This document shows, in pieces, positions 1 to 64,000 of a stretch of 64,000 nucleotides of DNA. Source of the DNA: Lentinus brumalis (taxonomy: Eukaryota; Basidiomycota; Agaricomycetes; Polyporales; Polyporaceae); contig MARA01000017.1 in NCBI GenBank assembly GCA_001792895.1, forward strand, positions 496,001-560,000, read 5' to 3'. The notes beneath the pieces were generated by a model. The model was not told where the DNA came from and did no database searches. It worked only from the letters and a program-made list of their open reading frames with translations. The position numbers and the translations under genes were made by a program. How positions within the stretch are numbered: the stretch's first letter is position 1; each line of letters opens with the position of its first letter.

Positions 1-3000
1 GTGCGGCCCTGACTTGCAAAGTCGGTCATCGCAAAGTTAGGAAGCACCATAACTTGATCTCGCTGTACATAAACGTTCTTGTCAGAAATAGGCAACACAC
101 AGCAAACACTCTTTTTCGATCTCGTGAGAGGAATCACGTTCGGCTCCAGCCCCTCAATTTGGACGGGATTGGAAGGGTCTGTCAAGCGCACAAAGAGCGT
201 ATCGAGCACCAAGTGACCACGATCGAGGTGCGATACCCAGTCGAACACTTCAGCCTCAGCACCATTTGTGGCACTGAGTTCAGTCGCCTCGTTATATTTC
301 AACATGACAGGCATGCCCTTGCAGAGTTCCAGTACTCCTGCGTGATGACCTGTACACGAAGGCGGTAGCTCCCACAACACGCGCTGAAGGCGAGGAGAGA
401 TAGTGTTCGTTGTACGAACGGGATCGACAGTTTTGTCGTACGCAACTTGTGTCTGCCTGATAGAAGCGACAGACTGCTTTGCTCCCCATTTGTCGATTGA
501 GTGAAACCGGAACAGGGGGGCTCCGCGCCGAGCGGCGAACTCACGCACCCCAACCTCATTGATAGCGTCACGGTGTGAATTAAATGCGGTGATGACAGAA
601 ACGTCACAGAAACGAGACGCTTTACGCGCTGTACTTCCCAACTCAGGTCTACACACTCTGCTCATCAGGAGCGACACGTCAGCTTGCGTACAACGACAGT
701 ACCGCATATTTTCCAAGGCCACCCTGAACTTTTTGTCCTCATCGGACAAACCACGCTGGCGCATGTTTTGGCGGAGAAGGACAACTACGGTGAATTGGTG
801 CCAAACAGCTTTCCCGATCGCGCTACGCTGAGACTTATCATTAGAAGAAGACGACCACGCACCAACTCTATCGCTGTACAAGGCAGGACTCTGCCCGGCA
901 GGAGCTAACTGCGCAAAGTCCCCCGCTAATATCACGCTCTTACCACCGAAGCTAACGGTGGGGTCTCCGAACGCCTTGTTCAATTGTGTACTGATGCGAC
1001 AAATATCTGGGCAAGATATCATCGAAACCTCGTCTAAGAATATAAGGTCTACGAGCTCCAGACGTCCACGTACCCGTTCTAGTGACGTGAGAGACGTTGT
1101 CTCTTCGTTTCCCTGGTGACTTTGAACCCGAGCGCAGAGTGGTAAGTGGAACCTCCAACAAGAGAGGCGCTGGTGCCCGTGGGACCTAGCACAATGAAGC
1201 GGTACCCTTCCCCACGGTCTTTTAGGAACTTCATGAGCGCTTTCAGTACGCGGGACTTTCCTGTGCCGGCCATTCCACCTAAATACATCCGAAGAGGATG
1301 CGCAAACCGATGGTGCAAGTGCTTCGCGGCAATACAGAACGCCCTAGCTTGCTCGGAGTTCAAGGTAAACTCGTCGATGACCCCGGTCAGCAACTGAATA
1401 TGAGGATCTTGTGGTCCACGCGATATGTCTATGCTGTGACGCCGCAGACTATCTAAGTCCTCCAAGGTAACTACCTTCACCTGGGGTGAGCGAAACGGAA
1501 ATCCGTCTGGAGGAAACCCGGTCCAAGGCCCATCTGTCAACACGTCTGGACGAGCGCGCATTCGGTCAAGCACAACCTGCCGAACACCTTGAACGAGGCC
1601 CTTCCACTGCGCGGGAGACCGGCCGGCGAAAGGCGAGGCCGTTACAAGCGAAGTCTCATAGCGAACGTTTTCAGGCACACAATGCCCTCCAAAAACGTCA
1701 CGTATGTCCTCCATCTCTCTCCTGATCCTAGATGTAATCGGTCCGATTGGGCTGTCGTCGAGGAGCGATGACAAAGAGTCCTCCGTATGATCGTAAGGAA
1801 GGTCGTCAAGGCCGGTGAGTTCTCTAGGAAGCTCGTCCAGACTGGCAGCATCGATGGGGCCAATGGCCAGGCTTGCCACGGCTGCGTCCCACCTTCGAAT
1901 TGCAGCGTAATCATCCCGTGCATCGAGGCACTCATACAACAAATTCATGTTGCGCATGATGCGGACATGGTCTGGATGAAAAGTTGTCCGCTCAAAGGCG
2001 GACGTCCAACTCTCTTGTGCCAACTTTAAATCATTACCGCTGCGCCATCCACGGGGAGCAAAGAACACTAACATTGTAAAGCAGTACTGTTCTCGGTCGC
2101 CGCGATCTGGCCGGGGCAGAGCACCTCCAACAAAGTTGAGCACCGGTTTCTTAGGCTCTGCACGCTGGTACGCTGCATGAGTAGCCCGAAGAGGATGTCC
2201 AGGACCAAATCGATGCCCAACCCCGGAAGGTGCGGGATCATCGTCAGAAGGTTCACCGTCGTCGCTAGGTTCGCCGTCACTGTCATCCTCTTCCGAAACA
2301 CTCCCCGGGTCACTCACGCAGTCATCGTCCACAAACGCGTCGTCGTCCGCAGGCATTTTCTCCCGACTAGGTACTTTGCGGATATCTACTGAACGAAGGT
2401 ACTCGTACAAACTCATTTGCTTGTAGGTTCCAGGGCGACAGGTGTAATCAAATACCTTGTTTAGCTGCACTACACCGTCCGCAGTGCGCCCGAGCAGCAC
2501 TCGTTCCTCTGCAGGGTCAAAATCTTCATCGGAACCTGTCTCAGGCGAAGTCTCTTTCGCGTATCGCACGTACGGATACCAATAGAAGACTTGAAACACA
2601 TGGTCCGTGTAGTGGTCCGGCTGCCCCAGAAGATGAGCGCATACCGCAGGCCCGCCGGTCTCGGCGCATGCCGTGAGTGCATTCACGACCTTAACGATAA
2701 GACTGCGAGCGGCGTCTTCGTTGTCTGCGCCAGAAGACACCAGTGCGTCACTGTATTTGTCAAGCACACTGCGAACAGTACTAAAGAACGAATCTGTTGA
2801 CAATTTAGTTTTAGTCACATAATCGGTGACATAGCCCATCACGGCCTTGACCTTCGTTCCCGATAACAGGCACGTAACGTCGTGGTTACAACGCAGCACA
2901 AAACTAATCACGGGGTGAAATGTATTGACCCAGGGAGACAAGTGGCGAAACCGAAGAGCCCCGCTCTCCCGGTCAACCTCCGTCGCCTGCACGATCTCCC

Positions 3001-5517
3001 GAGGAAAGCGCGCCCGACAAGAAGCGGGGTTTCCGCGCATACAGCCTTTCTCGTGATTCCTGTCGTGCCGATTGGATACAAACGCAACTTTGTCGGCGTC
3101 GCGCAATAAGTCATTGTACCAAGAGGCAGCCTCTTCACTGTCAGAAAATGCAGGAGGAGGTGACGGGAGAACTGTGGCAGGGTCCCGAACACCCCGCTTG
3201 ATTCTTGTCTTCACGACGGGCTCTCCGAAGCGATACTCCGTGTACTGTTCTTCCAGGGCATCTACGAGGCTCTCCTCCGGTATGATACTAAACTGTCCCT
3301 GGTGGCAACCCTCTAACCAATCGATAACACCTGATTCAAATTCCACATCTGCCAAAATGCGGTCACGGATGACCTGCGGGCTCATACTGTCTAAAAGCCA
3401 AATGAGCAAGTGTAAATGCAGAGTCAACCGGCCCTGCGACTCCACAGTACCATAATAAGCGTCGGTTGTACCCAACAATCCTGCCCTTTTGCCATCCACG
3501 CGTAGAACATGTTTCAAGAACGTCTTAACCATGATATCGAAGAAGCGGGCAGCTCCAACGGGATTCCGAGCGATGGCACGGAGTCGATCGTCGCTGTTGC
3601 GCAAAACTGGAGAGTAAGAATCCAAGTCTATTGGCTCGCCGCAGAGATAGAGGCACAGCGGATGCTTGAAGTCCACAGGTGCGAATGTCAGAAAGAACAC
3701 GGGTACTCCTTTAACATATATCAAGGACCGGATTTCATTGCGCTGGTACTTTTTCTGGGTTGCAGACCCCTCCACATGTCCAGCGACACGATCTACAACT
3801 CGGATGAGGTCGAAACAAGCTTTCTCTGCGGCCGTTGAAGGCTTCACGTAATCTCCCGCAGATGCTCTGTCGATGATACTGTCCAGCGCTGCCCGGTCTA
3901 TGTTCATGATTTTGTCCGCCACAGAATCAAAGTAACCTTTCTGGGTCAGCAGATAACCACCATGCCCCGACGAGCGAATTTGCCGCTGGTTAAACACAAT
4001 GAAAGGAAAACACCGATCGGTCTGAAACCGACGGTCTGCTTGGAGTAGATTCGCTCGAACATGCTTGGCGTGATCAAGCTCTTTTACCATTTTCCGGTTC
4101 CCAAACCCCCCCAAACCGTAAGGATACAACCACGGAAACATTCCAGGAAACAGTTTAGGATTATGATATATAGACTCAGGTCGGGCTTCATGGCCATACG
4201 CCAGAGCCTCACCTCCACTGTCAAAATACCGAATCGCTCTGGCCACTTTAGCATCGTACGTCATGTCCGCCATGTCCTCGCCTGTCAAGCTGTGGACAAT
4301 AAAAGCACATTCACCCGAGCCAACACCGAGGTTTGGCTCCCCGGCGTTCACGGCCGGGTTAGCCGTGGCGGACAAGTCGTCACTCTTGCGATAAACAACC
4401 GCAACAGGAGGAGCGTCCTCGGAGTACTCCAGTAGGTTCTGCATTGAAATCCCGACATCAGAGTAGCTCACGCTATTGTACCGGAGCCAGTCCACACACT
4501 GCACGACCACTCTGTGCCGCATCAAAAAAGGAGTGCGCCTAAAATCGGCTTCAGTAGGCGAGACCGAACCCACAAACAATATAGCAAGGATCTCCTCAAT
4601 CTCAGCTCTGGGTGGAGGCAGAAATTTGTATGCTCGCGCCACGGGCTGGCCGAAAACTATGACATTAGCAGCCAAGTAACGCTGCCCAAGAGTGACTTGA
4701 GCAACACAAAAGCTATGCCGGTACTGCGCGATCATCAGCTGCTCCACGTACGTTAGGTTCTGTAATACAGCGGGCACAGCTCCAACCCAGCGACCATTGG
4801 CTAAAGCGTGACGCGGAAGTTCATGGCGACGTAAGCCTGATAAACAGCTACGGCAAGCGTGCATGAATTTCACACCGCGCTGCTCGTCGACGGCATCTTC
4901 AAACAGAATTGGACCCGGTAACTCCTCGACGGGATCCGAATCAGAGCTCCGCTCGGCACGCGTGACACCCTCGCCCTGACGAACCAGGGGCTTGAGATCG
5001 ACGCTGCCAAGTGCTATCCGCGACAGATATGGGAGTCGAGTAAGACGAGCGCACACAGCACACGCTCTCTCGTGTAACGCTGCCCGGAGGTGGCTTTGCA
5101 CCAATCTCGGACAATGTCCGCTCGGTCTGCGATCCCAAGCACAGATGGTGGGAAGGCAGCAGACGACGGAATTGGAACATCTCCCGCTCCCCGCCGACCC
5201 ACAGTGGTAACGGCAGTGCTAAACACGAAACATGCAGATGAACACTTACTATCACACTCGTGCGCCCGAAGAAGGGCAACAAATCCTGCAGGGGTACACG
5301 CTGCACGAGGAACGGTGACTGCATGCTGTTGTGCGACGCGGGCCAACTCTCGACGAGAGGAGTGGAAGGCCATAGACAACGGTGCCTGTACGGCGACAAG
5401 AGCAAAGTCGGACGCACACATAGCGCGTGCGTCCGAAAGTGCAACACAGGCTCGATAGCGAGCAACAAACGGGACGCGCGGGGCGTGCCCGAACAACAAT
5501 GGGTACCCCAGCAGCAC
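1..5517 (-). mobile_element. Helitron replicase-helicase (RepHel), left-truncated by the window, frameshifted
   Basis: This is the rolling-circle transposition protein of a Helitron, read on the minus strand. The long open frame (1079-5104) holds the Helitron-like N domain. An HUH-type motif (LHLHLLIW, about 3400-3430) and the paired catalytic tyrosines (GYVTDYVTK, about 2814-2840) are visible. A PIF1-type helicase follows, with Walker A GGMAGTGKS at about 1250-1277. The frame stops at 1079, but helicase sequence continues in a shifted frame: Walker B LDEVSM near 1030, and the late motif NFAMTDFASQG at the window edge. That places a one-base-type frameshift near 1128-1140. A second shift sits near 5075: the true N-terminus (ADIVRDWCKATSG, from 5517) is in a different frame from the downstream ERACAVCARLT. 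Either the copy is decayed or there are indels in the assembly. The Helitron 3' end lies outside the window and I could not fix the 5' terminus. Confidence 0.9.
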
Positions 5518-5535
5518 ATGTCCAGGGACAGTTGA

Positions 5536-6012
5536 ATCTAGCGGAGAGCGAAGGTGAGGTCATGGATGTTTAGATAACCCAAAGCACATACCGGTTGCAA
5601 GAGAATCCTCGCCAAACGCAACACCGGGAGACGAACGGGGCATGGCGTGTCAAACGTCTGGAGGCGAATCAGCGGCGCATTCACATACGAGGTATAAGGA
5701 ACATACGCACGGTAAAGACAACGCCGCAGGAGGGAATTATGGGTGGGAAGGACGTATTGGAAAGAAAGAGCTACTCGCCTAGCCGGGGCTTTTGAAGCTG
5801 AAAGCCGAGAGGGGGAAGCATGTTCGTAGCGTTTTGAAGCTGAAAGCCGAGAGGGGGAAGCATGTTCGTAGCGGAAGCAATCGAATGAGCGGAAGTTCCA
5901 ACAATGAAAGACGATTCAGATCTCAAGCTCCGTGCCGGTGATCGGTATGCCAAAAGTCATGTGACATGATATTCTCCAAAGCCAACAGGCTAGCCGATTC
6001 AAGTGGAATCGG
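5536..6012. other. Gene-free flank between the Helitron coding region and the inverted-repeat unit
   Basis: I see no gene here. The stretch probably contains the Helitron 5' terminal region, since the Helitron protein is on the minus strand. It also holds a 42-bp tandem duplication (5790-5873). It ends where the long inverted repeat begins at 6013. I found no convincing terminal hairpin or TC/GA boundary. Confidence 0.5.
5790..5873. repeat. 42-bp direct tandem repeat, two copies
   Basis: Copies at 5790-5831 and 5832-5873 are identical by eye. Each begins TTTTGAAGCTGAAAGCCGAG and ends with TTCGTAGCG. The pair lies in the non-coding flank upstream (minus-strand sense) of the Helitron protein. 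Confidence 0.9.
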
Positions 6013-7980
6013 AAAATCCGGGACCCCTGACAGCCATGGGACTTGCACGTGACGTCCTTCCTGTCTCAATCATGTCACGCTCAAGGCGACACGCGAGACA
6101 GGTTAGATGTCAGAGCAAAATCCCAGTCAAAGACATAGAACAAGACTTATCATATTGTCACACGTTGAGATAGCTAAGGGATACAATTGAGACTCGGTCG
6201 GGTCAAAGCACTTGACATACAAAGGACATAGCCGAGAAACCTTACAAGTCATAACACTATCTCAAAATAATCAATGGTCGGGACAGATAAGTAGCGAGTA
6301 CCAAAGCTGTCAAGGCCCTTGACGACGGAAATATACCTACCTTATCCCAATCGTGTCAATGCCCGCGAAATAGGACAACGTGTCACAGTGTCTGACACGT
6401 GCGTGACCGGTAACCTGTCAAGACAAAGGACATCAGTGAGACAATCATCGGATAACGAGAAAGTCAGAGACGGTGACACGGTGCATGTCACGTCTATGTC
6501 TCTAGCCCATCGCAACGCGAGACAATAGAAACATGTCGCAGCCGACGACAATACCGCGACACATTCGTGACAGGTAGTGTGTCACAGGCTGCGACTTGCA
6601 GTCTGTCCGGCCAATTTTGAGCGCCAACGCGCACAAGAGAGCCTCACCGCGCACACATCAGCTGCATGGTGCGCAAGTGAGCCCTATTGTGCTCGGTGCA
6701 GCTCGCAAACGCACCGAGCGCACGCCGTGAGCGCGTCGCGGGCGTGGCCGTGAGGCTTGCAAATGAGGGAGTGCACTGCCACCGCCTCGTGGGTACTCGA
6801 CGCCACTCCGCCTCATCTCGTCACCCTGCCCGCGCTCGCCTCTTTGTCACCGCGCAAGGGCGCCTCGAGAACAACGCGGCTTGCGGCGAGCCCATGGCCA
6901 TCCGGACGTCCCGTCCGAGCTCCCTTGTGCCCGCAAAATCCCGGCAAGCAAAGGTGCGCACCAAAGGTGTACAGGCCGTGCAGCGAAGCGACCCGGCAAG
7001 ATGCCTTTTGTTCACAGTGACCCGCCGGCCGGAGCACAAAGCGTCTCGGGCCGTGCGCATACAAAGCTCAAAGCCACCTCGGCCGAGCTCTATAGCGCAC
7101 GCCGACGCGTCCCGGTGCACAAAGGAGCGCACCAAGCGCACAAGGAGCGCACCCGGCCGTCCCTCTTGTGCACAGCGACCCGCCGGCCGGAGCACAACGC
7201 GTCTCGGGCCGTGCACATACAGAGCTCAAAGCCACCTCGGCCGAGCTCTATAGCGCACGCCGACGCGTCCCGGTGCACAAAGGAGCGCACCAAGCGCACA
7301 AGGAGCGCACCCGGCCGTCCCTCTTGTGCACAGCGACCCGCCGGCCGGAGCACAACGCGTCTCGGGCCGTGCACATACAGAGCTCAAAGCCACCTCGGCC
7401 GAGCTCTATAGCGCACGCCGACGCGTCCCGGTGCACAAAGGAGCGCACCAAGCGCACAAGGAGCGCACCCGGCCGTCCCTCTTGTGCACAGCGACCCGCC
7501 GGCCGGAGCACAACGCGTCTCGGGCCGTGCACATACAGAGCTCAAAGCCACCTCGGCTGAGCTCTACTGCGCATGCCGACGCATCCCGGCGCACAGAGGT
7601 GTGCACCAAAGCGCGCAATCGGCGTCCCGAAGCGACCCGGCCGATGCCTCTTGTGCGCACCCGCAGGGCGAAGCACGAAGGAACTCACAGCGCAGGCTCG
7701 AGGTGAGCCCGCATGCGCACGCCGCGCGCACAGGCCGAGCACCGAAGCACGCCTCTTGCGCGCATCCGCCCGCCGGCCAGAGCATACAGAGGCTCGCGGA
7801 GTGCACACCACGAGGCCCGCATGCGCAAACCGCAAGCGCAGTGAGTCCGCATGTGCACGCCGCGTGCGCAGGCTGAACATCGCAGCGCCGCGGCCGCCGC
7901 CCCATGCCACCCGCTGCAGGAGCACACAGATGCACACGGCGTTCACGAAGAGACCAAGACCAAGCTACAATGCGCATCCA
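6013..7980 (+). repeat. Left long terminal inverted repeat
   Basis: This is the inverted counterpart of about 26768-28258. From 6013 to 7040 the arm aligns base for base without net indel to 27231-28258; stretches I compared, including a 210-bp segment read as 69 codons, were identical. From 7041 the left arm contains three extra 158-bp units. After about 7672 homology continues with more substitutions and fades near 7980. The outer 590 bp is dense in GACA/TGTC. The inner part is GC-rich and dense in GCGCAC- and CTTGTGC-like words. The open frames within it are on both strands of both arms and are unlikely to be genes. Confidence 0.9.
7041..7672. repeat. 158-bp tandem repeat inside the left arm
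   Basis: The word GCGTCTCGGGCCGTGC recurs at 7041, 7199, 7357 and 7515, always 158 bp apart. The copies are nearly identical until the fourth, which runs into sequence matching the right arm. The right arm has one copy only, so the left arm has gained about 474 bp, consistent with unequal exchange or replication slippage. Confidence 0.9.
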
Positions 7981-8829
7981 TCCACTTACGGGATGAGCAG
8001 GGCGTGCGCCGACGGAATAAGGCCTGCGCCACTTGCGCACATCGACACTTCGGCCGAAGCAGAAATGGTACACCTTAGAGCTGTCAGAGACTCCAGCTGT
8101 GTCGGATTGCGCGCGAAGGTGCGCAACTGCGGTAAGCCGACATGCCACCCTTGAATTCGTACACGCACAGAATATATTGCATACAACTTGATACCGACAT
8201 AACGTATCCGGCGACTCTCCGCCGCTCAGAAGGAAATTCGTCTAATCGTCCTCGTCCGTGACCGCGTTCTTCATCATCACGTCGTGAGTCTGCTGGGCTT
8301 GCTCGATCGGTACAGGGTCACCGAAATGCAGGGTGAAGTCGTAGTCAGCGTCGATGATCTGCAGGTTGAGCACAAACCAAGCAGGCTTCGAGGCAAGCCA
8401 GGAGTCGCTATAGCAATTGCGCCACAGCCCGACTGGTGCTTCCCAATCCACCACTTCCGCGCCTGCCGACTTCACGATGCGCTTGCGAGGAGGGCGTCCT
8501 CCACGGCTGCGAAGACCCGCGGCCCAATCTTCGATGTAGCGCTGATCTAGCACGCGCAGGAAGTCCTTCATCCTGTCGCTCTGCCATGCCGTTTCGATGA
8601 TGATGTAGGTGGAGGTGAGCCGCCCAGCAGGACTGTCCGCTTCGTCGCCACTCATGTGGACGGCCGTAAGCTTGGAGAAGAGGTAGTAGTGCTCCTCGAT
8701 GGCATAGATCGCTATGACCCATGCCCGTGAGACAAACGTCTGCAATCGTCCACGTCAGTTCGTTAACAGGCATGCAAAGCATCAGGTTGAATGACTTACC
8801 GTCCTCTTGCGACCGGTGATCTGCTTTTG

Positions 8830-10161
8830 TACTCGTAGGCGCCGAAAGTGTTTGAACGCCCACACTTATGTAATAGACGCCGACGCGCGAAAACAATCAT
8901 AAAACTTTTTCTGCCTTTCCTCCCACAACCACCCCATGCCCCCTCCTGGTACCCATGAATTAACGCCCTCCAAGCGCGGTGCTATCTGTGCACTGCGCAA
9001 GGAGGGCTACTCATACCGCGAAATTGCCCAAAAAATGGGTGTCTCTCTCGGCACTGCTCACTACACAGTCAAACGCGACAAACTCTTTCACACCCGCCAT
9101 ACCCTCCCTCGCTCAGGCCGTCCCACCACTCTTACCGAACGGAAGAAGCGCTTGATCCTCCGTGAAGTCCGCAACAACCGAAAGACACCATACAGAGGCA
9201 TTGCGGAGGCTATAGGGGATGTTACAGAGCGACAGGTGCGCAAGGTTGCCAACTCTGCTGGATACCACCGTCGTATTGCGCGTCGTAAGCCCTTCCTGAC
9301 CCAGGAGGCTGTCAAGAAGCGCTACGCATGGGCACGGGAGAACAAGGGGAGGGACTGGGACACCATCATCTGGACGGACGAGACACAGCTGGAGTTAGGG
9401 AAGAGGGTGGGGCGGGAGCGTGTCACTCGGAAGGCTGGTGAGGAGTTTCTCCCTGAGAACATCCAGCCAACATTCCGGAGCGGCCGAAAGTCTATCATGT
9501 TGTGGGGCTGTGTGGCCCAGGGTCGCAAGGGACCACTCATCCGGCTGGACCTGGAAGAGGAGCAGGAGCAGGACGGTCATGAAGGGAAGAGGAGGGGCAG
9601 GAAGAGCGGGCTCAATGGCGAGCGGTATGTCCACCAAGTTCTCGAAGGCCCTCTTCTCGACTTCTACACCACCATGAACAAGGAGAGGGATGGGCGTATG
9701 CTTGTGGTTGAAGACGGAGCCCCTGCGCACACTAGCCAGGTTGCTAAGGCTGCTCGAAATCGCCTAGGCATACGCTCCCTCACCCATCCTCCAAACTCCC
9801 CTGACCTCAACCCCATTGAACCACTATGGAACCTTCTCAAGACTCGCGTGGGGCGTAGACGGGGAGCTCATAAATCCCTTGATGCACTTTGGCAAGCGGC
9901 ACAATCAGTATGGGCGGAGTTGTCGGAAGAGGAAATGGGCAGGGTGATGGGGAGCATGTCGGAAAGAGTTCAGGCTGTAGAGAGCGCAAAAGGAGGGCAT
10001 ACCCCTTTCTAACTATGTACAATGCAAGGTCACTTGGCTGTCTACCAGACATATGCAACATTTATTTTGTATGACTTGATTTGAATATAAACGACAAGTA
10101 CGAATTCAACGGCTTTTGGGCGCTTATTTGGGCGTTCAAACACTTTCTGCGGGGGGGAGTA
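8830..10161 (+). mobile_element. Tc1/mariner-type element with TA target duplication, inserted in gene X
   Basis: The element runs 8832-10159 and is flanked by TA at 8830-8831 and 10160-10161. The terminal inverted repeats begin CTC at both ends and share AAAGTGTTTGAACGCCCA (8845-8862 on the left; reverse complement at 10129-10146). They differ by a few bases near the tips. Removing the element and one TA restores an open frame in the host gene, which supports these limits. Confidence 0.88.
8936..10012 (+). CDS. Tc1-like DD34E transposase, 358 aa, apparently intact
   Basis: This is a cut-and-paste transposase of the Tc1/mariner superfamily, encoded without introns. The N-terminal third is a helix-turn-helix region (REIAQKMGVSLGTAHYTVKR), followed by a second DNA-binding segment. 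The DDE_3-type catalytic core shows WTDET (first Asp), VEDGAPAHTS (second Asp) and PDLNPIEPLW (Glu). The second Asp and the Glu are separated by 34 residues, the Tc1 spacing. Length is normal for the family and no internal stop is seen, so the copy could be active and recent. It sits on the strand opposite to the host gene it interrupts. Confidence 0.95.
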   Translation: MPPPGTHELTPSKRGAICALRKEGYSYREIAQKMGVSLGTAHYTVKRDKLFHTRHTLPRSGRPTTLTERKKRLILREVRNNRKTPYRGIAEAIGDVTERQVRKVANSAGYHRRIARRKPFLTQEAVKKRYAWARENKGRDWDTIIWTDETQLELGKRVGRERVTRKAGEEFLPENIQPTFRSGRKSIMLWGCVAQGRKGPLIRLDLEEEQEQDGHEGKRRGRKSGLNGERYVHQVLEGPLLDFYTTMNKERDGRMLVVEDGAPAHTSQVAKAARNRLGIRSLTHPPNSPDLNPIEPLWNLLKTRVGRRRGAHKSLDALWQAAQSVWAELSEEEMGRVMGSMSERVQAVESAKGGHTPF

Positions 10162-13100
10162 TGCGCCGACGAGCGACCTTGGCCGGATCCGGGGGTTTCA
10201 CCTGCTGACGCCACACCAATCGGACATGATCCATATGGCTGTCCAGAGCGCCCGCCACTTGGTTCATCGTGAAGTACCGTGTAGGTATCGGAGGCCTTCT
10301 GTACGAACCGCCGGCGACCGACTCGAGGAAATGGCGCACGAAGAACCCACGAGCTTCGCGATTGAATGCGGTACGCACCCAAGGACGATCGAAGTCGATA
10401 CGGAAATTTTGCCGAGTAAAAAAGTTGCCTTTGTGCGACGTGTAGGCGGCCATTTCCTCGTCGGTCAATCGCGGGCACTTCTGACCAATTTCCACGAGCT
10501 CTTCACAGCCCAAAAGCCAGAGCAAGTGGGCACGGACCGCGCCCTACGAGAGACATCCATCAAAAAGACATCCGAGACATTTGGGGCGGCGTATGCTCAC
10601 CTGCAAGCGGTTCACAAACGTGCCCTCGACATCTGCAGCTTGCGCCGCAGGCATCGCGGCCACCATGATAGCCTCCTCTTCATCGGTTGTTGGTGCAATG
10701 TCAGGCATCTCCCACCCGTCCAGCGAGAGGATGGGCAATGTCGGGGGCGCCTTCTTCTTAGCCGCAGTCCTGCTGGGTTTACTCGGTGTGTCAGGTTGGC
10801 CAGTACGGTCCTCACGATCCTCGTCCTCTTCCTCGTTGACGTCCATGAGTTGCTGCGTGAAATCTTCGCGCACTTCGGCGACCTTCACCATGGCGATGCG
10901 CGCCGCCTTCGACTTGATGGAACGGCCACCTCGCTTCGGTGTCGGGGCGGCACCCTTAAGGGGCTTCTGCGGGGTCTCCGGCGTCGCCACAGACAAGTTT
11001 CCGAGCTTGTGATTCAGCTCATGGAGGCCATCCAATAACTCTGATCTGTGAGCGCATCAGCCGCAATGTGACAAAAAAACGGACGAATTCACACTTACTG
11101 TACTCGCCCCTGTGCGCCCAAACTTTCCTCTATCCCGTCGATACGGTTCATTAACATGACTGTCAAGTGCGACTTCGCTCCGGGGGTTTGCTTGCAATCT
11201 GTGTCAGCTACCTATGCGCATGCAAGCACCAAGACACGACAAACCTGCGCCGCGGGAGACCGGTGAGGAGCAGGGGAGGACGCCACTGTTCCGGGTGATT
11301 CGTTGGTCGAGGGGTGTCGGAACGTTGACGAGCTTGGTTGCGGGGGCCAATGAGACCGCATCATCTCAGCTTCATCCGGCATATGCTGGTCCTGTACGAT
11401 ATGATGAGCAGTTGAGGTAACAAGCAGGTATTAGACACTGACCATGTCTACGAGCGACGTCTTGCTTGTACCAACTTGCTCGTCCGGACGAAGACCAAGT
11501 TGCGACATCAGAGCGAGGCGCTCTTGAACGCCCAGCCCATGCCACACACGGACCATCCCGTCTAGGGACTGAGCATGCGGAGGAGCATCTGAGCACTGGA
11601 CGCCGAAACCGCCGTGTACGGGCTGGCCAGTCTGCCGCGCAGCTGGTATTGGGGCAGGGATATGCGATGGCCGGGTTTGCGGAGGAGCATCCGAGAACTG
11701 GACGCCGAACCCGTCGTGCACGGACTGGCTAGCCCGCGGTGCAGCTTGCATACGGGCGGAGGCTTGCTGAGGAGGATGCGAGAACTGGAAACTGAAACCG
11801 TCGTGAACGGGCTGGCCAGGTGGCGGCCCAGCTTGCAACGAGGCGTGGGCGTGAGCGATGGGAGGTTGGTGGGAAATGGGTGCTCCGAAACCATCGTGTA
11901 TATGCGCAGGTTGTGCGCCAGGAATTCCGTGACCACGGAGCTGCGTAGTGTCATAGTGCACACCGTACTGGTTCACGGAGCCAGACTCTATGCCGCCGAT
12001 CTGATGACCAGGACCAGGACCGCCAGCATAGCCAGACGCTTGTGCATGGGCCGGCATCTGGTACTGGTCCCACCTTTCATGGGAAGCTTGCGCACCGCCC
12101 TGTCCAGTATGATTCTGATATTGCGGTTGCTGTTGAATCAGCATGCCTGCAGGATTCGACTGAGAGTAGACGAAGTGTTCCGGAGTGTGCTGGGAAGCAC
12201 TGTACTGCCGCCCGTGATGCTCGGCGATCGTGCCGCTCATGAAGGTCGCCGATCCGGGCGACACGCCCATGTAGTGCTGGGAGCTGGAGTGGTGTTGAGA
12301 AGGAACCAGCAGGGGCTGCGACTGCTGAGGCCGTTGCTGATACTGGGACGGCACGCCAGTAGCGCGATGTGACTGGGAGAGTTTCTGAGATTGCGGGGGG
12401 GCGGATAGTTCGTGCTCCTGGTGAGATGGCCCGGCGGCGGTCGGGAAGGAGGGGGATAGTTCGCGAGACTGGAATCTGACGGTACATTTCGTGTAAGTGC
12501 ACGCACGCCCGCAGCGGCGGACGCGGACGTCGTCGGTGCAGCGGCGAATGAAGACGCCGACTGAGTCGCAACTACGGCGACGGGAGCGGATGCTGTGGGG
12601 TTTCTCGCGGACGTGCCGGTCTGTTCGAAGTCGACGAGCATGGCCTCGGGTGGAGAAGGACTGTCGTTCTGAATCTCCAGCGGACGTCCCGCGGCCGCTC
12701 TAGCGGCTTCCTCCGCTTCAGCATCCAAGGGTGTCTTCCCAAAAGCCCCCAGAAGGTTGCTGCCTGCTTCTGCTCGCTGAATGAGTCGGGATAACGCGAA
12801 CAACTGTCCACAATAGCTTACCTGCGCTTCCACCGGTACCGTCATCGGCGTGTCCTCGTCCATTGTCTGCTGACGTCGTATATGTACCCTCTGGCGCGCT
12901 TTCACTGGTAACGGTCTGACGGCGAGAGGACGGGCCCAATCCTGCTCCATTTCAGCACCAGACTGTGTGGACGTGATATAGATATACAGACACGTACCGA
13001 TGGGTGGTTCTTGACGTTCTTCTCGTTAACGAGTTTGGGGGTCGCGGACTCGCGCTTGCGGCCGGCGTAAATCTCTCTGGGCGGTGAAGGGCAGTCGGCG

Positions 13101-13622
13101 AGGCGTGTTGCGTCCTGCGTTGCGCTGTGGTTTTCGGAGACTGTGGGTGCGCTTGCCAGTGGCTCGGACGATGGGGCTGGCTGCTCTTCGGATCCTCGGG
13201 CCGTACTTGCCAGAGGTACTTCCGTGGAACTCGGCTGAGGGTTGGGAGCCGGTGGTTCTGCGGATAGAGCAGAGTGCGCCACAGGGTCCGGAGTGGGGAT
13301 AGGTTGTGGTTCAGGGTCTGGAGTGCTCATAGTTGCGGAGAGGAAGGCGCGCCGCCGGGGTAATGTAGGCGGGCGCTAATGCCAAAGCGATGAAGGACAA
13401 AGCGGAGTTGGCGAGGGTCTTTGTACTTTGTCAACCTTGAGTTTAAGTCGTAGAAGCGTGATAAGCAATGAAATCCACACAAAGATATGCAAAAGATGTT
13501 CACTATGCATTGAGGAGGAGAACAACATCACAACGACTACACGGAGCGCATGATTCGCTGGAAGTGTCCAAAACTTTTAGCTAACGAACGCCCACTGACA
13601 ACTGTGTACTCACTGAGAGCTT

Positions 13623-14709
13623 CTACGTCGGTTGCTCACCATGCACACGGACGCGGTAAACGCAAGTGGCCGCGGCACCCCAGTTATCAACGATCTCAAG
13701 CACAACCTGTCCAAAATCGAGGGCGAGTTCCTGGACGATGGTGCGTACGGGAAAGGTCTGGACGAGCACGGGGCTATGGATGTCGTATGTGAACTCCGCC
13801 AGTACCACAAACAGTTCCGCCTCGCCCTTCACGATGATCGGAGGTGCGAGGCTTCCAACGGTCAGATTCGCTCGCAGTTCTTGATGAAACTGATGATATA
13901 GGCCTTCGTTCCGGGCACCATCGACGACACCCCACAAGACCATCCCACGCGGAGCCTCGCCCGGCTCAGCAGCAACTTCGGCAGGAATGTGGTCGATGCT
14001 GACGTGAGTGGGGTATATGAACGTCGGAAGCGCTATTCCCAGTTGACCGTGCGTCGTCGGAATGTGCCAACAACGCCCTATGAGGTTGTCATCGGAGAGA
14101 GCAACGCCCGGAGGCATGCGATGACGCGAGGATGTGAGCTCTTGAGAGACGATTGCCCCGTCGACAGCCAAGGCATAATCACGGAGCAGAACTGGTCCCC
14201 TGCTCTGACGGGCGAGGTAATCATCGATGTGCTTGAGGAGCTCAGGGGACAATGTATGCGGGTTGGGTTGGGTGAGAGGGTAGTACCAATCGGCAAGCGA
14301 TGCGAGGCGCGCGGTTGTGAAAGAGGATTTGGTGATAACAAGCATTAACCAGCCATCCCGAACGATGAGGTAAGACACAATCACTATCAGCGGAAGCCAA
14401 GAAGCGAGTCGCCCGACGAAACCTCCAGCAAGGCCTGCACACCTTCGGGATCGCGGCGATGGGGCGCTCACAGTGGAGGGAGATGGTTTCGGAGTGTTCG
14501 GAGAGGGTGATGAGAGTCCTACAGAATTCCCCTGAGCGGGAGGGCCATCTCGCCATCGCACTTGCTTCCGCACTACGCCAAATTGGACGTTACATGAGAG
14601 GGAACCGGTTTGGCGAGAAGTGTGAACACATACCATTGACAGGCTGAGGATCGACTCCAAACCGCTTGGGGTTGAAACGCGCCAGACGCTCTTCATCCAG
14701 GCCAGGCAT
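13623..14709 (-). CDS. SUN-domain (Sad1/UNC-84) membrane protein, about 341 aa, two exons
   Basis: SUN proteins sit in the inner nuclear membrane and bind KASH-domain proteins of the outer membrane, linking chromatin to the cytoskeleton. Exon 1 (14709-14634) starts MPGLDEERLARFNPKR; a 61-nt intron follows; exon 2 (14572-13623) ends RVRVHGEQPT. After a Ser/Pro-rich N-terminus there is one membrane segment near residues 79-98 (SWLPLIVIVSYLIV). The C-terminal SUN domain, roughly 160-338, shows DYALAVDGAIV, GRCWHIPTTHGQLGI, VSIDHIP and the closing NWG...TCVYRVRVHG. The reading frame is intact. I chose this start because the splice joins cleanly in frame, unlike the longer unspliced frame starting at 14807. 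It is cargo of the inverted-repeat unit; neighbouring genes X and Y are on the same strand. Confidence 0.88.
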
Positions 14710-14874
14710 GGCAGAGTGCAGTGCGATGGGTGAGCAACGTTATGGGAGGCCTGTCCCTGTCGGTGGCGAAGAGGAACATTGACAAGGTGGTGCGCGCGAT
14801 CGCGCACAGCCCGCGCTCAGCGCTACGGACGATGTTCTCATCACGTGATTTCCAACGCGGTGGCACCATTGACA

Positions 14875-16327
14875 TCAATGTAAGAAGACTCGAAAGGGTG
14901 CATAAGGCATATGGTATTCATAAGACATATGGGCATACGATGAGGAGGCATACAACGGAGTCAGATGTAGATACAGCGTCCGCGTCTCGTTCATTGTTCG
15001 AGTATAAAAACGGCGACTAAGTACACGGACCAGATCAGTGCAAATCAGTCGTGCAGATGAACTCAACGCACCCGGGGGCTCTTTCCGGCGAAACCAGGTC
15101 TTGCGAACCCAGGAGGGCCTCATAGTGGGATTCAGGGAGAGAATTCTGTCGTCGGCTGCACGCTCGATGCCTAGTAGCACGGGCCGCCAAACGCCCAGCG
15201 TGTGGGGCGTCTCTGTCCACAGCCAAAGCTGGACTCCGCGACGGGATCTGTGGTAGAACAAATCCCTGATGTGAAGCTTCGGGTGCGAGGTGAGGTCAGG
15301 AGGGTGGGCTAGAGGCGTGTCTGCGGTGAGGGGTTCAGCTGCACTTTTCTTCCCTGGCACATGCGCCTTTAGCAGCCACCACGTAGTGGACTGGTCCTGG
15401 TCCTTCTTCTTGCTGGCTGTCTTCTCCTCGAGCGTCTTCGCACATGGGTTCTCAATGCGCTCGTAGTCCTGCAGTCGTTCTCATTGAATGAACTCATGAA
15501 TGATGAGCGGAACATACGTAAGGGTTCGCGGACGGGAGAGCGACGCCAGAAGGTGCCGACGAGCCGGCAGACTCTGTGCGTTTGCGCGTCGCACGAGCTG
15601 ACGACCGGGTTGTGACACCAACGCTGAGATTCTGCGGTTGCGGAATGGCTTCGGCCCGTGGATACACAGATGTCTGGCGAGTCGGACTCCCTGGACGACT
15701 GGCTGAGGGTGGCGGGGGAGCGCGAGATGCTTTCGGAGTGGCCGAGCGTGAAGCGCCTGATTGAGCCACACTTGGAGCACAGGAAGACGTTGGGGATGGC
15801 GGAATCGATGGTGCGAAAGAGGTGGCCGGGGTAGGCGTACGCGATGAGATGTTGCGCATGGTCGGGGTCGATCGCGTGGACGTCTCAGAGAGAGATTTGC
15901 GCAGTGAACGAGGGCGCGTCCAGGATGGGTCGCCATGGTGGGGCTCGGACTTGACGACAGCGCCGCTACGAAGCGCCGCTCAGCAAGACACCAAGACCAT
16001 TCTAAAAGGCTGCTTACTCGGACTTTTCATCACCGAACTCCTGTATAATGGTCGGGACTTGGGCGCGAACATGATAAGAAGGCGTAGGAGACGCGAAGTC
16101 CAGGAACATCGGTCCAGATTCTTCCTTCGGCACGCTGGCGTGAAAGTAGTAATCTGCTCGTAGCCTAGATCCCATGTCAATTTCGTGAAGATAGTGGACA
16201 CAGTGGCGAGGGATACGTTCGGGAGGACGAGGGAGGATGAGAGGAGAGAGCCAGGCTGATCGCACTTGTTGCCACGACTCTCAGCGAACAAAGCAGTTGA
16301 AGCCTGCGCTACGCGACACGCGGACAA
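14875..16327 (-). pseudogene. Unrecognised S/T/P-rich gene ('Y'), probable single frameshift
   Basis: The exons can be chained. An N-terminal segment (16327 to about 16180) is followed by LRADYYFHASVPKEESG, then EFGDEKS joins DGAVVKSEP across a 52-nt intron. A long Ser/Thr/Pro-rich stretch follows, with SRTPTPATSFAPSIPPSP. After another intron comes a Lys-rich part leading to a more ordered end (HPKLHIRDLFYHRSRRGVQ, NPTMRPSWVRK). The N-terminal segment and LRADYYF are in different frames with no obvious intron between, so a one-base deletion near 16165-16180 is likely. The frame runs to a stop at 14875, but the last part may be spliced differently. No domain recognised. It recalls hypothetical proteins common in Agaricomycetes (memory only). 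Confidence 0.5.
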
Positions 16328-16900
16328 TGCGCCGTGCTAGGGGCGTACAATCCAAAGGCCCGCCTCATGTAGACGGATTGGAATAAGCATTGTCTGCTGT
16401 CAGCCTTGACACGACGTGCACCGCCAGAAAACCTGGTCGGTGAAAGGGATGTCTCGTCTAGGCGGTGGAAACCTTTCCTTTGTTTTCGCGAGCGCTTAGG
16501 CCCCGAAACGGTGCAAGGTTAGCCCAAGCCTGGACTAATATCACATCCCTTTCATCGGCCGGTTTTCTCGTCGTGTGAGCTTGCCGTCCGGGAAGAGGAA
16601 ACAACGTTGTTAGGGAGGGAGCGAAGTTTAGCCCGCCCCTGTGGCACAGCCACCCGACCTAGTCGACGTCAAACTGCTCTCTACGTTCACGGTATTTTAC
16701 AACGATGCAACCGGATACTAATGGAGCACTGCATGCGGAGCCTGCGACCATGTATGGAATAAGACGGCAATGCAGGCAAACGTGACGGCCCAAGCGAAGC
16801 ACCCCGAGCACAGTGAAGTCGAAGATCGCTTGTACACCTTGTTAACCGGCTCTGGCTGGTTCGGGGAGCTACTTGACCTGCATAAGGTTGTTTAGCAAAG
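16328..16900. other. Gene-free interval with a MITE-like inverted repeat
   Basis: No supported coding sequence lies between the start of Y and the end of the WD40 gene. The interval contains a pair of imperfect inverted repeats (see 16426-16568). A minus-strand open frame at 16687-16935 overlaps the WD40 tail and has no recognisable features. Confidence 0.5.
16426..16568. repeat. MITE-like inverted repeat of about 143 bp
   Basis: The left arm 16426-16452 (starting AGAAAACCTGGTCGGTGAAA) pairs with 16543-16568 (ACATCCCTTTCATCGGCCGG onward) with a few mismatches and about 90 bp between. Short outer homology (ACACGACG) resumes beyond a 9-bp gap on the left side. It could be a small non-autonomous element or a degenerate pair of termini. 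No target duplication was identified. Confidence 0.6.
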
Positions 16901-18162
16901 TCAAGCTCGTCGAGAAGGATATACATTAGCCTCACGAGTTTCCTGATCTATGGTCTTCCATATAATGCAAGGAGAAGGGCTGTCAACATTCATCACGCCC
17001 GCCGCGATGAAGAACTCGTCCGTTTCGGGGACATAATGGGCCTGTCAGAAGTATCAGCGGTGTGCGTGTACAGCGACAGAGTATCCGCTTACCGCAACAG
17101 CAAGAGCCTCCGCTTTCTTGGGAACAGGGAGTTCGTATAATATCCGAGGGTCTGAAGGGCGGTCCTCCTCCTCGCGATCGAGGAACCCGACCACATCCCA
17201 TACAGTAAGTTGTCCGGCAGTACTCCCCCAAGCAGCGCCAGACCTCCGTGAATCCAGATAGCCGGAGTAGGGGCCTTGCGGCGAATGCTGTGATTGATCG
17301 TGCAGACTGGGTCCCCGGAGTCCAGAGAGTAAATGTCGAAACCGCGACGGGCGTTGGAGACAGCAACGGCCGCCCACTCTTCAGAGATGCTCGCTCGAGT
17401 ACTGCGCGCAATCGGATCAGCAAAGAGCCACATTGCCGCGTCAGCACACGTACATCAAACCATTGATTGGAAATGTGCGGAGCCTGCCCCAAGTCCGCGC
17501 ATCCACAAGAACAATCCCGTGGTGAAGATAGGTCACAGCGAGAATAGACTGATACTGCTCTGACGAGATCCAGTGGAGGCTCGTGACGATGATGTCCTTC
17601 GCTTCGTTATGCGAGTTCTTGGGAGGGTCGTCAATGTTGACCTCGTGTATGTATCGATTAGCTGGGCGCAGGCAACGGTAAACATCCAGCATTAGGCTTG
17701 CATCAGATCACAACACGTACCGGTGCTATCCCACTGCCAGATTGACAGCTCCGGACCAGCTCCCGAAGCTAGTCGTGCGTCCTTGGGAGCGAGACATTCA
17801 ACAGGGTACTTGTGACAAAAAACACCATCTATCTCAATGGTTTCCTGAGAAGCCGGAGGTCAATACGGTTGAACGGTGAGCGAGGAAGGCATACACACCC
17901 TGGACACGGACATCCACGCGACATGTCCATCGCGCAGGCCGCATATGAGACCTGGAGATGTGTGAGGCCACACCAGCTCCAAAACTTCACTCGTTCCGGA
18001 GAAAACGTAGCACAGAGCTCCTGTTTCAACGTCCCATACGCAGATTCGCCCATCGAGGCCGCCAGTAGCAAGGTAGGTGCCGTCCGGACTGAATACAACC
18101 TTCGCTATACCCTTGGTGTGTCCGTTTGCAAGCTTGTGATGTTCCTGATACTGCAGAACCAT
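16901..18162 (-). pseudogene. WD40-repeat protein, five exons, one apparent frameshift
   Basis: A beta-propeller scaffold protein of the WD40 class. The start at 18162 gives MVLQYQEHHKLANGHTKGIA, then a textbook repeat (VVFSPDGTYLATGGLDGRIC ... VWDVETG). Exon 1 ends at 17899, exon 2 is 17844-17721 (YPVECLAPKDARLASGAG ... LSIWQWD), and exon 3 starts at 17661. Later blades include EEWAAVAVSNARRGFDIYSL and IHGGLALLGG. The last recognisable blade (GSTAGQLTVWDVVGF) is in another frame; the switch is at a run of five C's (plus strand 17225-17229), where one extra base would restore the frame. The last exon ends VYPSRRA at 16901. It may be decayed or a homopolymer error. It lies head-to-head with the small gene at 18713. 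Confidence 0.78.
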
Positions 18163-18712
18163 CGTGCAAGACAGGGAAGTGGGAGAGAAGCGACGAGATG
18201 CTGTGGAGGCGTGTGTAAGCGAAGAGACAAACACTTGCGCCACTTACAGGTCCACACGCGTCGCATTTAGCGCGCCAGTGCGCGGTCACATGATCGCCGG
18301 CTGCGCTGGGCTGCGCGCAACGCGTGCACGGGTGGCGCGCACGTCGTCGCTTCAGTCTCTCATCTTGCCCCGCAGCCTACAGTATTCAGCCAGCGATGCC
18401 TCTTGACTTTCTTCTGTGTTCTGTATCTCCTACATCCAATCGTCTAGCAAAGTCGTCTGTCGTGGGGTGCGCATGCGAGGCTAACGGCTGCAAACATCGC
18501 AGCCTCGTGGGTGTTCACAAAGGGTACGCTCCGTGAGTAGTCTTTGTTGAGCAGCCTATATAATTCCCCTCTCTTAGCTTCAAGCTCGCATTTCTCTTAC
18601 TCTGCCCACCCGCCCTCCCGTCCTCCGCCACTCGACCTTCGTCGCCGTTCTTCTCGTGCCTTTCAGGTCTCATCCTCCTCATCTCGACTCCATTCCACCT
18701 ACGTAGATCGCC
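18163..18712. promoter_or_regulatory. Shared divergent 5' region of the WD40 gene and the small gene
   Basis: This 550-bp interval separates two genes transcribed away from each other, so it probably holds both promoters. A GC-rich stretch with many GCGC and TGCGC words lies at about 18265-18345. A TATA-like CTATATAA lies near 18554-18563, about 150 bp upstream of the start at 18713, followed by a pyrimidine-rich leader. No gene is seen; the open frames here look like shadows. Confidence 0.45.
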
Positions 18713-19362
18713 ATGGCTATGTATGAGTACGTCCCTCTCTAGCAGGCTGTTCTCCGGGAAGTCCGCCGTGGTATACTCATGTCGTGCCATGTTCAGCCGG
18801 GCTAACATCGAGTTTGACAATGCGTCGGTCCTCTATCAGGTGAGAGGGACTGGCCCCGCCCTCCGGCCTCCCATCCACGCTCGCGTCATGATTGCCCAGT
18901 GCGGTCCGGATGCCTGTAAGTACACCCTTTATGCTCTTGCTCTTTAACTCATGGAGTCTAGACGGCATCATCCTCTGCGAGCTCGTCGAGGAGAATCTGT
19001 CCGCCAACCCGCCGAAAGTGATTATGTCCAAGCTCATCTCAGAGGACATGAGGGTCGATTTCAGCGAGACTGTGAGTCCTGAGCTCGCTCGCACCCCACC
19101 TGCGTTCTGATGATCAGCCTTCCAGGAAGATCTTGTTGTCATGATCTTCGACGGCACCTCCCGCTTCATCAAGTTCGCAGATGACATATCGTACTGGAGC
19201 TTCGTGTCTGCCATAGCCGGGGTCAAGAGCATACTCGCCGCCCGTCGCGTCGACATCGAGGAACTCCTCGACATGGTGATTAGTACTGTACCCATGGTCG
19301 ACGCCGTTGATCCCAAGGGCCCCCCTCGCTATCAGACGGAGGGAGCTGAGGAGGCACAGTGA
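18713..19362 (+). CDS. Small unrecognised protein, 159 aa, four exons
   Basis: Four exons join in frame with consensus splice sites: 18713-18726, 18797-18915, 18962-19071 and 19126-19362. The product begins MAMYDRANIEFDN and ends GAEEAQ. It contains GPALRPPIHARVMIAQCG, IILCELVEENLSANPPKVIM and VVMIFDGTSRFIKFADDI. It looks like a compact, soluble alpha/beta protein with no signal peptide or membrane segment. The tiny first exon (14 nt) is typical of basidiomycete genes. No lesion is visible, unlike several neighbours. I do not recognise the family. It is cargo inside the inverted-repeat unit. Confidence 0.72.
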
Positions 19363-19693
19363 GAGCGGAGCATTGCGTTCCCTCAGGCTCCTCGATAATG
19401 ATCTCTCCTTGGTCTCCCTCCCCCTATGCCTTTGTCTCGCTGGCCTGTACTAGACTCCACGTTGTACCCTTTCCGTTGTATTCTCTGTAGAAATGCGATC
19501 AGCCCGTTGTGTCATACGCGCGATGGAGACGCCCGCCCGCTGCATTGCCTTTGTGCTAGCCCTTACTAGCCTCGCCTCACTCGCCACCCGCAACGGCCGC
19601 CCTCCACGCCACTGTCCTTATAACTTCACGCTTTTAAGTTTCCACACGGCTTGGTCAAAGCTCTTTGTCTTGCCGTGGCTCCTCGTGTCGACA
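19363..19693. other. Interval without a supported gene
   Basis: This follows the stop of the small gene and precedes the LRR/F-box-like gene on the same strand. A short open frame starts at 19493 but shows no recognisable features and may be the 5' part of the next gene. Confidence 0.4.
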
Positions 19694-20815
19694 ATGGCAG
19701 CCGCTGTCTCTCAACACGCAACTCTCTTTCTGAGCCACCATCCACAGTATGTCCCTCGTTCTCGCTCACAACAACGTAGTGCAGGTGATTTTCACTGTCT
19801 CTCAGCTGTTCGAAGGCACTGCTGATCGCATACTATCTGATAGGTGGGCCTGCGCCTCACGTCCCCCCCTAACCTCGACGCTTTCTGCGACCGCGCCACC
19901 TCCAATCCACGGGTTGGAAAGAGGTTGGAGGATCTCAGGATAGTCATACATGGACAGCTTTCTAGAACATCCCTGCGCCGTTGTCTTGACCTCGCGCCCA
20001 ACCTTGTCGACCTCGACCTCCTTCTCTCCAACCCCGACGTCCCCAGCCTCCTGGATGGCGTCCTGCTTCGAGATCTCCGCTTCTTCAGGACCAACATCCC
20101 CCACCGCCTCCTCGTCAGCTTTTTTGCTGCTCATGCTCGACTGTCTGTTCTCATGTTGGACGTTTGCGCTGAGGCCGAAGACCTCTGTCCGCTGCGCGCG
20201 ACCCGTCTTCAGTACTTGAAGTGTATATCCGGTCCAGGCCCCTGCGTCGCGCAGCTTCTCAATCCCAGTGTGTCACGCCTCACGATGACGTCGATGGGCA
20301 CCGGGGACAGTTCGCGCAGCACTTTGCTCGTGCTAACTTCGGTCCCGTTCCAGCTCTCCGCCCTGTCGACCCTCACCATCGACTTCCATGCCGACGAATA
20401 TGACGTCCTGCACAGCATCGTTACGAGTTGCCCGAACATACGCAAGTTGAAGCTCCTCGAGATCCCTGGGATTGCGGTGAGCATTACTCTTCGATTCCGA
20501 CCGTGCGGACTGATAGACAGCTGGGTGATGGTAGCGTCGTCGTAAATCGAGTCGTCGTGCATGGAACAATGGCGCGATGTGGTCCAAGACGTTACGGTCC
20601 CTCCCGCTGCTCGAGGAGCTCATGCTTCGCACGGCGTCTTCCCTCGTTCGCCGCTCGGCTTGCGAAGACGAGGAGCGCAAGGCACTCATGCACTGGATCA
20701 CCGGGGTACGCTCAGCTACGCGTGGCAGGCCGAATCCGCACCCCGTGTTATATCACGTTGGAGTGTGGTACTGCGCCGAGGACACAGACGGTGGTGTCGT
20801 AACGCACTAGTCGAA
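19694..20815 (+). pseudogene. Leucine-rich, F-box/LRR-like protein, probably frameshifted
   Basis: The readable core (from about 19841) is Leu-rich with repeated amphipathic units: LEDLRIVIHGQLSRTSLRRC, LAPNLVDLDLLLSNPDVPSL, LQYLKCI and CPNIRKLKLLEIPG. Further downstream comes LPLLEELMLRTASSLV. This is the style of the large Agaricomycete F-box/LRR families that recruit substrates for ubiquitination. Just upstream, VSQLFEGTADRILSD is in a different frame from VGLRLTSPPNL without an obvious intron, suggesting a one-base lesion near 19840. The 3' end needs an intron of about 110 nt (20477-20586), and the last exon is ambiguous. No N-terminal F-box motif could be confirmed. Confidence 0.5.
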
Positions 20816-21149
20816 TATGAGCGGATCCTGGAGTCGCTCATCCATCGTGATTCACCCAGACGCAGGCTACGACTTTGTTTAAGTGAGTACTCTGAATTAC
20901 CACGGTGGTTCGGGCTGACTCCGTAATGTAAGATCGTCTGTGACCTCACGACGCGCTCGTCGTACGCTATAGGATGGCGCCGTTGTTGTGAGCCTGTTTC
21001 TGGGCACTGTTCCCTAGCGACGCTTTGTACTACATAATCTCAACTGTTGTTAGTCCTGCTATACAAAGAGCTTTGCCGAGTACCTGGAATGTCGCGTGCG
21101 CAGCGTTCCAGCCACATTGTCTGCCCCCACCCACTCACAGCTAGCCTTC

Positions 21150-22577
21150 ATGTCTGCGTGCTCAACGCCCTCCCTCTCTTCTCTCGATTTGGATTATATG
21201 TTGCGTCCAGGTGATCTCACTAGCTCTGAATTGTTGATCTCCAGCGCCGAGCTCAGACTCAGAGTCGAAGACAGCGCCGACGAGCGCGAAGACGAGGACC
21301 CCGCGAGCGCTTTCGAGCCACTGCTTTCCTCAGCCCCTCCATGACCATACTCGCCCTCTATAACTGCCAGTCCGGCACCCTCCATCGCATACGACTGTCA
21401 TCACGGAACTCATAATGACGCGGACGACGCTATGAAGAACTGGCCATCGTCAAACGATGAGCCACTGGGTAGCTGCTTTCCACCGTGCCCTGCTTCGACG
21501 CCGGACCTCCCGAACCCAGACAGGACTGTCTCGTTCGGTCCGTATGACAACTTAGAAGGATCCGAGCTTTACGCCACCATCCTGGGTGAACTTGACGTCT
21601 TGAGCTCGTCGGCGGCTGGTCTCCTCCATGGCGTCGCCAAGTTGGTTTGTGTGCATGTAAGTCTCCGCCTCATTTGCCCGTTTGTGGGCTGGGCTCAATA
21701 TCGACTCTGCATAGGATGAGAAGGGCAGTATTCGCACAATTTCCATGGATAAACGGGTTTTAGAGAAGCTGGCCAATGTGGACAATACGCTGCGCACTGC
21801 TCAGAATACACTCTTGCGCCGGGATAGTGAGTTAACAGTGATGTTATCCCTGTACGCGAATTGACCATGTGCAGAACGCACTGGGGACGCAATCAGGTCT
21901 ATCCGAAGGCAGGAGATAACTCGCTCCGTACGTGATTTGCGCAACAAGCTCGCATCCGCGAAGTGCAACATCGCCAGTCTGAAGGCCAGAACTTCGCGGG
22001 ACCAGAAGCGAATCGTCAAGTTGGAGGAGGAGCTCGCCACTCCTGTCACCACTCCGAAGCTGTCCCAGCCTAGTCCTACGGTTTCGTCGAGCTCTAGCTG
22101 CTTTTCAGTTCCGCACGATCGCTCGTTGCCCTCATCGGCCACCCCCGCTAGTCATGGTCAAGCTTCCCGCGCCGCCACTCCAGGCGTCCGCGTTATATCT
22201 GACAAGGTATGGGCCGTTGGTCACAGCCTCTCAGTCTTCTACACACAACGGAACCAGGCTTCCACCGGAGCTACAAGTTCGGAATCTTTGCGTGAATCTC
22301 AACCGATGGACAGCACTCCCGTATGCGTTGCTCCGCTCCTACATAACAATCAACGTAAGCTGATGTACTTCTCGACCCTTTCCAGCCTTTAATCATACTA
22401 CCGCGCAAGCCACGACGCGCCATTCTAGCTGCGGTGGCCTTGTCCTTTGCGCTCTGTGTCTACGTTTTCTTGTCGCACCGCCCGCGGGTGGCCAATGACC
22501 AACCTGTGCATACCCCTCCTCTCACGAGCCACCCCATCTGGGAAAGAGCGAGATCTCGGAAGCCGGTTTCACCGTGA
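21150..22577 (+). pseudogene. Coiled-coil, tail-anchored (KASH-like) protein with one premature stop
   Basis: Four exons (21150-21656, 21715-21826, 21875-22320, 22386-22577) join in frame to 418 codons, broken only by a TGA at 21342-21344 (codon 65). The middle is a predicted coiled coil (RDLRNKLASAKCNIASLKAR, DQKRIVKLEEELA), followed by a Ser/Pro-rich linker. The last exon holds basic residues (PRKPRR), one membrane segment (AILAAVALSFALCVYVFL) and a tail of about 33 residues ending RKPVSP. This is the layout of a KASH protein: cytoplasmic coiled coil, C-terminal anchor and a short luminal tail. The tail lacks the classic PPPX ending. A SUN protein is encoded 6 kb away in the same element, which makes the idea attractive, but it is inference. 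Confidence 0.6.
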
Positions 22578-22799
22578 TGTCCGGTTTGCTGAGGCCCTTT
22601 GTAGCGTACTTATTCCCATAGGTACAATAAACAATAAGGTGTTCGTTCTAGTTCAGGCATCGACCGTCCATCAAAGCCGCCATCTGATGCTCGATCTCGC
22701 AATCAGCAAGTTCCAAGAGACGTCGGCGTCGTTCACGGCACTTACTTACTCCTCGACTTACCTTCCCCGACCACCATCGCCCTCATCTGCGCGGCATTC

Positions 22800-25700
22800 A
22801 TGCCAATCTGTCGATGCAGCACATGTATTCTCTTCAAGTACTGCGATCCGCGAGGAGAGCTCCAAGCTGGGCAGAAGAAGTCGTCGCGAGAATACAAGGA
22901 GCACATGGCCCGCGATAAGATTCGTGAAGCGGCAACCGTCCAGACGCAGAGCAGGGTGGAGAATGCCATCCTAGCACAAACACTGGAAACAGATACGTTG
23001 AACTCCTCTGCTCGCCTTCCTGTGCGCCACAGCGACGAACCTGGTCGTCCCGAGCGTGTCGCATCTCCATCCCCCGTCGTGAGCATCAGCGGTCTCCATT
23101 TTGCAATCTGAGCTCACTGTCCCCCTCTCATGCCCATTGCCACAGGATCGACATGCCGTTCGTGAACGCCTGGAATTGGTCTCCCGCCTCAACTCCTCTC
23201 GAGATCTGAGAGCCCGCTCACTTCCGTCTCACCCTAACCTCGTTTTTAAGACTGTTCCAACATCCTACTTGGACCTGCCGAGCGAGCTGGACGCTCACAA
23301 GGGCGACAACACGGCCTTCTGTGCGTATCGCGACTGGCTTCAGGAGCAGCTGTGGAGACACGGAGATCTTCCGACTGTAGGGAACAAAGACGCAGATGGT
23401 CGCTACGCTGGCGAAATCAAGAAGATACGTGCCGAACTGAACCGTCTTGGTCAGCTGAGGGATGCAGTTTGGGGTCGCTTGATCAATGAGCACCTTTTCA
23501 ACTTCGACGCCGATCCCACGGCAGGGGAGCCGGACGCCGTGAAACTAGGTAAGCCCTCTTCACTACCGTCATTTTGACATATGGTAACCTCCCGCTCCAG
23601 TGAACAAAGCACGAACTCGGACTGATATGCCTCCCTTCATACTCGCTGCGCTACTCATGGCCACTATCTTCCACTCCATCGCGACGGTCTCATTCCCGCA
23701 AGTGGAGTATCTTCTGGCAACACTGCGCGTGGTACTCTTCGGAGCCTTCACTTTCGGCGTCGTTGGCCGCATGGCGACACGCTCGAGTCTCACGCCCGAT
23801 CAGTTAGCCCTCCTAAACGACATTCCTCTCGACATCCGCACTATCATGGATCGCCTCGGCGTTGAACCCGAGATAGAGGAGTATGCCTGTTGTCCGGACT
23901 GCTTCTCGATCTACCATCCTGATTCTTCCAACTCCGACAATCCCTATCCGCACCATTGCACAAGTCAGGAGGCCGACCAGCCTCAATGCGGGGCACTGCT
24001 AGTGAAGAAGCAATGGATCAAGCCGAAGGGTAGCAAATCGGCCGAGGGGCGGACGGTATTCCGCCCGTTGCGTATCTATCCCTACCGCTCTCTGAAGAAG
24101 TGGCTCTCGGAGCTTCTCGGACGTCCTGGTATGCTGGACATTCTGCGAAAAGCCTGGGAGCGCATGCCGACGACAAGCTGCAATGATATCATGGACGCCC
24201 CCGCCATCCGCGAGTTCCTTGGCCCAGACGGAACGACTCGGTTTTCCGTCCAGCTCGACGGCTCCGTCCACCTCGTTTTCAGCATGTTTATCGATTGGTT
24301 CAACCCGTGTGGCAACAAGCAAGCTGGGAAGTCTCACTCCATCGGAGTGATCTACCTGGCTTGTTTGAACCTTCCTCCTCACCTTCGTTATCGTCCGGAG
24401 AACATCTACCTCGCCGGAGTGATCCCTGGACCACGGGAGCCAAACGTCTCCGAGATCAACAGCCTCCTCAAACCGCTCATCGACGAGCTGCTGGAACTGT
24501 GGAGTCCTGGCGTCTGGGTACAGAAGTTGATCACGGGACGAGGATGCTTGGTCCGCGCCGCGCTCATACCCCTTGTCTGCGATCTACCGGCGGTTCGCAA
24601 GGCCGCAGGCTTTGGCGGTCACTCCGCTAATTACTTCTGCTCATTCTGCGACCTCACCCTGCCTCATATCTGTAATCTCAACCGCGCCGAATGGCCGCCT
24701 TCCCTAGGGTGGCGTGAGCATCTCAAGCTGGCACACGAATGGAAGATTGCGCCGACGGCCGTACAGCGGAAGGCCATCTTCGACACCCATGGAATCCGTT
24801 GGTCGGAGCTCCTTCGACTTCCCTACTGGGACCCGACGCGCTACGCGGTCCTGGACGTCATGCACAACCTCTTCCTGGGAGAACTCCGTCAGCATTGCCG
24901 CGAGGTGTGGAAGATTGGCCGGGGTAAGCAGAAGGGCGGTGAGAGCAGGAGCAGTGCGAATGCATCCGTGCACACTCCGCAGGACCAGATGGTTCAACTG
25001 CAGCGTGTCCGCACTGCTGTCGAGAACGGTGCCGAGAACAGCCTCACCAACATGAGGAAGGACTATCTCTCGGCCGTCGCGCGTCACAATCGTGTGATTG
25101 GGCACACTACGAAGGAGCCAACTCGCCGCCAATACGCCCAGGCGCTGTTGGATTGGGTGAGTTTTCAGTTGATATCTGACTACTCTAGGTGATGGCTCAC
25201 GTATTCACTCATGTATCGTTGATCAGGTTCGGGCGAACGGCATCGGAAGATTGGAGTTGCCGCCTGCCATGGAGGAGGCATCCAATCAGTTCCGCCTGCC
25301 TTACGATCAGGCGCCGCCGGAGCCTCCGCGCTTCAGATTCGGCGCCGACGACCTCGCCCAAATCCAGCAAGACATCAAGGACACGATTTTGCCTTCGTGG
25401 CTCGAGCGAGTTCCCTCGAACTTCGGCTCCGGCAAGCATGGCAAGCTCAAGGCAGATCACTGGCGAACTGTTTGTACGGTGAACCTGGTGATTACTCTTG
25501 TACGACGATGGGGTACCGCCGCCTCGTCCCCTGAACAGCTCGATGCGCTCAAGAACTACATCCATCTCGTCGTCGCTACCGATCTCGCGTCCCGCCGTTC
25601 CATGACATCCTCTCGCGCGGCCGCTTACGAGTACCACATGGAACAGTACCTTCAAGGGCTTCGACGCATTTATAACGCAACCCTTGTACCCAACCAACAT

Positions 25701-26685
25701 ATTGCTCTCCATCTGAAGAAGTTCCTCGACGCGTTCGGACCTGTTCACGGCTGGTGGACCTTCCCTTTCGAGCGCTACAACGGCCTGCTACGACGTGTGA
25801 AGACGAATTTCAAGCCAGGTGAATCGTACTCTCTTCCACGACCGTGTTGGATGCATTACTGATTACAACATTCACGCAGCTGAAATGGCACCGACCATGA
25901 TGCGGTATTTCTACATCGGGTCCGCATTGCGATGGCTCATGCGTACCATGCCATGGCCCCCCGTAGAAGACTTCCAAGTTATGTTGCACGTGTTCGAGAG
26001 AGCGTTCAGCGACCGAGTACGCGGTACACGAGTTACGGACATCCTGTCGTCTGGAGGAGCTCCCACCGAGGCCGAATTCGCTTACGACCGTCGCAAGGAG
26101 ACCCCGCTGACATCCCAAGTTTACAACGCTCTCCTCCGCCTCGTCAGTAACTCCGCTCCAACGCGTTTCCAAGCCGCGGATAGTCCGGTCAATGATGGGA
26201 CGGTGCGCCTTCACCCTGCCGGACAGTTCATCTCCGCCATCCACATTCAAGGGATTTGCTTCGCGACTGGAGACCAAGGTCTACGCGACTCGTTCGTGAC
26301 ATTCAGGACTGAGGGGAACAACGTCGTACGCGCTGGACAGATATCACAAATCTTCTACCATCACCGCGTTGAACTCGGCCGCGGCATCACACAGCCGTAC
26401 CTCATCGTGAAGGCGTATACGCGCTTGACGAGCTTCGATGCGATGCACGATCCCTACAGGAAATTTCCTCAACTCGAGTCGGAGTTGTACTATGACAAGT
26501 TCGACGAGATCGAGCATGTGGTTCCCGTGGAGAGTGTGGTGGCACACTTCGCTGCCTTCAAGTATGTCCCGGATGACATCAACCAAACATGCGTCGTCGC
26601 CAGAAGCTTGAACAGGGTGCGTTGTACTTGGCTCGCCATCTCGGGATCATCGATGTCTGATCTTCTTGCTCGCAGTCCTAGGTGA
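22800..26685 (+). CDS. Tnp2-family (EnSpm/CACTA-like) transposase, five exons, intact frame
   Basis: The product is about 1,200 aa. Exons 22800-23078, 23146-23548, 23601-25156, 25227-25818 and 25880 onward join in frame. The N-terminus MPICRCSTCILFKY is the usual start of this Agaricomycete family. Acidic catalytic positions are visible in DWFNPCGNKQAGKSHSIG, CDLPAVRKAAGFGGH and FPFERYNGLL. A Cys pair (CSFC) follows the second one, and the family-typical DPTRYAVLDVMHNLFLG lies in exon 3. The end is either an unspliced stop at 26685 or, with one more intron (26614-26675), TAG at 26679-26681. The gene ends about 80 bp before the right arm. Plavaka-type elements are related. I saw no CxC domains of the KDZ group. 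Confidence 0.9.
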
Positions 26686-26767
26686 GTATAAGATTCATCA
26701 TATTTTAAGCCACTGAGGAACGAAGCCCGTGAGTAATTGTACCCTGCTGCCATGTGCCGGTACGCGG

Positions 26768-28258
26768 CTGAGTGCGCATGGTAGCTTGGCTGGGGTTTTA
26801 TCGAGCTGGCGTGAACGCTGCGAGCCTCTGTGTGCTCTGGCCTGCGGGCGGATGCGCGCAAGAGGCGCTCGGCCTGTGCGCGCGGCGTGCGCATGCGGGC
26901 TCGCCTTGCGCTTGCGTTTGCGCATGCGGGCCTCGCAGTGTGCACTCCGCGAGCCTCTGTATGCTCGGCCAGCGGGCGGATGCGCGCAAGAGGCGTGCTT
27001 CGGTGCTCGGCCTGTGCGCGCGACGTGCGCATGCGGGCTCACCTCGAGCCTGCGCTGTGAGTTCCTTCGTGCTTCGCCCTGCGGGTGCGCACAAGAGGCG
27101 TCGGCCGGGTCGCTTCGGGACGCCGATTGCGCGCTTTGGTGCGCACCTCTGTGCGCCGGGATGCGTCGGCATGCGCAGTAGAGCTCAGCCGAGGTGGCTT
27201 TGAGCTCTGTATGTGCACGGCCCGAGACACTTTGTGCTCCGGCCGGCGGGTCACTGTGAACAAAAGGCATCTTGCCGGGTCGCTTCGCTGCACGGCCTGT
27301 ACACCTTTGGTGCGCACCTTTGCTTGCCGGGATTTTGCGGGCACAAGGGAGCTCGGACGGGACGTCCGGATGGCCATGGGCTCGCCGCAAGCCGCGTTGT
27401 TCTCGAGGCGCCCTTGCGCGGTGACAAAGAGGCGAGCGCGGGCAGGGTGACGAGATGAGGCGGAGTGGCGTCGAGTACCCACGAGGCGGTGGCAGTGCAC
27501 TCCCTCATTTGCAAGCCTCACGGCCACGCCCGCGACGCGCTCACGGCGTGCGCTCGGTGCGTTTGCGAGCTGCACCGAGCACAATAGGGCTCACTTGCGC
27601 ACCATGCAGCTGATGTGTGCGCGGTGAGGCTCTCTTGTGCGCGTTGGCGCTCAAAATTGGCCGGACAGACTGCAAGTCGCAGCCTGTGACACACTACCTG
27701 TCACGAATGTGTCGCGGTATTGTCGTCGGCTGCGACATGTTTCTATTGTCTCGCGTTGCGATGGGCTAGAGACATAGACGTGACATGCACCGTGTCACCG
27801 TCTCTGACTTTCTCGTTATCCGATGATTGTCTCACTGATGTCCTTTGTCTTGACAGGTTACCGGTCACGCACGTGTCAGACACTGTGACACGTTGTCCTA
27901 TTTCGCGGGCATTGACACGATTGGGATAAGGTAGGTATATTTCCGTCGTCAAGGGCCTTGACAGCTTTGGTACTCGCTACTTATCTGTCCCGACCATTGA
28001 TTATTTTGAGATAGTGTTATGACTTGTAAGGTTTCTCGGCTATGTCCTTTGTATGTCAAGTGCTTTGACCCGACCGAGTCTCAATTGTATCCCTTAGCTA
28101 TCTCAACGTGTGACAATATGATAAGTCTTGTTCTATGTCTTTGACTGGGATTTTGCTCTGACATCTAACCTGTCTCGCGTGTCGCCTTGAGCGTGACATG
28201 ATTGAGACAGGAAGGACGTCACGTGCAAGTCCCATGGCTGTCAGGGGTCCCGGATTTT
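26768..28258 (-). repeat. Right long terminal inverted repeat
   Basis: Reverse complement of the left arm. 27231-28258 matches 6013-7040 without net indel. 26768-27230 matches the inner left arm with one instead of four 158-bp units and with scattered substitutions. The inner edge is the block around 26768-26826 (starting TGCGCATGGTAGCTTGGCTG), matched at about 7940-7980. The arm begins right after the transposase gene. Confidence 0.9.
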
Positions 28259-28568
28259 AGGGATGCACGCCGTGCGCTGGTGAGTCGTGACTTTGCAGAT
28301 TGAACGAAGCAGAGGCGAAGTCAACCTGTGGCCTCAGCTTGGCTTTTGCAAGGTATGTAAACACTGAGTAAAGGTAGACCACTACATACCAGGTACGGGT
28401 CGGGGTCGGAACGGGCACGGTAATAACCAGCCGCTTATCTAGGCGAAACCAGAGCGGACCTGACACCGAAGCGAAGTGATAGCGTCACTGCCCGTTCAAG
28501 GTATCTCCCACAGCTTGTCTTCTGCTCTTGCGCTCACGACAATCGATGCCTTGCGAGAATCTGTACTG

Positions 28569-29831
28569 ATGTTGCGCCATAGTGCAGGAGATTCGCCTGG
28601 GGAAGGCACTAGTTCACCCATGTCAGTCCAACATGCAGAAGAAGGGTCGCCTGGCATTCGCGATATGGAAGCCTATTTGCGACTGCAGAGTGGGTCGCCA
28701 CCCGCGCGCGCAGGGTAAGTTCAACGCGCTTCTTGAACTGTACGTTTGCTGATGTGTTCTGGTGGTCACGTACAGGCTCTTGCAACCGAGAAGCTTCGTC
28801 TCGTCGAGCTCTCGCTCCTCTCGACCAGCCCATGTCCCGCTGGCCCTCCACTCGCGCGACACCATCCGGGACAGCACCATGGCGATCTCCAGCAGGCCAC
28901 TCCGCACACCGTCGCAGCACTCCTCGCACTCTCAGGAGGCCTTCATTTTCCCGGACATCAGCTCCACGCCTTCCGACCCACACGAGGCCACTGCGTCGCC
29001 GACCGCTGCGTCCTCGGTAATGTCCTTCAAGCCTGCGGACGACGTCAGCGACCTCGAGGCCTCCACGTCGACGCTCTCCACCGAGCAGTCTGGCGCGGCG
29101 ACCCCGCGTGCGCACCCGGGCACCTCTCAGCCGTCTGCGTTGTCCCGCTTGCTGGCCCGTCACGACGAGTGGTCCCGCTCGGAGCCCCTCTCTCCCATTC
29201 CCAGCGAATCCAACGTCCCGACTTCCACCGCCGAGCGTCCGGACATCATGCACAGGTCCCTGTCCGTCATCTGTGAACAGCCAAGTAGCCCAGTTACGTC
29301 TCAAGGACCGTCACATGGGCGCGAAGCTGCCGACCCAGAATCTCCGAGCGAGAGTGTGCCGCTACTTTCCGACCTCGAGGCGAGCCACCGGACATATCAT
29401 GCGAACGGCGATTCTCGCTCGGAGGCCGTCGGGAAGCGCAGCAGCAGGGGATCTGTGAAGGGTGTTGCTTCGCGGGTAGCGAAGAGTGCCGGCCCACTCG
29501 CGACGACAGCACTGAGGTCATTGCCGGCGGTGATCCTTGGCACGTTGCTCAACGTCCTCGATGGCATATCCTGTGTGCCAAGTCCCTTGCCTTCCAGAGC
29601 ACCTGACTGACAAACGTTCGCAGATGGCATGATCATCTTCCCCGCAGCCGGGGTGTTCAATGACCTTGGAGGGACGGGCGTGTCGATGTTCTTCGTCTCG
29701 TGAGTCTTCATGAGCCGAACCAGAGCTGCTGACCAAACAAGCGGTGAAGGGCAATCATCTGCCAGCTCATCTACTCCGCCGGTGCAAGTGGATTTGCGGG
29801 CGCGAACGGCAGCATGATGATCGAGGTGGTG
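28569..29831 (+). pseudogene. SulP transporter gene fragment, copy A (exons 1-4 only)
   Basis: The sequence matches the first four exons of the complete gene at 46117. It starts [13 protein letters not shown], carries the Ser/Pro-rich cytoplasmic N-terminus, and reaches the first membrane helices ([43 protein letters not shown]). Open frames and splice sites are kept. After the fourth exon, homology drops sharply; a short degenerate remnant of exon 5 (about ADEIGED) is followed by unrelated sequence. The transporter core, STAS and cNMP domains are missing, so it cannot make a transporter. Confidence 0.88.
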
Positions 29832-32292
29832 GTGAGTGCGGCGCCGTTAGCCGTTTGCGCTTACTCACCGGGCGCGCAGGCGTTCTCCGCGGACGAGATT
29901 GGTGAAGATGCCGGCGCAGGCGCGGGCGGAGGGGCTGGGCGTCCCGAGGCCGAGGAGATCGTACCAGAGATAAAGCGTGGAATAGGGCGTGTTGCGGGCT
30001 GTATAGAGAACTGGGCGTGTAGCGGGCTGTATAGAAAACCGAGGGCATGTTGCGGGCTGTATAATAAACTGGGAGTGTCTTCCCTCGAAGAGCGGGCTGC
30101 AGCCCAAGACTGCGCACTTGCAGGGTGACAGCGACGTCGTCTGGCTTCACACAGGCTCAGAAGAGGTTGTTCTATTGCGGGCCAACGACTCGGGGAGGGT
30201 GTGCATCCTCTCTCTGCAGGGGGCGCGATTCGAGCGGGAACCGTGCTCCTGGTATTGGCGTCAATCTGGTGATTGCAGAGCGGTGCACCGCGTGCATCAA
30301 CTTTGATTTGAACCACTATGTACGTACAGCTTCGCTAGCTACGCGTATCCACCCTCTCTCTTCCTCTCTTGCCCTGTAGGCCTTGCGACGCGTCTAGAAA
30401 ATACGAGCAGTTCAGGCCGTCTCGAAGCAAGGCCACCCCGCTGCCGCCAGCCTATCCCTCGGTCGACGACTGGCGTGTCGTCGCATGAAGACAAGCGACA
30501 AGATGCGTCACTATGGAGTGGAAATGCTCGAAAAAGGTACGCGACATACCAGCTTGCTCAGCGCGCTCCTGATGCTCAGAGATCACTGCACGATAGCCGG
30601 CCGCCGTTGATGTCGCGCAGCTCGGAAAAGCCTCTTGGTACACATGAAGACACGAAAGTATGTTTTATCGCGTGTATCAAGTTTCAACCGCTGCCCGTGT
30701 AGCTGTTCAAGTCACGTTGCCGCCCGCAGAACGTACCTACAGCCGTTCCTCGAGAGCCCGACTGGAGGCAGCGAGCAAATGGCTGCGAACACTGGCACAA
30801 CGCGTACCAAGTTGCCTCGGCCACTGCCCGCAGCATGAGAACGTTCAGCAGCGAGTGGCACCAGTTCGAGGCTCGTGGCATGCTAGCGAAGGCTGGCGGA
30901 GCGGCTCCGACAGCCGCTCTCCTCCCTCGCAACGAGAGATCCCCTTGCGGGATCAATCGTGCTATACCGGCTTGTGCTGGACAAGTGATCTGCTCTCGCC
31001 CAGCGATTCAGAGCATGTCCGAGGCCCTTGGTACAAGGATGGCAGGTCTTGTGGCATACCCTCGTGCCTCCCGGCCTCTCATCCTAGTCCCAGGTGCCTC
31101 CGTGAACTGCCTCACGCGCGACTGCAGCCACTGTGCGATATGAGACTCGGGAGCACATTGACAAGTTCAAAGTGGCTCAGCAGGGATGCGTCTCGGTCCC
31201 CGAGCTGCTTCCTGATTGATGCTTATGAATTTGTTATATAGATCTCATGCACGACGCGTAAGTACAACATGGCTACCAACGCTAATCTAGCCTCTTTCCG
31301 TCTCCGTCCTTCCATCACCGACCTCGTGTTACGTGTATCTTGTGCACTGCACTATGAGCCGGGGCCGCGCCGTACTATTCCGCCCAGGGAACACATGCCG
31401 AGATTGAGGATCTGGAAGGGCGGCAAGCGACGGAACACGTCGCCGCGAAGTTGAGAAAGGTGAGTACGAGCCGATTTGTTCGAACGCGTCCGCGGGTATT
31501 ACAGATCCCCGCAAGATAGCCGGTCTCCGTCGCCATTGCGCGACTGGGAGCCATCACGGTTGGTACACACGGACTTATGTTTGTCTGTGTGTATCAGCCG
31601 CGAGACGGCGTACCAGACGGCCAGCACGCTGTTCTGCGAGAGCACGAAGCACGAAGCACGCAGCAAGTGCGGTAGGCAGCCGGACAGAATGCGTACGAAG
31701 CCGCCTCGGAGTCGGCCATTCTCCATACCATGGGAATGTTCCGCAGTGACGGGCAAAACTAGCTTGAGACACAATCGCAGCTGTCTCGCGTGGGGCCGCG
31801 GCGTGCTAGCGGAGCGGCTCCGACAGGCGGTCCTTTCATCAACAAGAGATTCGCTGGGAATCAATCGTGGTTAAGCGAGCTGCTCGTCCAGCTTGTCGGA
31901 TTGCGTCCCGACACATCGGAGCACGCCTGAGGCCCTTGGTGCACGGATGAGAAGTCTTTGGACATGGAGCCATGTCCCCAGACTCCACATCCTAGTACCA
32001 AGAGGCCCCTTCAGCCACAGGAGCTCGGACGATGGTCTGCCGCCGTTAGGTGGTCGGAGCGACTTGGGAGCTTGCCGGTAAGCTGTACCAAGTGGGCTCG
32101 GGAGGGCGTCGACTCATTTCCAAGCCCGGGCGGCATTCTGATCCCTGTGACCTGTAGATTCCTTGCACAATACATCAAGGCATGTGAGCCGATCGCGATA
32201 TTCAATCTCTAGCACGGCAACAGCGCCCGGAGGGCAGTACATCAGGAGCCTAGCGCAAAAACAGACAACGAAAATCTCGAGTACGTATCAAT
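29832..32292. other. Spacer of unit A; no complete gene supported
   Basis: A remnant of SulP exon 5 is followed by a short minisatellite (about 29985-30075; three copies of a unit of roughly 30 bp containing GCGGGCTGTATA, two copies in unit B). Exon-like pieces occur, for example KTSDKMRHYGVEMLEKGTRH near 30483-30545. Unit A also has 375-400 bp (31130-31525) that B lacks, with coding-like stretches and a donor-like AAG/GTGAGT. I could not build a gene from these pieces. Confidence 0.5.
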
Positions 32293-35200
32293 CTACCTCG
32301 ATGGGATCGTCCCGCAGCTCTCCGCCCGATACCCGACGCAGCGGCGGTCCTGCACCGTACACGCACGGAGACACCAGAAGCAACGGCCGCGCGGCTCATC
32401 GTCGAACGACTCGACGCGGTCGCGCTCAAGCTCGACAAGGGAGGACACAGACTCAGAGTCCGCGTCGTCTGAGACCCATCGAGCGGACTTCGGGCCGTCT
32501 CGAACGAATCGCGTCGGGAGGTTCAGCGGGTTCGTCTTCGGGCGGTGCCGCCGCTTCTTGACGTCGCTCCTGCTCTGCCTCTGCTTGATACCGAAGTGGA
32601 GCGGGGCAGGCGCAGTCTTGAGCGGGTCTGAGTCGTTCTCGGCGGCCTGACGTCGGGCTCCGGGATGCGGGCGAAGTACATCTTGCCTGTCGTCCAGCGT
32701 GAGAAGAGAAGGTGAATCCGCTCGTACCCGGTGATGTCGCTGAGGTTGGTGAACGGGATCTCGGGCGGCCACCCGATGAGCTCGTACCCGAGGCCGACGT
32801 AGACGTTGACATGGTACGACTTCAGCGTCCATCGCATGCGAGCATCTGGATCGCCAGAGCGAGTCGCTGACCGTCCGCATGTTGTGAGTCCGTCTGTGCT
32901 CTTTCTGCTTCGAGAATGTACTCACCAAGGTCGGAATTCATCCCCACTCGCAGCTCTCCCCGCTCCTGCATCTCGACTCGAGCATAGTGCGCCCGCAGTG
33001 TCTTTCCTGGAGCGCGATAGCCAGTCATCGCGTCGGTGCCAAGCCTGGGTGTGGAGGTGAGCAGCGACGAGACGACGGTCGGATGAGGTTTGGTACTTGG
33101 AGACTCAAGCGCGACCACCTCAAGCGTTTTGACAGCCTGCATGTAGCGCGGATGCACCGGCATGCCAGTGTCCGTCGGCAAGTACGACTGCTCTGCTGAC
33201 ATGCTCGCATTCTGAAGAGCAGCCAGGCACCATGCCGCGTCGATCTCCGATATTCCTGCGCTACTAGCACTGGGCTTGATATCATACTATGTCAACCTCT
33301 GCACCTTCCCATCCTGTCCTTTTTGATATGCTGTACTACTGGCACTTGTCAGTTCTCCATACCAATATATCCTGACCACTCCTTCATACACGTCTGCTTG
33401 CCATCTCACTCTGCACGCAAGCTCCCCTTCTCCAATGGTCTGACTCCTAGGAGACCTTGGCAAGCTAGACATTTGACTGGATCAAATTACTTACTGGCTT
33501 GAAATTGGTCTCTGATCCGAGCAGCGACCCTGTGGTTAAGCGGCTGCCGCTCGTCGCTCGGGAATCACCTCAATATCTCCCAGCGCGCTGTTTCACCATG
33601 CAGGAAATATCATCGCCGGCAGGTTGTCAACTGCTTCACATTTCTTTCGAGTTCAATGGAGGTGTACTATTCTGTGTGTATCGAGCCTTCATTGATATCC
33701 TGGAGCAGCAGAGGCTGTAGTAAGGAAGTTGGAACAGGTTCACAGCATGTCCCAAGTCAGTTGGGGAGCCACGAGCAGGGTACCAAGACAACAGGTTTTC
33801 CAACCCTCGTGCAACCTCCAGTAGCACGATCAGCATGGAACTGCATCATACGCTTCGAGCCTAGCGTAGATGGCGTTCCAGATTCCACATCCCGAGGTGA
33901 TATTCAACAACTACAGGCTCAGCACAGTTCAACAACATGCAATATATACTTGTGAGGGCTCGAGAGTGAATACTACTCTGACTGCATGCACACCTGGCTG
34001 CAACCCTCCATGTGCAAGACAGGTCGTCAGCTCGTTCCTCAAGCTCCTGCAGTGAGTCAGTGACCGTCGCACGATATTCGACTGCGAAACGCGGGCGGTA
34101 CGAGCGAGCCGGCCGCATTGATGTCTCGCCAACTCACCTAGTGTTAGTGGCCCGGATTCCCGGACATGCGAGGCACACGGAGCACGAGACGGGCGCCGTC
34201 ACGGTGCTGAAGGCGTCCCGGTGCCGAACTCGCGAGTTGGGCAGCGAGACGCCTTCGAACAGCATGAACCCGTTCTGCGTACCTTCCGTTTCCATCGCAC
34301 GCCGGCCGGTGCTAGCCTGCGAGTCAGCACGCGGATTTGAATCGTCATCGTGAGACATGTACTAGTACCACGCACGGCGAAGCCGACGCATGGATCATGC
34401 GGCCGGCCCATGCTCAATTCAGTGCGGAGGCACTCACCTGCGCCGCGGCCACACGACGGCAGAGTCGGCGCCGCGGTGAGTGCCCATTTCTGCGCAAGAC
34501 AGCCCGCCCGACCGCCGACGTCGGACAACGTGAGTTCACTCACCTTCACGCGATCGTCCGGGCGGTCCTGAAGGCCTGACATGCCTCTTGCCGTGCGTCG
34601 TGTGTGCCCGCAGACATACGCACATGCCGGGCTCGACGGCATGCACAATCGCTCTGGCTCGCCGTTGAACATTGACGTCCAGCTCGGTGTCGGCGACGCT
34701 CGAGCTCAGGACGCGCATCAAATCAGAGGTAGCTAATCCCGAGCCCTACTGTACCTCGCGCCGACATGATCGCACCGCGTAGCGGGCTTTGAAGTACGAG
34801 TCCGTTGGCAATCGGACGGCGAGAGATGCACGGCGTGCTCACCTGTCCTTTCGCCGCCTGACGAGCATGTCCCGCTCCTGGAGCCACACGCGGCCTCAGA
34901 GCCAGTGTCGTACGCGCATACGTCCCGGGTACGCACTGCGTCGGCGGCGGGTTGGTACACGGCGCACGCAGGTCTTCGTGACGAGCACTGGGCGACCCTG
35001 AGGAATCGGGAACCACCTTGCACGCAGTCGAGTCGTACCTCACGGAAGCGACTTGGTACAGACCCCACGCCGCGGCCATCGGGTGAGATATCGCGTATGC
35101 CACGGCCGTCGAGACCCTGCCCGCCGTACGCCGTGTCGTCCTGAAGCGACGCCCGCTCCTGTCGCTGGCAGGACATAGCACTTGCGTCCGAGTCCTTGTC

Positions 35201-36020
35201 GTGCAGAACAAATACACGCGTCGGGAGTGCTGGAGCCGTACCTGCAATGTGCGAAGCGTGCTCTCCTCGACCTGGTGCGCTAGTTCTGCGATCCCGGGGA
35301 AGATCTGACAGTGGTGACGCGTCAGTCAGCAAGCGAAATTGGGCGGCGAAGAACTTACTTCAGAGCCCTGGTTCCCATGCGCCTAGCCGTCCCAGTCTCC
35401 CAGATGATCGCGGTGCCGCCATGAAAGTGCATTGAGCGGCGACGCGGCGGCCGGGTTAGAATTGCGGTCGCAAGTACTTGCATTGGGTGGGCCTGGCAAT
35501 GGGACCTGGTCTCGATGCGCTCTGTCACGAGCTCGACGTGTTGCCACACGCGGCAGAGCGTGGTACAGTACGAAGGACACGCAAGAGCGCGTGCGACTCG
35601 CGCGGATCCCGGCGTGCCCGGTCGCTGCAGGGTCGCAGCGCGATGAGAAGAGGCCGACGAACGCACATATCTGAATACCCGCCTGAGCGGCGAGACGCAC
35701 TCCGGCCGACGGGAGATCCGGGGGTGTGGTTCGCTGCGGGGCGAGCTTGGTACATTCGCTACGCGAAGGCGGCGCGTGATCTTGCGTGTCCGGATGCGAT
35801 GCTGCGATGCGCGTGTGTGAGAGTCGAAGCACGCGTGGACGGGCACTCGGACCAGCCCTGAAGTCGTGAGTATAAGAGAGCGGAGGTGGGACGAGGAGGA
35901 AGCATACCTGTCGCTGTTCCCCTTCCCCTTCACTTGTTTTCTTCCTGACAGCGTCGCGGGTCTTGTGTCCATCGTCGCTGGGCTGTGGGTGTGCAGAGCC
36001 GGTGCGGGTGGATCACTCAT
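32293..36020 (-). pseudogene. Unrecognised multi-exon gene Z, copy A, with two one-base frameshifts
   Basis: The start at 36020 gives MSDPPAPALHTHSPATMD, then GRKQVKGKGNSD, spliced to a basic Ser/Pro-rich segment. Further exon-like stretches read IFPGIAELAHQVEES, GFMLFEGVSLPNSRVR and TLRAHYARVEMQERGELRVG. The last part joins MNSDL to DARMRWTLKSYHVNVYVG across an intron, then LIGWPPEIPFTNLSDITGYE. Relative to copy B, A lacks one base at about 32650 (GGGCTCC versus GGGCTTCC) and one at about 32371, each shifting the frame. The gene lies head-to-head with SulP copy B. Middle exons are not resolved. No named domain; it is reminiscent of multicopy Agaricomycete hypothetical proteins (memory). Confidence 0.55.
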
Positions 36021-37454
36021 GTTTCCGTCGACAGCGCTGAGGAGACGTCGGTTGCCGCGTGACGCAGAAGAGGCGAAGGGCGAGTGGAGTGGGCGAGGGA
36101 CGTATGGGTCGGAGTAGTATGTAGTATATGCTTCGTGTACTTGTGCCATCCGCAATAACTTATTCCTCACTACAAAAGGCATTAGCCGTCAGCGTGCTGC
36201 ATCTGAGGACGAAGATAGACGAGACTCACCATAGCCGCATCGGCACGGTGACCTGTACGCTGCGCAGGTACGGTCGCAGACGGAGTCGCAGCAGACGGAA
36301 CGTGGCAATGGCGAGTACTAGCAGTTGTATGTACCATGTTCTGGGGATAGGCAGGTGCGGGGATATGGTGAAATGCACATACCAGTGTACTCTGTGTTTG
36401 TGTGCGTCCCACCTCAGAGTCGTCCTAGCAAGCAACTCGTGCTGCGCGTCCTGTCTCCATCGCTGCTGGCGAGTGTGCAGAGGTAGTGCCGCGCGCGAAT
36501 AGCTCGGGAACGTGGGATGCCGATGGGTGCGAAGGGCGAGTGGAACAGGCGAGAGATGGAGGGCTGTATGCGGTCGCTGCAGAGCAAAACCCGTGTACGT
36601 TGCCCTCTATTGCGAGCAGTCGAATGTCAGGATGGTTGTATGCGCTAAATCAAGCGAAGCTGGAACTCACGAGAGATGCATCGACATGCTGACTGGAGAT
36701 GGATGCGCGCAAGAGGGCCGATGCCGCGGTGTGCAGGGCCAGGAAGCGGCTCGGAAGCGGTGGGAGGGTGGCGGAGGGAGGCGAGAGCGCAGTGCAGGCG
36801 CGGTGTGCACTCTGCGGAGGGGGTGTTGCAAAGGGGACTGAACGCGGGCACCTGGCATGGCAGGCGGCGTGCGTTGGGGCGTGGAAGCGTGCAGAGAGCG
36901 GAGACGGCAGCGAGAGACGCGTCCGAGCAGAAGCGCGAGACGAGGGACGCGATCGAGAGAGACAGCGTCGGCCAGGAGCGAGAGCAGAGAGAGAGCAGCG
37001 ACAGGCAGCGACTGGCAGCGACTTGAGAGCAGCTGCGCTGCTCTCCCGCGCGCCTCCCACCGACGCGTGACGTCAGCGGATCGGGCCGACGGCACTTCGA
37101 ACTCAGCAAAGCAGAGCTGCATCGCATCTGAGGCTGCTGAGCGCGCTTGATTCCGAGGAGCCACAACTTTCACCCGCTGGTGAGTCGCGACTTTGCAGAA
37201 CGACGCAGAGGCGAAGCCAAACTGCCTCAGCCTGGCTTCTGCAAGGTATCAACACCGAGTAAAGGCAGACCACTACCAGGTGCGGGCCGCGGTCGGAACG
37301 GGCACGGTAATAACCAGCGGCTTATCTACGCGAACCAGGGCGGACCTGACACCGAAGCGAAGTGATAGCGTCACTGCCCGTTCAAGGTATCTCCCACAGC
37401 TTGTCTTCTGCTCTTGCGCTCACGACAGTCGATGTCTTGCGAGAATCTGTACTG
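36021..37454. promoter_or_regulatory. Divergent intergenic region between Z (copy A) and SulP fragment B
   Basis: No gene supported; long open frames on both strands here (around 36650-37173) overlap each other and arise from GC-rich, purine-biased sequence. A hairpin-capable GAGAGCAGC-TGC-GCTGCTCTC lies at about 37024-37044. GGTGAGT...TTTGCAG at about 37179-37198 could be a short spliced leader segment. The unit junction A/B (37175) falls inside. The same region recurs at 44614-46116. Confidence 0.4.
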
Positions 37455-38717
37455 ATGTTGCGCCATAGTGCAGGAGATTCGCCTGGGGAAGGCACTAGTT
37501 CACCCATGCCAGTCCAACATGCAGAAGCAGGGTCGCCTGGCATTCGCGATATGGAAGCCTATTTGCGACTGCAGAGTGGGTCGCCACCCGCGCGCGCAGG
37601 GTAAGTTCAACGCGCTTCTTGAACTGTACGTTTGCTGATGTGTTCTGGTGGTCACGTACAGGCTCTTGCAACCGAGAAGCTTCGTCTCGTCGAGCTCTCG
37701 GTCCTCTCGACCAGCCCATGTCCCGCTGGCCCTCCACTCGCGCGACACCATCCGGGACAGCACCATGGCGATCTCCAGCAGGCCACTCCGCACACCGTCG
37801 CAGCACTCCTCGCACTCTCAGGAGGCCTTCATTTTCCCGGACATCAGCTCCACGCCTTCCGACCCACACGAGGCCACTGCGTCGCCGACCGCTGCGTCCT
37901 CGGTAATGTCCTTCAAGCCTGCGGACGACGTCAGCGACCTCGAGGCCTCCACGTCGACGCTCTCCACCGAGCAGTCTGGCGCGGCGACCCCGCGTGCGCA
38001 CCCGGGCACCTCTCAGCCGTCTGCGTTGTCCCGCTTGCTGGCCCGTCACGACGAGTGGTCCCGCTCGGAGCCCCTCTCTCCCATTCCCAGCGAATCCAGC
38101 GTCCCGACTCCCACCGCCGAGCGTCCGGACATCATGCACAGGTCCCTGTCCGTCATCTGTGAACAGCCAAGTAGCCCAGTTACGTCTCAAGGACCGTCAC
38201 ATGGGCGCGAAGCTGTCGACCCAGAATCTCCGAGCGAGAGTGTGCCGCTACTTTCCGACCTCGAGGCGAGCCACCGGACATATCATGCGAACGGCGATTC
38301 TCGCTCGGAGGCCGTCGGGAAGCGCAGCAGCAGGGGATCTGTGAAGGGTGTTGCTTCGCGGGTAGCGAAGAGTGCCGGCCCACTCGCGACGACAGCACTG
38401 AGGTCATTGCCGGCGGTGATCCTTGGCACGTTGCTCAACGTCCTCGATGGCATATCCTGTGTGTCAAGTCCCTTGCCTTCCAGAGCACCTGACTGACAAA
38501 CGTTCGCAGATGGCATGATCATCTTCCCCGCAGCCGGGGTGTTCAATGACCTTGGAGGGACGGGCGTGTCGATGTTCTTCGTCTCGTGAGTCTTCACGAG
38601 CCGAACCAGAGCTGCTAACCAAACAAGCGGTGAAGGGCAATCATCTGCCAGCTCATCTACTCCGCCGGTGCGAGTGGATTTGCGGGCGCGAACGGCAGCA
38701 TGATGATCGAGGTGGTG
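37455..38717 (+). pseudogene. SulP transporter gene fragment, copy B (exons 1-4 only)
   Basis: Same content as copy A: exons 1-4 with intact frames and splice sites, almost identical to the functional copy. Identity collapses right after exon 4 (donor GTGAGTGCGG instead of GTAAGTACTA), where only a patchy exon-5 remnant remains before unrelated spacer. No transporter core, STAS or nucleotide-binding domain. It retains the upstream region of the functional gene and so could still be transcribed. Confidence 0.88.
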
Positions 38718-40748
38718 GTGAGTGCGGCGCCGTTAGCCGTTTGCGTTTACTCACCGGGCGCGCAGGCGTTCTTCGCGGACGAGATTGGTGAAGATGCCGG
38801 AGGGGGCGGGGGCGGAGGGATTGGGCGTGCCGAGGCCGAGGAGATCGTACCAGAGATAAAGCGTGGAATAGGGCGTGTTGCGGGCTGTATAGAAAACCGA
38901 GGGCGTGTTGCGGGCTGTATAATAAACTGGGAGTGTCTTCCCTCGAAGAGCGGGCTGCAGCCCAACTTGGAGTGCGCACTTGCAGGATGACAGCGACGTC
39001 GTCTGGCTTCACGCAGGCTCAGAAGAGGTTGTTCTATTGCGGGCCAACGACTCGGGGAGGGTGTGCATCCTCTCTCTGCAGACCCCAAAGGCGCGGTTCG
39101 GGAACCGTGATCCTGGTATTGGCGTCAATCTGGTGATTGCAGAGCGGTGCACCGCGTGCATCAACCTTGATTCGAACCACTATGTACGTACAGCTTCGCT
39201 AGCTACGCGTATCCACCCTCTCTCTTCCTCTCTTGCCCTGTAGGCCTTGCGACGCGTCTAGAAAATACGAGCAGTTCAGGCCGTCTCGAAGCAAGGCCAC
39301 CCCGCTGCCGCCAGCCTATCCCTCGGTCGACGACTGGCGTGTCGTCGCATGAAGACAAGCGACAAGATGCGTCACTACGGAGTGGAAATGCTCGAGAAAG
39401 GTACGCGACATACCAGCTTGCTCAGCGCGCTCCTGATGCTCAGAGATCACTGCACGATAGCCGGCCGCCGTTGATGTCGCGCAGCTCGGAAAAGCCTCTT
39501 GGTACACATGAAGACACGAAAGTATGTTTTATCGCGTGTATCAAGTTTCAACCGCTGCCCGTGTAGCTGTTCAAGTCACGTCGCCGCCCGCAGAACGTAC
39601 CTACAGCCGTTCCTCGAGAGCCCGACTGGAGGCAGCGAGCAAATGGCTGCGAACACTGGCACAACGCGTACCAAGTCGCCTCGGCCACTGCCCGCAGCAT
39701 GAGAACGTTCAGCAGCGAGTGGCACCAGTTCGAGGCTCGTGGCATGCTAGCGAAGGCTGGCGGAGCGGCTCCGACAGCCGCTCTCCTCCCTGGCAACGAG
39801 AGATCCCCTTGCGGGATCAATATTGCCATAGTGGCTTGCGATCTTCGCGCGCCCAGCAAGTCACAGCATGTCCGAGGCCCTTGGTACAAGGATGGCAGGT
39901 CTTGTGGCATACCCTCGTGCCTCCCGGCCTCTCATCCTAGTCCCAGGTGCCTCCGTGAACTGCCTCACGCGCCACTGCAGCTATCTTGCGAGGCTCCGTC
40001 GCCATTGCGCGACTGGGAGCCATCACGGTTGGTACACACGGACTTATGTTTGTTCGTGTGTACTAGCCGCGAGACGTACCAGACGGCCAGCACGCTGTTC
40101 TGCGAGAGCACGAAGCACGCAGCGAGTGCGGCAGGCAGCTGGACAGAATGTGTACCAAGCCGCCTCGGAGTCGGCCATTCTCCATACCATGGGAATGTTC
40201 CGCAGTGACGGGCAAAACTAGCTTGAGACACAATCGCAGCTGTCTCGCGTGGGGCCGCGGCGTGCTAGCGGAGCGGCTCCGACAGGCGGTCCTTTCATCA
40301 ACGAGAGATTCGCTGCGGAATCAATCGTGGTTAAGCGAGCTGCTCGTCCAGCTTGTCGGATTGCGTCCCGACACATCGGAGCACGCCTGAGGCCCTTGGT
40401 GCACGGATGAGAAGTCTTTGGACATGGAGCCATGTCCCCAGACTCCACATCCTAGTACCAAGAGGCCCCTTCAGCTACTGCAGCTCGGACGATGGTCTGC
40501 CGCCGTGAGGAGGTGAGAGCGACTTGGAGAGCTCGCCGGCAAGCTGTACCAAGTGTGCTCGGGAGGGCGTCGACTCATCTCCATCCCCGGCCGCATTCTG
40601 ATCCCTGTGACCTGTAGATTCCTTGCACAATACATCAAAGCATGTGAGCCGATCGCGATATTCACATCTCTAGCACCGCAACAGCGCCCGGAGGGCAGTA
40701 CATCAGAAGCCTAGCACAACAACAGACAACGAAAATCTCGAGTACATA
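38718..40748. other. Spacer of unit B; no complete gene supported
   Basis: Counterpart of 29832-32292, shorter because it lacks the 375-400-bp block found in A and one minisatellite unit (two copies of the GCGGGCTGTATA repeat at about 38875-38932). Exon-like pieces are the same as in A. No gene could be assembled. Confidence 0.5.
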
Positions 40749-43700
40749 TCAATCTACCTCGATGGGATCGTCCCGCAGCTCTCCGCCCGATACCCGACGC
40801 AGCGGCGGTCCTGCACCGTACACGCACGGAAGACACCAGAAGCAACAGCCGCGCGGCTCGTCGTCGAACGACTCGACGCGGTCGCGCTCAAGCTCGACGA
40901 GGGAGGACACAGACTCAGAGTCCGCATCCGCGTGGTCTGAGACCCATCGAGCGGACTTCGGGCCGTCTCGAACGAATCGTGTTGGGAGGTTCAGCGGGTT
41001 CGTCTTCGGGCGGTGCCGCCGCTTCTTGACGTCGCTCCTGCTCTGCCTCTGCTTGATACCAAAGTGGAGCGGGGCAGGCGCAGTCTTGAGCGGGTCTGAG
41101 TCGTTCTCGGCGGCCTGACGTCGGGCTTCCGGGATGCGGGCGAAGTACATCTTGCCCGTCTTCCAGCGTGAGAGAAGAAGGTGAATCCGCTCGTACCCGG
41201 TGATGTCGCTGAGGTTGGTGAACGGGATCTCGGGTGGCCAGCCGATGAGCTCGTACCCGAGGCCGACGTAGACGTTGACATGGTACGACTTCAGCGTCCA
41301 TCGCATGCGAGCATCTGGATCACCAGAGCGAGTTGCTGACCGTCCGCATGTCGTGAGTCCGTCTGTGCTCTTTCTGCCTCGAGAAAGTACTCACCAAGGT
41401 CGGAATTCATCCCCACTCGCAGCTCTCCTCGCTCCTGCATCTCGACTCGAGCATAGTGCGCCCGCAGCGTCTTTCCGGGGGCGTGATAGCCAGTCATTAG
41501 GTCGGTGAGCCCGGGTGTGGAGGTGAGCAGCGACGAGACGACGATTGGATGAGGTTTGGTACTTGTAGACTCAAGCACAACCACCTCAAGCGTTGCGACA
41601 GCCTGCACGTAGTGCGGATGCACCGGCATGTCCGTCCGCAAGTACAACCTTACATTCCATCATGCGCTGCTCTGCTGACATGCTTACACTCTGATGAGCG
41701 GCCAAGCTCTGTATAGTCATGCGGCATGGCACCTTGCCGCGTCGCGCTAGCACTGGGCTCGATATCATACTATGTCATCCTCTGCACCTTCCCATCCTGT
41801 CCTTCTTGATATGCTGTACTACTGGTACTTGTCAGTATCCATACCAATATATTTTGACCACTCCTTCATACACGTCTGCTTGCCATCTCACTCTGCACGC
41901 AAGCTCTCTATCCTCCTCCAATGGTCTGAGAAACCTTGGCAGGCTAGACATCTGGATCAAATTACTTACTGGCTTGAAATTGGTCTCTGATCCGAGCAGC
42001 GACCCTGTGGTTAAGCGGCTGCCGCTCGTCGCTCGGGAATCACCTCAATATCTCCTTCAAGTTAGAAGCCCAGCGCACTGTTTCACCATGCAGGAAATAT
42101 CATCACAGGCAGGTCGTCAGGTGCTTCACATTTCTTTCGAGTTCAACTGAGGTATGGGTGCCTGCTGAGCCTCCAGGTGTTCTGTGTACCAGTGTGTGTA
42201 TCGAGCCTTGAGTGATATTCTGGAGCAGCAGAGGCTGTAGCAAGGACCAGGTTCACAGCATGTCCCAAGTCAGTTGGGGAGCCACGAGCAGGGTACCAAG
42301 ACAACAAGTTTTCCGACCCTCGTGCGACCTCCAGTAGCACGATCAGCATGGAACTGCATCATACGCTTCGAGCCTAGCGTAGATGGCGTTCCAGATTCCA
42401 CATCCCGAGGTGATATTCAATAACTACATGTTCAGCACAGTTCAACGACATGCTGCTGCATCATATATATGTGAGGGCTCGAGAGTGAATACTACTCTGA
42501 CTGCATGCACACCTGGCTGCAACTCTCTATGCCATGGAAGACAGGTCGTCAGCTCGTTCCTCAAGCTCCTGCAGTGAGTCAGCGACCGTCGCACGATATT
42601 CGACTGCGAAACGCGGGCGGTACGAGCGAGCCGGCCGCATTAATATTGATGTCTCGCCAACTCACCTAGTGTTAGTGGCCGCGAATGCCCGGACATGCGA
42701 GGCACACGGAGCACGAGACGGGCGCCGTCACGGTGCTGAAGGCGTCCCGGTGCCGAACTCGCGAGTTGGGCAGCGAGACGCCTTCGAACAGCATGAACCC
42801 GTTCTGCGTACCTTCCGTTTCCATCGCACGCCGGCCCCGGTGCTAGCCTGGAAGTCAGCACGCGGATTCGAATAGTCATCGTGAGACATGTACTAGTACC
42901 ACGCACGGCGAAGCCGTCGCATCGTGATCATGTGGCCGGCCCATGCTCAATTCAATGCGGCGGCACTCACCTGTGCCGGCGGCCAAACGACGGCAGAGTC
43001 GGCGCCGCGGTGAGGCTGCCCATTTTCTGCGCAAGTCAGCCCGCCCGACCGCCGACGTCGGACAACGTGAGTTCACTCACCTTCACGCGATCGTCCGGCG
43101 GGCGGTCCTGAAGGCCTGACATGCCTCTTGCCGTGCGTCGTGTGTGCCCGCAGACATACGCATATGCCGGGGCTCGACGGCATGCACTGCGATCGCTCTG
43201 GCTCGCCGTTGAACATTGACGTCCAGCTCGGTGTCGGCGACGCTCGAGCTCAGGACGGGCGCATCAAATCAGAGGTAGCTAATCCCGAGCCCTACTGTAC
43301 CTCGCGCCGACATGATCGCACCGCGTAGCGGGCTTTGAAGTACGAGTCCGTTGGCAATCGGACGGCGAGAGATGTGCACGGCGTGCTCACCTGTCCTGTT
43401 CGCCGTCCTGACGAGCATGTCCCCCGCTCCTGGAGCCACACGCGGCCTCAGAGCCAGTGTCGTACGCGCATACGTCCCGGGTACGCACTGCGTCGGCGCC
43501 GGGCGCCGGGCTTGGTACACGGCGCACGCAGGTCTTCGTGACGAGCACTGGGCGACCCTGAGGAATCGGGAACCACCTTGCACGCAGTCGAGTCGGTACC
43601 TCACGGAAGCGACTTGGTACAGACCCCACGCCGCGGCCATCGGGTGAGATATCGTGTATGCCACGGCCGTCGAGACCCTGCCCGCCGTACGCCGTGTCGT

Positions 43701-44613
43701 CCTGAAGCGACGCCCGCTCCTGTCGCTGGCAGGACATAGCACTTGCGTCCGAGTCCTTGTCGTGCAGAACAAATACACGCGTCGGGAGTGCTGGAGCCGT
43801 ACCTGCAATGTGCGAAGCGTCACCTCGTACGAGCTGAGAGTTCTCCTCGACCTGGTGCGCTAGTTCTGCGATCCCGGGGAAGATCTGACAGTGGTGACGC
43901 GTCAGTCAGCAAGCGAAATTGGGCGGCGAAGAACTTACTTCAGAGCCCTGGTTTCCCATGCGCCTAGCCGTCCCAGTCCCCAGTCTCCCAGATGATCGCG
44001 GTGCCGCCATGAAAGTGCATTGAGTGGCGACGCGGCGGCCGGGTTAGAATTGCGGGTCGCAAGGTACTTGCATTGGGTGGGCCCGTCGTCTCGAATGCGT
44101 GACCTGGTGCGGTCATTCGCTCTGTCACGAGCTCGACGTGTTGCCACACGCGGCAGAGCGTGGTACAGTACGAAGGAACACGCAAGAGCGCGTGCGACTC
44201 GCGCGGATCCCGGCGTGCCCGGTCGCTGCAGGGTCGCAGCGCGATGAGAAGAGGCCGACGAACGCACATATCTGAATACCCGCTCGAGCGGCGAGACGCA
44301 CTCCGGCCGACGGGAGATCCGGGGGAGTGGTTCGCTGCGGGGCGAGCTTGGTACATTCGCTACGCGAAGGCGGCGCGTGATCTTGCGTGTCCCGGATGCG
44401 CGTGTGTTTGAGAGTCGAAGCACGCGTGGACGGGCACTCGGACCAGCCCTGAAGTCGTTGAGTATAAGAGAGACGGCGGTGGGACGAGGAGGAAGCATAC
44501 CTGTCGCTGTTCCCCTTCCCCTTCACTTGTTTTCTTCCTGACAGCGTCGCGGGTCTTGTGTCCATCGTCGCTGGGCTGTGGGTGTGCAGAGCCGGTGCGG
44601 GTGGATCACTCAT
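40749..44613 (-). CDS. Unrecognised multi-exon gene Z, copy B
   Basis: Counterpart of copy A. It starts MSDPPAPALHTHSPATMD at 44613. The C-terminal exon reads through from DARMRWTLKSYHVN, LIGWPPEIPFTNLSDITGYE and LLSRWKTGKMYFARIPEA to a Lys/Arg-rich part (DVKKRRHRPKTNP) and an acidic Ser-rich tail, stopping at 40749 without the two shifts seen in A. The exon before it contains MPVHPHYVQAVATLEVVVLE; its 5' side differs from A by a 20-bp insertion near 41648-41668. Basic Ser/Pro-rich composition suggests a nuclear protein, but this is inference. The middle exon structure is unresolved, so the intactness of the whole gene is not shown. Confidence 0.5.
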
Positions 44614-46116
44614 GTTTCCGTCGACAGCGCTGAGGAGACGTCGGTTGCCGCGCGACATAGAAGAGGGCGAAGGGCGAGTGGAGTGGGCGAGGGACGTATG
44701 GGGTCGGAGTAGTATGATAGTAGTAGATGCTTCGTGTACTTGTGCCATCCGCAATAACTTATTCCTCACTACAAAAGGCATTAGCCGTCAGCGTGCTGCA
44801 TCTGAGGACGAAGATAGACGAGACTCACCATAGCCGCATCGGCACGGTGACCTGTACGCTGCGCAGGTACGGTCGCCGACGGAATCGCAGTGGAGGAAAC
44901 GTGGCAATGGCGAGTACTGCGCAGGTACGGTCGCCGACGGAGTCGCAGCAGACGGAACGTGGCAATGGCGAGTACTAGCAGTTGTATGTACCATGTTCTG
45001 GGGATAGGCAGGTGCGGGGATATGGTGAAATGCACATACCAGTGTACTCTGTGTTTGTGCGTCCCACCTCAGAGTCGTCCTAGCAAGCAACTCGTGCTGC
45101 GCGTCCTGTCTCCATCGCTGCTGGCGAGTGTGCAGAGGTAGTGCCGCGCGCGAATAGCTCGGGAACGTGGGATGCCGATGGGTGCGAAGGGCGAGTGGAA
45201 CAGGCGAGAGATGGAGGGCTGTATGCGGTCGCTGCAGAGCAAAACCCGTGTACGTTGCCCTCTATTGCGAGCAGTCGAATGTCAGGATGGTTGTATGCGC
45301 TAAAATCAAGCGAAGCTGGAACTCACGAGAGATGCATCGACATGCTGACGAGTGGAGATGGATGCGCGCAAGAGGGCCGATGCCGCGGTGTGCAGGGCCA
45401 GGAAGCGGCTCGGAAGCGGTGGGAGGGTGGCGGAGGGGAGGCGAGAGCGCAGTGCAGGCGCGGTGTGCACTCTGCGGAGGGGGTGTGTTGCAAAGGGGAC
45501 TGAACGCGGGCACCTGGCATGGCAGGCGGCGTGCGTTGGGGCGTGGAAGCGTGCAGAGAGCGGAGACGGCAGCGAGAGACGCGTCCGAGCAGAAGCGCGA
45601 GACGAGGGACGCGATCGAGAGAGACAGCGTCGGCCAGGAGCGAGAGCAGAGAGAGAGCAGCGACAGGCAGCGACTGGCAGCGACTTGAGAGCAGCTGCGC
45701 TGCTCTCCCGCGCGCCTCCCACCGACGCGTGACGTCAGCGGATCGGGCCGACGGCACTTCGAACTCAGCAAAGCAGAGCTGCATCGCATCTGAGGCTGCT
45801 GAGCGCGCTTGATTCCGAGGAGCCACAACTTTCACCCGCTGGTGAGTCGCGACTTTGCAGAACGACGCAGAGGCGAAGCCAAACTGCCTCAGCCTGGCTT
45901 CTGCAAGGTATCAACACCGAGTAAAGGCAGACCACTACCAGGTGCGGGCCGCGGTCGGAACGGGCACGGTAATAACCAGCGGCTTATCTACGCGAACCAG
46001 GGCGGACCTGACACCGAAGCGAAGTGATAGCGTCACTGCCCGTTCAAGGTATCTCCCACAGCTTGTCTTCTGCTCTTGCGCTCACGACAGTCGATGTCTT
46101 GCGAGAATCTGTACTG
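44614..46116. promoter_or_regulatory. Divergent intergenic region between Z (copy B) and the full SulP gene
   Basis: No gene supported. It repeats the region at 36021-37454. It includes a B-specific tandem duplication at about 44860-44978 (two versions of GCGCAGGTACGGTCGCCGAC) and the hairpin-capable sequence near 45686-45706. The third anchor of the tandem array is at 45837. It presumably carries the promoter of the only complete SulP gene. Confidence 0.4.
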
Positions 46117-49100
46117 ATGTTGCGCCATAGTGCAGGAGATTCGCCTGGGGAAGGCACTAGTTCACCCATGCCAGTCCAACATGCAGAAGCAGGGTCGCCT
46201 GGCATTCGCGATATGGAAGCCTATTTGCGACTGCAGAGTGGGTCGCCACCCGCGCGCGCAGGGTAAGTTCAACGCGCTTCTTGAACTGTACGTTTGCTGA
46301 TGTGTTCTGGTGGTCACGTACAGGCTCTTGCAACCGAGAAGCTTCGTCTCGTCGAGCTCTCGGTCCTCTCGACCAGCCCATGTCCCGCTGGCCCTCCACT
46401 CGCGCGACACCATCCGGGACAGCACCATGGCGATCTCCAGCAGGCCACTCCGCACACCGTCGCAGCACTCCTCGCACTCTCAGGAGGCCTTCATTTTCCC
46501 GGACATCAGCTCCACGCCTTCCGACCCACACGAGGCCACTGCGTCGCCGACCGCTGCGTCCTCGGTAATGTCCTTCAAGCCTGCGGACGACGTCAGCGAC
46601 CTCGAGGCCTCCACGTCGACGCTCTCCACCGAGCAGTCTGGCGCGGCGACCCCGCGTGCGCACCCGGGCACCTCTCAGCCGTCTGCGTTGTCCCGCTTGC
46701 TGGCCCGTCACGACGAGTGGTCCCGCTCGGAGCCCCTCTCTCCCATTCCCAGCGAATCCAGCGTCCCGACTCCCACCGCCGAGCGTCCGGACATCATGCA
46801 CAGGTCCCTGTCCGTCATCTGTGAACAGCCAAGTAGCCCAGTTACGTCTCAAGGACCGTCACATGGGCGCGAAGCTGTCGACCCAGAATCTCCGAGCGAG
46901 AGTGTGCCGCTACTTTCCGACCTCGAGGCGAGCCACCGGACATATCATGCGAACGGCGATTCTCGCTCGGAGGCCGTCGGGAAGCGCAGCAGCAGGGGAT
47001 CTGTGAAGGGTGTTGCTTCGCGGGTAGCGAAGAGTGCCGGCCCACTCGCGACGACAGCACTGAGGTCATTGCCGGCGGTGATCCTTGGCACGTTGCTCAA
47101 CGTCCTCGATGGCATATCCTGTGCGTCAAGTCCCTTGCCTTCCAGAGCACCTGACTGACAAACGTTCGCAGATGGCATGATCATCTTCCCCGCAGCCGGG
47201 GTGTTCAATGACCTTGGAGGGACGGGCGTGTCGATGTTCTTCGTCTCGTGAGTTCTCACGAGCCGAACCAGAGCTGCTAACCAAACAAGCGGTGAAGGGC
47301 AATCATCTGCCAACTCATCTACTCCGCCGGTGCAAGTGGCTTTGCGGGCGCGAACGGCAGCATGATGATCGAGGTGGTGGTAAGTACTAGACTCCATTCC
47401 CCGTTAACCTTTTGCCTTTGCTCACCGGTCCGACGCAGCCATTCTTCCACCTTATTGCGAACGGCATCGCGGATGAGATCGGTGAAGACAACGCACACGC
47501 CATCCTTGCGACTACGATGGTAGCCTTCGCGTTCTCTTCCATTCTCACGGGTCAGTTCTTCGTCGGCGGCATGAGGCGGGTGAGCTGACAGACCGCCTGA
47601 CAGGGTTGACCTTCTTCCTATTGGGAGCACTGCGGTTAGGCACGCTGATCGGATTTTTCCCGCGGCATATCCTTGTCGGGTGAGTCAACGTCGCTGACAT
47701 TGCCCGGAATCTTGAGCATGACCTCCTTTCAGCTGTATCGGCGGTGTTGGAGTCTTTCTGGTGATCACTGGGTAAGCTGGTCTATGGGCGTGCGAAGTTG
47801 TCCGCCTCACCAACGTCATGCAGGTTGACAGTGAGCACGAGAATGTCCGACGACGACTTCTCGCTGTCACTGGAGACGTTCAAGTTTTTCGTGCTCAACG
47901 CTAGGAACCTTGCCCTATGGCTGCCTGCGTTTGGCCTTGCGGTCCTTCTCCGAATCATCACGCACAAGTGGGAGCATCAGCTAGTCTTCCCTATCTGTGA
48001 GGAAGGGATGCCCATCGCGTGTTGGACCGCCACTGATTTCTGACCTTGCAGACTTCTGTGTCATCCCCGCGGCGTTCTATATTGTCGTCGCGGCCGCTCA
48101 TCTTAACCTTAGTGACCTACGCAGCTCTGGTTGGCTCTTCGATATGGGAACATCGAGCGAGCCGTGGTATCACTTCTACTCTCTATTCGGTAAGTCACTC
48201 AATGTCTCCTTGCCATCCCGGGTCGACATCTCACCAATGGATTTCAGACTTCCGTGCGGTCAATTGGGCAGCGTTTGGCGCAACTCTGCCGACTCAGTTC
48301 GCCCTGTGCGTATCATATATATATCGCTCGCTGTGGGTAACGCTTACGTTTGGTTCCGTGCAGGTTGTTCTTCAACATCCTCCATCCACCTTTGAATGTC
48401 CCCGCGTTGTGTAGGTGCACCTTGTGACTCACAATCTCGTGCCGCACTGACACCCATCGTCTAGCTGTATCATTAAATCATGATGTCGACACTGACAAAG
48501 AGCTGGTGGCTCACGGCTACTCCAACCTGGTGGCTGGTCTGATCGGCACTGTGTGAGTTCTATGCCGTACCGCTCATCCTCTCTTTTTCTTGACCTATCG
48601 ATCCGTAGTCCCAACTATCTTGTGTATGTGAACACCCTTTTGTAAGTCACCTTCGGCTATCGTATGCTTGCATTGGAGCTGAAGGGACATACATCAGGTT
48701 CTATCGTGTCGGCGGGAATACGCGCGTCTCTGGATTTATGCTCGCTGGCACCACGACGATCCTCCTACTAGTCGGGACAGCCCCCATTTCATATATTCGT
48801 GCGTTATCTCATAGTCTGGTCTCTTCAGAGTGTTGACAGTGGGCCTCCAGCCGTCATGGTGGTTGGCGCCCTCATCTTCGTCCTTGGCATCGACCTCGTC
48901 AAGGAGGCCCTGTGGGACACGAGACATCGCGTCAGCAGGATGGAGTATATCACTATCGCCAGTATCATGGTCGTCATGACCGTATGGGACTTCGTCATGG
49001 GCGTGCTCTTCGGCATCATCGTCAGCTGTACGTCGAGCTTTCGCATGATCGCGCCCCGGGATCTGACGTTTACTCACCGCTTTTCAGGCGTCTTCTTTGT

Positions 49101-50424
49101 TGTTCAGAGCTCGCAGCGCAGGAGCATCCGCGCTCTCCACAGCGGCGACAGCGTCATGTCCACTGTCCGGCGTCCGGGAGCGCACCGGGCGTACCTCCGT
49201 GAGGTCTCCAAACAGACGACGATCCTCCGCCTTCAAGGCTTCATGTTCTTCGGAACCATCACACACGTCGAGCAAGCCATCCGACAGCTGCTTGACGAGA
49301 TTTCCTGGCAGCGTACGCCGATACGCTTCCTTATCGTCGACCTCGCCCTTGTAGCGGGAGTCGACATGAGCGCTGCGGAAGCGTTCATGCGTGTGCAGCG
49401 TCTTCTGTCAGGCAAGAAGGTTGTGATGGTTCTGTGTGGGTTCACCACCGAGAGCCCTGTTGGTCATGCTCTCCGCAACGTTGGTCTGCTGGACCTCGAG
49501 GGTGTGGAGCTTTTCACGAATTTCAATGATGCTATGGAGTGTGCGTATCGCCGTCCTTCTTCTGATCAGGCCAGGAGAGACTAATGAAGGCGCTTTCCAG
49601 GGACTGAGAACATCTATCTAAGAGCTTGGTTCACCGCGCAAAAGACAGAAGTACTCCCCGTCAGTGAGTGACACGCGACATCTGTACTTGCTATGTCGTT
49701 GCTTACATCTTCACAGCACTGCCGGGTCGCCAGGACGATGTCATACCCTTCCATGGCTCAGTAGTGGACAGTCCGCGGAGGGCAGCTCTCGTGAGTGCAG
49801 GCTGGCGCACAATCGCTCGAGGTAAGCTACGTTGCCTATTGATAGACATGGCGAGCCTCTCATCGTACCTTGTCCATCGTAGATCACTTTCCACCCGACG
49901 ACCAGATGGCTCCGGAACCCTACAACACCCTCGTTCGCGCGTTCTCGCCATATGGGTCAATCGATCGGGAGACGTACGCACCCTTGATCCCATACCTCAC
50001 ACGCATGTCCGTCCCCGAAGGGACTATTCTCTGGAGGCAAGACGAGCCGCCAGATGGACTGTACATCGTGGAGTCCGGCATCCTGCGCGCGACGTACCGC
50101 TTCGCAGACCCGACGCCACCCATGGTGGAGTCCATGGTTCCCGGTACGATTGCGGGCGAACTGTCTGCGTTGGCCGGTCTCGAGCGCAACGCGACCTGTG
50201 TCGTGGAGCGTGCGGCGGTGTTGTGGAAGTTGACGACGGAGAACCTGGCAAGACTGGAAGAAGAGCAGCCGGAACTCGCGCGGGCCTTCACGCGGTTGAT
50301 CTTGAAGGGTGAGTCTTTGACTGCGACGCCTTCTTTCTCCACCGTCGTGACGCTGACTCCGCATCTGACAGTTGCGAAGCTTGATTATGATATCCTCATC
50401 ACGGCCCTGGCCACAAGGCAATGA
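46117..50424 (+). CDS. SulP-family transporter with STAS and cyclic-nucleotide-binding domains (Vsb1/YGR125W-like)
   Basis: A large vacuolar-type SulP protein. In yeast the counterpart Vsb1 is needed for storage of basic amino acids in the vacuole. Exon 1 is 46117-46262, then 46324-47120, 47172-47247, 47298-47379, 47439-47550 and many more short exons to the stop at 50424. Order: a long Ser/Pro-rich cytoplasmic N-terminus; helices including [35 protein letters not shown] and [17 protein letters not shown]; a STAS domain ([40 protein letters not shown]); and a C-terminal cNMP-type fold ([40 protein letters not shown]). Frames stay open across the junctions I checked. Two upstream tandem copies hold only exons 1-4. 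Confidence 0.88.
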
Positions 50425-51321
50425 GCTTCTTACGATGAAATGACAGCACGGACTTGATATCTATTCACATCTTCCCCCATTCACTACCGGGACTTCACGT
50501 TGTTTTGCAGATGTATCATTAGACCTAGACGTTGCGATACCCTTCCTTTTTTTGGTGCTGCGGCGCACACACGTATAGCTGTTGCAAAAGTCATGATACT
50601 GATACTCCCTCACCAACTACGTACTCTCCGATCTGTTGTTGTTCGTAATTCAATCATGACAAGCCTGAACTGCGTAGCTATGCAGAGCAAACAGACCGCT
50701 CCATGCAGGTCGTTCCTGGAGCGCCGAATGAGACTTCGGGAGTGATATCATGCGAGTAGGCTGCGATCTGGTCAGGCGGTGTGCGACAGACGTTGCCTGC
50801 TCGCGCCGCTTTAAGCTTCTAGCACCGATTCCACATGTACCGCCGAAGTCTCGACTGTGGCTTAGATTATCCTAGCCCTTGCTGCACGATGTAGAGTATA
50901 TGTTACGGCCACTGTGATCAGCACATTCGTCGCGGCTGACCTCGACAACAAATCAGATTCTCCAGACGAACCCAGGAACAACCAAGCAACGCGCATGACC
51001 ATGATCAGCAACCTTCTTCCCGGCCTCTCTAGAGACGTGCGGCTCATGCACGAAGCCCCGACACGGCGACACCGCATCGCGGGACCTCATCGCGCGTCAC
51101 GCGCGATCTCATGTGCAAAGCCGCCATATGGCCGGCCAGACAGACCGTCCATGACGCGCCCCGCGTGTCGCCTTTACGCGCAGGCGGTAGGCCACAGCAA
51201 CCACGCGCAGTTTATAAAGTGCATCTCGCGGTACCGGTGGTCGTGGAGTTCGACGCTGCCGTCCTCTTCTGCACACCCCCCACTTGGCTGATCGCTTGCG
51301 CTCCCTGCGTCGCTCACCAAG
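50425..51321. promoter_or_regulatory. Intergenic region upstream of the GH76 gene
   Basis: No supported gene in about 900 bp. A TATA-like TTTATAAAG is at about 51211-51219, roughly 105 bp before the GH76 start codon, a normal distance for a fungal promoter. Confidence 0.5.
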
Positions 51322-52955
51322 ATGCTGTTCAGCTTCAAGAAGCTCGCTTCCTTGGCCTCCCTGGTCACCGTGCTATCGACGTTCAGCGCGGACTACATGG
51401 CCGTCGCCTCGCCTCTCCAGGCTCGCGCTCAGTGCGCTGCGACACTCAGCACGGCTGCCGTACGTCCCAGTCCTTGAAACAAATGTCACTCACCTGACGG
51501 ATACGTCCTCTCTAGAGCGTCGCAAATCGTCTCCAGAGCTACTGGAACGGAAGCGGATGGGGCATTTTCTGGACCGACGCTGTGGGTGCCGTCCATAACG
51601 AAGTTGAGTAGCCGGACGCTGATCGACGATGGGGTGGAATAGAACACGATTGAAGATCTGTACAACCTGATGTTGGCCGACGGCTCGTCGACCTTCGATG
51701 TTGCCGACAACACGCGTATCGGGAAGCTCGCGCTGCAGCAGGACCGAAACGCATGGATCTCCGCGCTCGGGGAAGCAACGACGATGCCGGCGTAAGTTCC
51801 GGTTCTCGCTAGGTCGCCGCGGGGATACTGATGACTTGCATTGGGCAAGTGGATTGTCTCCGCTTTGTGGAAGGTCGGCGACTACAGGGTGAACCGTGGG
51901 CAGAACTCGTCTCCCTACTATGTAGGCCGCTCGCTCAATTTGCAGCGTAGCCGCCCTTGACGACGTGTTTTGCAGAACTCCGCCTCTATTGTCTACGACC
52001 TGATCGCCGCGGAGTGGGACGACTCTGTATGTGGTGGTGGTGGTGAGCATTCTTCTGGGGAATCAGACGGGAATGAGTAGTACTGACATAATGCTAGTAT
52101 GGTGGTCAAGCGCACATACCTACAAGAACGCCATCACGAACGAGCTGTTCTTGTATACTTCCGCTGAGGCGTACCTCCGCTTCGGTGATGCGAAGTACCT
52201 CACGAATGCACAGAAGGTGTGTGTTTCCTAACGCATCTTATGCTCCTCGCTGATTCGCTCTGCAGACGTGGAATTGGCGTAAGCTTCATGAGTGATCACG
52301 TTCGTCGCATGTCATACTCACCTAATGGACAGTGAAGAACTCCGGGATGCGGAACTCGGATGGCCTCTGGAACGACGGGTGCGTCCCAACATGCAGGGGA
52401 TAAGCAACAGGACTACTGACGCGTGCCCCAGATTGACCTCTTCCTGCGCGAACAACGGCCAGACAACCTGGACCTACAACCAGGGCGTCATTGCCTCCGG
52501 GCTTGCAGCGCTCGCGAAGGCGACCGGGGACTCGTCCCTCATCGCACAGGCAGAGATCACTCTCGACGCCGCGATCAGGCTGAAGACCACGAACAACATC
52601 CTGAAGGAGACATGCGATAGCGCCACGCCGACTTCGTCGTGCAACAACGACCAGGCGATGTTCAAGGGTCTCTGGATGAAGCATCTCCAGTTCTACCTGG
52701 ACAACGCCCCCGACCGCGCCGCCAAGTACGCGAGCTTCATTGGCGCACAGGAGAGCGCCGTCGTCCACTATGCAACCGGGTCCAACTGGACCGTCGGCAA
52801 TGTGTGGTACGCGCCCAGCCAGGGTGGCTCGCTGTTCACCGCCCAGACACAGGTAGGAGACTCACAGATGCACTATACCCCGGCAGCTGATTGAAATGTC
52901 CCAGACCGCCGGCCTTGCTGCACACGTCAGTGCTGCAAAGTATGGGCCTTGCTAG
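51322..52955 (+). CDS. Secreted glycoside hydrolase family 76 (alpha-1,6-mannanase-like)
   Basis: The start at 51322 gives MLFSFKKLASLASLVTVLST, a signal peptide. Exons spliced by short introns encode WTDAV/NTIEDLYNLML, WIVSALWKVGDYRVN, LIAAEWDDSVCGGGVWWSSA, TYKNAITNELFLYTSAEAYL, TTWTYNQGVIASGLAALAKA and a C-terminal ETCDS...SSCNNDQAMFKG-type segment, ending AKYGPC at 52955. The CGGGVWWS and TYKNAITNELF signatures are those of GH76; the adjacent Asp pair in EWDDS fits the catalytic Asp-Asp region. It probably acts on alpha-1,6-mannan outside the cell. The frame is continuous if 51597-51651 is an intron; otherwise an in-frame TAG would appear there. Confidence 0.85.
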
Positions 52956-53100
52956 GAGTCATGTCGGAGCTGAGATACCACTGTGAACGATGCTATATTA
53001 TGTTGTACAGATACACCTAAGCAGTGTGCGATGAGATCGCCTGCTGTGCGTTTGAAAAGACGACACACACCGAGTATGATAACCACAACGACCACCGATT

Positions 53101-53814
53101 CTAAACCGCATCGTTCTCCACCAACTTCCCACAAACGATGTACTTGCTCGAGAAGTGCTCCATCCAGCCTGTGTGGGTTGGTGAGCACATGAACTCGCAG
53201 TATGTGCGTAGAGACGACTCACCCTTCATGTTCTCGCTGGATAAGCGTTCCGGCTGTCAGTATCTGGGCCTCGTAAGTATCATGTCATGGACGTACATCT
53301 CCTCGGCGGTCAGATCTTCGAGCTTGTCCAGGGGTTGATCGATGGGCGTGAGCATCTCTGCGGAACCAGTCAACCAAGCTTGACGTGACTATAACGAGCA
53401 TCGCACCTTCGTCGAAGGATTGCTTTGCCATGCCGCGCGACGCGTCGCGACCAGCGAAGTTGGCGTACATGCCCTCTTTGTTGGGGTCAGCATATGTTTC
53501 AGAACGCCTGGCATGCAACAAAGCTTACCAGGTCCATAGAAGTTCCTCCCCGCTGTCACGTCGTACACAACACCCTTTATCGCCAGCAGGATACGCTTCC
53601 CTTCCTTCCCGTTGAAAGGTTCGAGGGTCTTCGGGGTGTATGTCTGGTAGAGCAGCGTCGGTGGGTGCGACTTAGGCATCCACGTGTACCCATTCTTGAA
53701 CTCGTTCGGCACGCTCTGAGGAACGGAGTTCGAGGGGAAGATGATCCTCTGGATAGAGTAGAGGATGTAAAGCAGCAGCGCGGTGTTCACGGGCGTACCA
53801 AGGTCGAAGGCCAT
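53101..53814 (-). CDS. DAP1: Dap1/MAPR family cytochrome b5-like haem protein
   Basis: The start at 53814 gives MAFDLGTPVNTALLLYILYS, an N-terminal membrane anchor. The cytochrome-b5-like domain follows: PKTLEPFNGKEGKRILLAIK, GVVYDVTAGRNFYGPG, then across introns MYANFAGRDASRGMAKQSFD, EMLTPIDQPLDKLEDLTAEE and, in the last exon, GWMEHFSSKYIVCGKLVEN. The stop is at 53101. In yeast, Dap1 binds haem and supports the P450 Erg11 in sterol synthesis and resistance to DNA damage. Tyr residues in the YDVT and NFYGPG segments match the haem-ligand region of the family. At least five exons, one very short (ENMK). No lesion seen. Confidence 0.88.
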
Positions 53815-54167
53815 CGTGGAAGAGCGTACGGGCTGTGGGCTCGGCTTAGCTGAGGTCTACTAAGGATCCTCGAAGTGTCGACGTCGAGGTCGGTAGTGAG
53901 CAAGGCGTTCTTGACGATGCCGGCAGCGTCTGTGGCAGCGTGGGGAACGTCATCGAGATCACCGAGAGAAGCGAGCGTGCGGGCCGTGGGCGTTGTCTCC
54001 GACTCTCCGTCCACCATCACCACCATCCCGTGTCCTGGTCATGCACACTCAGAGAATCCCCGAGGCACACGGTCCGCTGCGACAACGGAGGGTTCAAAAG
54101 CCAACATGACGGACGGAAGACTCGTAACGGGCAGCATACGTATCCGAACCTCGCTGTATGCGCCAAG

Positions 54168-55944
54168 ATGAGGGTCCTCGGCTCGCTAGGAACGCTCCTG
54201 CTGCTCTCGCTCAGGGTGTATGCGGCCAGTCTGACCGTCTTAGACGTCACAACTCTCGGAGAGGACCCGCAGACCACCAACCGTCTCAACGGAGAGGCGT
54301 TTCAACAAGACGCGCTCGTAACGTTCAACGGTGAGCCGCGAACGTCGTGCGAGGGTAGTCGGAAGTGCTCACTGGCTGGGCCAGGTTTTCAGTATGCTGC
54401 ATACTACATATCAGACGCGTTGAATACGTCCGTGAGGCACCCAGCCCTCGCTCGGAGAGCTCTGAACGGCACGAACAAGGCTTGGGAGTCATTTACGTTC
54501 ACGGATTATAATCAGACAGAGGATGATGGACATGACATGTGCGTATCGCCGTCCCCATAACCGCGTCGCTCCTCTTCTGAGCCTCCGTAGCATCTCGCTT
54601 GGAATTTCGCATGGCGATGGGACGCTACACATCGGTTTCGACCAGCACGACAATGACCTGAACTATCGCGTTTCTCAGGCTGGTGTCGCGACAAACCCCA
54701 CGGAGGTCAATTGGACTTCTGAGCTCTTTGGATCCTTGCTGGTACGTCAGAATGCCCATGCATGTCCATCTCATCCCTTTTGGATTTTACAACGTATGTA
54801 CCTCAGGACCAACTCCCGGGTACGGAAGACCTTGATAAGTCTATTTACTTCGTGAACGTTACCTATCCACGGTTCCTGTCGATACCCGATGCCGCTGAGT
54901 CCAACGGAGCGGACCTCATACTCGAGCTGCGTGTTGGACGATCCGGCCTTGGTGACGACTGGCTCTACAAGTACACCCCGAACAAAGGATGGTCTCAAAT
55001 TGGTCGTTACCTCCAGGGCGTTAACAGTGAGTACCTCGTTCAATTGTCACGGCCTACATGCCGATCCTACCTCATAGACAACGCATACATCAACGGTATC
55101 GACTTCGATATCCGCGGTAATCTCTTAACGAGTTGGACCTACCGTGACTACGTGAACGACACCGGCCAAATTGTCGCTGTCCAGGCGGGTCCAAATGGCC
55201 CGGAGAATGTTCGTCTGCAACGTGATCGGGGCGATGCCTGCGCTGACTTTGTTGTTGTAGAATCACGACCTGAACTTCGCATACAGCGCGGACTTGGGCG
55301 AGACTTGGCTGAACAACTGGAACCAGACTATAGCGAACATGACAGCACAGGAGCCCATCGTTCCTTCCTCGGCTGGTATAGTTATCTTCGGCATCCCGAA
55401 GTACGGGTAAGTAACTTGCACCTTTGAGCATTCGACGCTCGGCTCATTTGGCTTAAGCGGTATCCTGAACCAGGAAGCTCAGACAGTTGACAGCCAAGGC
55501 CGCCTGCACGTCCTCAACCGGGAGAACACGACCGGGACCGAGCGCTGGTACCACTACTGGCGCAGCACGACCGCGCACTGGACACGAACCCCACTGCCGC
55601 TCGCCCCGGGGCTGGAGAGCGCAAACAACATCACAAGCACTCCAACTGTTATCGGGAAGCGCGGCAAGGTCGTTGCTCCCCCACAGTCACCGTACCACTC
55701 CGTCCTGCTCATCCTGCCGTCGAACGCGGAGAACTCGACTGCGCTGAGCATCCTGCGTAGCACTGCTGCAGGCCACTTCCGTGACTGGGAGACGGTGTGG
55801 GAAGCTCCGAGTGGGTGTGGCTGGGAGCCGCTGGTCGACCGTTATCGGCTGGATGCGAGCAGTGGTGGTGACGGCGTCCTCAGCTTGTTCTTGGTGAATG
55901 GCACGGCGGTCCAGGTAGTGGACTTCGACCTTACGGATGTATGA
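54168..55944 (+). CDS. Secreted BNR-repeat protein (BNR_4 type; possible polysaccharide lyase)
   Basis: The start at 54168 gives MRVLGSLGTLLLLSLRVYAA, a signal peptide. Spliced segments read NRLNGEAFQQDALVTFNG, FQYAAYYIS, DGTLHIGFDQHDNDLNYRVS, LYKYTPNKGWSQIGRYLQG, INGIDFDIRGNLLTSWTYRD, LNFAYSADLGETWLNNWNQT and a C-terminal RWYHYWRSTTAHWTRTPLP. The repeated 'S.D.G.TW' style blades and the GFDQHDN segment are typical of the BNR_4 family, a seven-bladed propeller. Some fungal members are rhamnose-glucuronate lyases (I recall PL42), but I cannot assign activity. Several N-glycosylation sites fit secretion. Stop at 55944. Confidence 0.75.
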
Positions 55945-56264
55945 ACTTCGCCTTCACGGTTGCACGTGCATATAGATACTGTGGTAATAGTCTGAGTTGC
56001 GTAATGTCCGTAAGTCCGTCAAGTGACATCGTACGAAGTGACTATGCGAGGTCGCGAGGACGACTTCATGATAACAGAACTCGATGATATGTGAAAGATA
56101 GGTGAGAATGTCTTTGAAAGAACGTATGAGGTCCAAGGGTAAGTTAAGGTCAGTGCAGAACTTCAGCGGAGGAACGTGATGTCGCCATCTTCGAACTCAG
56201 TTATCTGGTGCCTGCACAAGAGAAGTCAGTCAGACATGCAGCAGCAGTGAGCGGACCGCTGTCC
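55945..56264. other. Interval between the BNR gene and the F-box gene
   Basis: About 320 bp between two convergent genes. AT-richer, no gene seen; it should contain both 3' ends. Confidence 0.5.
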
Positions 56265-58940
56265 TTACTTGGTGCGGAGGTGATGGGCAACCTCAATCCA
56301 GGGCTGGTCTTCGCTCACCACGATTCGCGACAGGAACTTCTTGCGCTGCGAGGAAGCGTGCCAGTCGACCCCGCGGTCCATCAAAGCCTTCCGGCAGAGG
56401 GTGCAGTGGACATTTCGTCCGCGTCCAGACGACTGCAGGCGATGGCGAATCGCAAGCTCCGTGGTGTCGTCGGGGCGCTCATACTGCGGAAGCTCGGCTT
56501 CGTTCTGCACGACGGTGAGACAGCCCGGCAAGTGATTATCTGGCACTTGACGGCGGTCCTCAGCCGATAAGTCCCTTGATGCCAAAGGTCAGTAATGTCG
56601 ATCCGAATGTTGAGCCCTACTCACTTGAAACCAGGATACATGCTGTAAGTCCACTTGGCCTCCTTGATGCAATGGCCGAGCTGAGAGATATCGAGTCAGT
56701 CTTCCTACACCCCCTCGGGCTCACTCACCAAGTCAGCCCATGTGTATCGGTGGTGCAGAGAGATCCTGCAGGGGCAGTACACTAGACCGCGGGCCACCAA
56801 GTCGTCCATAGTATCAAGAGTGGTATCGATCGAGAGCGGTGAGGCCCCGAGATAGTTCCAACTGTCCAGGCAAGGCTTGACCACACAATTGTGATCGTTA
56901 GAGGGAGGCGGGACAGTGGAAAGGCTGCTAGGACCACCCAGATTGAGCAGGACATCCGGATGATACTGTCGCCAATGGGCCAGTACCTCGTGGAGCGACA
57001 CAGGCGTCGAGGCAGACATGTCCTCCAAGTCCGCACACAGCATGCACTGGAAGAGGGAACCAGCGTAAGAGGCAAGTTGGGCGGCGAAGTTGAGCATGAC
57101 TGGTGAGTGTTCCTGGTAGTGCTCGACAAGCAAGGTGAAGAGCTTAAGCTCGCTGTCCTGCCGGAACCGCATGGCCTCAGCAATCACCTCCGTAGCACGC
57201 CCACGGAAGACCCTCTGCAGGTCCAACTGGTGTGAGTTTGCCAGAACCGCCATGGTATAGAGCTGCTGGGCGTGGGCGTGGTTCGGCATGCAGCGACGGT
57301 CGGCCACGCTCAGGCGCGATGACTCCACGAGCCTGTCGTACTCGTTGAGGAGGAAAGACATGCGAGCCGCTATACGGACTTGTTCGACCTCGTACCAGCG
57401 ACGGCGATATATCGTCCCAATCAGCTGTTGGAGACTGGGTAGGAGGTTTGCCCACTCTAAGAAGTTGGGATGTGTGCGGTCGGTCGCAAGTCGACGGTAC
57501 GAAATCAAGCAGGGGACTCACTCTGATTGGTTAAAGCATCGGGCTTGCGCAGTAGCTTCTTCCAATCGTCGAACTCTGGATCTGTCGCGGAGGGGAAGCT
57601 GTGCGTTGCATAACCCGCCTCCTGCAATTTGCGAATGGTGCTTCACCCACAGGATCAGCCCGCTTTGAGATGCGAACCAGGATGATGCGACTTACTCCAT
57701 CTCTCGGATATCGCAAAGCCTCGTTCTCTCCAACGCCGCTTGAACGGAGACATCAGCCAGAGCGCGGCCGAACTAGGAACTACGTGAGTAAGGCATGTAC
57801 GAGTTCCCATTCGCACTGACCTTGTCCCACAGTATCACGAACTCCTTCCGGCAGCCGATAGCCAGCTCCAGCGCACCTTCCGACGTGCATCCGCACCGGA
57901 GCAGGGCAGCGAGCATAGGAAGGTATTCAGCTACGAATGACCTCAGCTCGGCCTTGTTGTACACTTCCGCTTGTCTGTTCCCGCCTCCTGCAACACGTGT
58001 CAGCAACAAGCAGATTATACGTTGCAGAAGCAACTTGCTCGGGACCGTGTCGTGCCGCAAGTTCTCGAGCACACAAGGAAGACGCAGTCGGGAGTCAGTT
58101 CCTAGCTCTGGATGAGCTGCGATCGCTGCGTCGACATAGTCGCAAGCGTCTCTCTTGTGAACGACGCTAATCAGACAATCAGCCGTCAGGTTTGGTTTTA
58201 AATGGGGCAAACCTTACTTCTCTTTCCAGCAGGGCTTGCACAGTCGCAGGCCAAGTACATAGCTGACATTCCGGGAGTTCGACCGGCCGCAGGCCTGTAG
58301 TGCTCCAGGTCAGAAAGAGAAATGTCACGGTGTGTAAGACACTCACGAAACATGTGTGACCGAACAGCAACTGGCTATAACGGACCGGGGATATGTCTTC
58401 GGGGCACGGTGGCAGCGCTGGCACATGGTTGCCCTCAATGGCGGCGATCCACACTCCCCTGTGCCTTCCCAGGCACGAGTGCAAAGACTTGCACGAGCGG
58501 CGCAAGGCGAGCAGGTCCTTGGGATGGAGGTAACGGGCAAGCTGTAGGCACGTAGTAAGTTTCTCTCCTACATAGCTGCATGCACGAGTGAGCCGACTTG
58601 CCTCGAACAAGAAATCGAGAGGAAGGTCAATGATGAAGCACTTTGGAGGTGGCGGTGCAGTATGTGCCACCTTCGGAGCGCGTGAACCGAGATCTGTAGT
58701 TGTCGGCGATGGGCCTTCCGGTGGTGTAGGATGCCCACCGCAAGTGGCACCCGAGAGTGGTGGTAATACCACCACATCCTTGTTCCACTTCCGCAACCGC
58801 TCTATGCAGCAATCATCAGGCGTGCACACAGCACCCACGGTGATTGCACGCACCCTCAAACCGATGGTGTTCTTTGTGGGTAGCATCGCGGGGAACCGGG
58901 ATTGCCAGTGATCCCGCAGCCTCTGCCTCAGGCTGTGCAT
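56265..58940 (-). CDS. F-box protein, multi-exon
   Basis: The N-terminal part carries an F-box: FIIDLPLDFLFE joined to LARYLHPKDLLALRRSCKSL across an intron with a GC donor (GAG/GCAAGT ... CTACAG), then VWIAAIEGNHVPALPPCPED and ISPVRYSQLLFGHTC, a continuation I associate with Agaricomycete F-box proteins. Later exons include KRDACDYVDAAIAAHPELG (57773-58210), a long helical exon (56705-57508; FLEWANLLPSLQQLIGTIY) and a last exon with CTLCRKALMDRG. F-box proteins recruit substrates to SCF ubiquitin ligases. The start is uncertain (ATG at 58940 or a later Met). The plus-strand open frames here are shadows. Confidence 0.72.
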
Positions 58941-60059
58941 CGAGGGCAGCTGGGCAATGTTCTCTGCAAGAGGAGTTCAGATTTCGCTCGACGCCCATGA
59001 CTCAGACTGGCTCCTCACCCTTGCATCTTAGGAAGCACCAAGGCGGGGGGATGAGCAAAACAATACACTGAAAATGAGTGGGGTTACGATGCGATAACAA
59101 GCTGAAATGTAAGTAACAATAGAAGAAGGATATACGCTAAGAGGTCGAGGCAATGAAAGAAGACAGTGAGCCAGGCGATATCAGAGAAGTGAGCGAAACG
59201 GCTCGACCTGAATTTCTCGTACGCTCAAGTTGCCCTCTCAAGTACCGTCTCGCACAGGCCCAACCGTGATACGGCGCTGAAACTCGAGACAATTGGTAAC
59301 ACAATGACAAACTGCGAGAGGATACGTCGCCATGAGCACAGGCCGCAAGGTGTACGATGAGACGCTTCTGCGAAGGTGTATGTTATCGGGCGCCTGGTGT
59401 AACAATAAGTACGACTTCGGTGCGTTGCTGTCTCCGGCTTCAGCCCGGGCCTTACAAGTCCTTCAATACGCACCTCATGCAGACAAAGGCACGCAATCGA
59501 TATGATGAGTGGCAGTCGTCATCGAGCACGCTGTTATTGTATATCTGTTGCATGGATTCATGACGGTGATGGTGACGTTGCAAATCGCGATGTCCGAAAA
59601 ATCTGGGCGTAGATTGCAGCATGTCGCTTGAGACAAATCCTGATGTTGTCAGGTGTACATCGTTTTGATGCGCGGTGTATGGTCACTTCGAAACTACTTA
59701 TATACTTGTTAGACAATTCCAGCATTATTGACACCGACGTTACCGACGTGGTGACTCACCGTGCACGCTCCCGGCAGAAAGATCTCTAGAGAATCGATGC
59801 CCGAGAGACAGAGGTTCCCGAGGAAAGCAGCGAAACATAGCACAGCGCTATAGCATGTAGAGGAGGTAGGGTTAAGTAGCAACTTACACGAGTCAGCTTA
59901 GCGCCCTCACTTCGCGTATCAGCCTGCCCTAAAGAGACGCGTCGAGTCCCCCATCGCTGTCAATATGTATTCAGAACTTATTCGATTGGCAGAGCCTCGG
60001 ACGGATAAACCACCTACCGCACACCCTCTATGGCCCAAGTGCCACTAAACCAACCTCAA
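58941..60059. other. Gene-free, AT-richer interval
   Basis: About 1.1 kb. Short open frames only, none with a recognisable feature. No repeat structure stood out. Confidence 0.5.
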
Positions 60060-60608
60060 TCAAGTGTTGACGTATATGTAGACATGGCATCTTCTTCTGA
60101 GGAGTTGGATGTGCGATTCTATGATCTGCAGACAGCGAATCTGCAACCTGGAGTCCACCGATTGTAGAGACGATTGGCCCACTTGTGCATTAGATTGTGG
60201 TAAGTATACGTGCATACTAGTGATACATAATGTTCCTATGGCGCACATGCTCACACAGATGTCAAACTGCAAGAATATCCGGTCTCGACGCTTCAACTCT
60301 AGGGCCAGACACCAAACTCCATACACGGCAACCCACCCCCGTGGTCCGCCCTCCCTGCTCTCCTCTTCTTGATTTCGGAGTGTGGCATGCGGATAAGCAC
60401 TGCCGTGCGGATTGCATCCGAACGTGAGGCGAAAGTCTCTGCTGCGCTGGCAGTCGAAGGCGCAGCGGCACGGGATGAATGCGTGAGTTGTAACTCGAAC
60501 TCGTCCGACGGTAGCCGGCGTGACCGCGACGCGACCAAGGGAGCCGGCGGCCAGCTGCGCCACCCTGCCCGGGGTCGGCCACACGAAGCGATCGAACATG
60601 TACGCCGC

Positions 60609-61019
60609 TCAGATGGAGCGGCTCGCCAACATGAGATTGGCTATTGAGCCTCCGATTCTGGTGTCAGACAATATATGACATGCGGATGAGCGACGTACCG
60701 TTATGCTCGCCCACTCCGTCGAGCAGACCTTATACAACCCGTCCGCCGCCCTCTCCGCCAAGACGTGCCCTGCAGCACTGGAGCAGGACTCTGGTAATTC
60801 AGGCGCTATGTGGACGGAGTACAGCTTGGGCCAGTCCGAGGATCGGGTAACGGTGCGAGCGTGAGCTCTGTTTAGTACCAGAATGTCCTGCTGTCGACGG
60901 AAGGTGGACCGCCATACGACCAGGACGACTGGTACTATCAGGACGAGCATGAGGGGCATGCCGACGATAGTGGCTATTGTCACGATGATGATTTGCTTCA
61001 AGTTCCAGCTATTCTGCAT
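60609..61019 (-). CDS. Hypothetical protein with one N-terminal membrane segment
   Basis: The frame starts MQNSWNLKQIIIVTIATIVG and continues with a strongly hydrophobic stretch (MPLMLVLIVPVVLVVW) followed by basic residues, so a single-pass membrane protein is plausible. It stops at a TGA (60609-60611), but the same frame reopens at once (AAYMFDRFVWPTPGRVAQLA) to about 60060, so either an intron or a nonsense change lies here. No family recognised. Confidence 0.35.
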   Translation of the reverse strand: MQNSWNLKQIIIVTIATIVGMPLMLVLIVPVVLVVWRSTFRRQQDILVLNRAHARTVTRSSDWPKLYSVHIAPELPESCSSAAGHVLAERAADGLYKVCSTEWASITVRRSSACHILSDTRIGGSIANLMLASRSI

Positions 61020-61922
61020 CGTGAAGGTGTAAGTAATGCGTGCAAGTGCAGTGCCAAGTGTTGTGGAAGCGCAGAACGGTTATCGGGAGAAAGCTTGGGA
61101 CCAGCCGAAAGAAACTCGAGGAGCCTTTTGAGGCATCGGTGAAAGACGAGGGTAGGCCCATGTTTCAGGTAATTTGGGATACCCACTTTCATCGGACCGC
61201 CGGTGGAATGCTGCGCACTTCGAGATGCAAGAACAGGGCGAAGGGCCGTCAGGACCGCGATCGTCCTGGTCCAGTCTCGTCTCGGGTCCTTGATTAGTCC
61301 GAGGTTACAGCGTAGCATTGAGAGGCCATTGCCTGGTGTACGCAACATCTTGTATCATTGCCCAAGTTCCGTTGATTATCGACGTTGTCCTTGCGGCGAC
61401 GCATACTGACAGTAAGTAGACTGAGCTCGACCAGTACTAAGTACTTAACTTGAAGTAAGTAAGTTGTCTCTTGCCGTTGTAGCTCACGCTGCCAAATGGT
61501 AGAAAGCAGGCAGTGCGGAGGGGACAGCCTGGGTGCCAGTCCGGTGGCGAAGGGCCAGTAGTCAGAATTCTGGCTCAGTTACTCAGTGATTGTGGTGGTT
61601 GGACAAGGGCGTCTTTAGGGCAGGCAGCGCATAGTTCAGCGCTTCGATTGCCATTATTGGCCGACCCGGCGTTGCCGCCTCTCGAGACCACCACCAGCTG
61701 GCGAGCGTTGCGCGAGCGACCTTGCAATTTGACGTCGCGAAGCTCCTTTAAATTATCTCACGATGGAGCTGCGACACACATTGGTAATCTTAGCCGTAAT
61801 CTGCGGTCAAAAGGCGGTCGATGAACGTTAAGATTTCACGATACAGTGACAGCGACATGGGGACCAGTAAGTACTCCAGCTCATCAACTATGCGCTCCTC
61901 TGAAGAGCACCACTTCGACTCA
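61020..61922. other. Interval without a supported gene
   Basis: Short, unconvincing open frames on both strands. A simple repeated stretch around 61432-61471 (AGTACTAAGTACTTAACTTG then AAGTAAGTAAGT) is the only structure noted. Confidence 0.45.
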
Positions 61923-62357
61923 TTAGAGTTGAACTGGGAGGCAGCCGACCGAAAGGAGGCCACCCTTATAGAGTCGGGAATGTGAGTCAACGCTATCGTT
62001 TCGTGTCATGGTCAAGGGACTTACGACGTTGTTGTTCTGGCAGCAAACAGCGTTGGAGGAGCAGGCGTTTCCGCTCCCGACGCCCACAACGGACAGAGGA
62101 GAGCACTTGAGGCCGATCTGGCCGATGACACCTTCAAGGGCGACGCCGACGACGGATAGGAGCGCAGAGCCCGCCGCGGAGTTCGCCTGAAGCACGCAGA
62201 TGTGAGCATGAACACCGAATGCGCAGAGTAGTGCTCTCTAACGTACGTCCTCGAGGCTCTCGCAGCACTGAACAGGGCCGGTGCTGCAGCTGCCGTCAGC
62301 GGCGACCGCAAGGACGGGGAGAGCAAGGAGAGCAGCAGCAGCAACGCGGAAGAACAT
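61923..62357 (-). CDS. Class I hydrophobin, 104 aa, three exons
   Basis: Small secreted amphipathic protein that coats hyphae and fruiting structures. Exons 62357-62247, 62186-62025 and 61964-61923 join in frame. The signal peptide is MFFRVAAAALLALPVLAVAA. All eight cysteines are present: GSCSTGPVQCCES (C24, C31, C32), GLKCSPL (C65), NACSSNAVCCQNN (C79, C85, C86) and LLSVGCLPV (C99). The spacing C-6-CC-32-C-13-C-5-CC-12-C fits class I. The last 14-codon exon, ending LPVQL, supplies the eighth cysteine; missing the 60-nt intron before it would make the protein look incomplete. Confidence 0.93.
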
Positions 62358-62460
62358 GTCTGAGACTAAGTTGATTTGGGTGGTGAGAGTGTGTTCGAGG
62401 ATTGTCTGTGTGTGCAAGGGTGACTGCGAACTGAAGTTACCGTCCCATCCCTCTAAAGCT

Positions 62461-62466
62461 TTTATA
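62461..62466 (-). promoter_or_regulatory. TATA box of the hydrophobin gene
   Basis: TATAAA on the minus strand (within GAGTATAAAAGC), about 105 bp upstream of the start codon at 62357, as expected for a strongly expressed hydrophobin gene. Confidence 0.65.
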
Positions 62467-62472
62467 CTCGAC

Positions 62473-62978
62473 TGGCTGGTCCGTGCACCACCTCGCCAGC
62501 TGGCCGTCGCCGCTCGTCCTTCACACTTCACGCGTCATGCCCGGGCGGTGCGCCGCCCGCTTTCCTGGTCTTCACCGCGTAAGTACGCTGGGTTGCGCCA
62601 AGTTTCGAGCGCTCTTGGGGCGCCCCGCCGCGTAATGGGCACATGGGCTGCGCAGTCATCCTGCGCCGTCGCGACACTCTGAAACACGGCGCTCATCGTA
62701 CGGCCTTCAACGCATTACAATTGGTGATGGACTGTAACGGCCCAGTGTGCATAGGGTCCCTCCGGACGTAAGGATCTGGGCCGTCGTCGGCAATTTGACC
62801 GCCGTGGATGTTAATCAATGTTAGGCTCGATAGGACTTTAGGTAATATCATGGCTTCCAGTCACCGCAGAGCAGCCGAAGCTCAGACAAGCTATTCCAAT
62901 TGTCTCCTAGCCGCAGGACGATTTGTCTGGGCACCGTCCATATGTTCCGATAAGTGACAGAGGGTATGCACCGTCGTA
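62473..62978. other. Interval without a supported gene
   Basis: Lies upstream of the hydrophobin and downstream of the F-box/LRR gene at the right edge. No convincing open frame or repeat noted. Confidence 0.45.
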
Positions 62979-64000
62979 CTATTCCGTGGCAACTGCGAGC
63001 TCCGCATCCCGGCTGGAAAGCCGCTGACTGCGTATTTCCCTGATCTCCTGCTCGACTGCGCCCCAAGTGAAGTAATGCGGAGTGGTCGAGGTCGGACGTC
63101 TAGCGCCCAGCACTTCTGCGTCCCGTAACACCAGGTTGGGGAAGAGATGGTTGATGTACTGCGCCAGGAGAGTTTTCTCGAGGCGACCGTGGTTCAGGTT
63201 CACGGCCAAAGTCATCTTCAAGTCGAGGTACATGAGAGGATGAGGGGGACTCCTTGCCACCGAGGGACCTCGATATCGTCTGGGATAGTAAGCTTGGTCA
63301 TGGCCAATTGCCGCAGCTGAGGGCAGTGGTCAGCGAAGTGCTGGAGGGATGTGAGGGGCGGACGAGTGCGTGAACCGATGGGGGAATAGGCGAGACAGAG
63401 GCTCTGGATGTGCTTCCATGCGCGAGCGATCTCGGCGATATCCTCGTCGCCACACGAAATGACAGCGTTTGCCAGGCATATCTCGACATCCTCGAGATCT
63501 GGGAGACCGAGCAGCGGACGGATGATGGCGGAGTAAGAGGGGGAGGTCGCGGTGGGGTCGTTCCACACGACCTCGGAAGGATCGTTGAGGACCACTACTG
63601 ACACTATGCGCAACGAACGCGCGAAGGTCGCAGATGCGATGAGGGGGAATATGTGATGGTCCATCTGCGAGTAATCGCCATCCACAGACTTGAGCGACAG
63701 CACGCGAAGATGCGGCGTATCGAGGAAGCCGGACAGGACACCACACAAATCCTTGGACGATCCTTGCAGGCGAAGCTCCAGAAGGTTCGGTGCGTGGACT
63801 GGCAAGCCAGTGTGGTTGAATTCACCTATCCTTGCGAAGAGGGATTCGAGGGACTCGAGGGATGCAAATATGGAGCGCAAGTGGTCCACACTCAATACGA
63901 GAGACTGGTTGAACAGGCAGAGCTCGCGAAGGCGGGTGAGTTCAAGGATAGAGGGAAGCATCGCCAAGCCAGGCCCCTCTCTACCGGCGACCGAGAACCT
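62979..64000 (-). CDS. F-box/LRR-type protein, cut by the right window edge
   Basis: Leu-rich repeats on the minus strand: LPSILELTRLRELCLFNQSL, LRSIFASLESLESLFARIG, APNLLELRLQGSSKDLCGVL, LDTPHLRVLSLKSVDGD, LLGLPDLEDVEICLANAVIS and CPQLRQLAMTKLTIP. The first frame stops at 63218 after VPRWQGVPLI, but a plausible family C-terminus (YLDLKMTLAVN, YINHLFPNLVLRDAEVLG, VEQEIREIRSQ) continues in another frame to 62979. Either an intron or a one-base shift near 63240 links them. The N-terminus, with any F-box, lies beyond the window. Confidence 0.68.

Follow-up and report, generated by a model that had tools for sequence, protein, structure and literature searches.

Short terminal inverted repeats are the rule among EnSpm/CACTA transposons, and giant cargo-carrying transposons of fungi are known mostly as tyrosine-recombinase Starships. 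According to the sections of PMC12730594 that deal with them, EnSpm/CACTA elements (the CMC/CMCT group) have CAC..GTG tips and a 3-bp target site duplication (TSD), and fungal EnSpm and Plavaka elements can bear a TET/JBP enzyme gene beside the transposase. Large multi-gene units are also on record: the red alga Chondrus crispus has large EnSpm families of 16-20 kb with 4-5 ORFs, as quoted in PMC6431247, which makes the premise of an earlier sequence-only reading of the present locus, that CACTA elements normally carry one or two genes, too strict. The soybean element Tgmt* is a CACTA transposon of 20.5 kb (PMC2613891), and eight Starships have been described in the basidiomycete Tremella fuciformis (PMC13066641).

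We analysed a 64,000-nt stretch of a Lentinus brumalis contig (C46; hereafter the window). It holds, apart from the outermost 16 nt on the left, a unit of 22.28 kb which is very probably an EnSpm/CACTA cut-and-paste transposon that carries a gene set including a SUN-domain gene and a second gene, A, as regular cargo, and that was later invaded by nested elements. The unit is like EnSpm/CACTA elements in its CAC..GTG tips, 3-bp TSD, Transposase_21 gene and motif-rich subterminal regions, but differs from them in its arms of ~1.5-2 kb and its several non-transposase genes. The TET/JBP-bearing EnSpm and Plavaka elements described in PMC12730594 are likewise CMC-type with an extra gene, whereas the window unit has a SUN-domain gene instead; a Pfam scan of 19 of the unit's frames detected no TET/JBP family. 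Its CACGG..CCGTG tips also differ from those given there for Plavaka (TGT..ACA or CATCA..TGATG). The Chondrus families belong to the same superfamily in another kingdom, and are likened to the unit on size and multi-gene content alone. Tgmt* is similar in size, tnp2 transposase and subterminal motifs, but one large gene is named in the portion of its description used here. Starships are likewise giant, cargo-bearing and fungal, but they have a tyrosine-recombinase captain where the window unit has Tnp2 and terminal inverted repeats; the 19 Pfam-scanned frames, out of 83 frames of at least 100 aa overlapping the unit, contained no such captain family.

Window positions 6013-28274 make up all of the unit but its left tip, 16 nt that lie 20 kb upstream. 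The left arm (6013-7135) and right arm (27136-28258) are inverted and 99% alike across 1,123 nt; all 11 mismatches fall within the innermost 94 nt, which leaves an outer stretch of 1,029 nt without any difference. Allowing indels and an unequal number of ~158-bp inner subrepeats, the left arm (6013..7947, + strand, without its outer ~16 nt, which sit at C46:481824-481839) extends to ~7947 and the complete right arm (26807..28274, - strand) to ~26807, confirming the inverted arms of ~2.0 and ~1.5 kb previously noted. The outer ~590 nt of the left arm are rich in TGTCA/GTCACG and the inner part is GC-rich with the ~158-bp subrepeats; the outer 590 nt contain 14 copies of TGTCA (shuffle mean 1.1, maximum 5).

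The ends had been placed at 6013 and 28258, and both had to be moved. On the right, the element really ends in the tip CACGGCGTGCATC..., 16 bp beyond the earlier boundary, at 28274 (CCGTG|CGC); on the - strand the tip there reads CACGGCGTGCATCCCT. On the left, a Helitron2-type element is nested within the terminal repeat and has displaced the tip 20.2 kb upstream, to C46:481824. The two tips are flanked by matching copies of the TSD CGC, at C46:481821-481823 and window 28275..28277 (+ strand). We dropped the idea that the left arm had been broken by deletion or rearrangement, since the missing tip and TSD were found 20.2 kb upstream with the Helitron in between. Two tandem copies of the flank retain the empty site: one in the second tandem unit at 37175..37177 (+ strand, ...CAACTTTCACC|CGCTGGTGAG), the other at 45837. 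Arms 20 kb apart that share 1,029 identical bases could be an assembly artefact or a local inverted duplication, a possibility raised in the sequence-only reading itself, but this is extremely improbable given the matching 3-bp TSD, the two empty-site copies, the presence of the Helitron in one arm only, the different subrepeat numbers of the arms and the existence, on another contig, of a separate element that ends in the same tips.

The transposase gene (22800..26685, + strand) has 5 exons encoding 1,211 aa with no internal stop, the last residues of the model being uncertain, and matches PF02992 Transposase_21 with 66.6 bits (cut-off 28.6); an intact Tnp2-type transposase does lie next to the right arm, as had been read. 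The catalytic pattern expected of EnSpm/CACTA transposases has CxxC between the second D and a last E; of this pattern, D459, D555, C574 and C577 (two D and CxxC) could be placed, and they are unchanged in all 11 aligned paralogues. Hydrophobic segments precede the CxxC region in the window transposase, and of the 11 transposases aligned, the window's included, 10 reach a hydropathy above 1.7 in their best 19-residue stretch (the 11th aligned only partly); a second hydrophobic segment follows in those 10, exceeding 1.6 in only 5. At least three transposases of this clade (C16, C61 and C126) have stops in the matched stretch. We assigned the unit to EnSpm/CACTA from its CAC..GTG tips, 3-bp TSD and open Transposase_21 gene: CACGG..CCGTG termini are present at C46:481824 and window 28274, and likewise at both ends of a relative on contig C78; the TSD is CGC/CGC here, with empty-site copies, and TGT/TGT at C78; and the subterminal regions contain repeats of the TGTCA motif.

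In the assembly search that the sequence-only reading had proposed, the terminal 20-mer occurs twice in the window (none in 100 shuffles) and has four matches across the 53.4-Mb genome, to which allowing up to 3 mismatches adds no more. The C78 relative is 5.2 kb long with 888-bp arms and carries no cargo; its transposase frame begins within its own arm, where TGTCA is weaker (6 copies, shuffle maximum 5). The same two ends had also been expected around interior genes at a second locus, which was not borne out: the exact ends of the window element occur only at the window locus, with cargo, and at C78, with none. A shorter 13-nt tip has 15 matches in the genome (1 for a reversed control), four of which belong to these two elements, two on C46 and two on C78. 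Twelve loci were checked for continuation of the tip, leaving aside matches at C89, C104 and C126; the 8 outside the two elements lack the AAAATCC continuation and were taken as chance matches. Three of these 8, on C55, share one context.

Between the arms, the SUN-domain (Sad1_UNC) gene occupies 13623..14816 (- strand), an open frame of 397 aa with a provisional start and one strongly hydrophobic segment (hydropathy 2.13) ahead of the SUN domain. Gene A (10136..11157, - strand) has no Pfam family above cut-off and recurs beside SUN genes or transposases at other loci. It is probably interrupted, as its predicted end falls inside a nested Tc1/IS630-like transposon, and 8242-8655 (- strand) may be its other half; its conserved part, folded without an alignment, gave a mean pLDDT of 46.8 and the prediction was not used. 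The remaining genes are a predicted low-complexity gene (11431..12863, - strand, ab initio only), a WD40-repeat gene or remnant (16983..18243, - strand, with the WD40 match in frame 17863-18243), a predicted 157-aa gene (18789..19362, + strand, ab initio only) and a leucine-rich predicted gene (19749..20810, + strand, ab initio, Pfam below cut-off). The earlier reading of interior genes is supported, but not its count of seven others: several are ab initio only, and 8936-10012 is the transposase (DDE_3, HTH_Tnp_Tc3_2) of the Tc1/IS630-like transposon (8829..10161, + strand), which is an invader rather than cargo and has copies 99-100% identical on C95, C49 and C51. A nested miniature element (16410..16575, strand not assigned) has ends CACGACG..CGTCGTG and TSD TGA, and a genome search returned 14 related loci. 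The cargo DNA, nested elements and transposase excepted, had no match in the genome search, so recent co-amplification was not seen.

The two recurring genes are linked to this transposase clade across the genome. We found 17 SUN-domain loci and 19 related transposase loci in all, and 12 of the 17 lie less than 27 kb from a clade transposase. Random placement, which takes no account of clustering among mobile elements, gave a mean of 0.33 SUN-transposase pairs and a maximum of 4 in 20,000 trials. As a control, we looked within 30 kb of SUN genes for other elements, using the best-scoring candidate loci only and excluding window copies: distant Tnp2 (0/12), Tc1 (0/8), the miniature element (0/14) and Helitrons (0/8) were all absent. 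The same divergent order is shared by 11 of the 12 pairs, C65 being ordered otherwise. Of 18 gene A loci, 15 are linked, 10 of these to a SUN gene and 5 to a clade transposase, and 3 are unlinked; 14 of the linked loci are outside the window, and the genes keep a preferred order. Both genes occur at 11 of the 19 transposase loci, in gene sets spanning 12.7-36.6 kb, whereas a 30-kb search around the transposase met no SUN gene at 7 of the 19.

At 11 other loci (two on C1 and one each on C35, C52, C59, C61, C65, C67, C70, C76 and C104) a SUN gene is likewise close to a transposase of this kind, so the window element looks like one member of a large multi-gene transposon family, and these data suggest that large multigene EnSpm elements with a SUN gene and gene A form such a family; common termini and a TSD outside the gene set are seen at the window locus, the other cargo loci, which probably have similar ends, being known here from their genes. 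The cargo does not look accidental. The locus could instead be a small ordinary Tnp2 element swollen by nested insertions and local rearrangement, its interior genes chance passengers: insertions do accumulate here, as the Tc1-like, miniature and Helitron elements show, and the element at C78, which ends in the same tips, is small and cargo-free. We rate this as improbable, because the nested elements between the arms (Tc1-like and miniature) explain only ~1.5 kb of the interior, and because of the 11 other SUN-linked transposases and 14 other gene A loci. Quite improbable, too, is a scenario in which SUN and gene A form a host gene cluster, or a segmental duplication, and Tnp2 elements tend to insert nearby, the linkage reflecting target preference. 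C115 and C78:18.8-22.5 kb do each have SUN and gene A together but no clade transposase within 30 kb, and at C76, read on one side of the gene set, the flanking ~1-kb GC-rich repeats are direct rather than inverted (the window gave no match to gene E of that locus at E ≤5). Yet the divergent orientation is common to 11 of 12 pairs, both genes lie within the TSD-bounded unit in the window, and C1:2200403, the top SUN locus of the profile search, is linked to neither gene A nor a clade transposase. The earlier proposal of a giant cargo-carrying unit thus stands as a ~22-kb Tnp2/EnSpm unit with kilobase arms and two interior genes that recur beside the same transposase clade, with corrected ends and gene count.

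As an EnSpm/CACTA transposon with regular cargo, the unit would have inserted in the first of three tandem units adjoining a STAS-domain (transporter-type) gene, presumably with the interior already on board. Its Tnp2 transposase would recognise the tips by their CACGG and the outer arms by their many TGTCA/GTCACG motifs, excise the whole unit and generate the 3-bp duplication; the interior would be a gene set around the SUN-domain protein and gene A, tied to this transposase clade in this genome, rather than chance host DNA. The Tc1-like element, the miniature element and the Helitron2 would have landed later, the last splitting the left terminal repeat. We did not find a description of a family of large multi-gene SUN-carrying EnSpm transposons, and a search of one literature library for the SUN domain with transposon or transposase, judged partly from titles and abstract openings, gave no paper linking them among those listed. 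If the reading is true, a Tnp2 family with a conserved multi-gene load means that an ordinary cut-and-paste superfamily can turn giant and keep accessory genes. The arms suggest why such units could go unnoticed: they are about a kilobase long, divergent between relatives and themselves hit by nested elements. A transposon-borne SUN protein, which may act at the nuclear envelope, would tie mobile DNA to nuclear-envelope tethering, a directly testable link. Tentatively, and with rather low confidence, the sequences could point to a giant, presumably fungal EnSpm lineage in which a SUN inner-nuclear-membrane protein in the core set and a transposase with conserved membrane-spanning-type segments would place transposition or insertion-site choice at the nuclear envelope.

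The insertion in the left arm has the features of Helitron2, to which it is assigned on sequence features. Its right part, the element's 5' end, fills window 1..6012 (- strand), and the whole element, ending at 6012, totals ~20.2 kb (C46:~481840-502012). The RepHel frame (1079-5218) matches Helitron_like_N with 91.8 bits, PIF1 falling just under the Pfam cut-off; nine further frames of the region matched no Pfam family at E ≤0.01. A hairpin is predicted at the 5' tip, the target GGATTTTAGGG is a T run, and an asymmetric terminal inverted repeat, TCCGATTCCAC, is found at the 5' tip and again ~35 bp in from the 3' end. RepHel, 5' hairpin, T-run insertion and an asymmetric inverted repeat placed in this way are shared with Helitron2 as presented in the relevant sections of PMC3627910 and PMC5148889, where the Fusarium elements measure 5-11 kb as against ~20 kb here; PMC6431247, in the part concerned with Helitron sizes, gives up to 14 kb for fungi and up to 39 kb for maize.

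The two ends of the element are inverted arms that are 99% alike over 6013-7135 and 27136-28258, which bears out the kilobase-long arms claimed by the sequence-only reading: they do not differ in the outer 1,029 nt, and the 11 mismatches all fall within the inner 94 nt of this stretch. The left arm continues to about 7947 and the right arm to about 26807, because the ~158-bp subrepeats of the inner arms differ in copy number between the two sides. TGTCA occurs 14 times in 590 nt of the outer arm (shuffle mean 1.1, maximum 5). The terminal 20-mer proposed in that reading matches twice in the window versus never in 100 shuffles, and a search of the whole assembly (53.4 Mb, 136 contigs) found the same ends at C78:91687-96897, with two matches, and at no further locus when up to three mismatches were allowed.

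The 5.2-kb relative at this locus (C78:91671-96913) has arms of 888 bp with 3 mismatches, whose start, CACGGCGTGCATC, is 16 nt further out than the 20-mer, and is bounded by TGT on both sides. Outer 16 nt of the same kind are present in the window element on the right (28259-28274) but absent on the left. While the arms themselves stand, the ends that had been placed at 6013 and 28258 do not: the right end extends to 28274, and the left tip lies elsewhere. To the right of the element lie three tandem units, the first forming its flank; the second and third retain the uninterrupted site ...CAACTTTCACC|CGCTGGTGAG at 37175 and 45837. A genome search with this site as query recovered the left side of the insertion at C46:481723-481823, on the contig that contains the window (C46:496001-560000); this stretch is 80% alike, and in it CACGGCGTGCATCCCTAA comes after ...CTTTCACCCGC. 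With the missing left side and its tip found there, the window element is therefore one insertion bounded by the target site duplication (TSD) CGC. In its left repeat, 20.2 kb of other sequence separates about 16 nt at the tip from the remainder. The tandem ~8.7-kb units or part-units, 92-98% alike, occupy 28275-47447, and the element is inserted where the first begins. Beyond them, at 48772-49581, is a STAS domain, so this is perhaps a tandem region of sulfate-transporter type.

The intervening DNA is an approximately 20.2-kb Helitron2-type element (C46:~481840-502012), nested in the left arm, with window 1-6012 as its right end. Its RepHel-type frame of 1,379 aa (1079-5218, minus strand) matches Helitron_like_N at 91.8 bits and, slightly under the cut-off (24.6 versus 25.9 bits), the beginning of a PIF1 helicase. 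The insertion begins TCCGATTCCACTTGAATCGG on its own strand, where a hairpin is predicted, and its first 11 nt are repeated inverted about 35 bp short of the other end. The target is the T run of GGATTTTAGGG, in which no clear target duplication was seen. The insertion shows traits given for Helitron2 in PMC3627910 and PMC5148889. Diverged relatives of window 1-6012 (64-74%) are present at several other places in the genome. Some 14 kb of the Helitron2-type element lies beyond the window and has open frames with no Pfam match (nine frames of the element tried); it may itself carry cargo.

The transposase of the window element (22800-26685) matches Transposase_21, and its five-exon model of 1,211 aa, uncertain in the last residues, has no internal stop, in agreement with the earlier claim of an intact Tnp2-type enzyme. 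Two acidic positions and a CxxC are invariant in all 11 aligned paralogues. The cargo includes a SUN (Sad1_UNC) frame at 13623-14816 on the minus strand (59.1 bits), which also matches SUN-domain chains of known structure (1.1e-9 to 5.5e-8). Gene A (10136-11157, minus strand), in which no Pfam family scores above cut-off, has its predicted end inside a Tc1-like element (8829-10161) with 99-100% copies on contigs C95, C49 and C51. A WD40 stretch and three ab initio genes occupy much of the remaining interior, and the interior also holds a 166-nt miniature EnSpm-like element (16410-16575; ends CACGACG, TSD TGA), for which the genome search turned up 14 related loci. The only parts of the interior with DNA matches elsewhere in the genome are the nested elements and the transposase.

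The SUN frame used as a protein query found 16 loci (18 matches), and a search with the Sad1_UNC profile gave 16 (29 matches), of which C1:2200403 was new, for a total of 17. A transposase core query gave 40 matches, which merged to 19 loci of the window element's own transposase clade (match of at least 117 bits) and 12 weaker loci taken as outgroup. A clade transposase lies less than 27 kb from 12 of the 17 SUN loci, and the two genes point apart at 11 of these 12, contig C65 being the exception; random placement linked a mean of 0.33 and a maximum of 4 (20,000 trials). As controls, the best-scoring candidates for other elements, without the window copies, had no SUN gene within 30 kb (0/12 distant Tnp2, 0/8 Tc1, 0/14 miniature-element and 0/8 Helitron loci).

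Gene A was found at 18 loci (19 matches): ten have a same-strand SUN gene no more than 3.7 kb away, another five have a clade transposase within 9.3 kb, and three are unlinked. Both SUN and gene A accompany 11 of the 19 clade transposases, and at loci having both the gene span is 12.7-36.6 kb. Fifteen of the 19 have SUN, A or gene E, which was first seen adjoining the transposase on contig C76 and has DNA relatives at five other loci, four of which adjoin SUN or a clade transposase. The three genes E, SUN and A also form a cluster at C78:14576-22488, with no clade transposase within 30 kb.

Several observations count against a simple picture. No SUN gene is present within 30 kb of 7 of the 19 clade transposase loci, SUN and A are found together with no clade transposase closer than 30 kb at C115:1482383-1487114 and C78:18.8-22.5 kb, and three SUN loci on contig C1 have none of these partner genes. 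The position of gene A varies, adjoining SUN at some loci and past the transposase at others, and the transposases on C16, C61 and C126 carry stop codons within the region that matches. On C76, the 3.2 kb read past the transposase contains an inner GC-rich repeat block that resembles the inner arms of the window element, and a second copy lies just past gene A in direct orientation. These ~1-kb blocks (C76:220045-221112 and 247266-248765) flank the SUN-A-Tnp2 set, and this is not how plain terminal inverted repeats would be arranged.

The window element is a member of EnSpm/CACTA by its tips, TSD and transposase. Published work describes large EnSpm elements in a red alga (PMC6431247), a large one in soybean (PMC2613891) and fungal ones that carry a TET/JBP gene as well (PMC12730594). 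The literature searched yielded no transposon in which a SUN-domain gene is a recurrent part. The transposase would be expected to bind the CACGG tips and the TGTCA-rich outer arms. In the EnSpm superfamily, cutting occurs at the tips and is followed by 3-bp staggered joining. The transposase frame of the 5.2-kb C78 relative starts within its own arm, a hint that arms can expand inwards. The hydropathy of the best hydrophobic segment of the transposases exceeds 1.7 in 10 of 11 aligned sequences, and the second exceeds 1.6 in five of those ten. Together with the SUN protein, these predicted segments suggest, as a proposal, work at the nuclear envelope.
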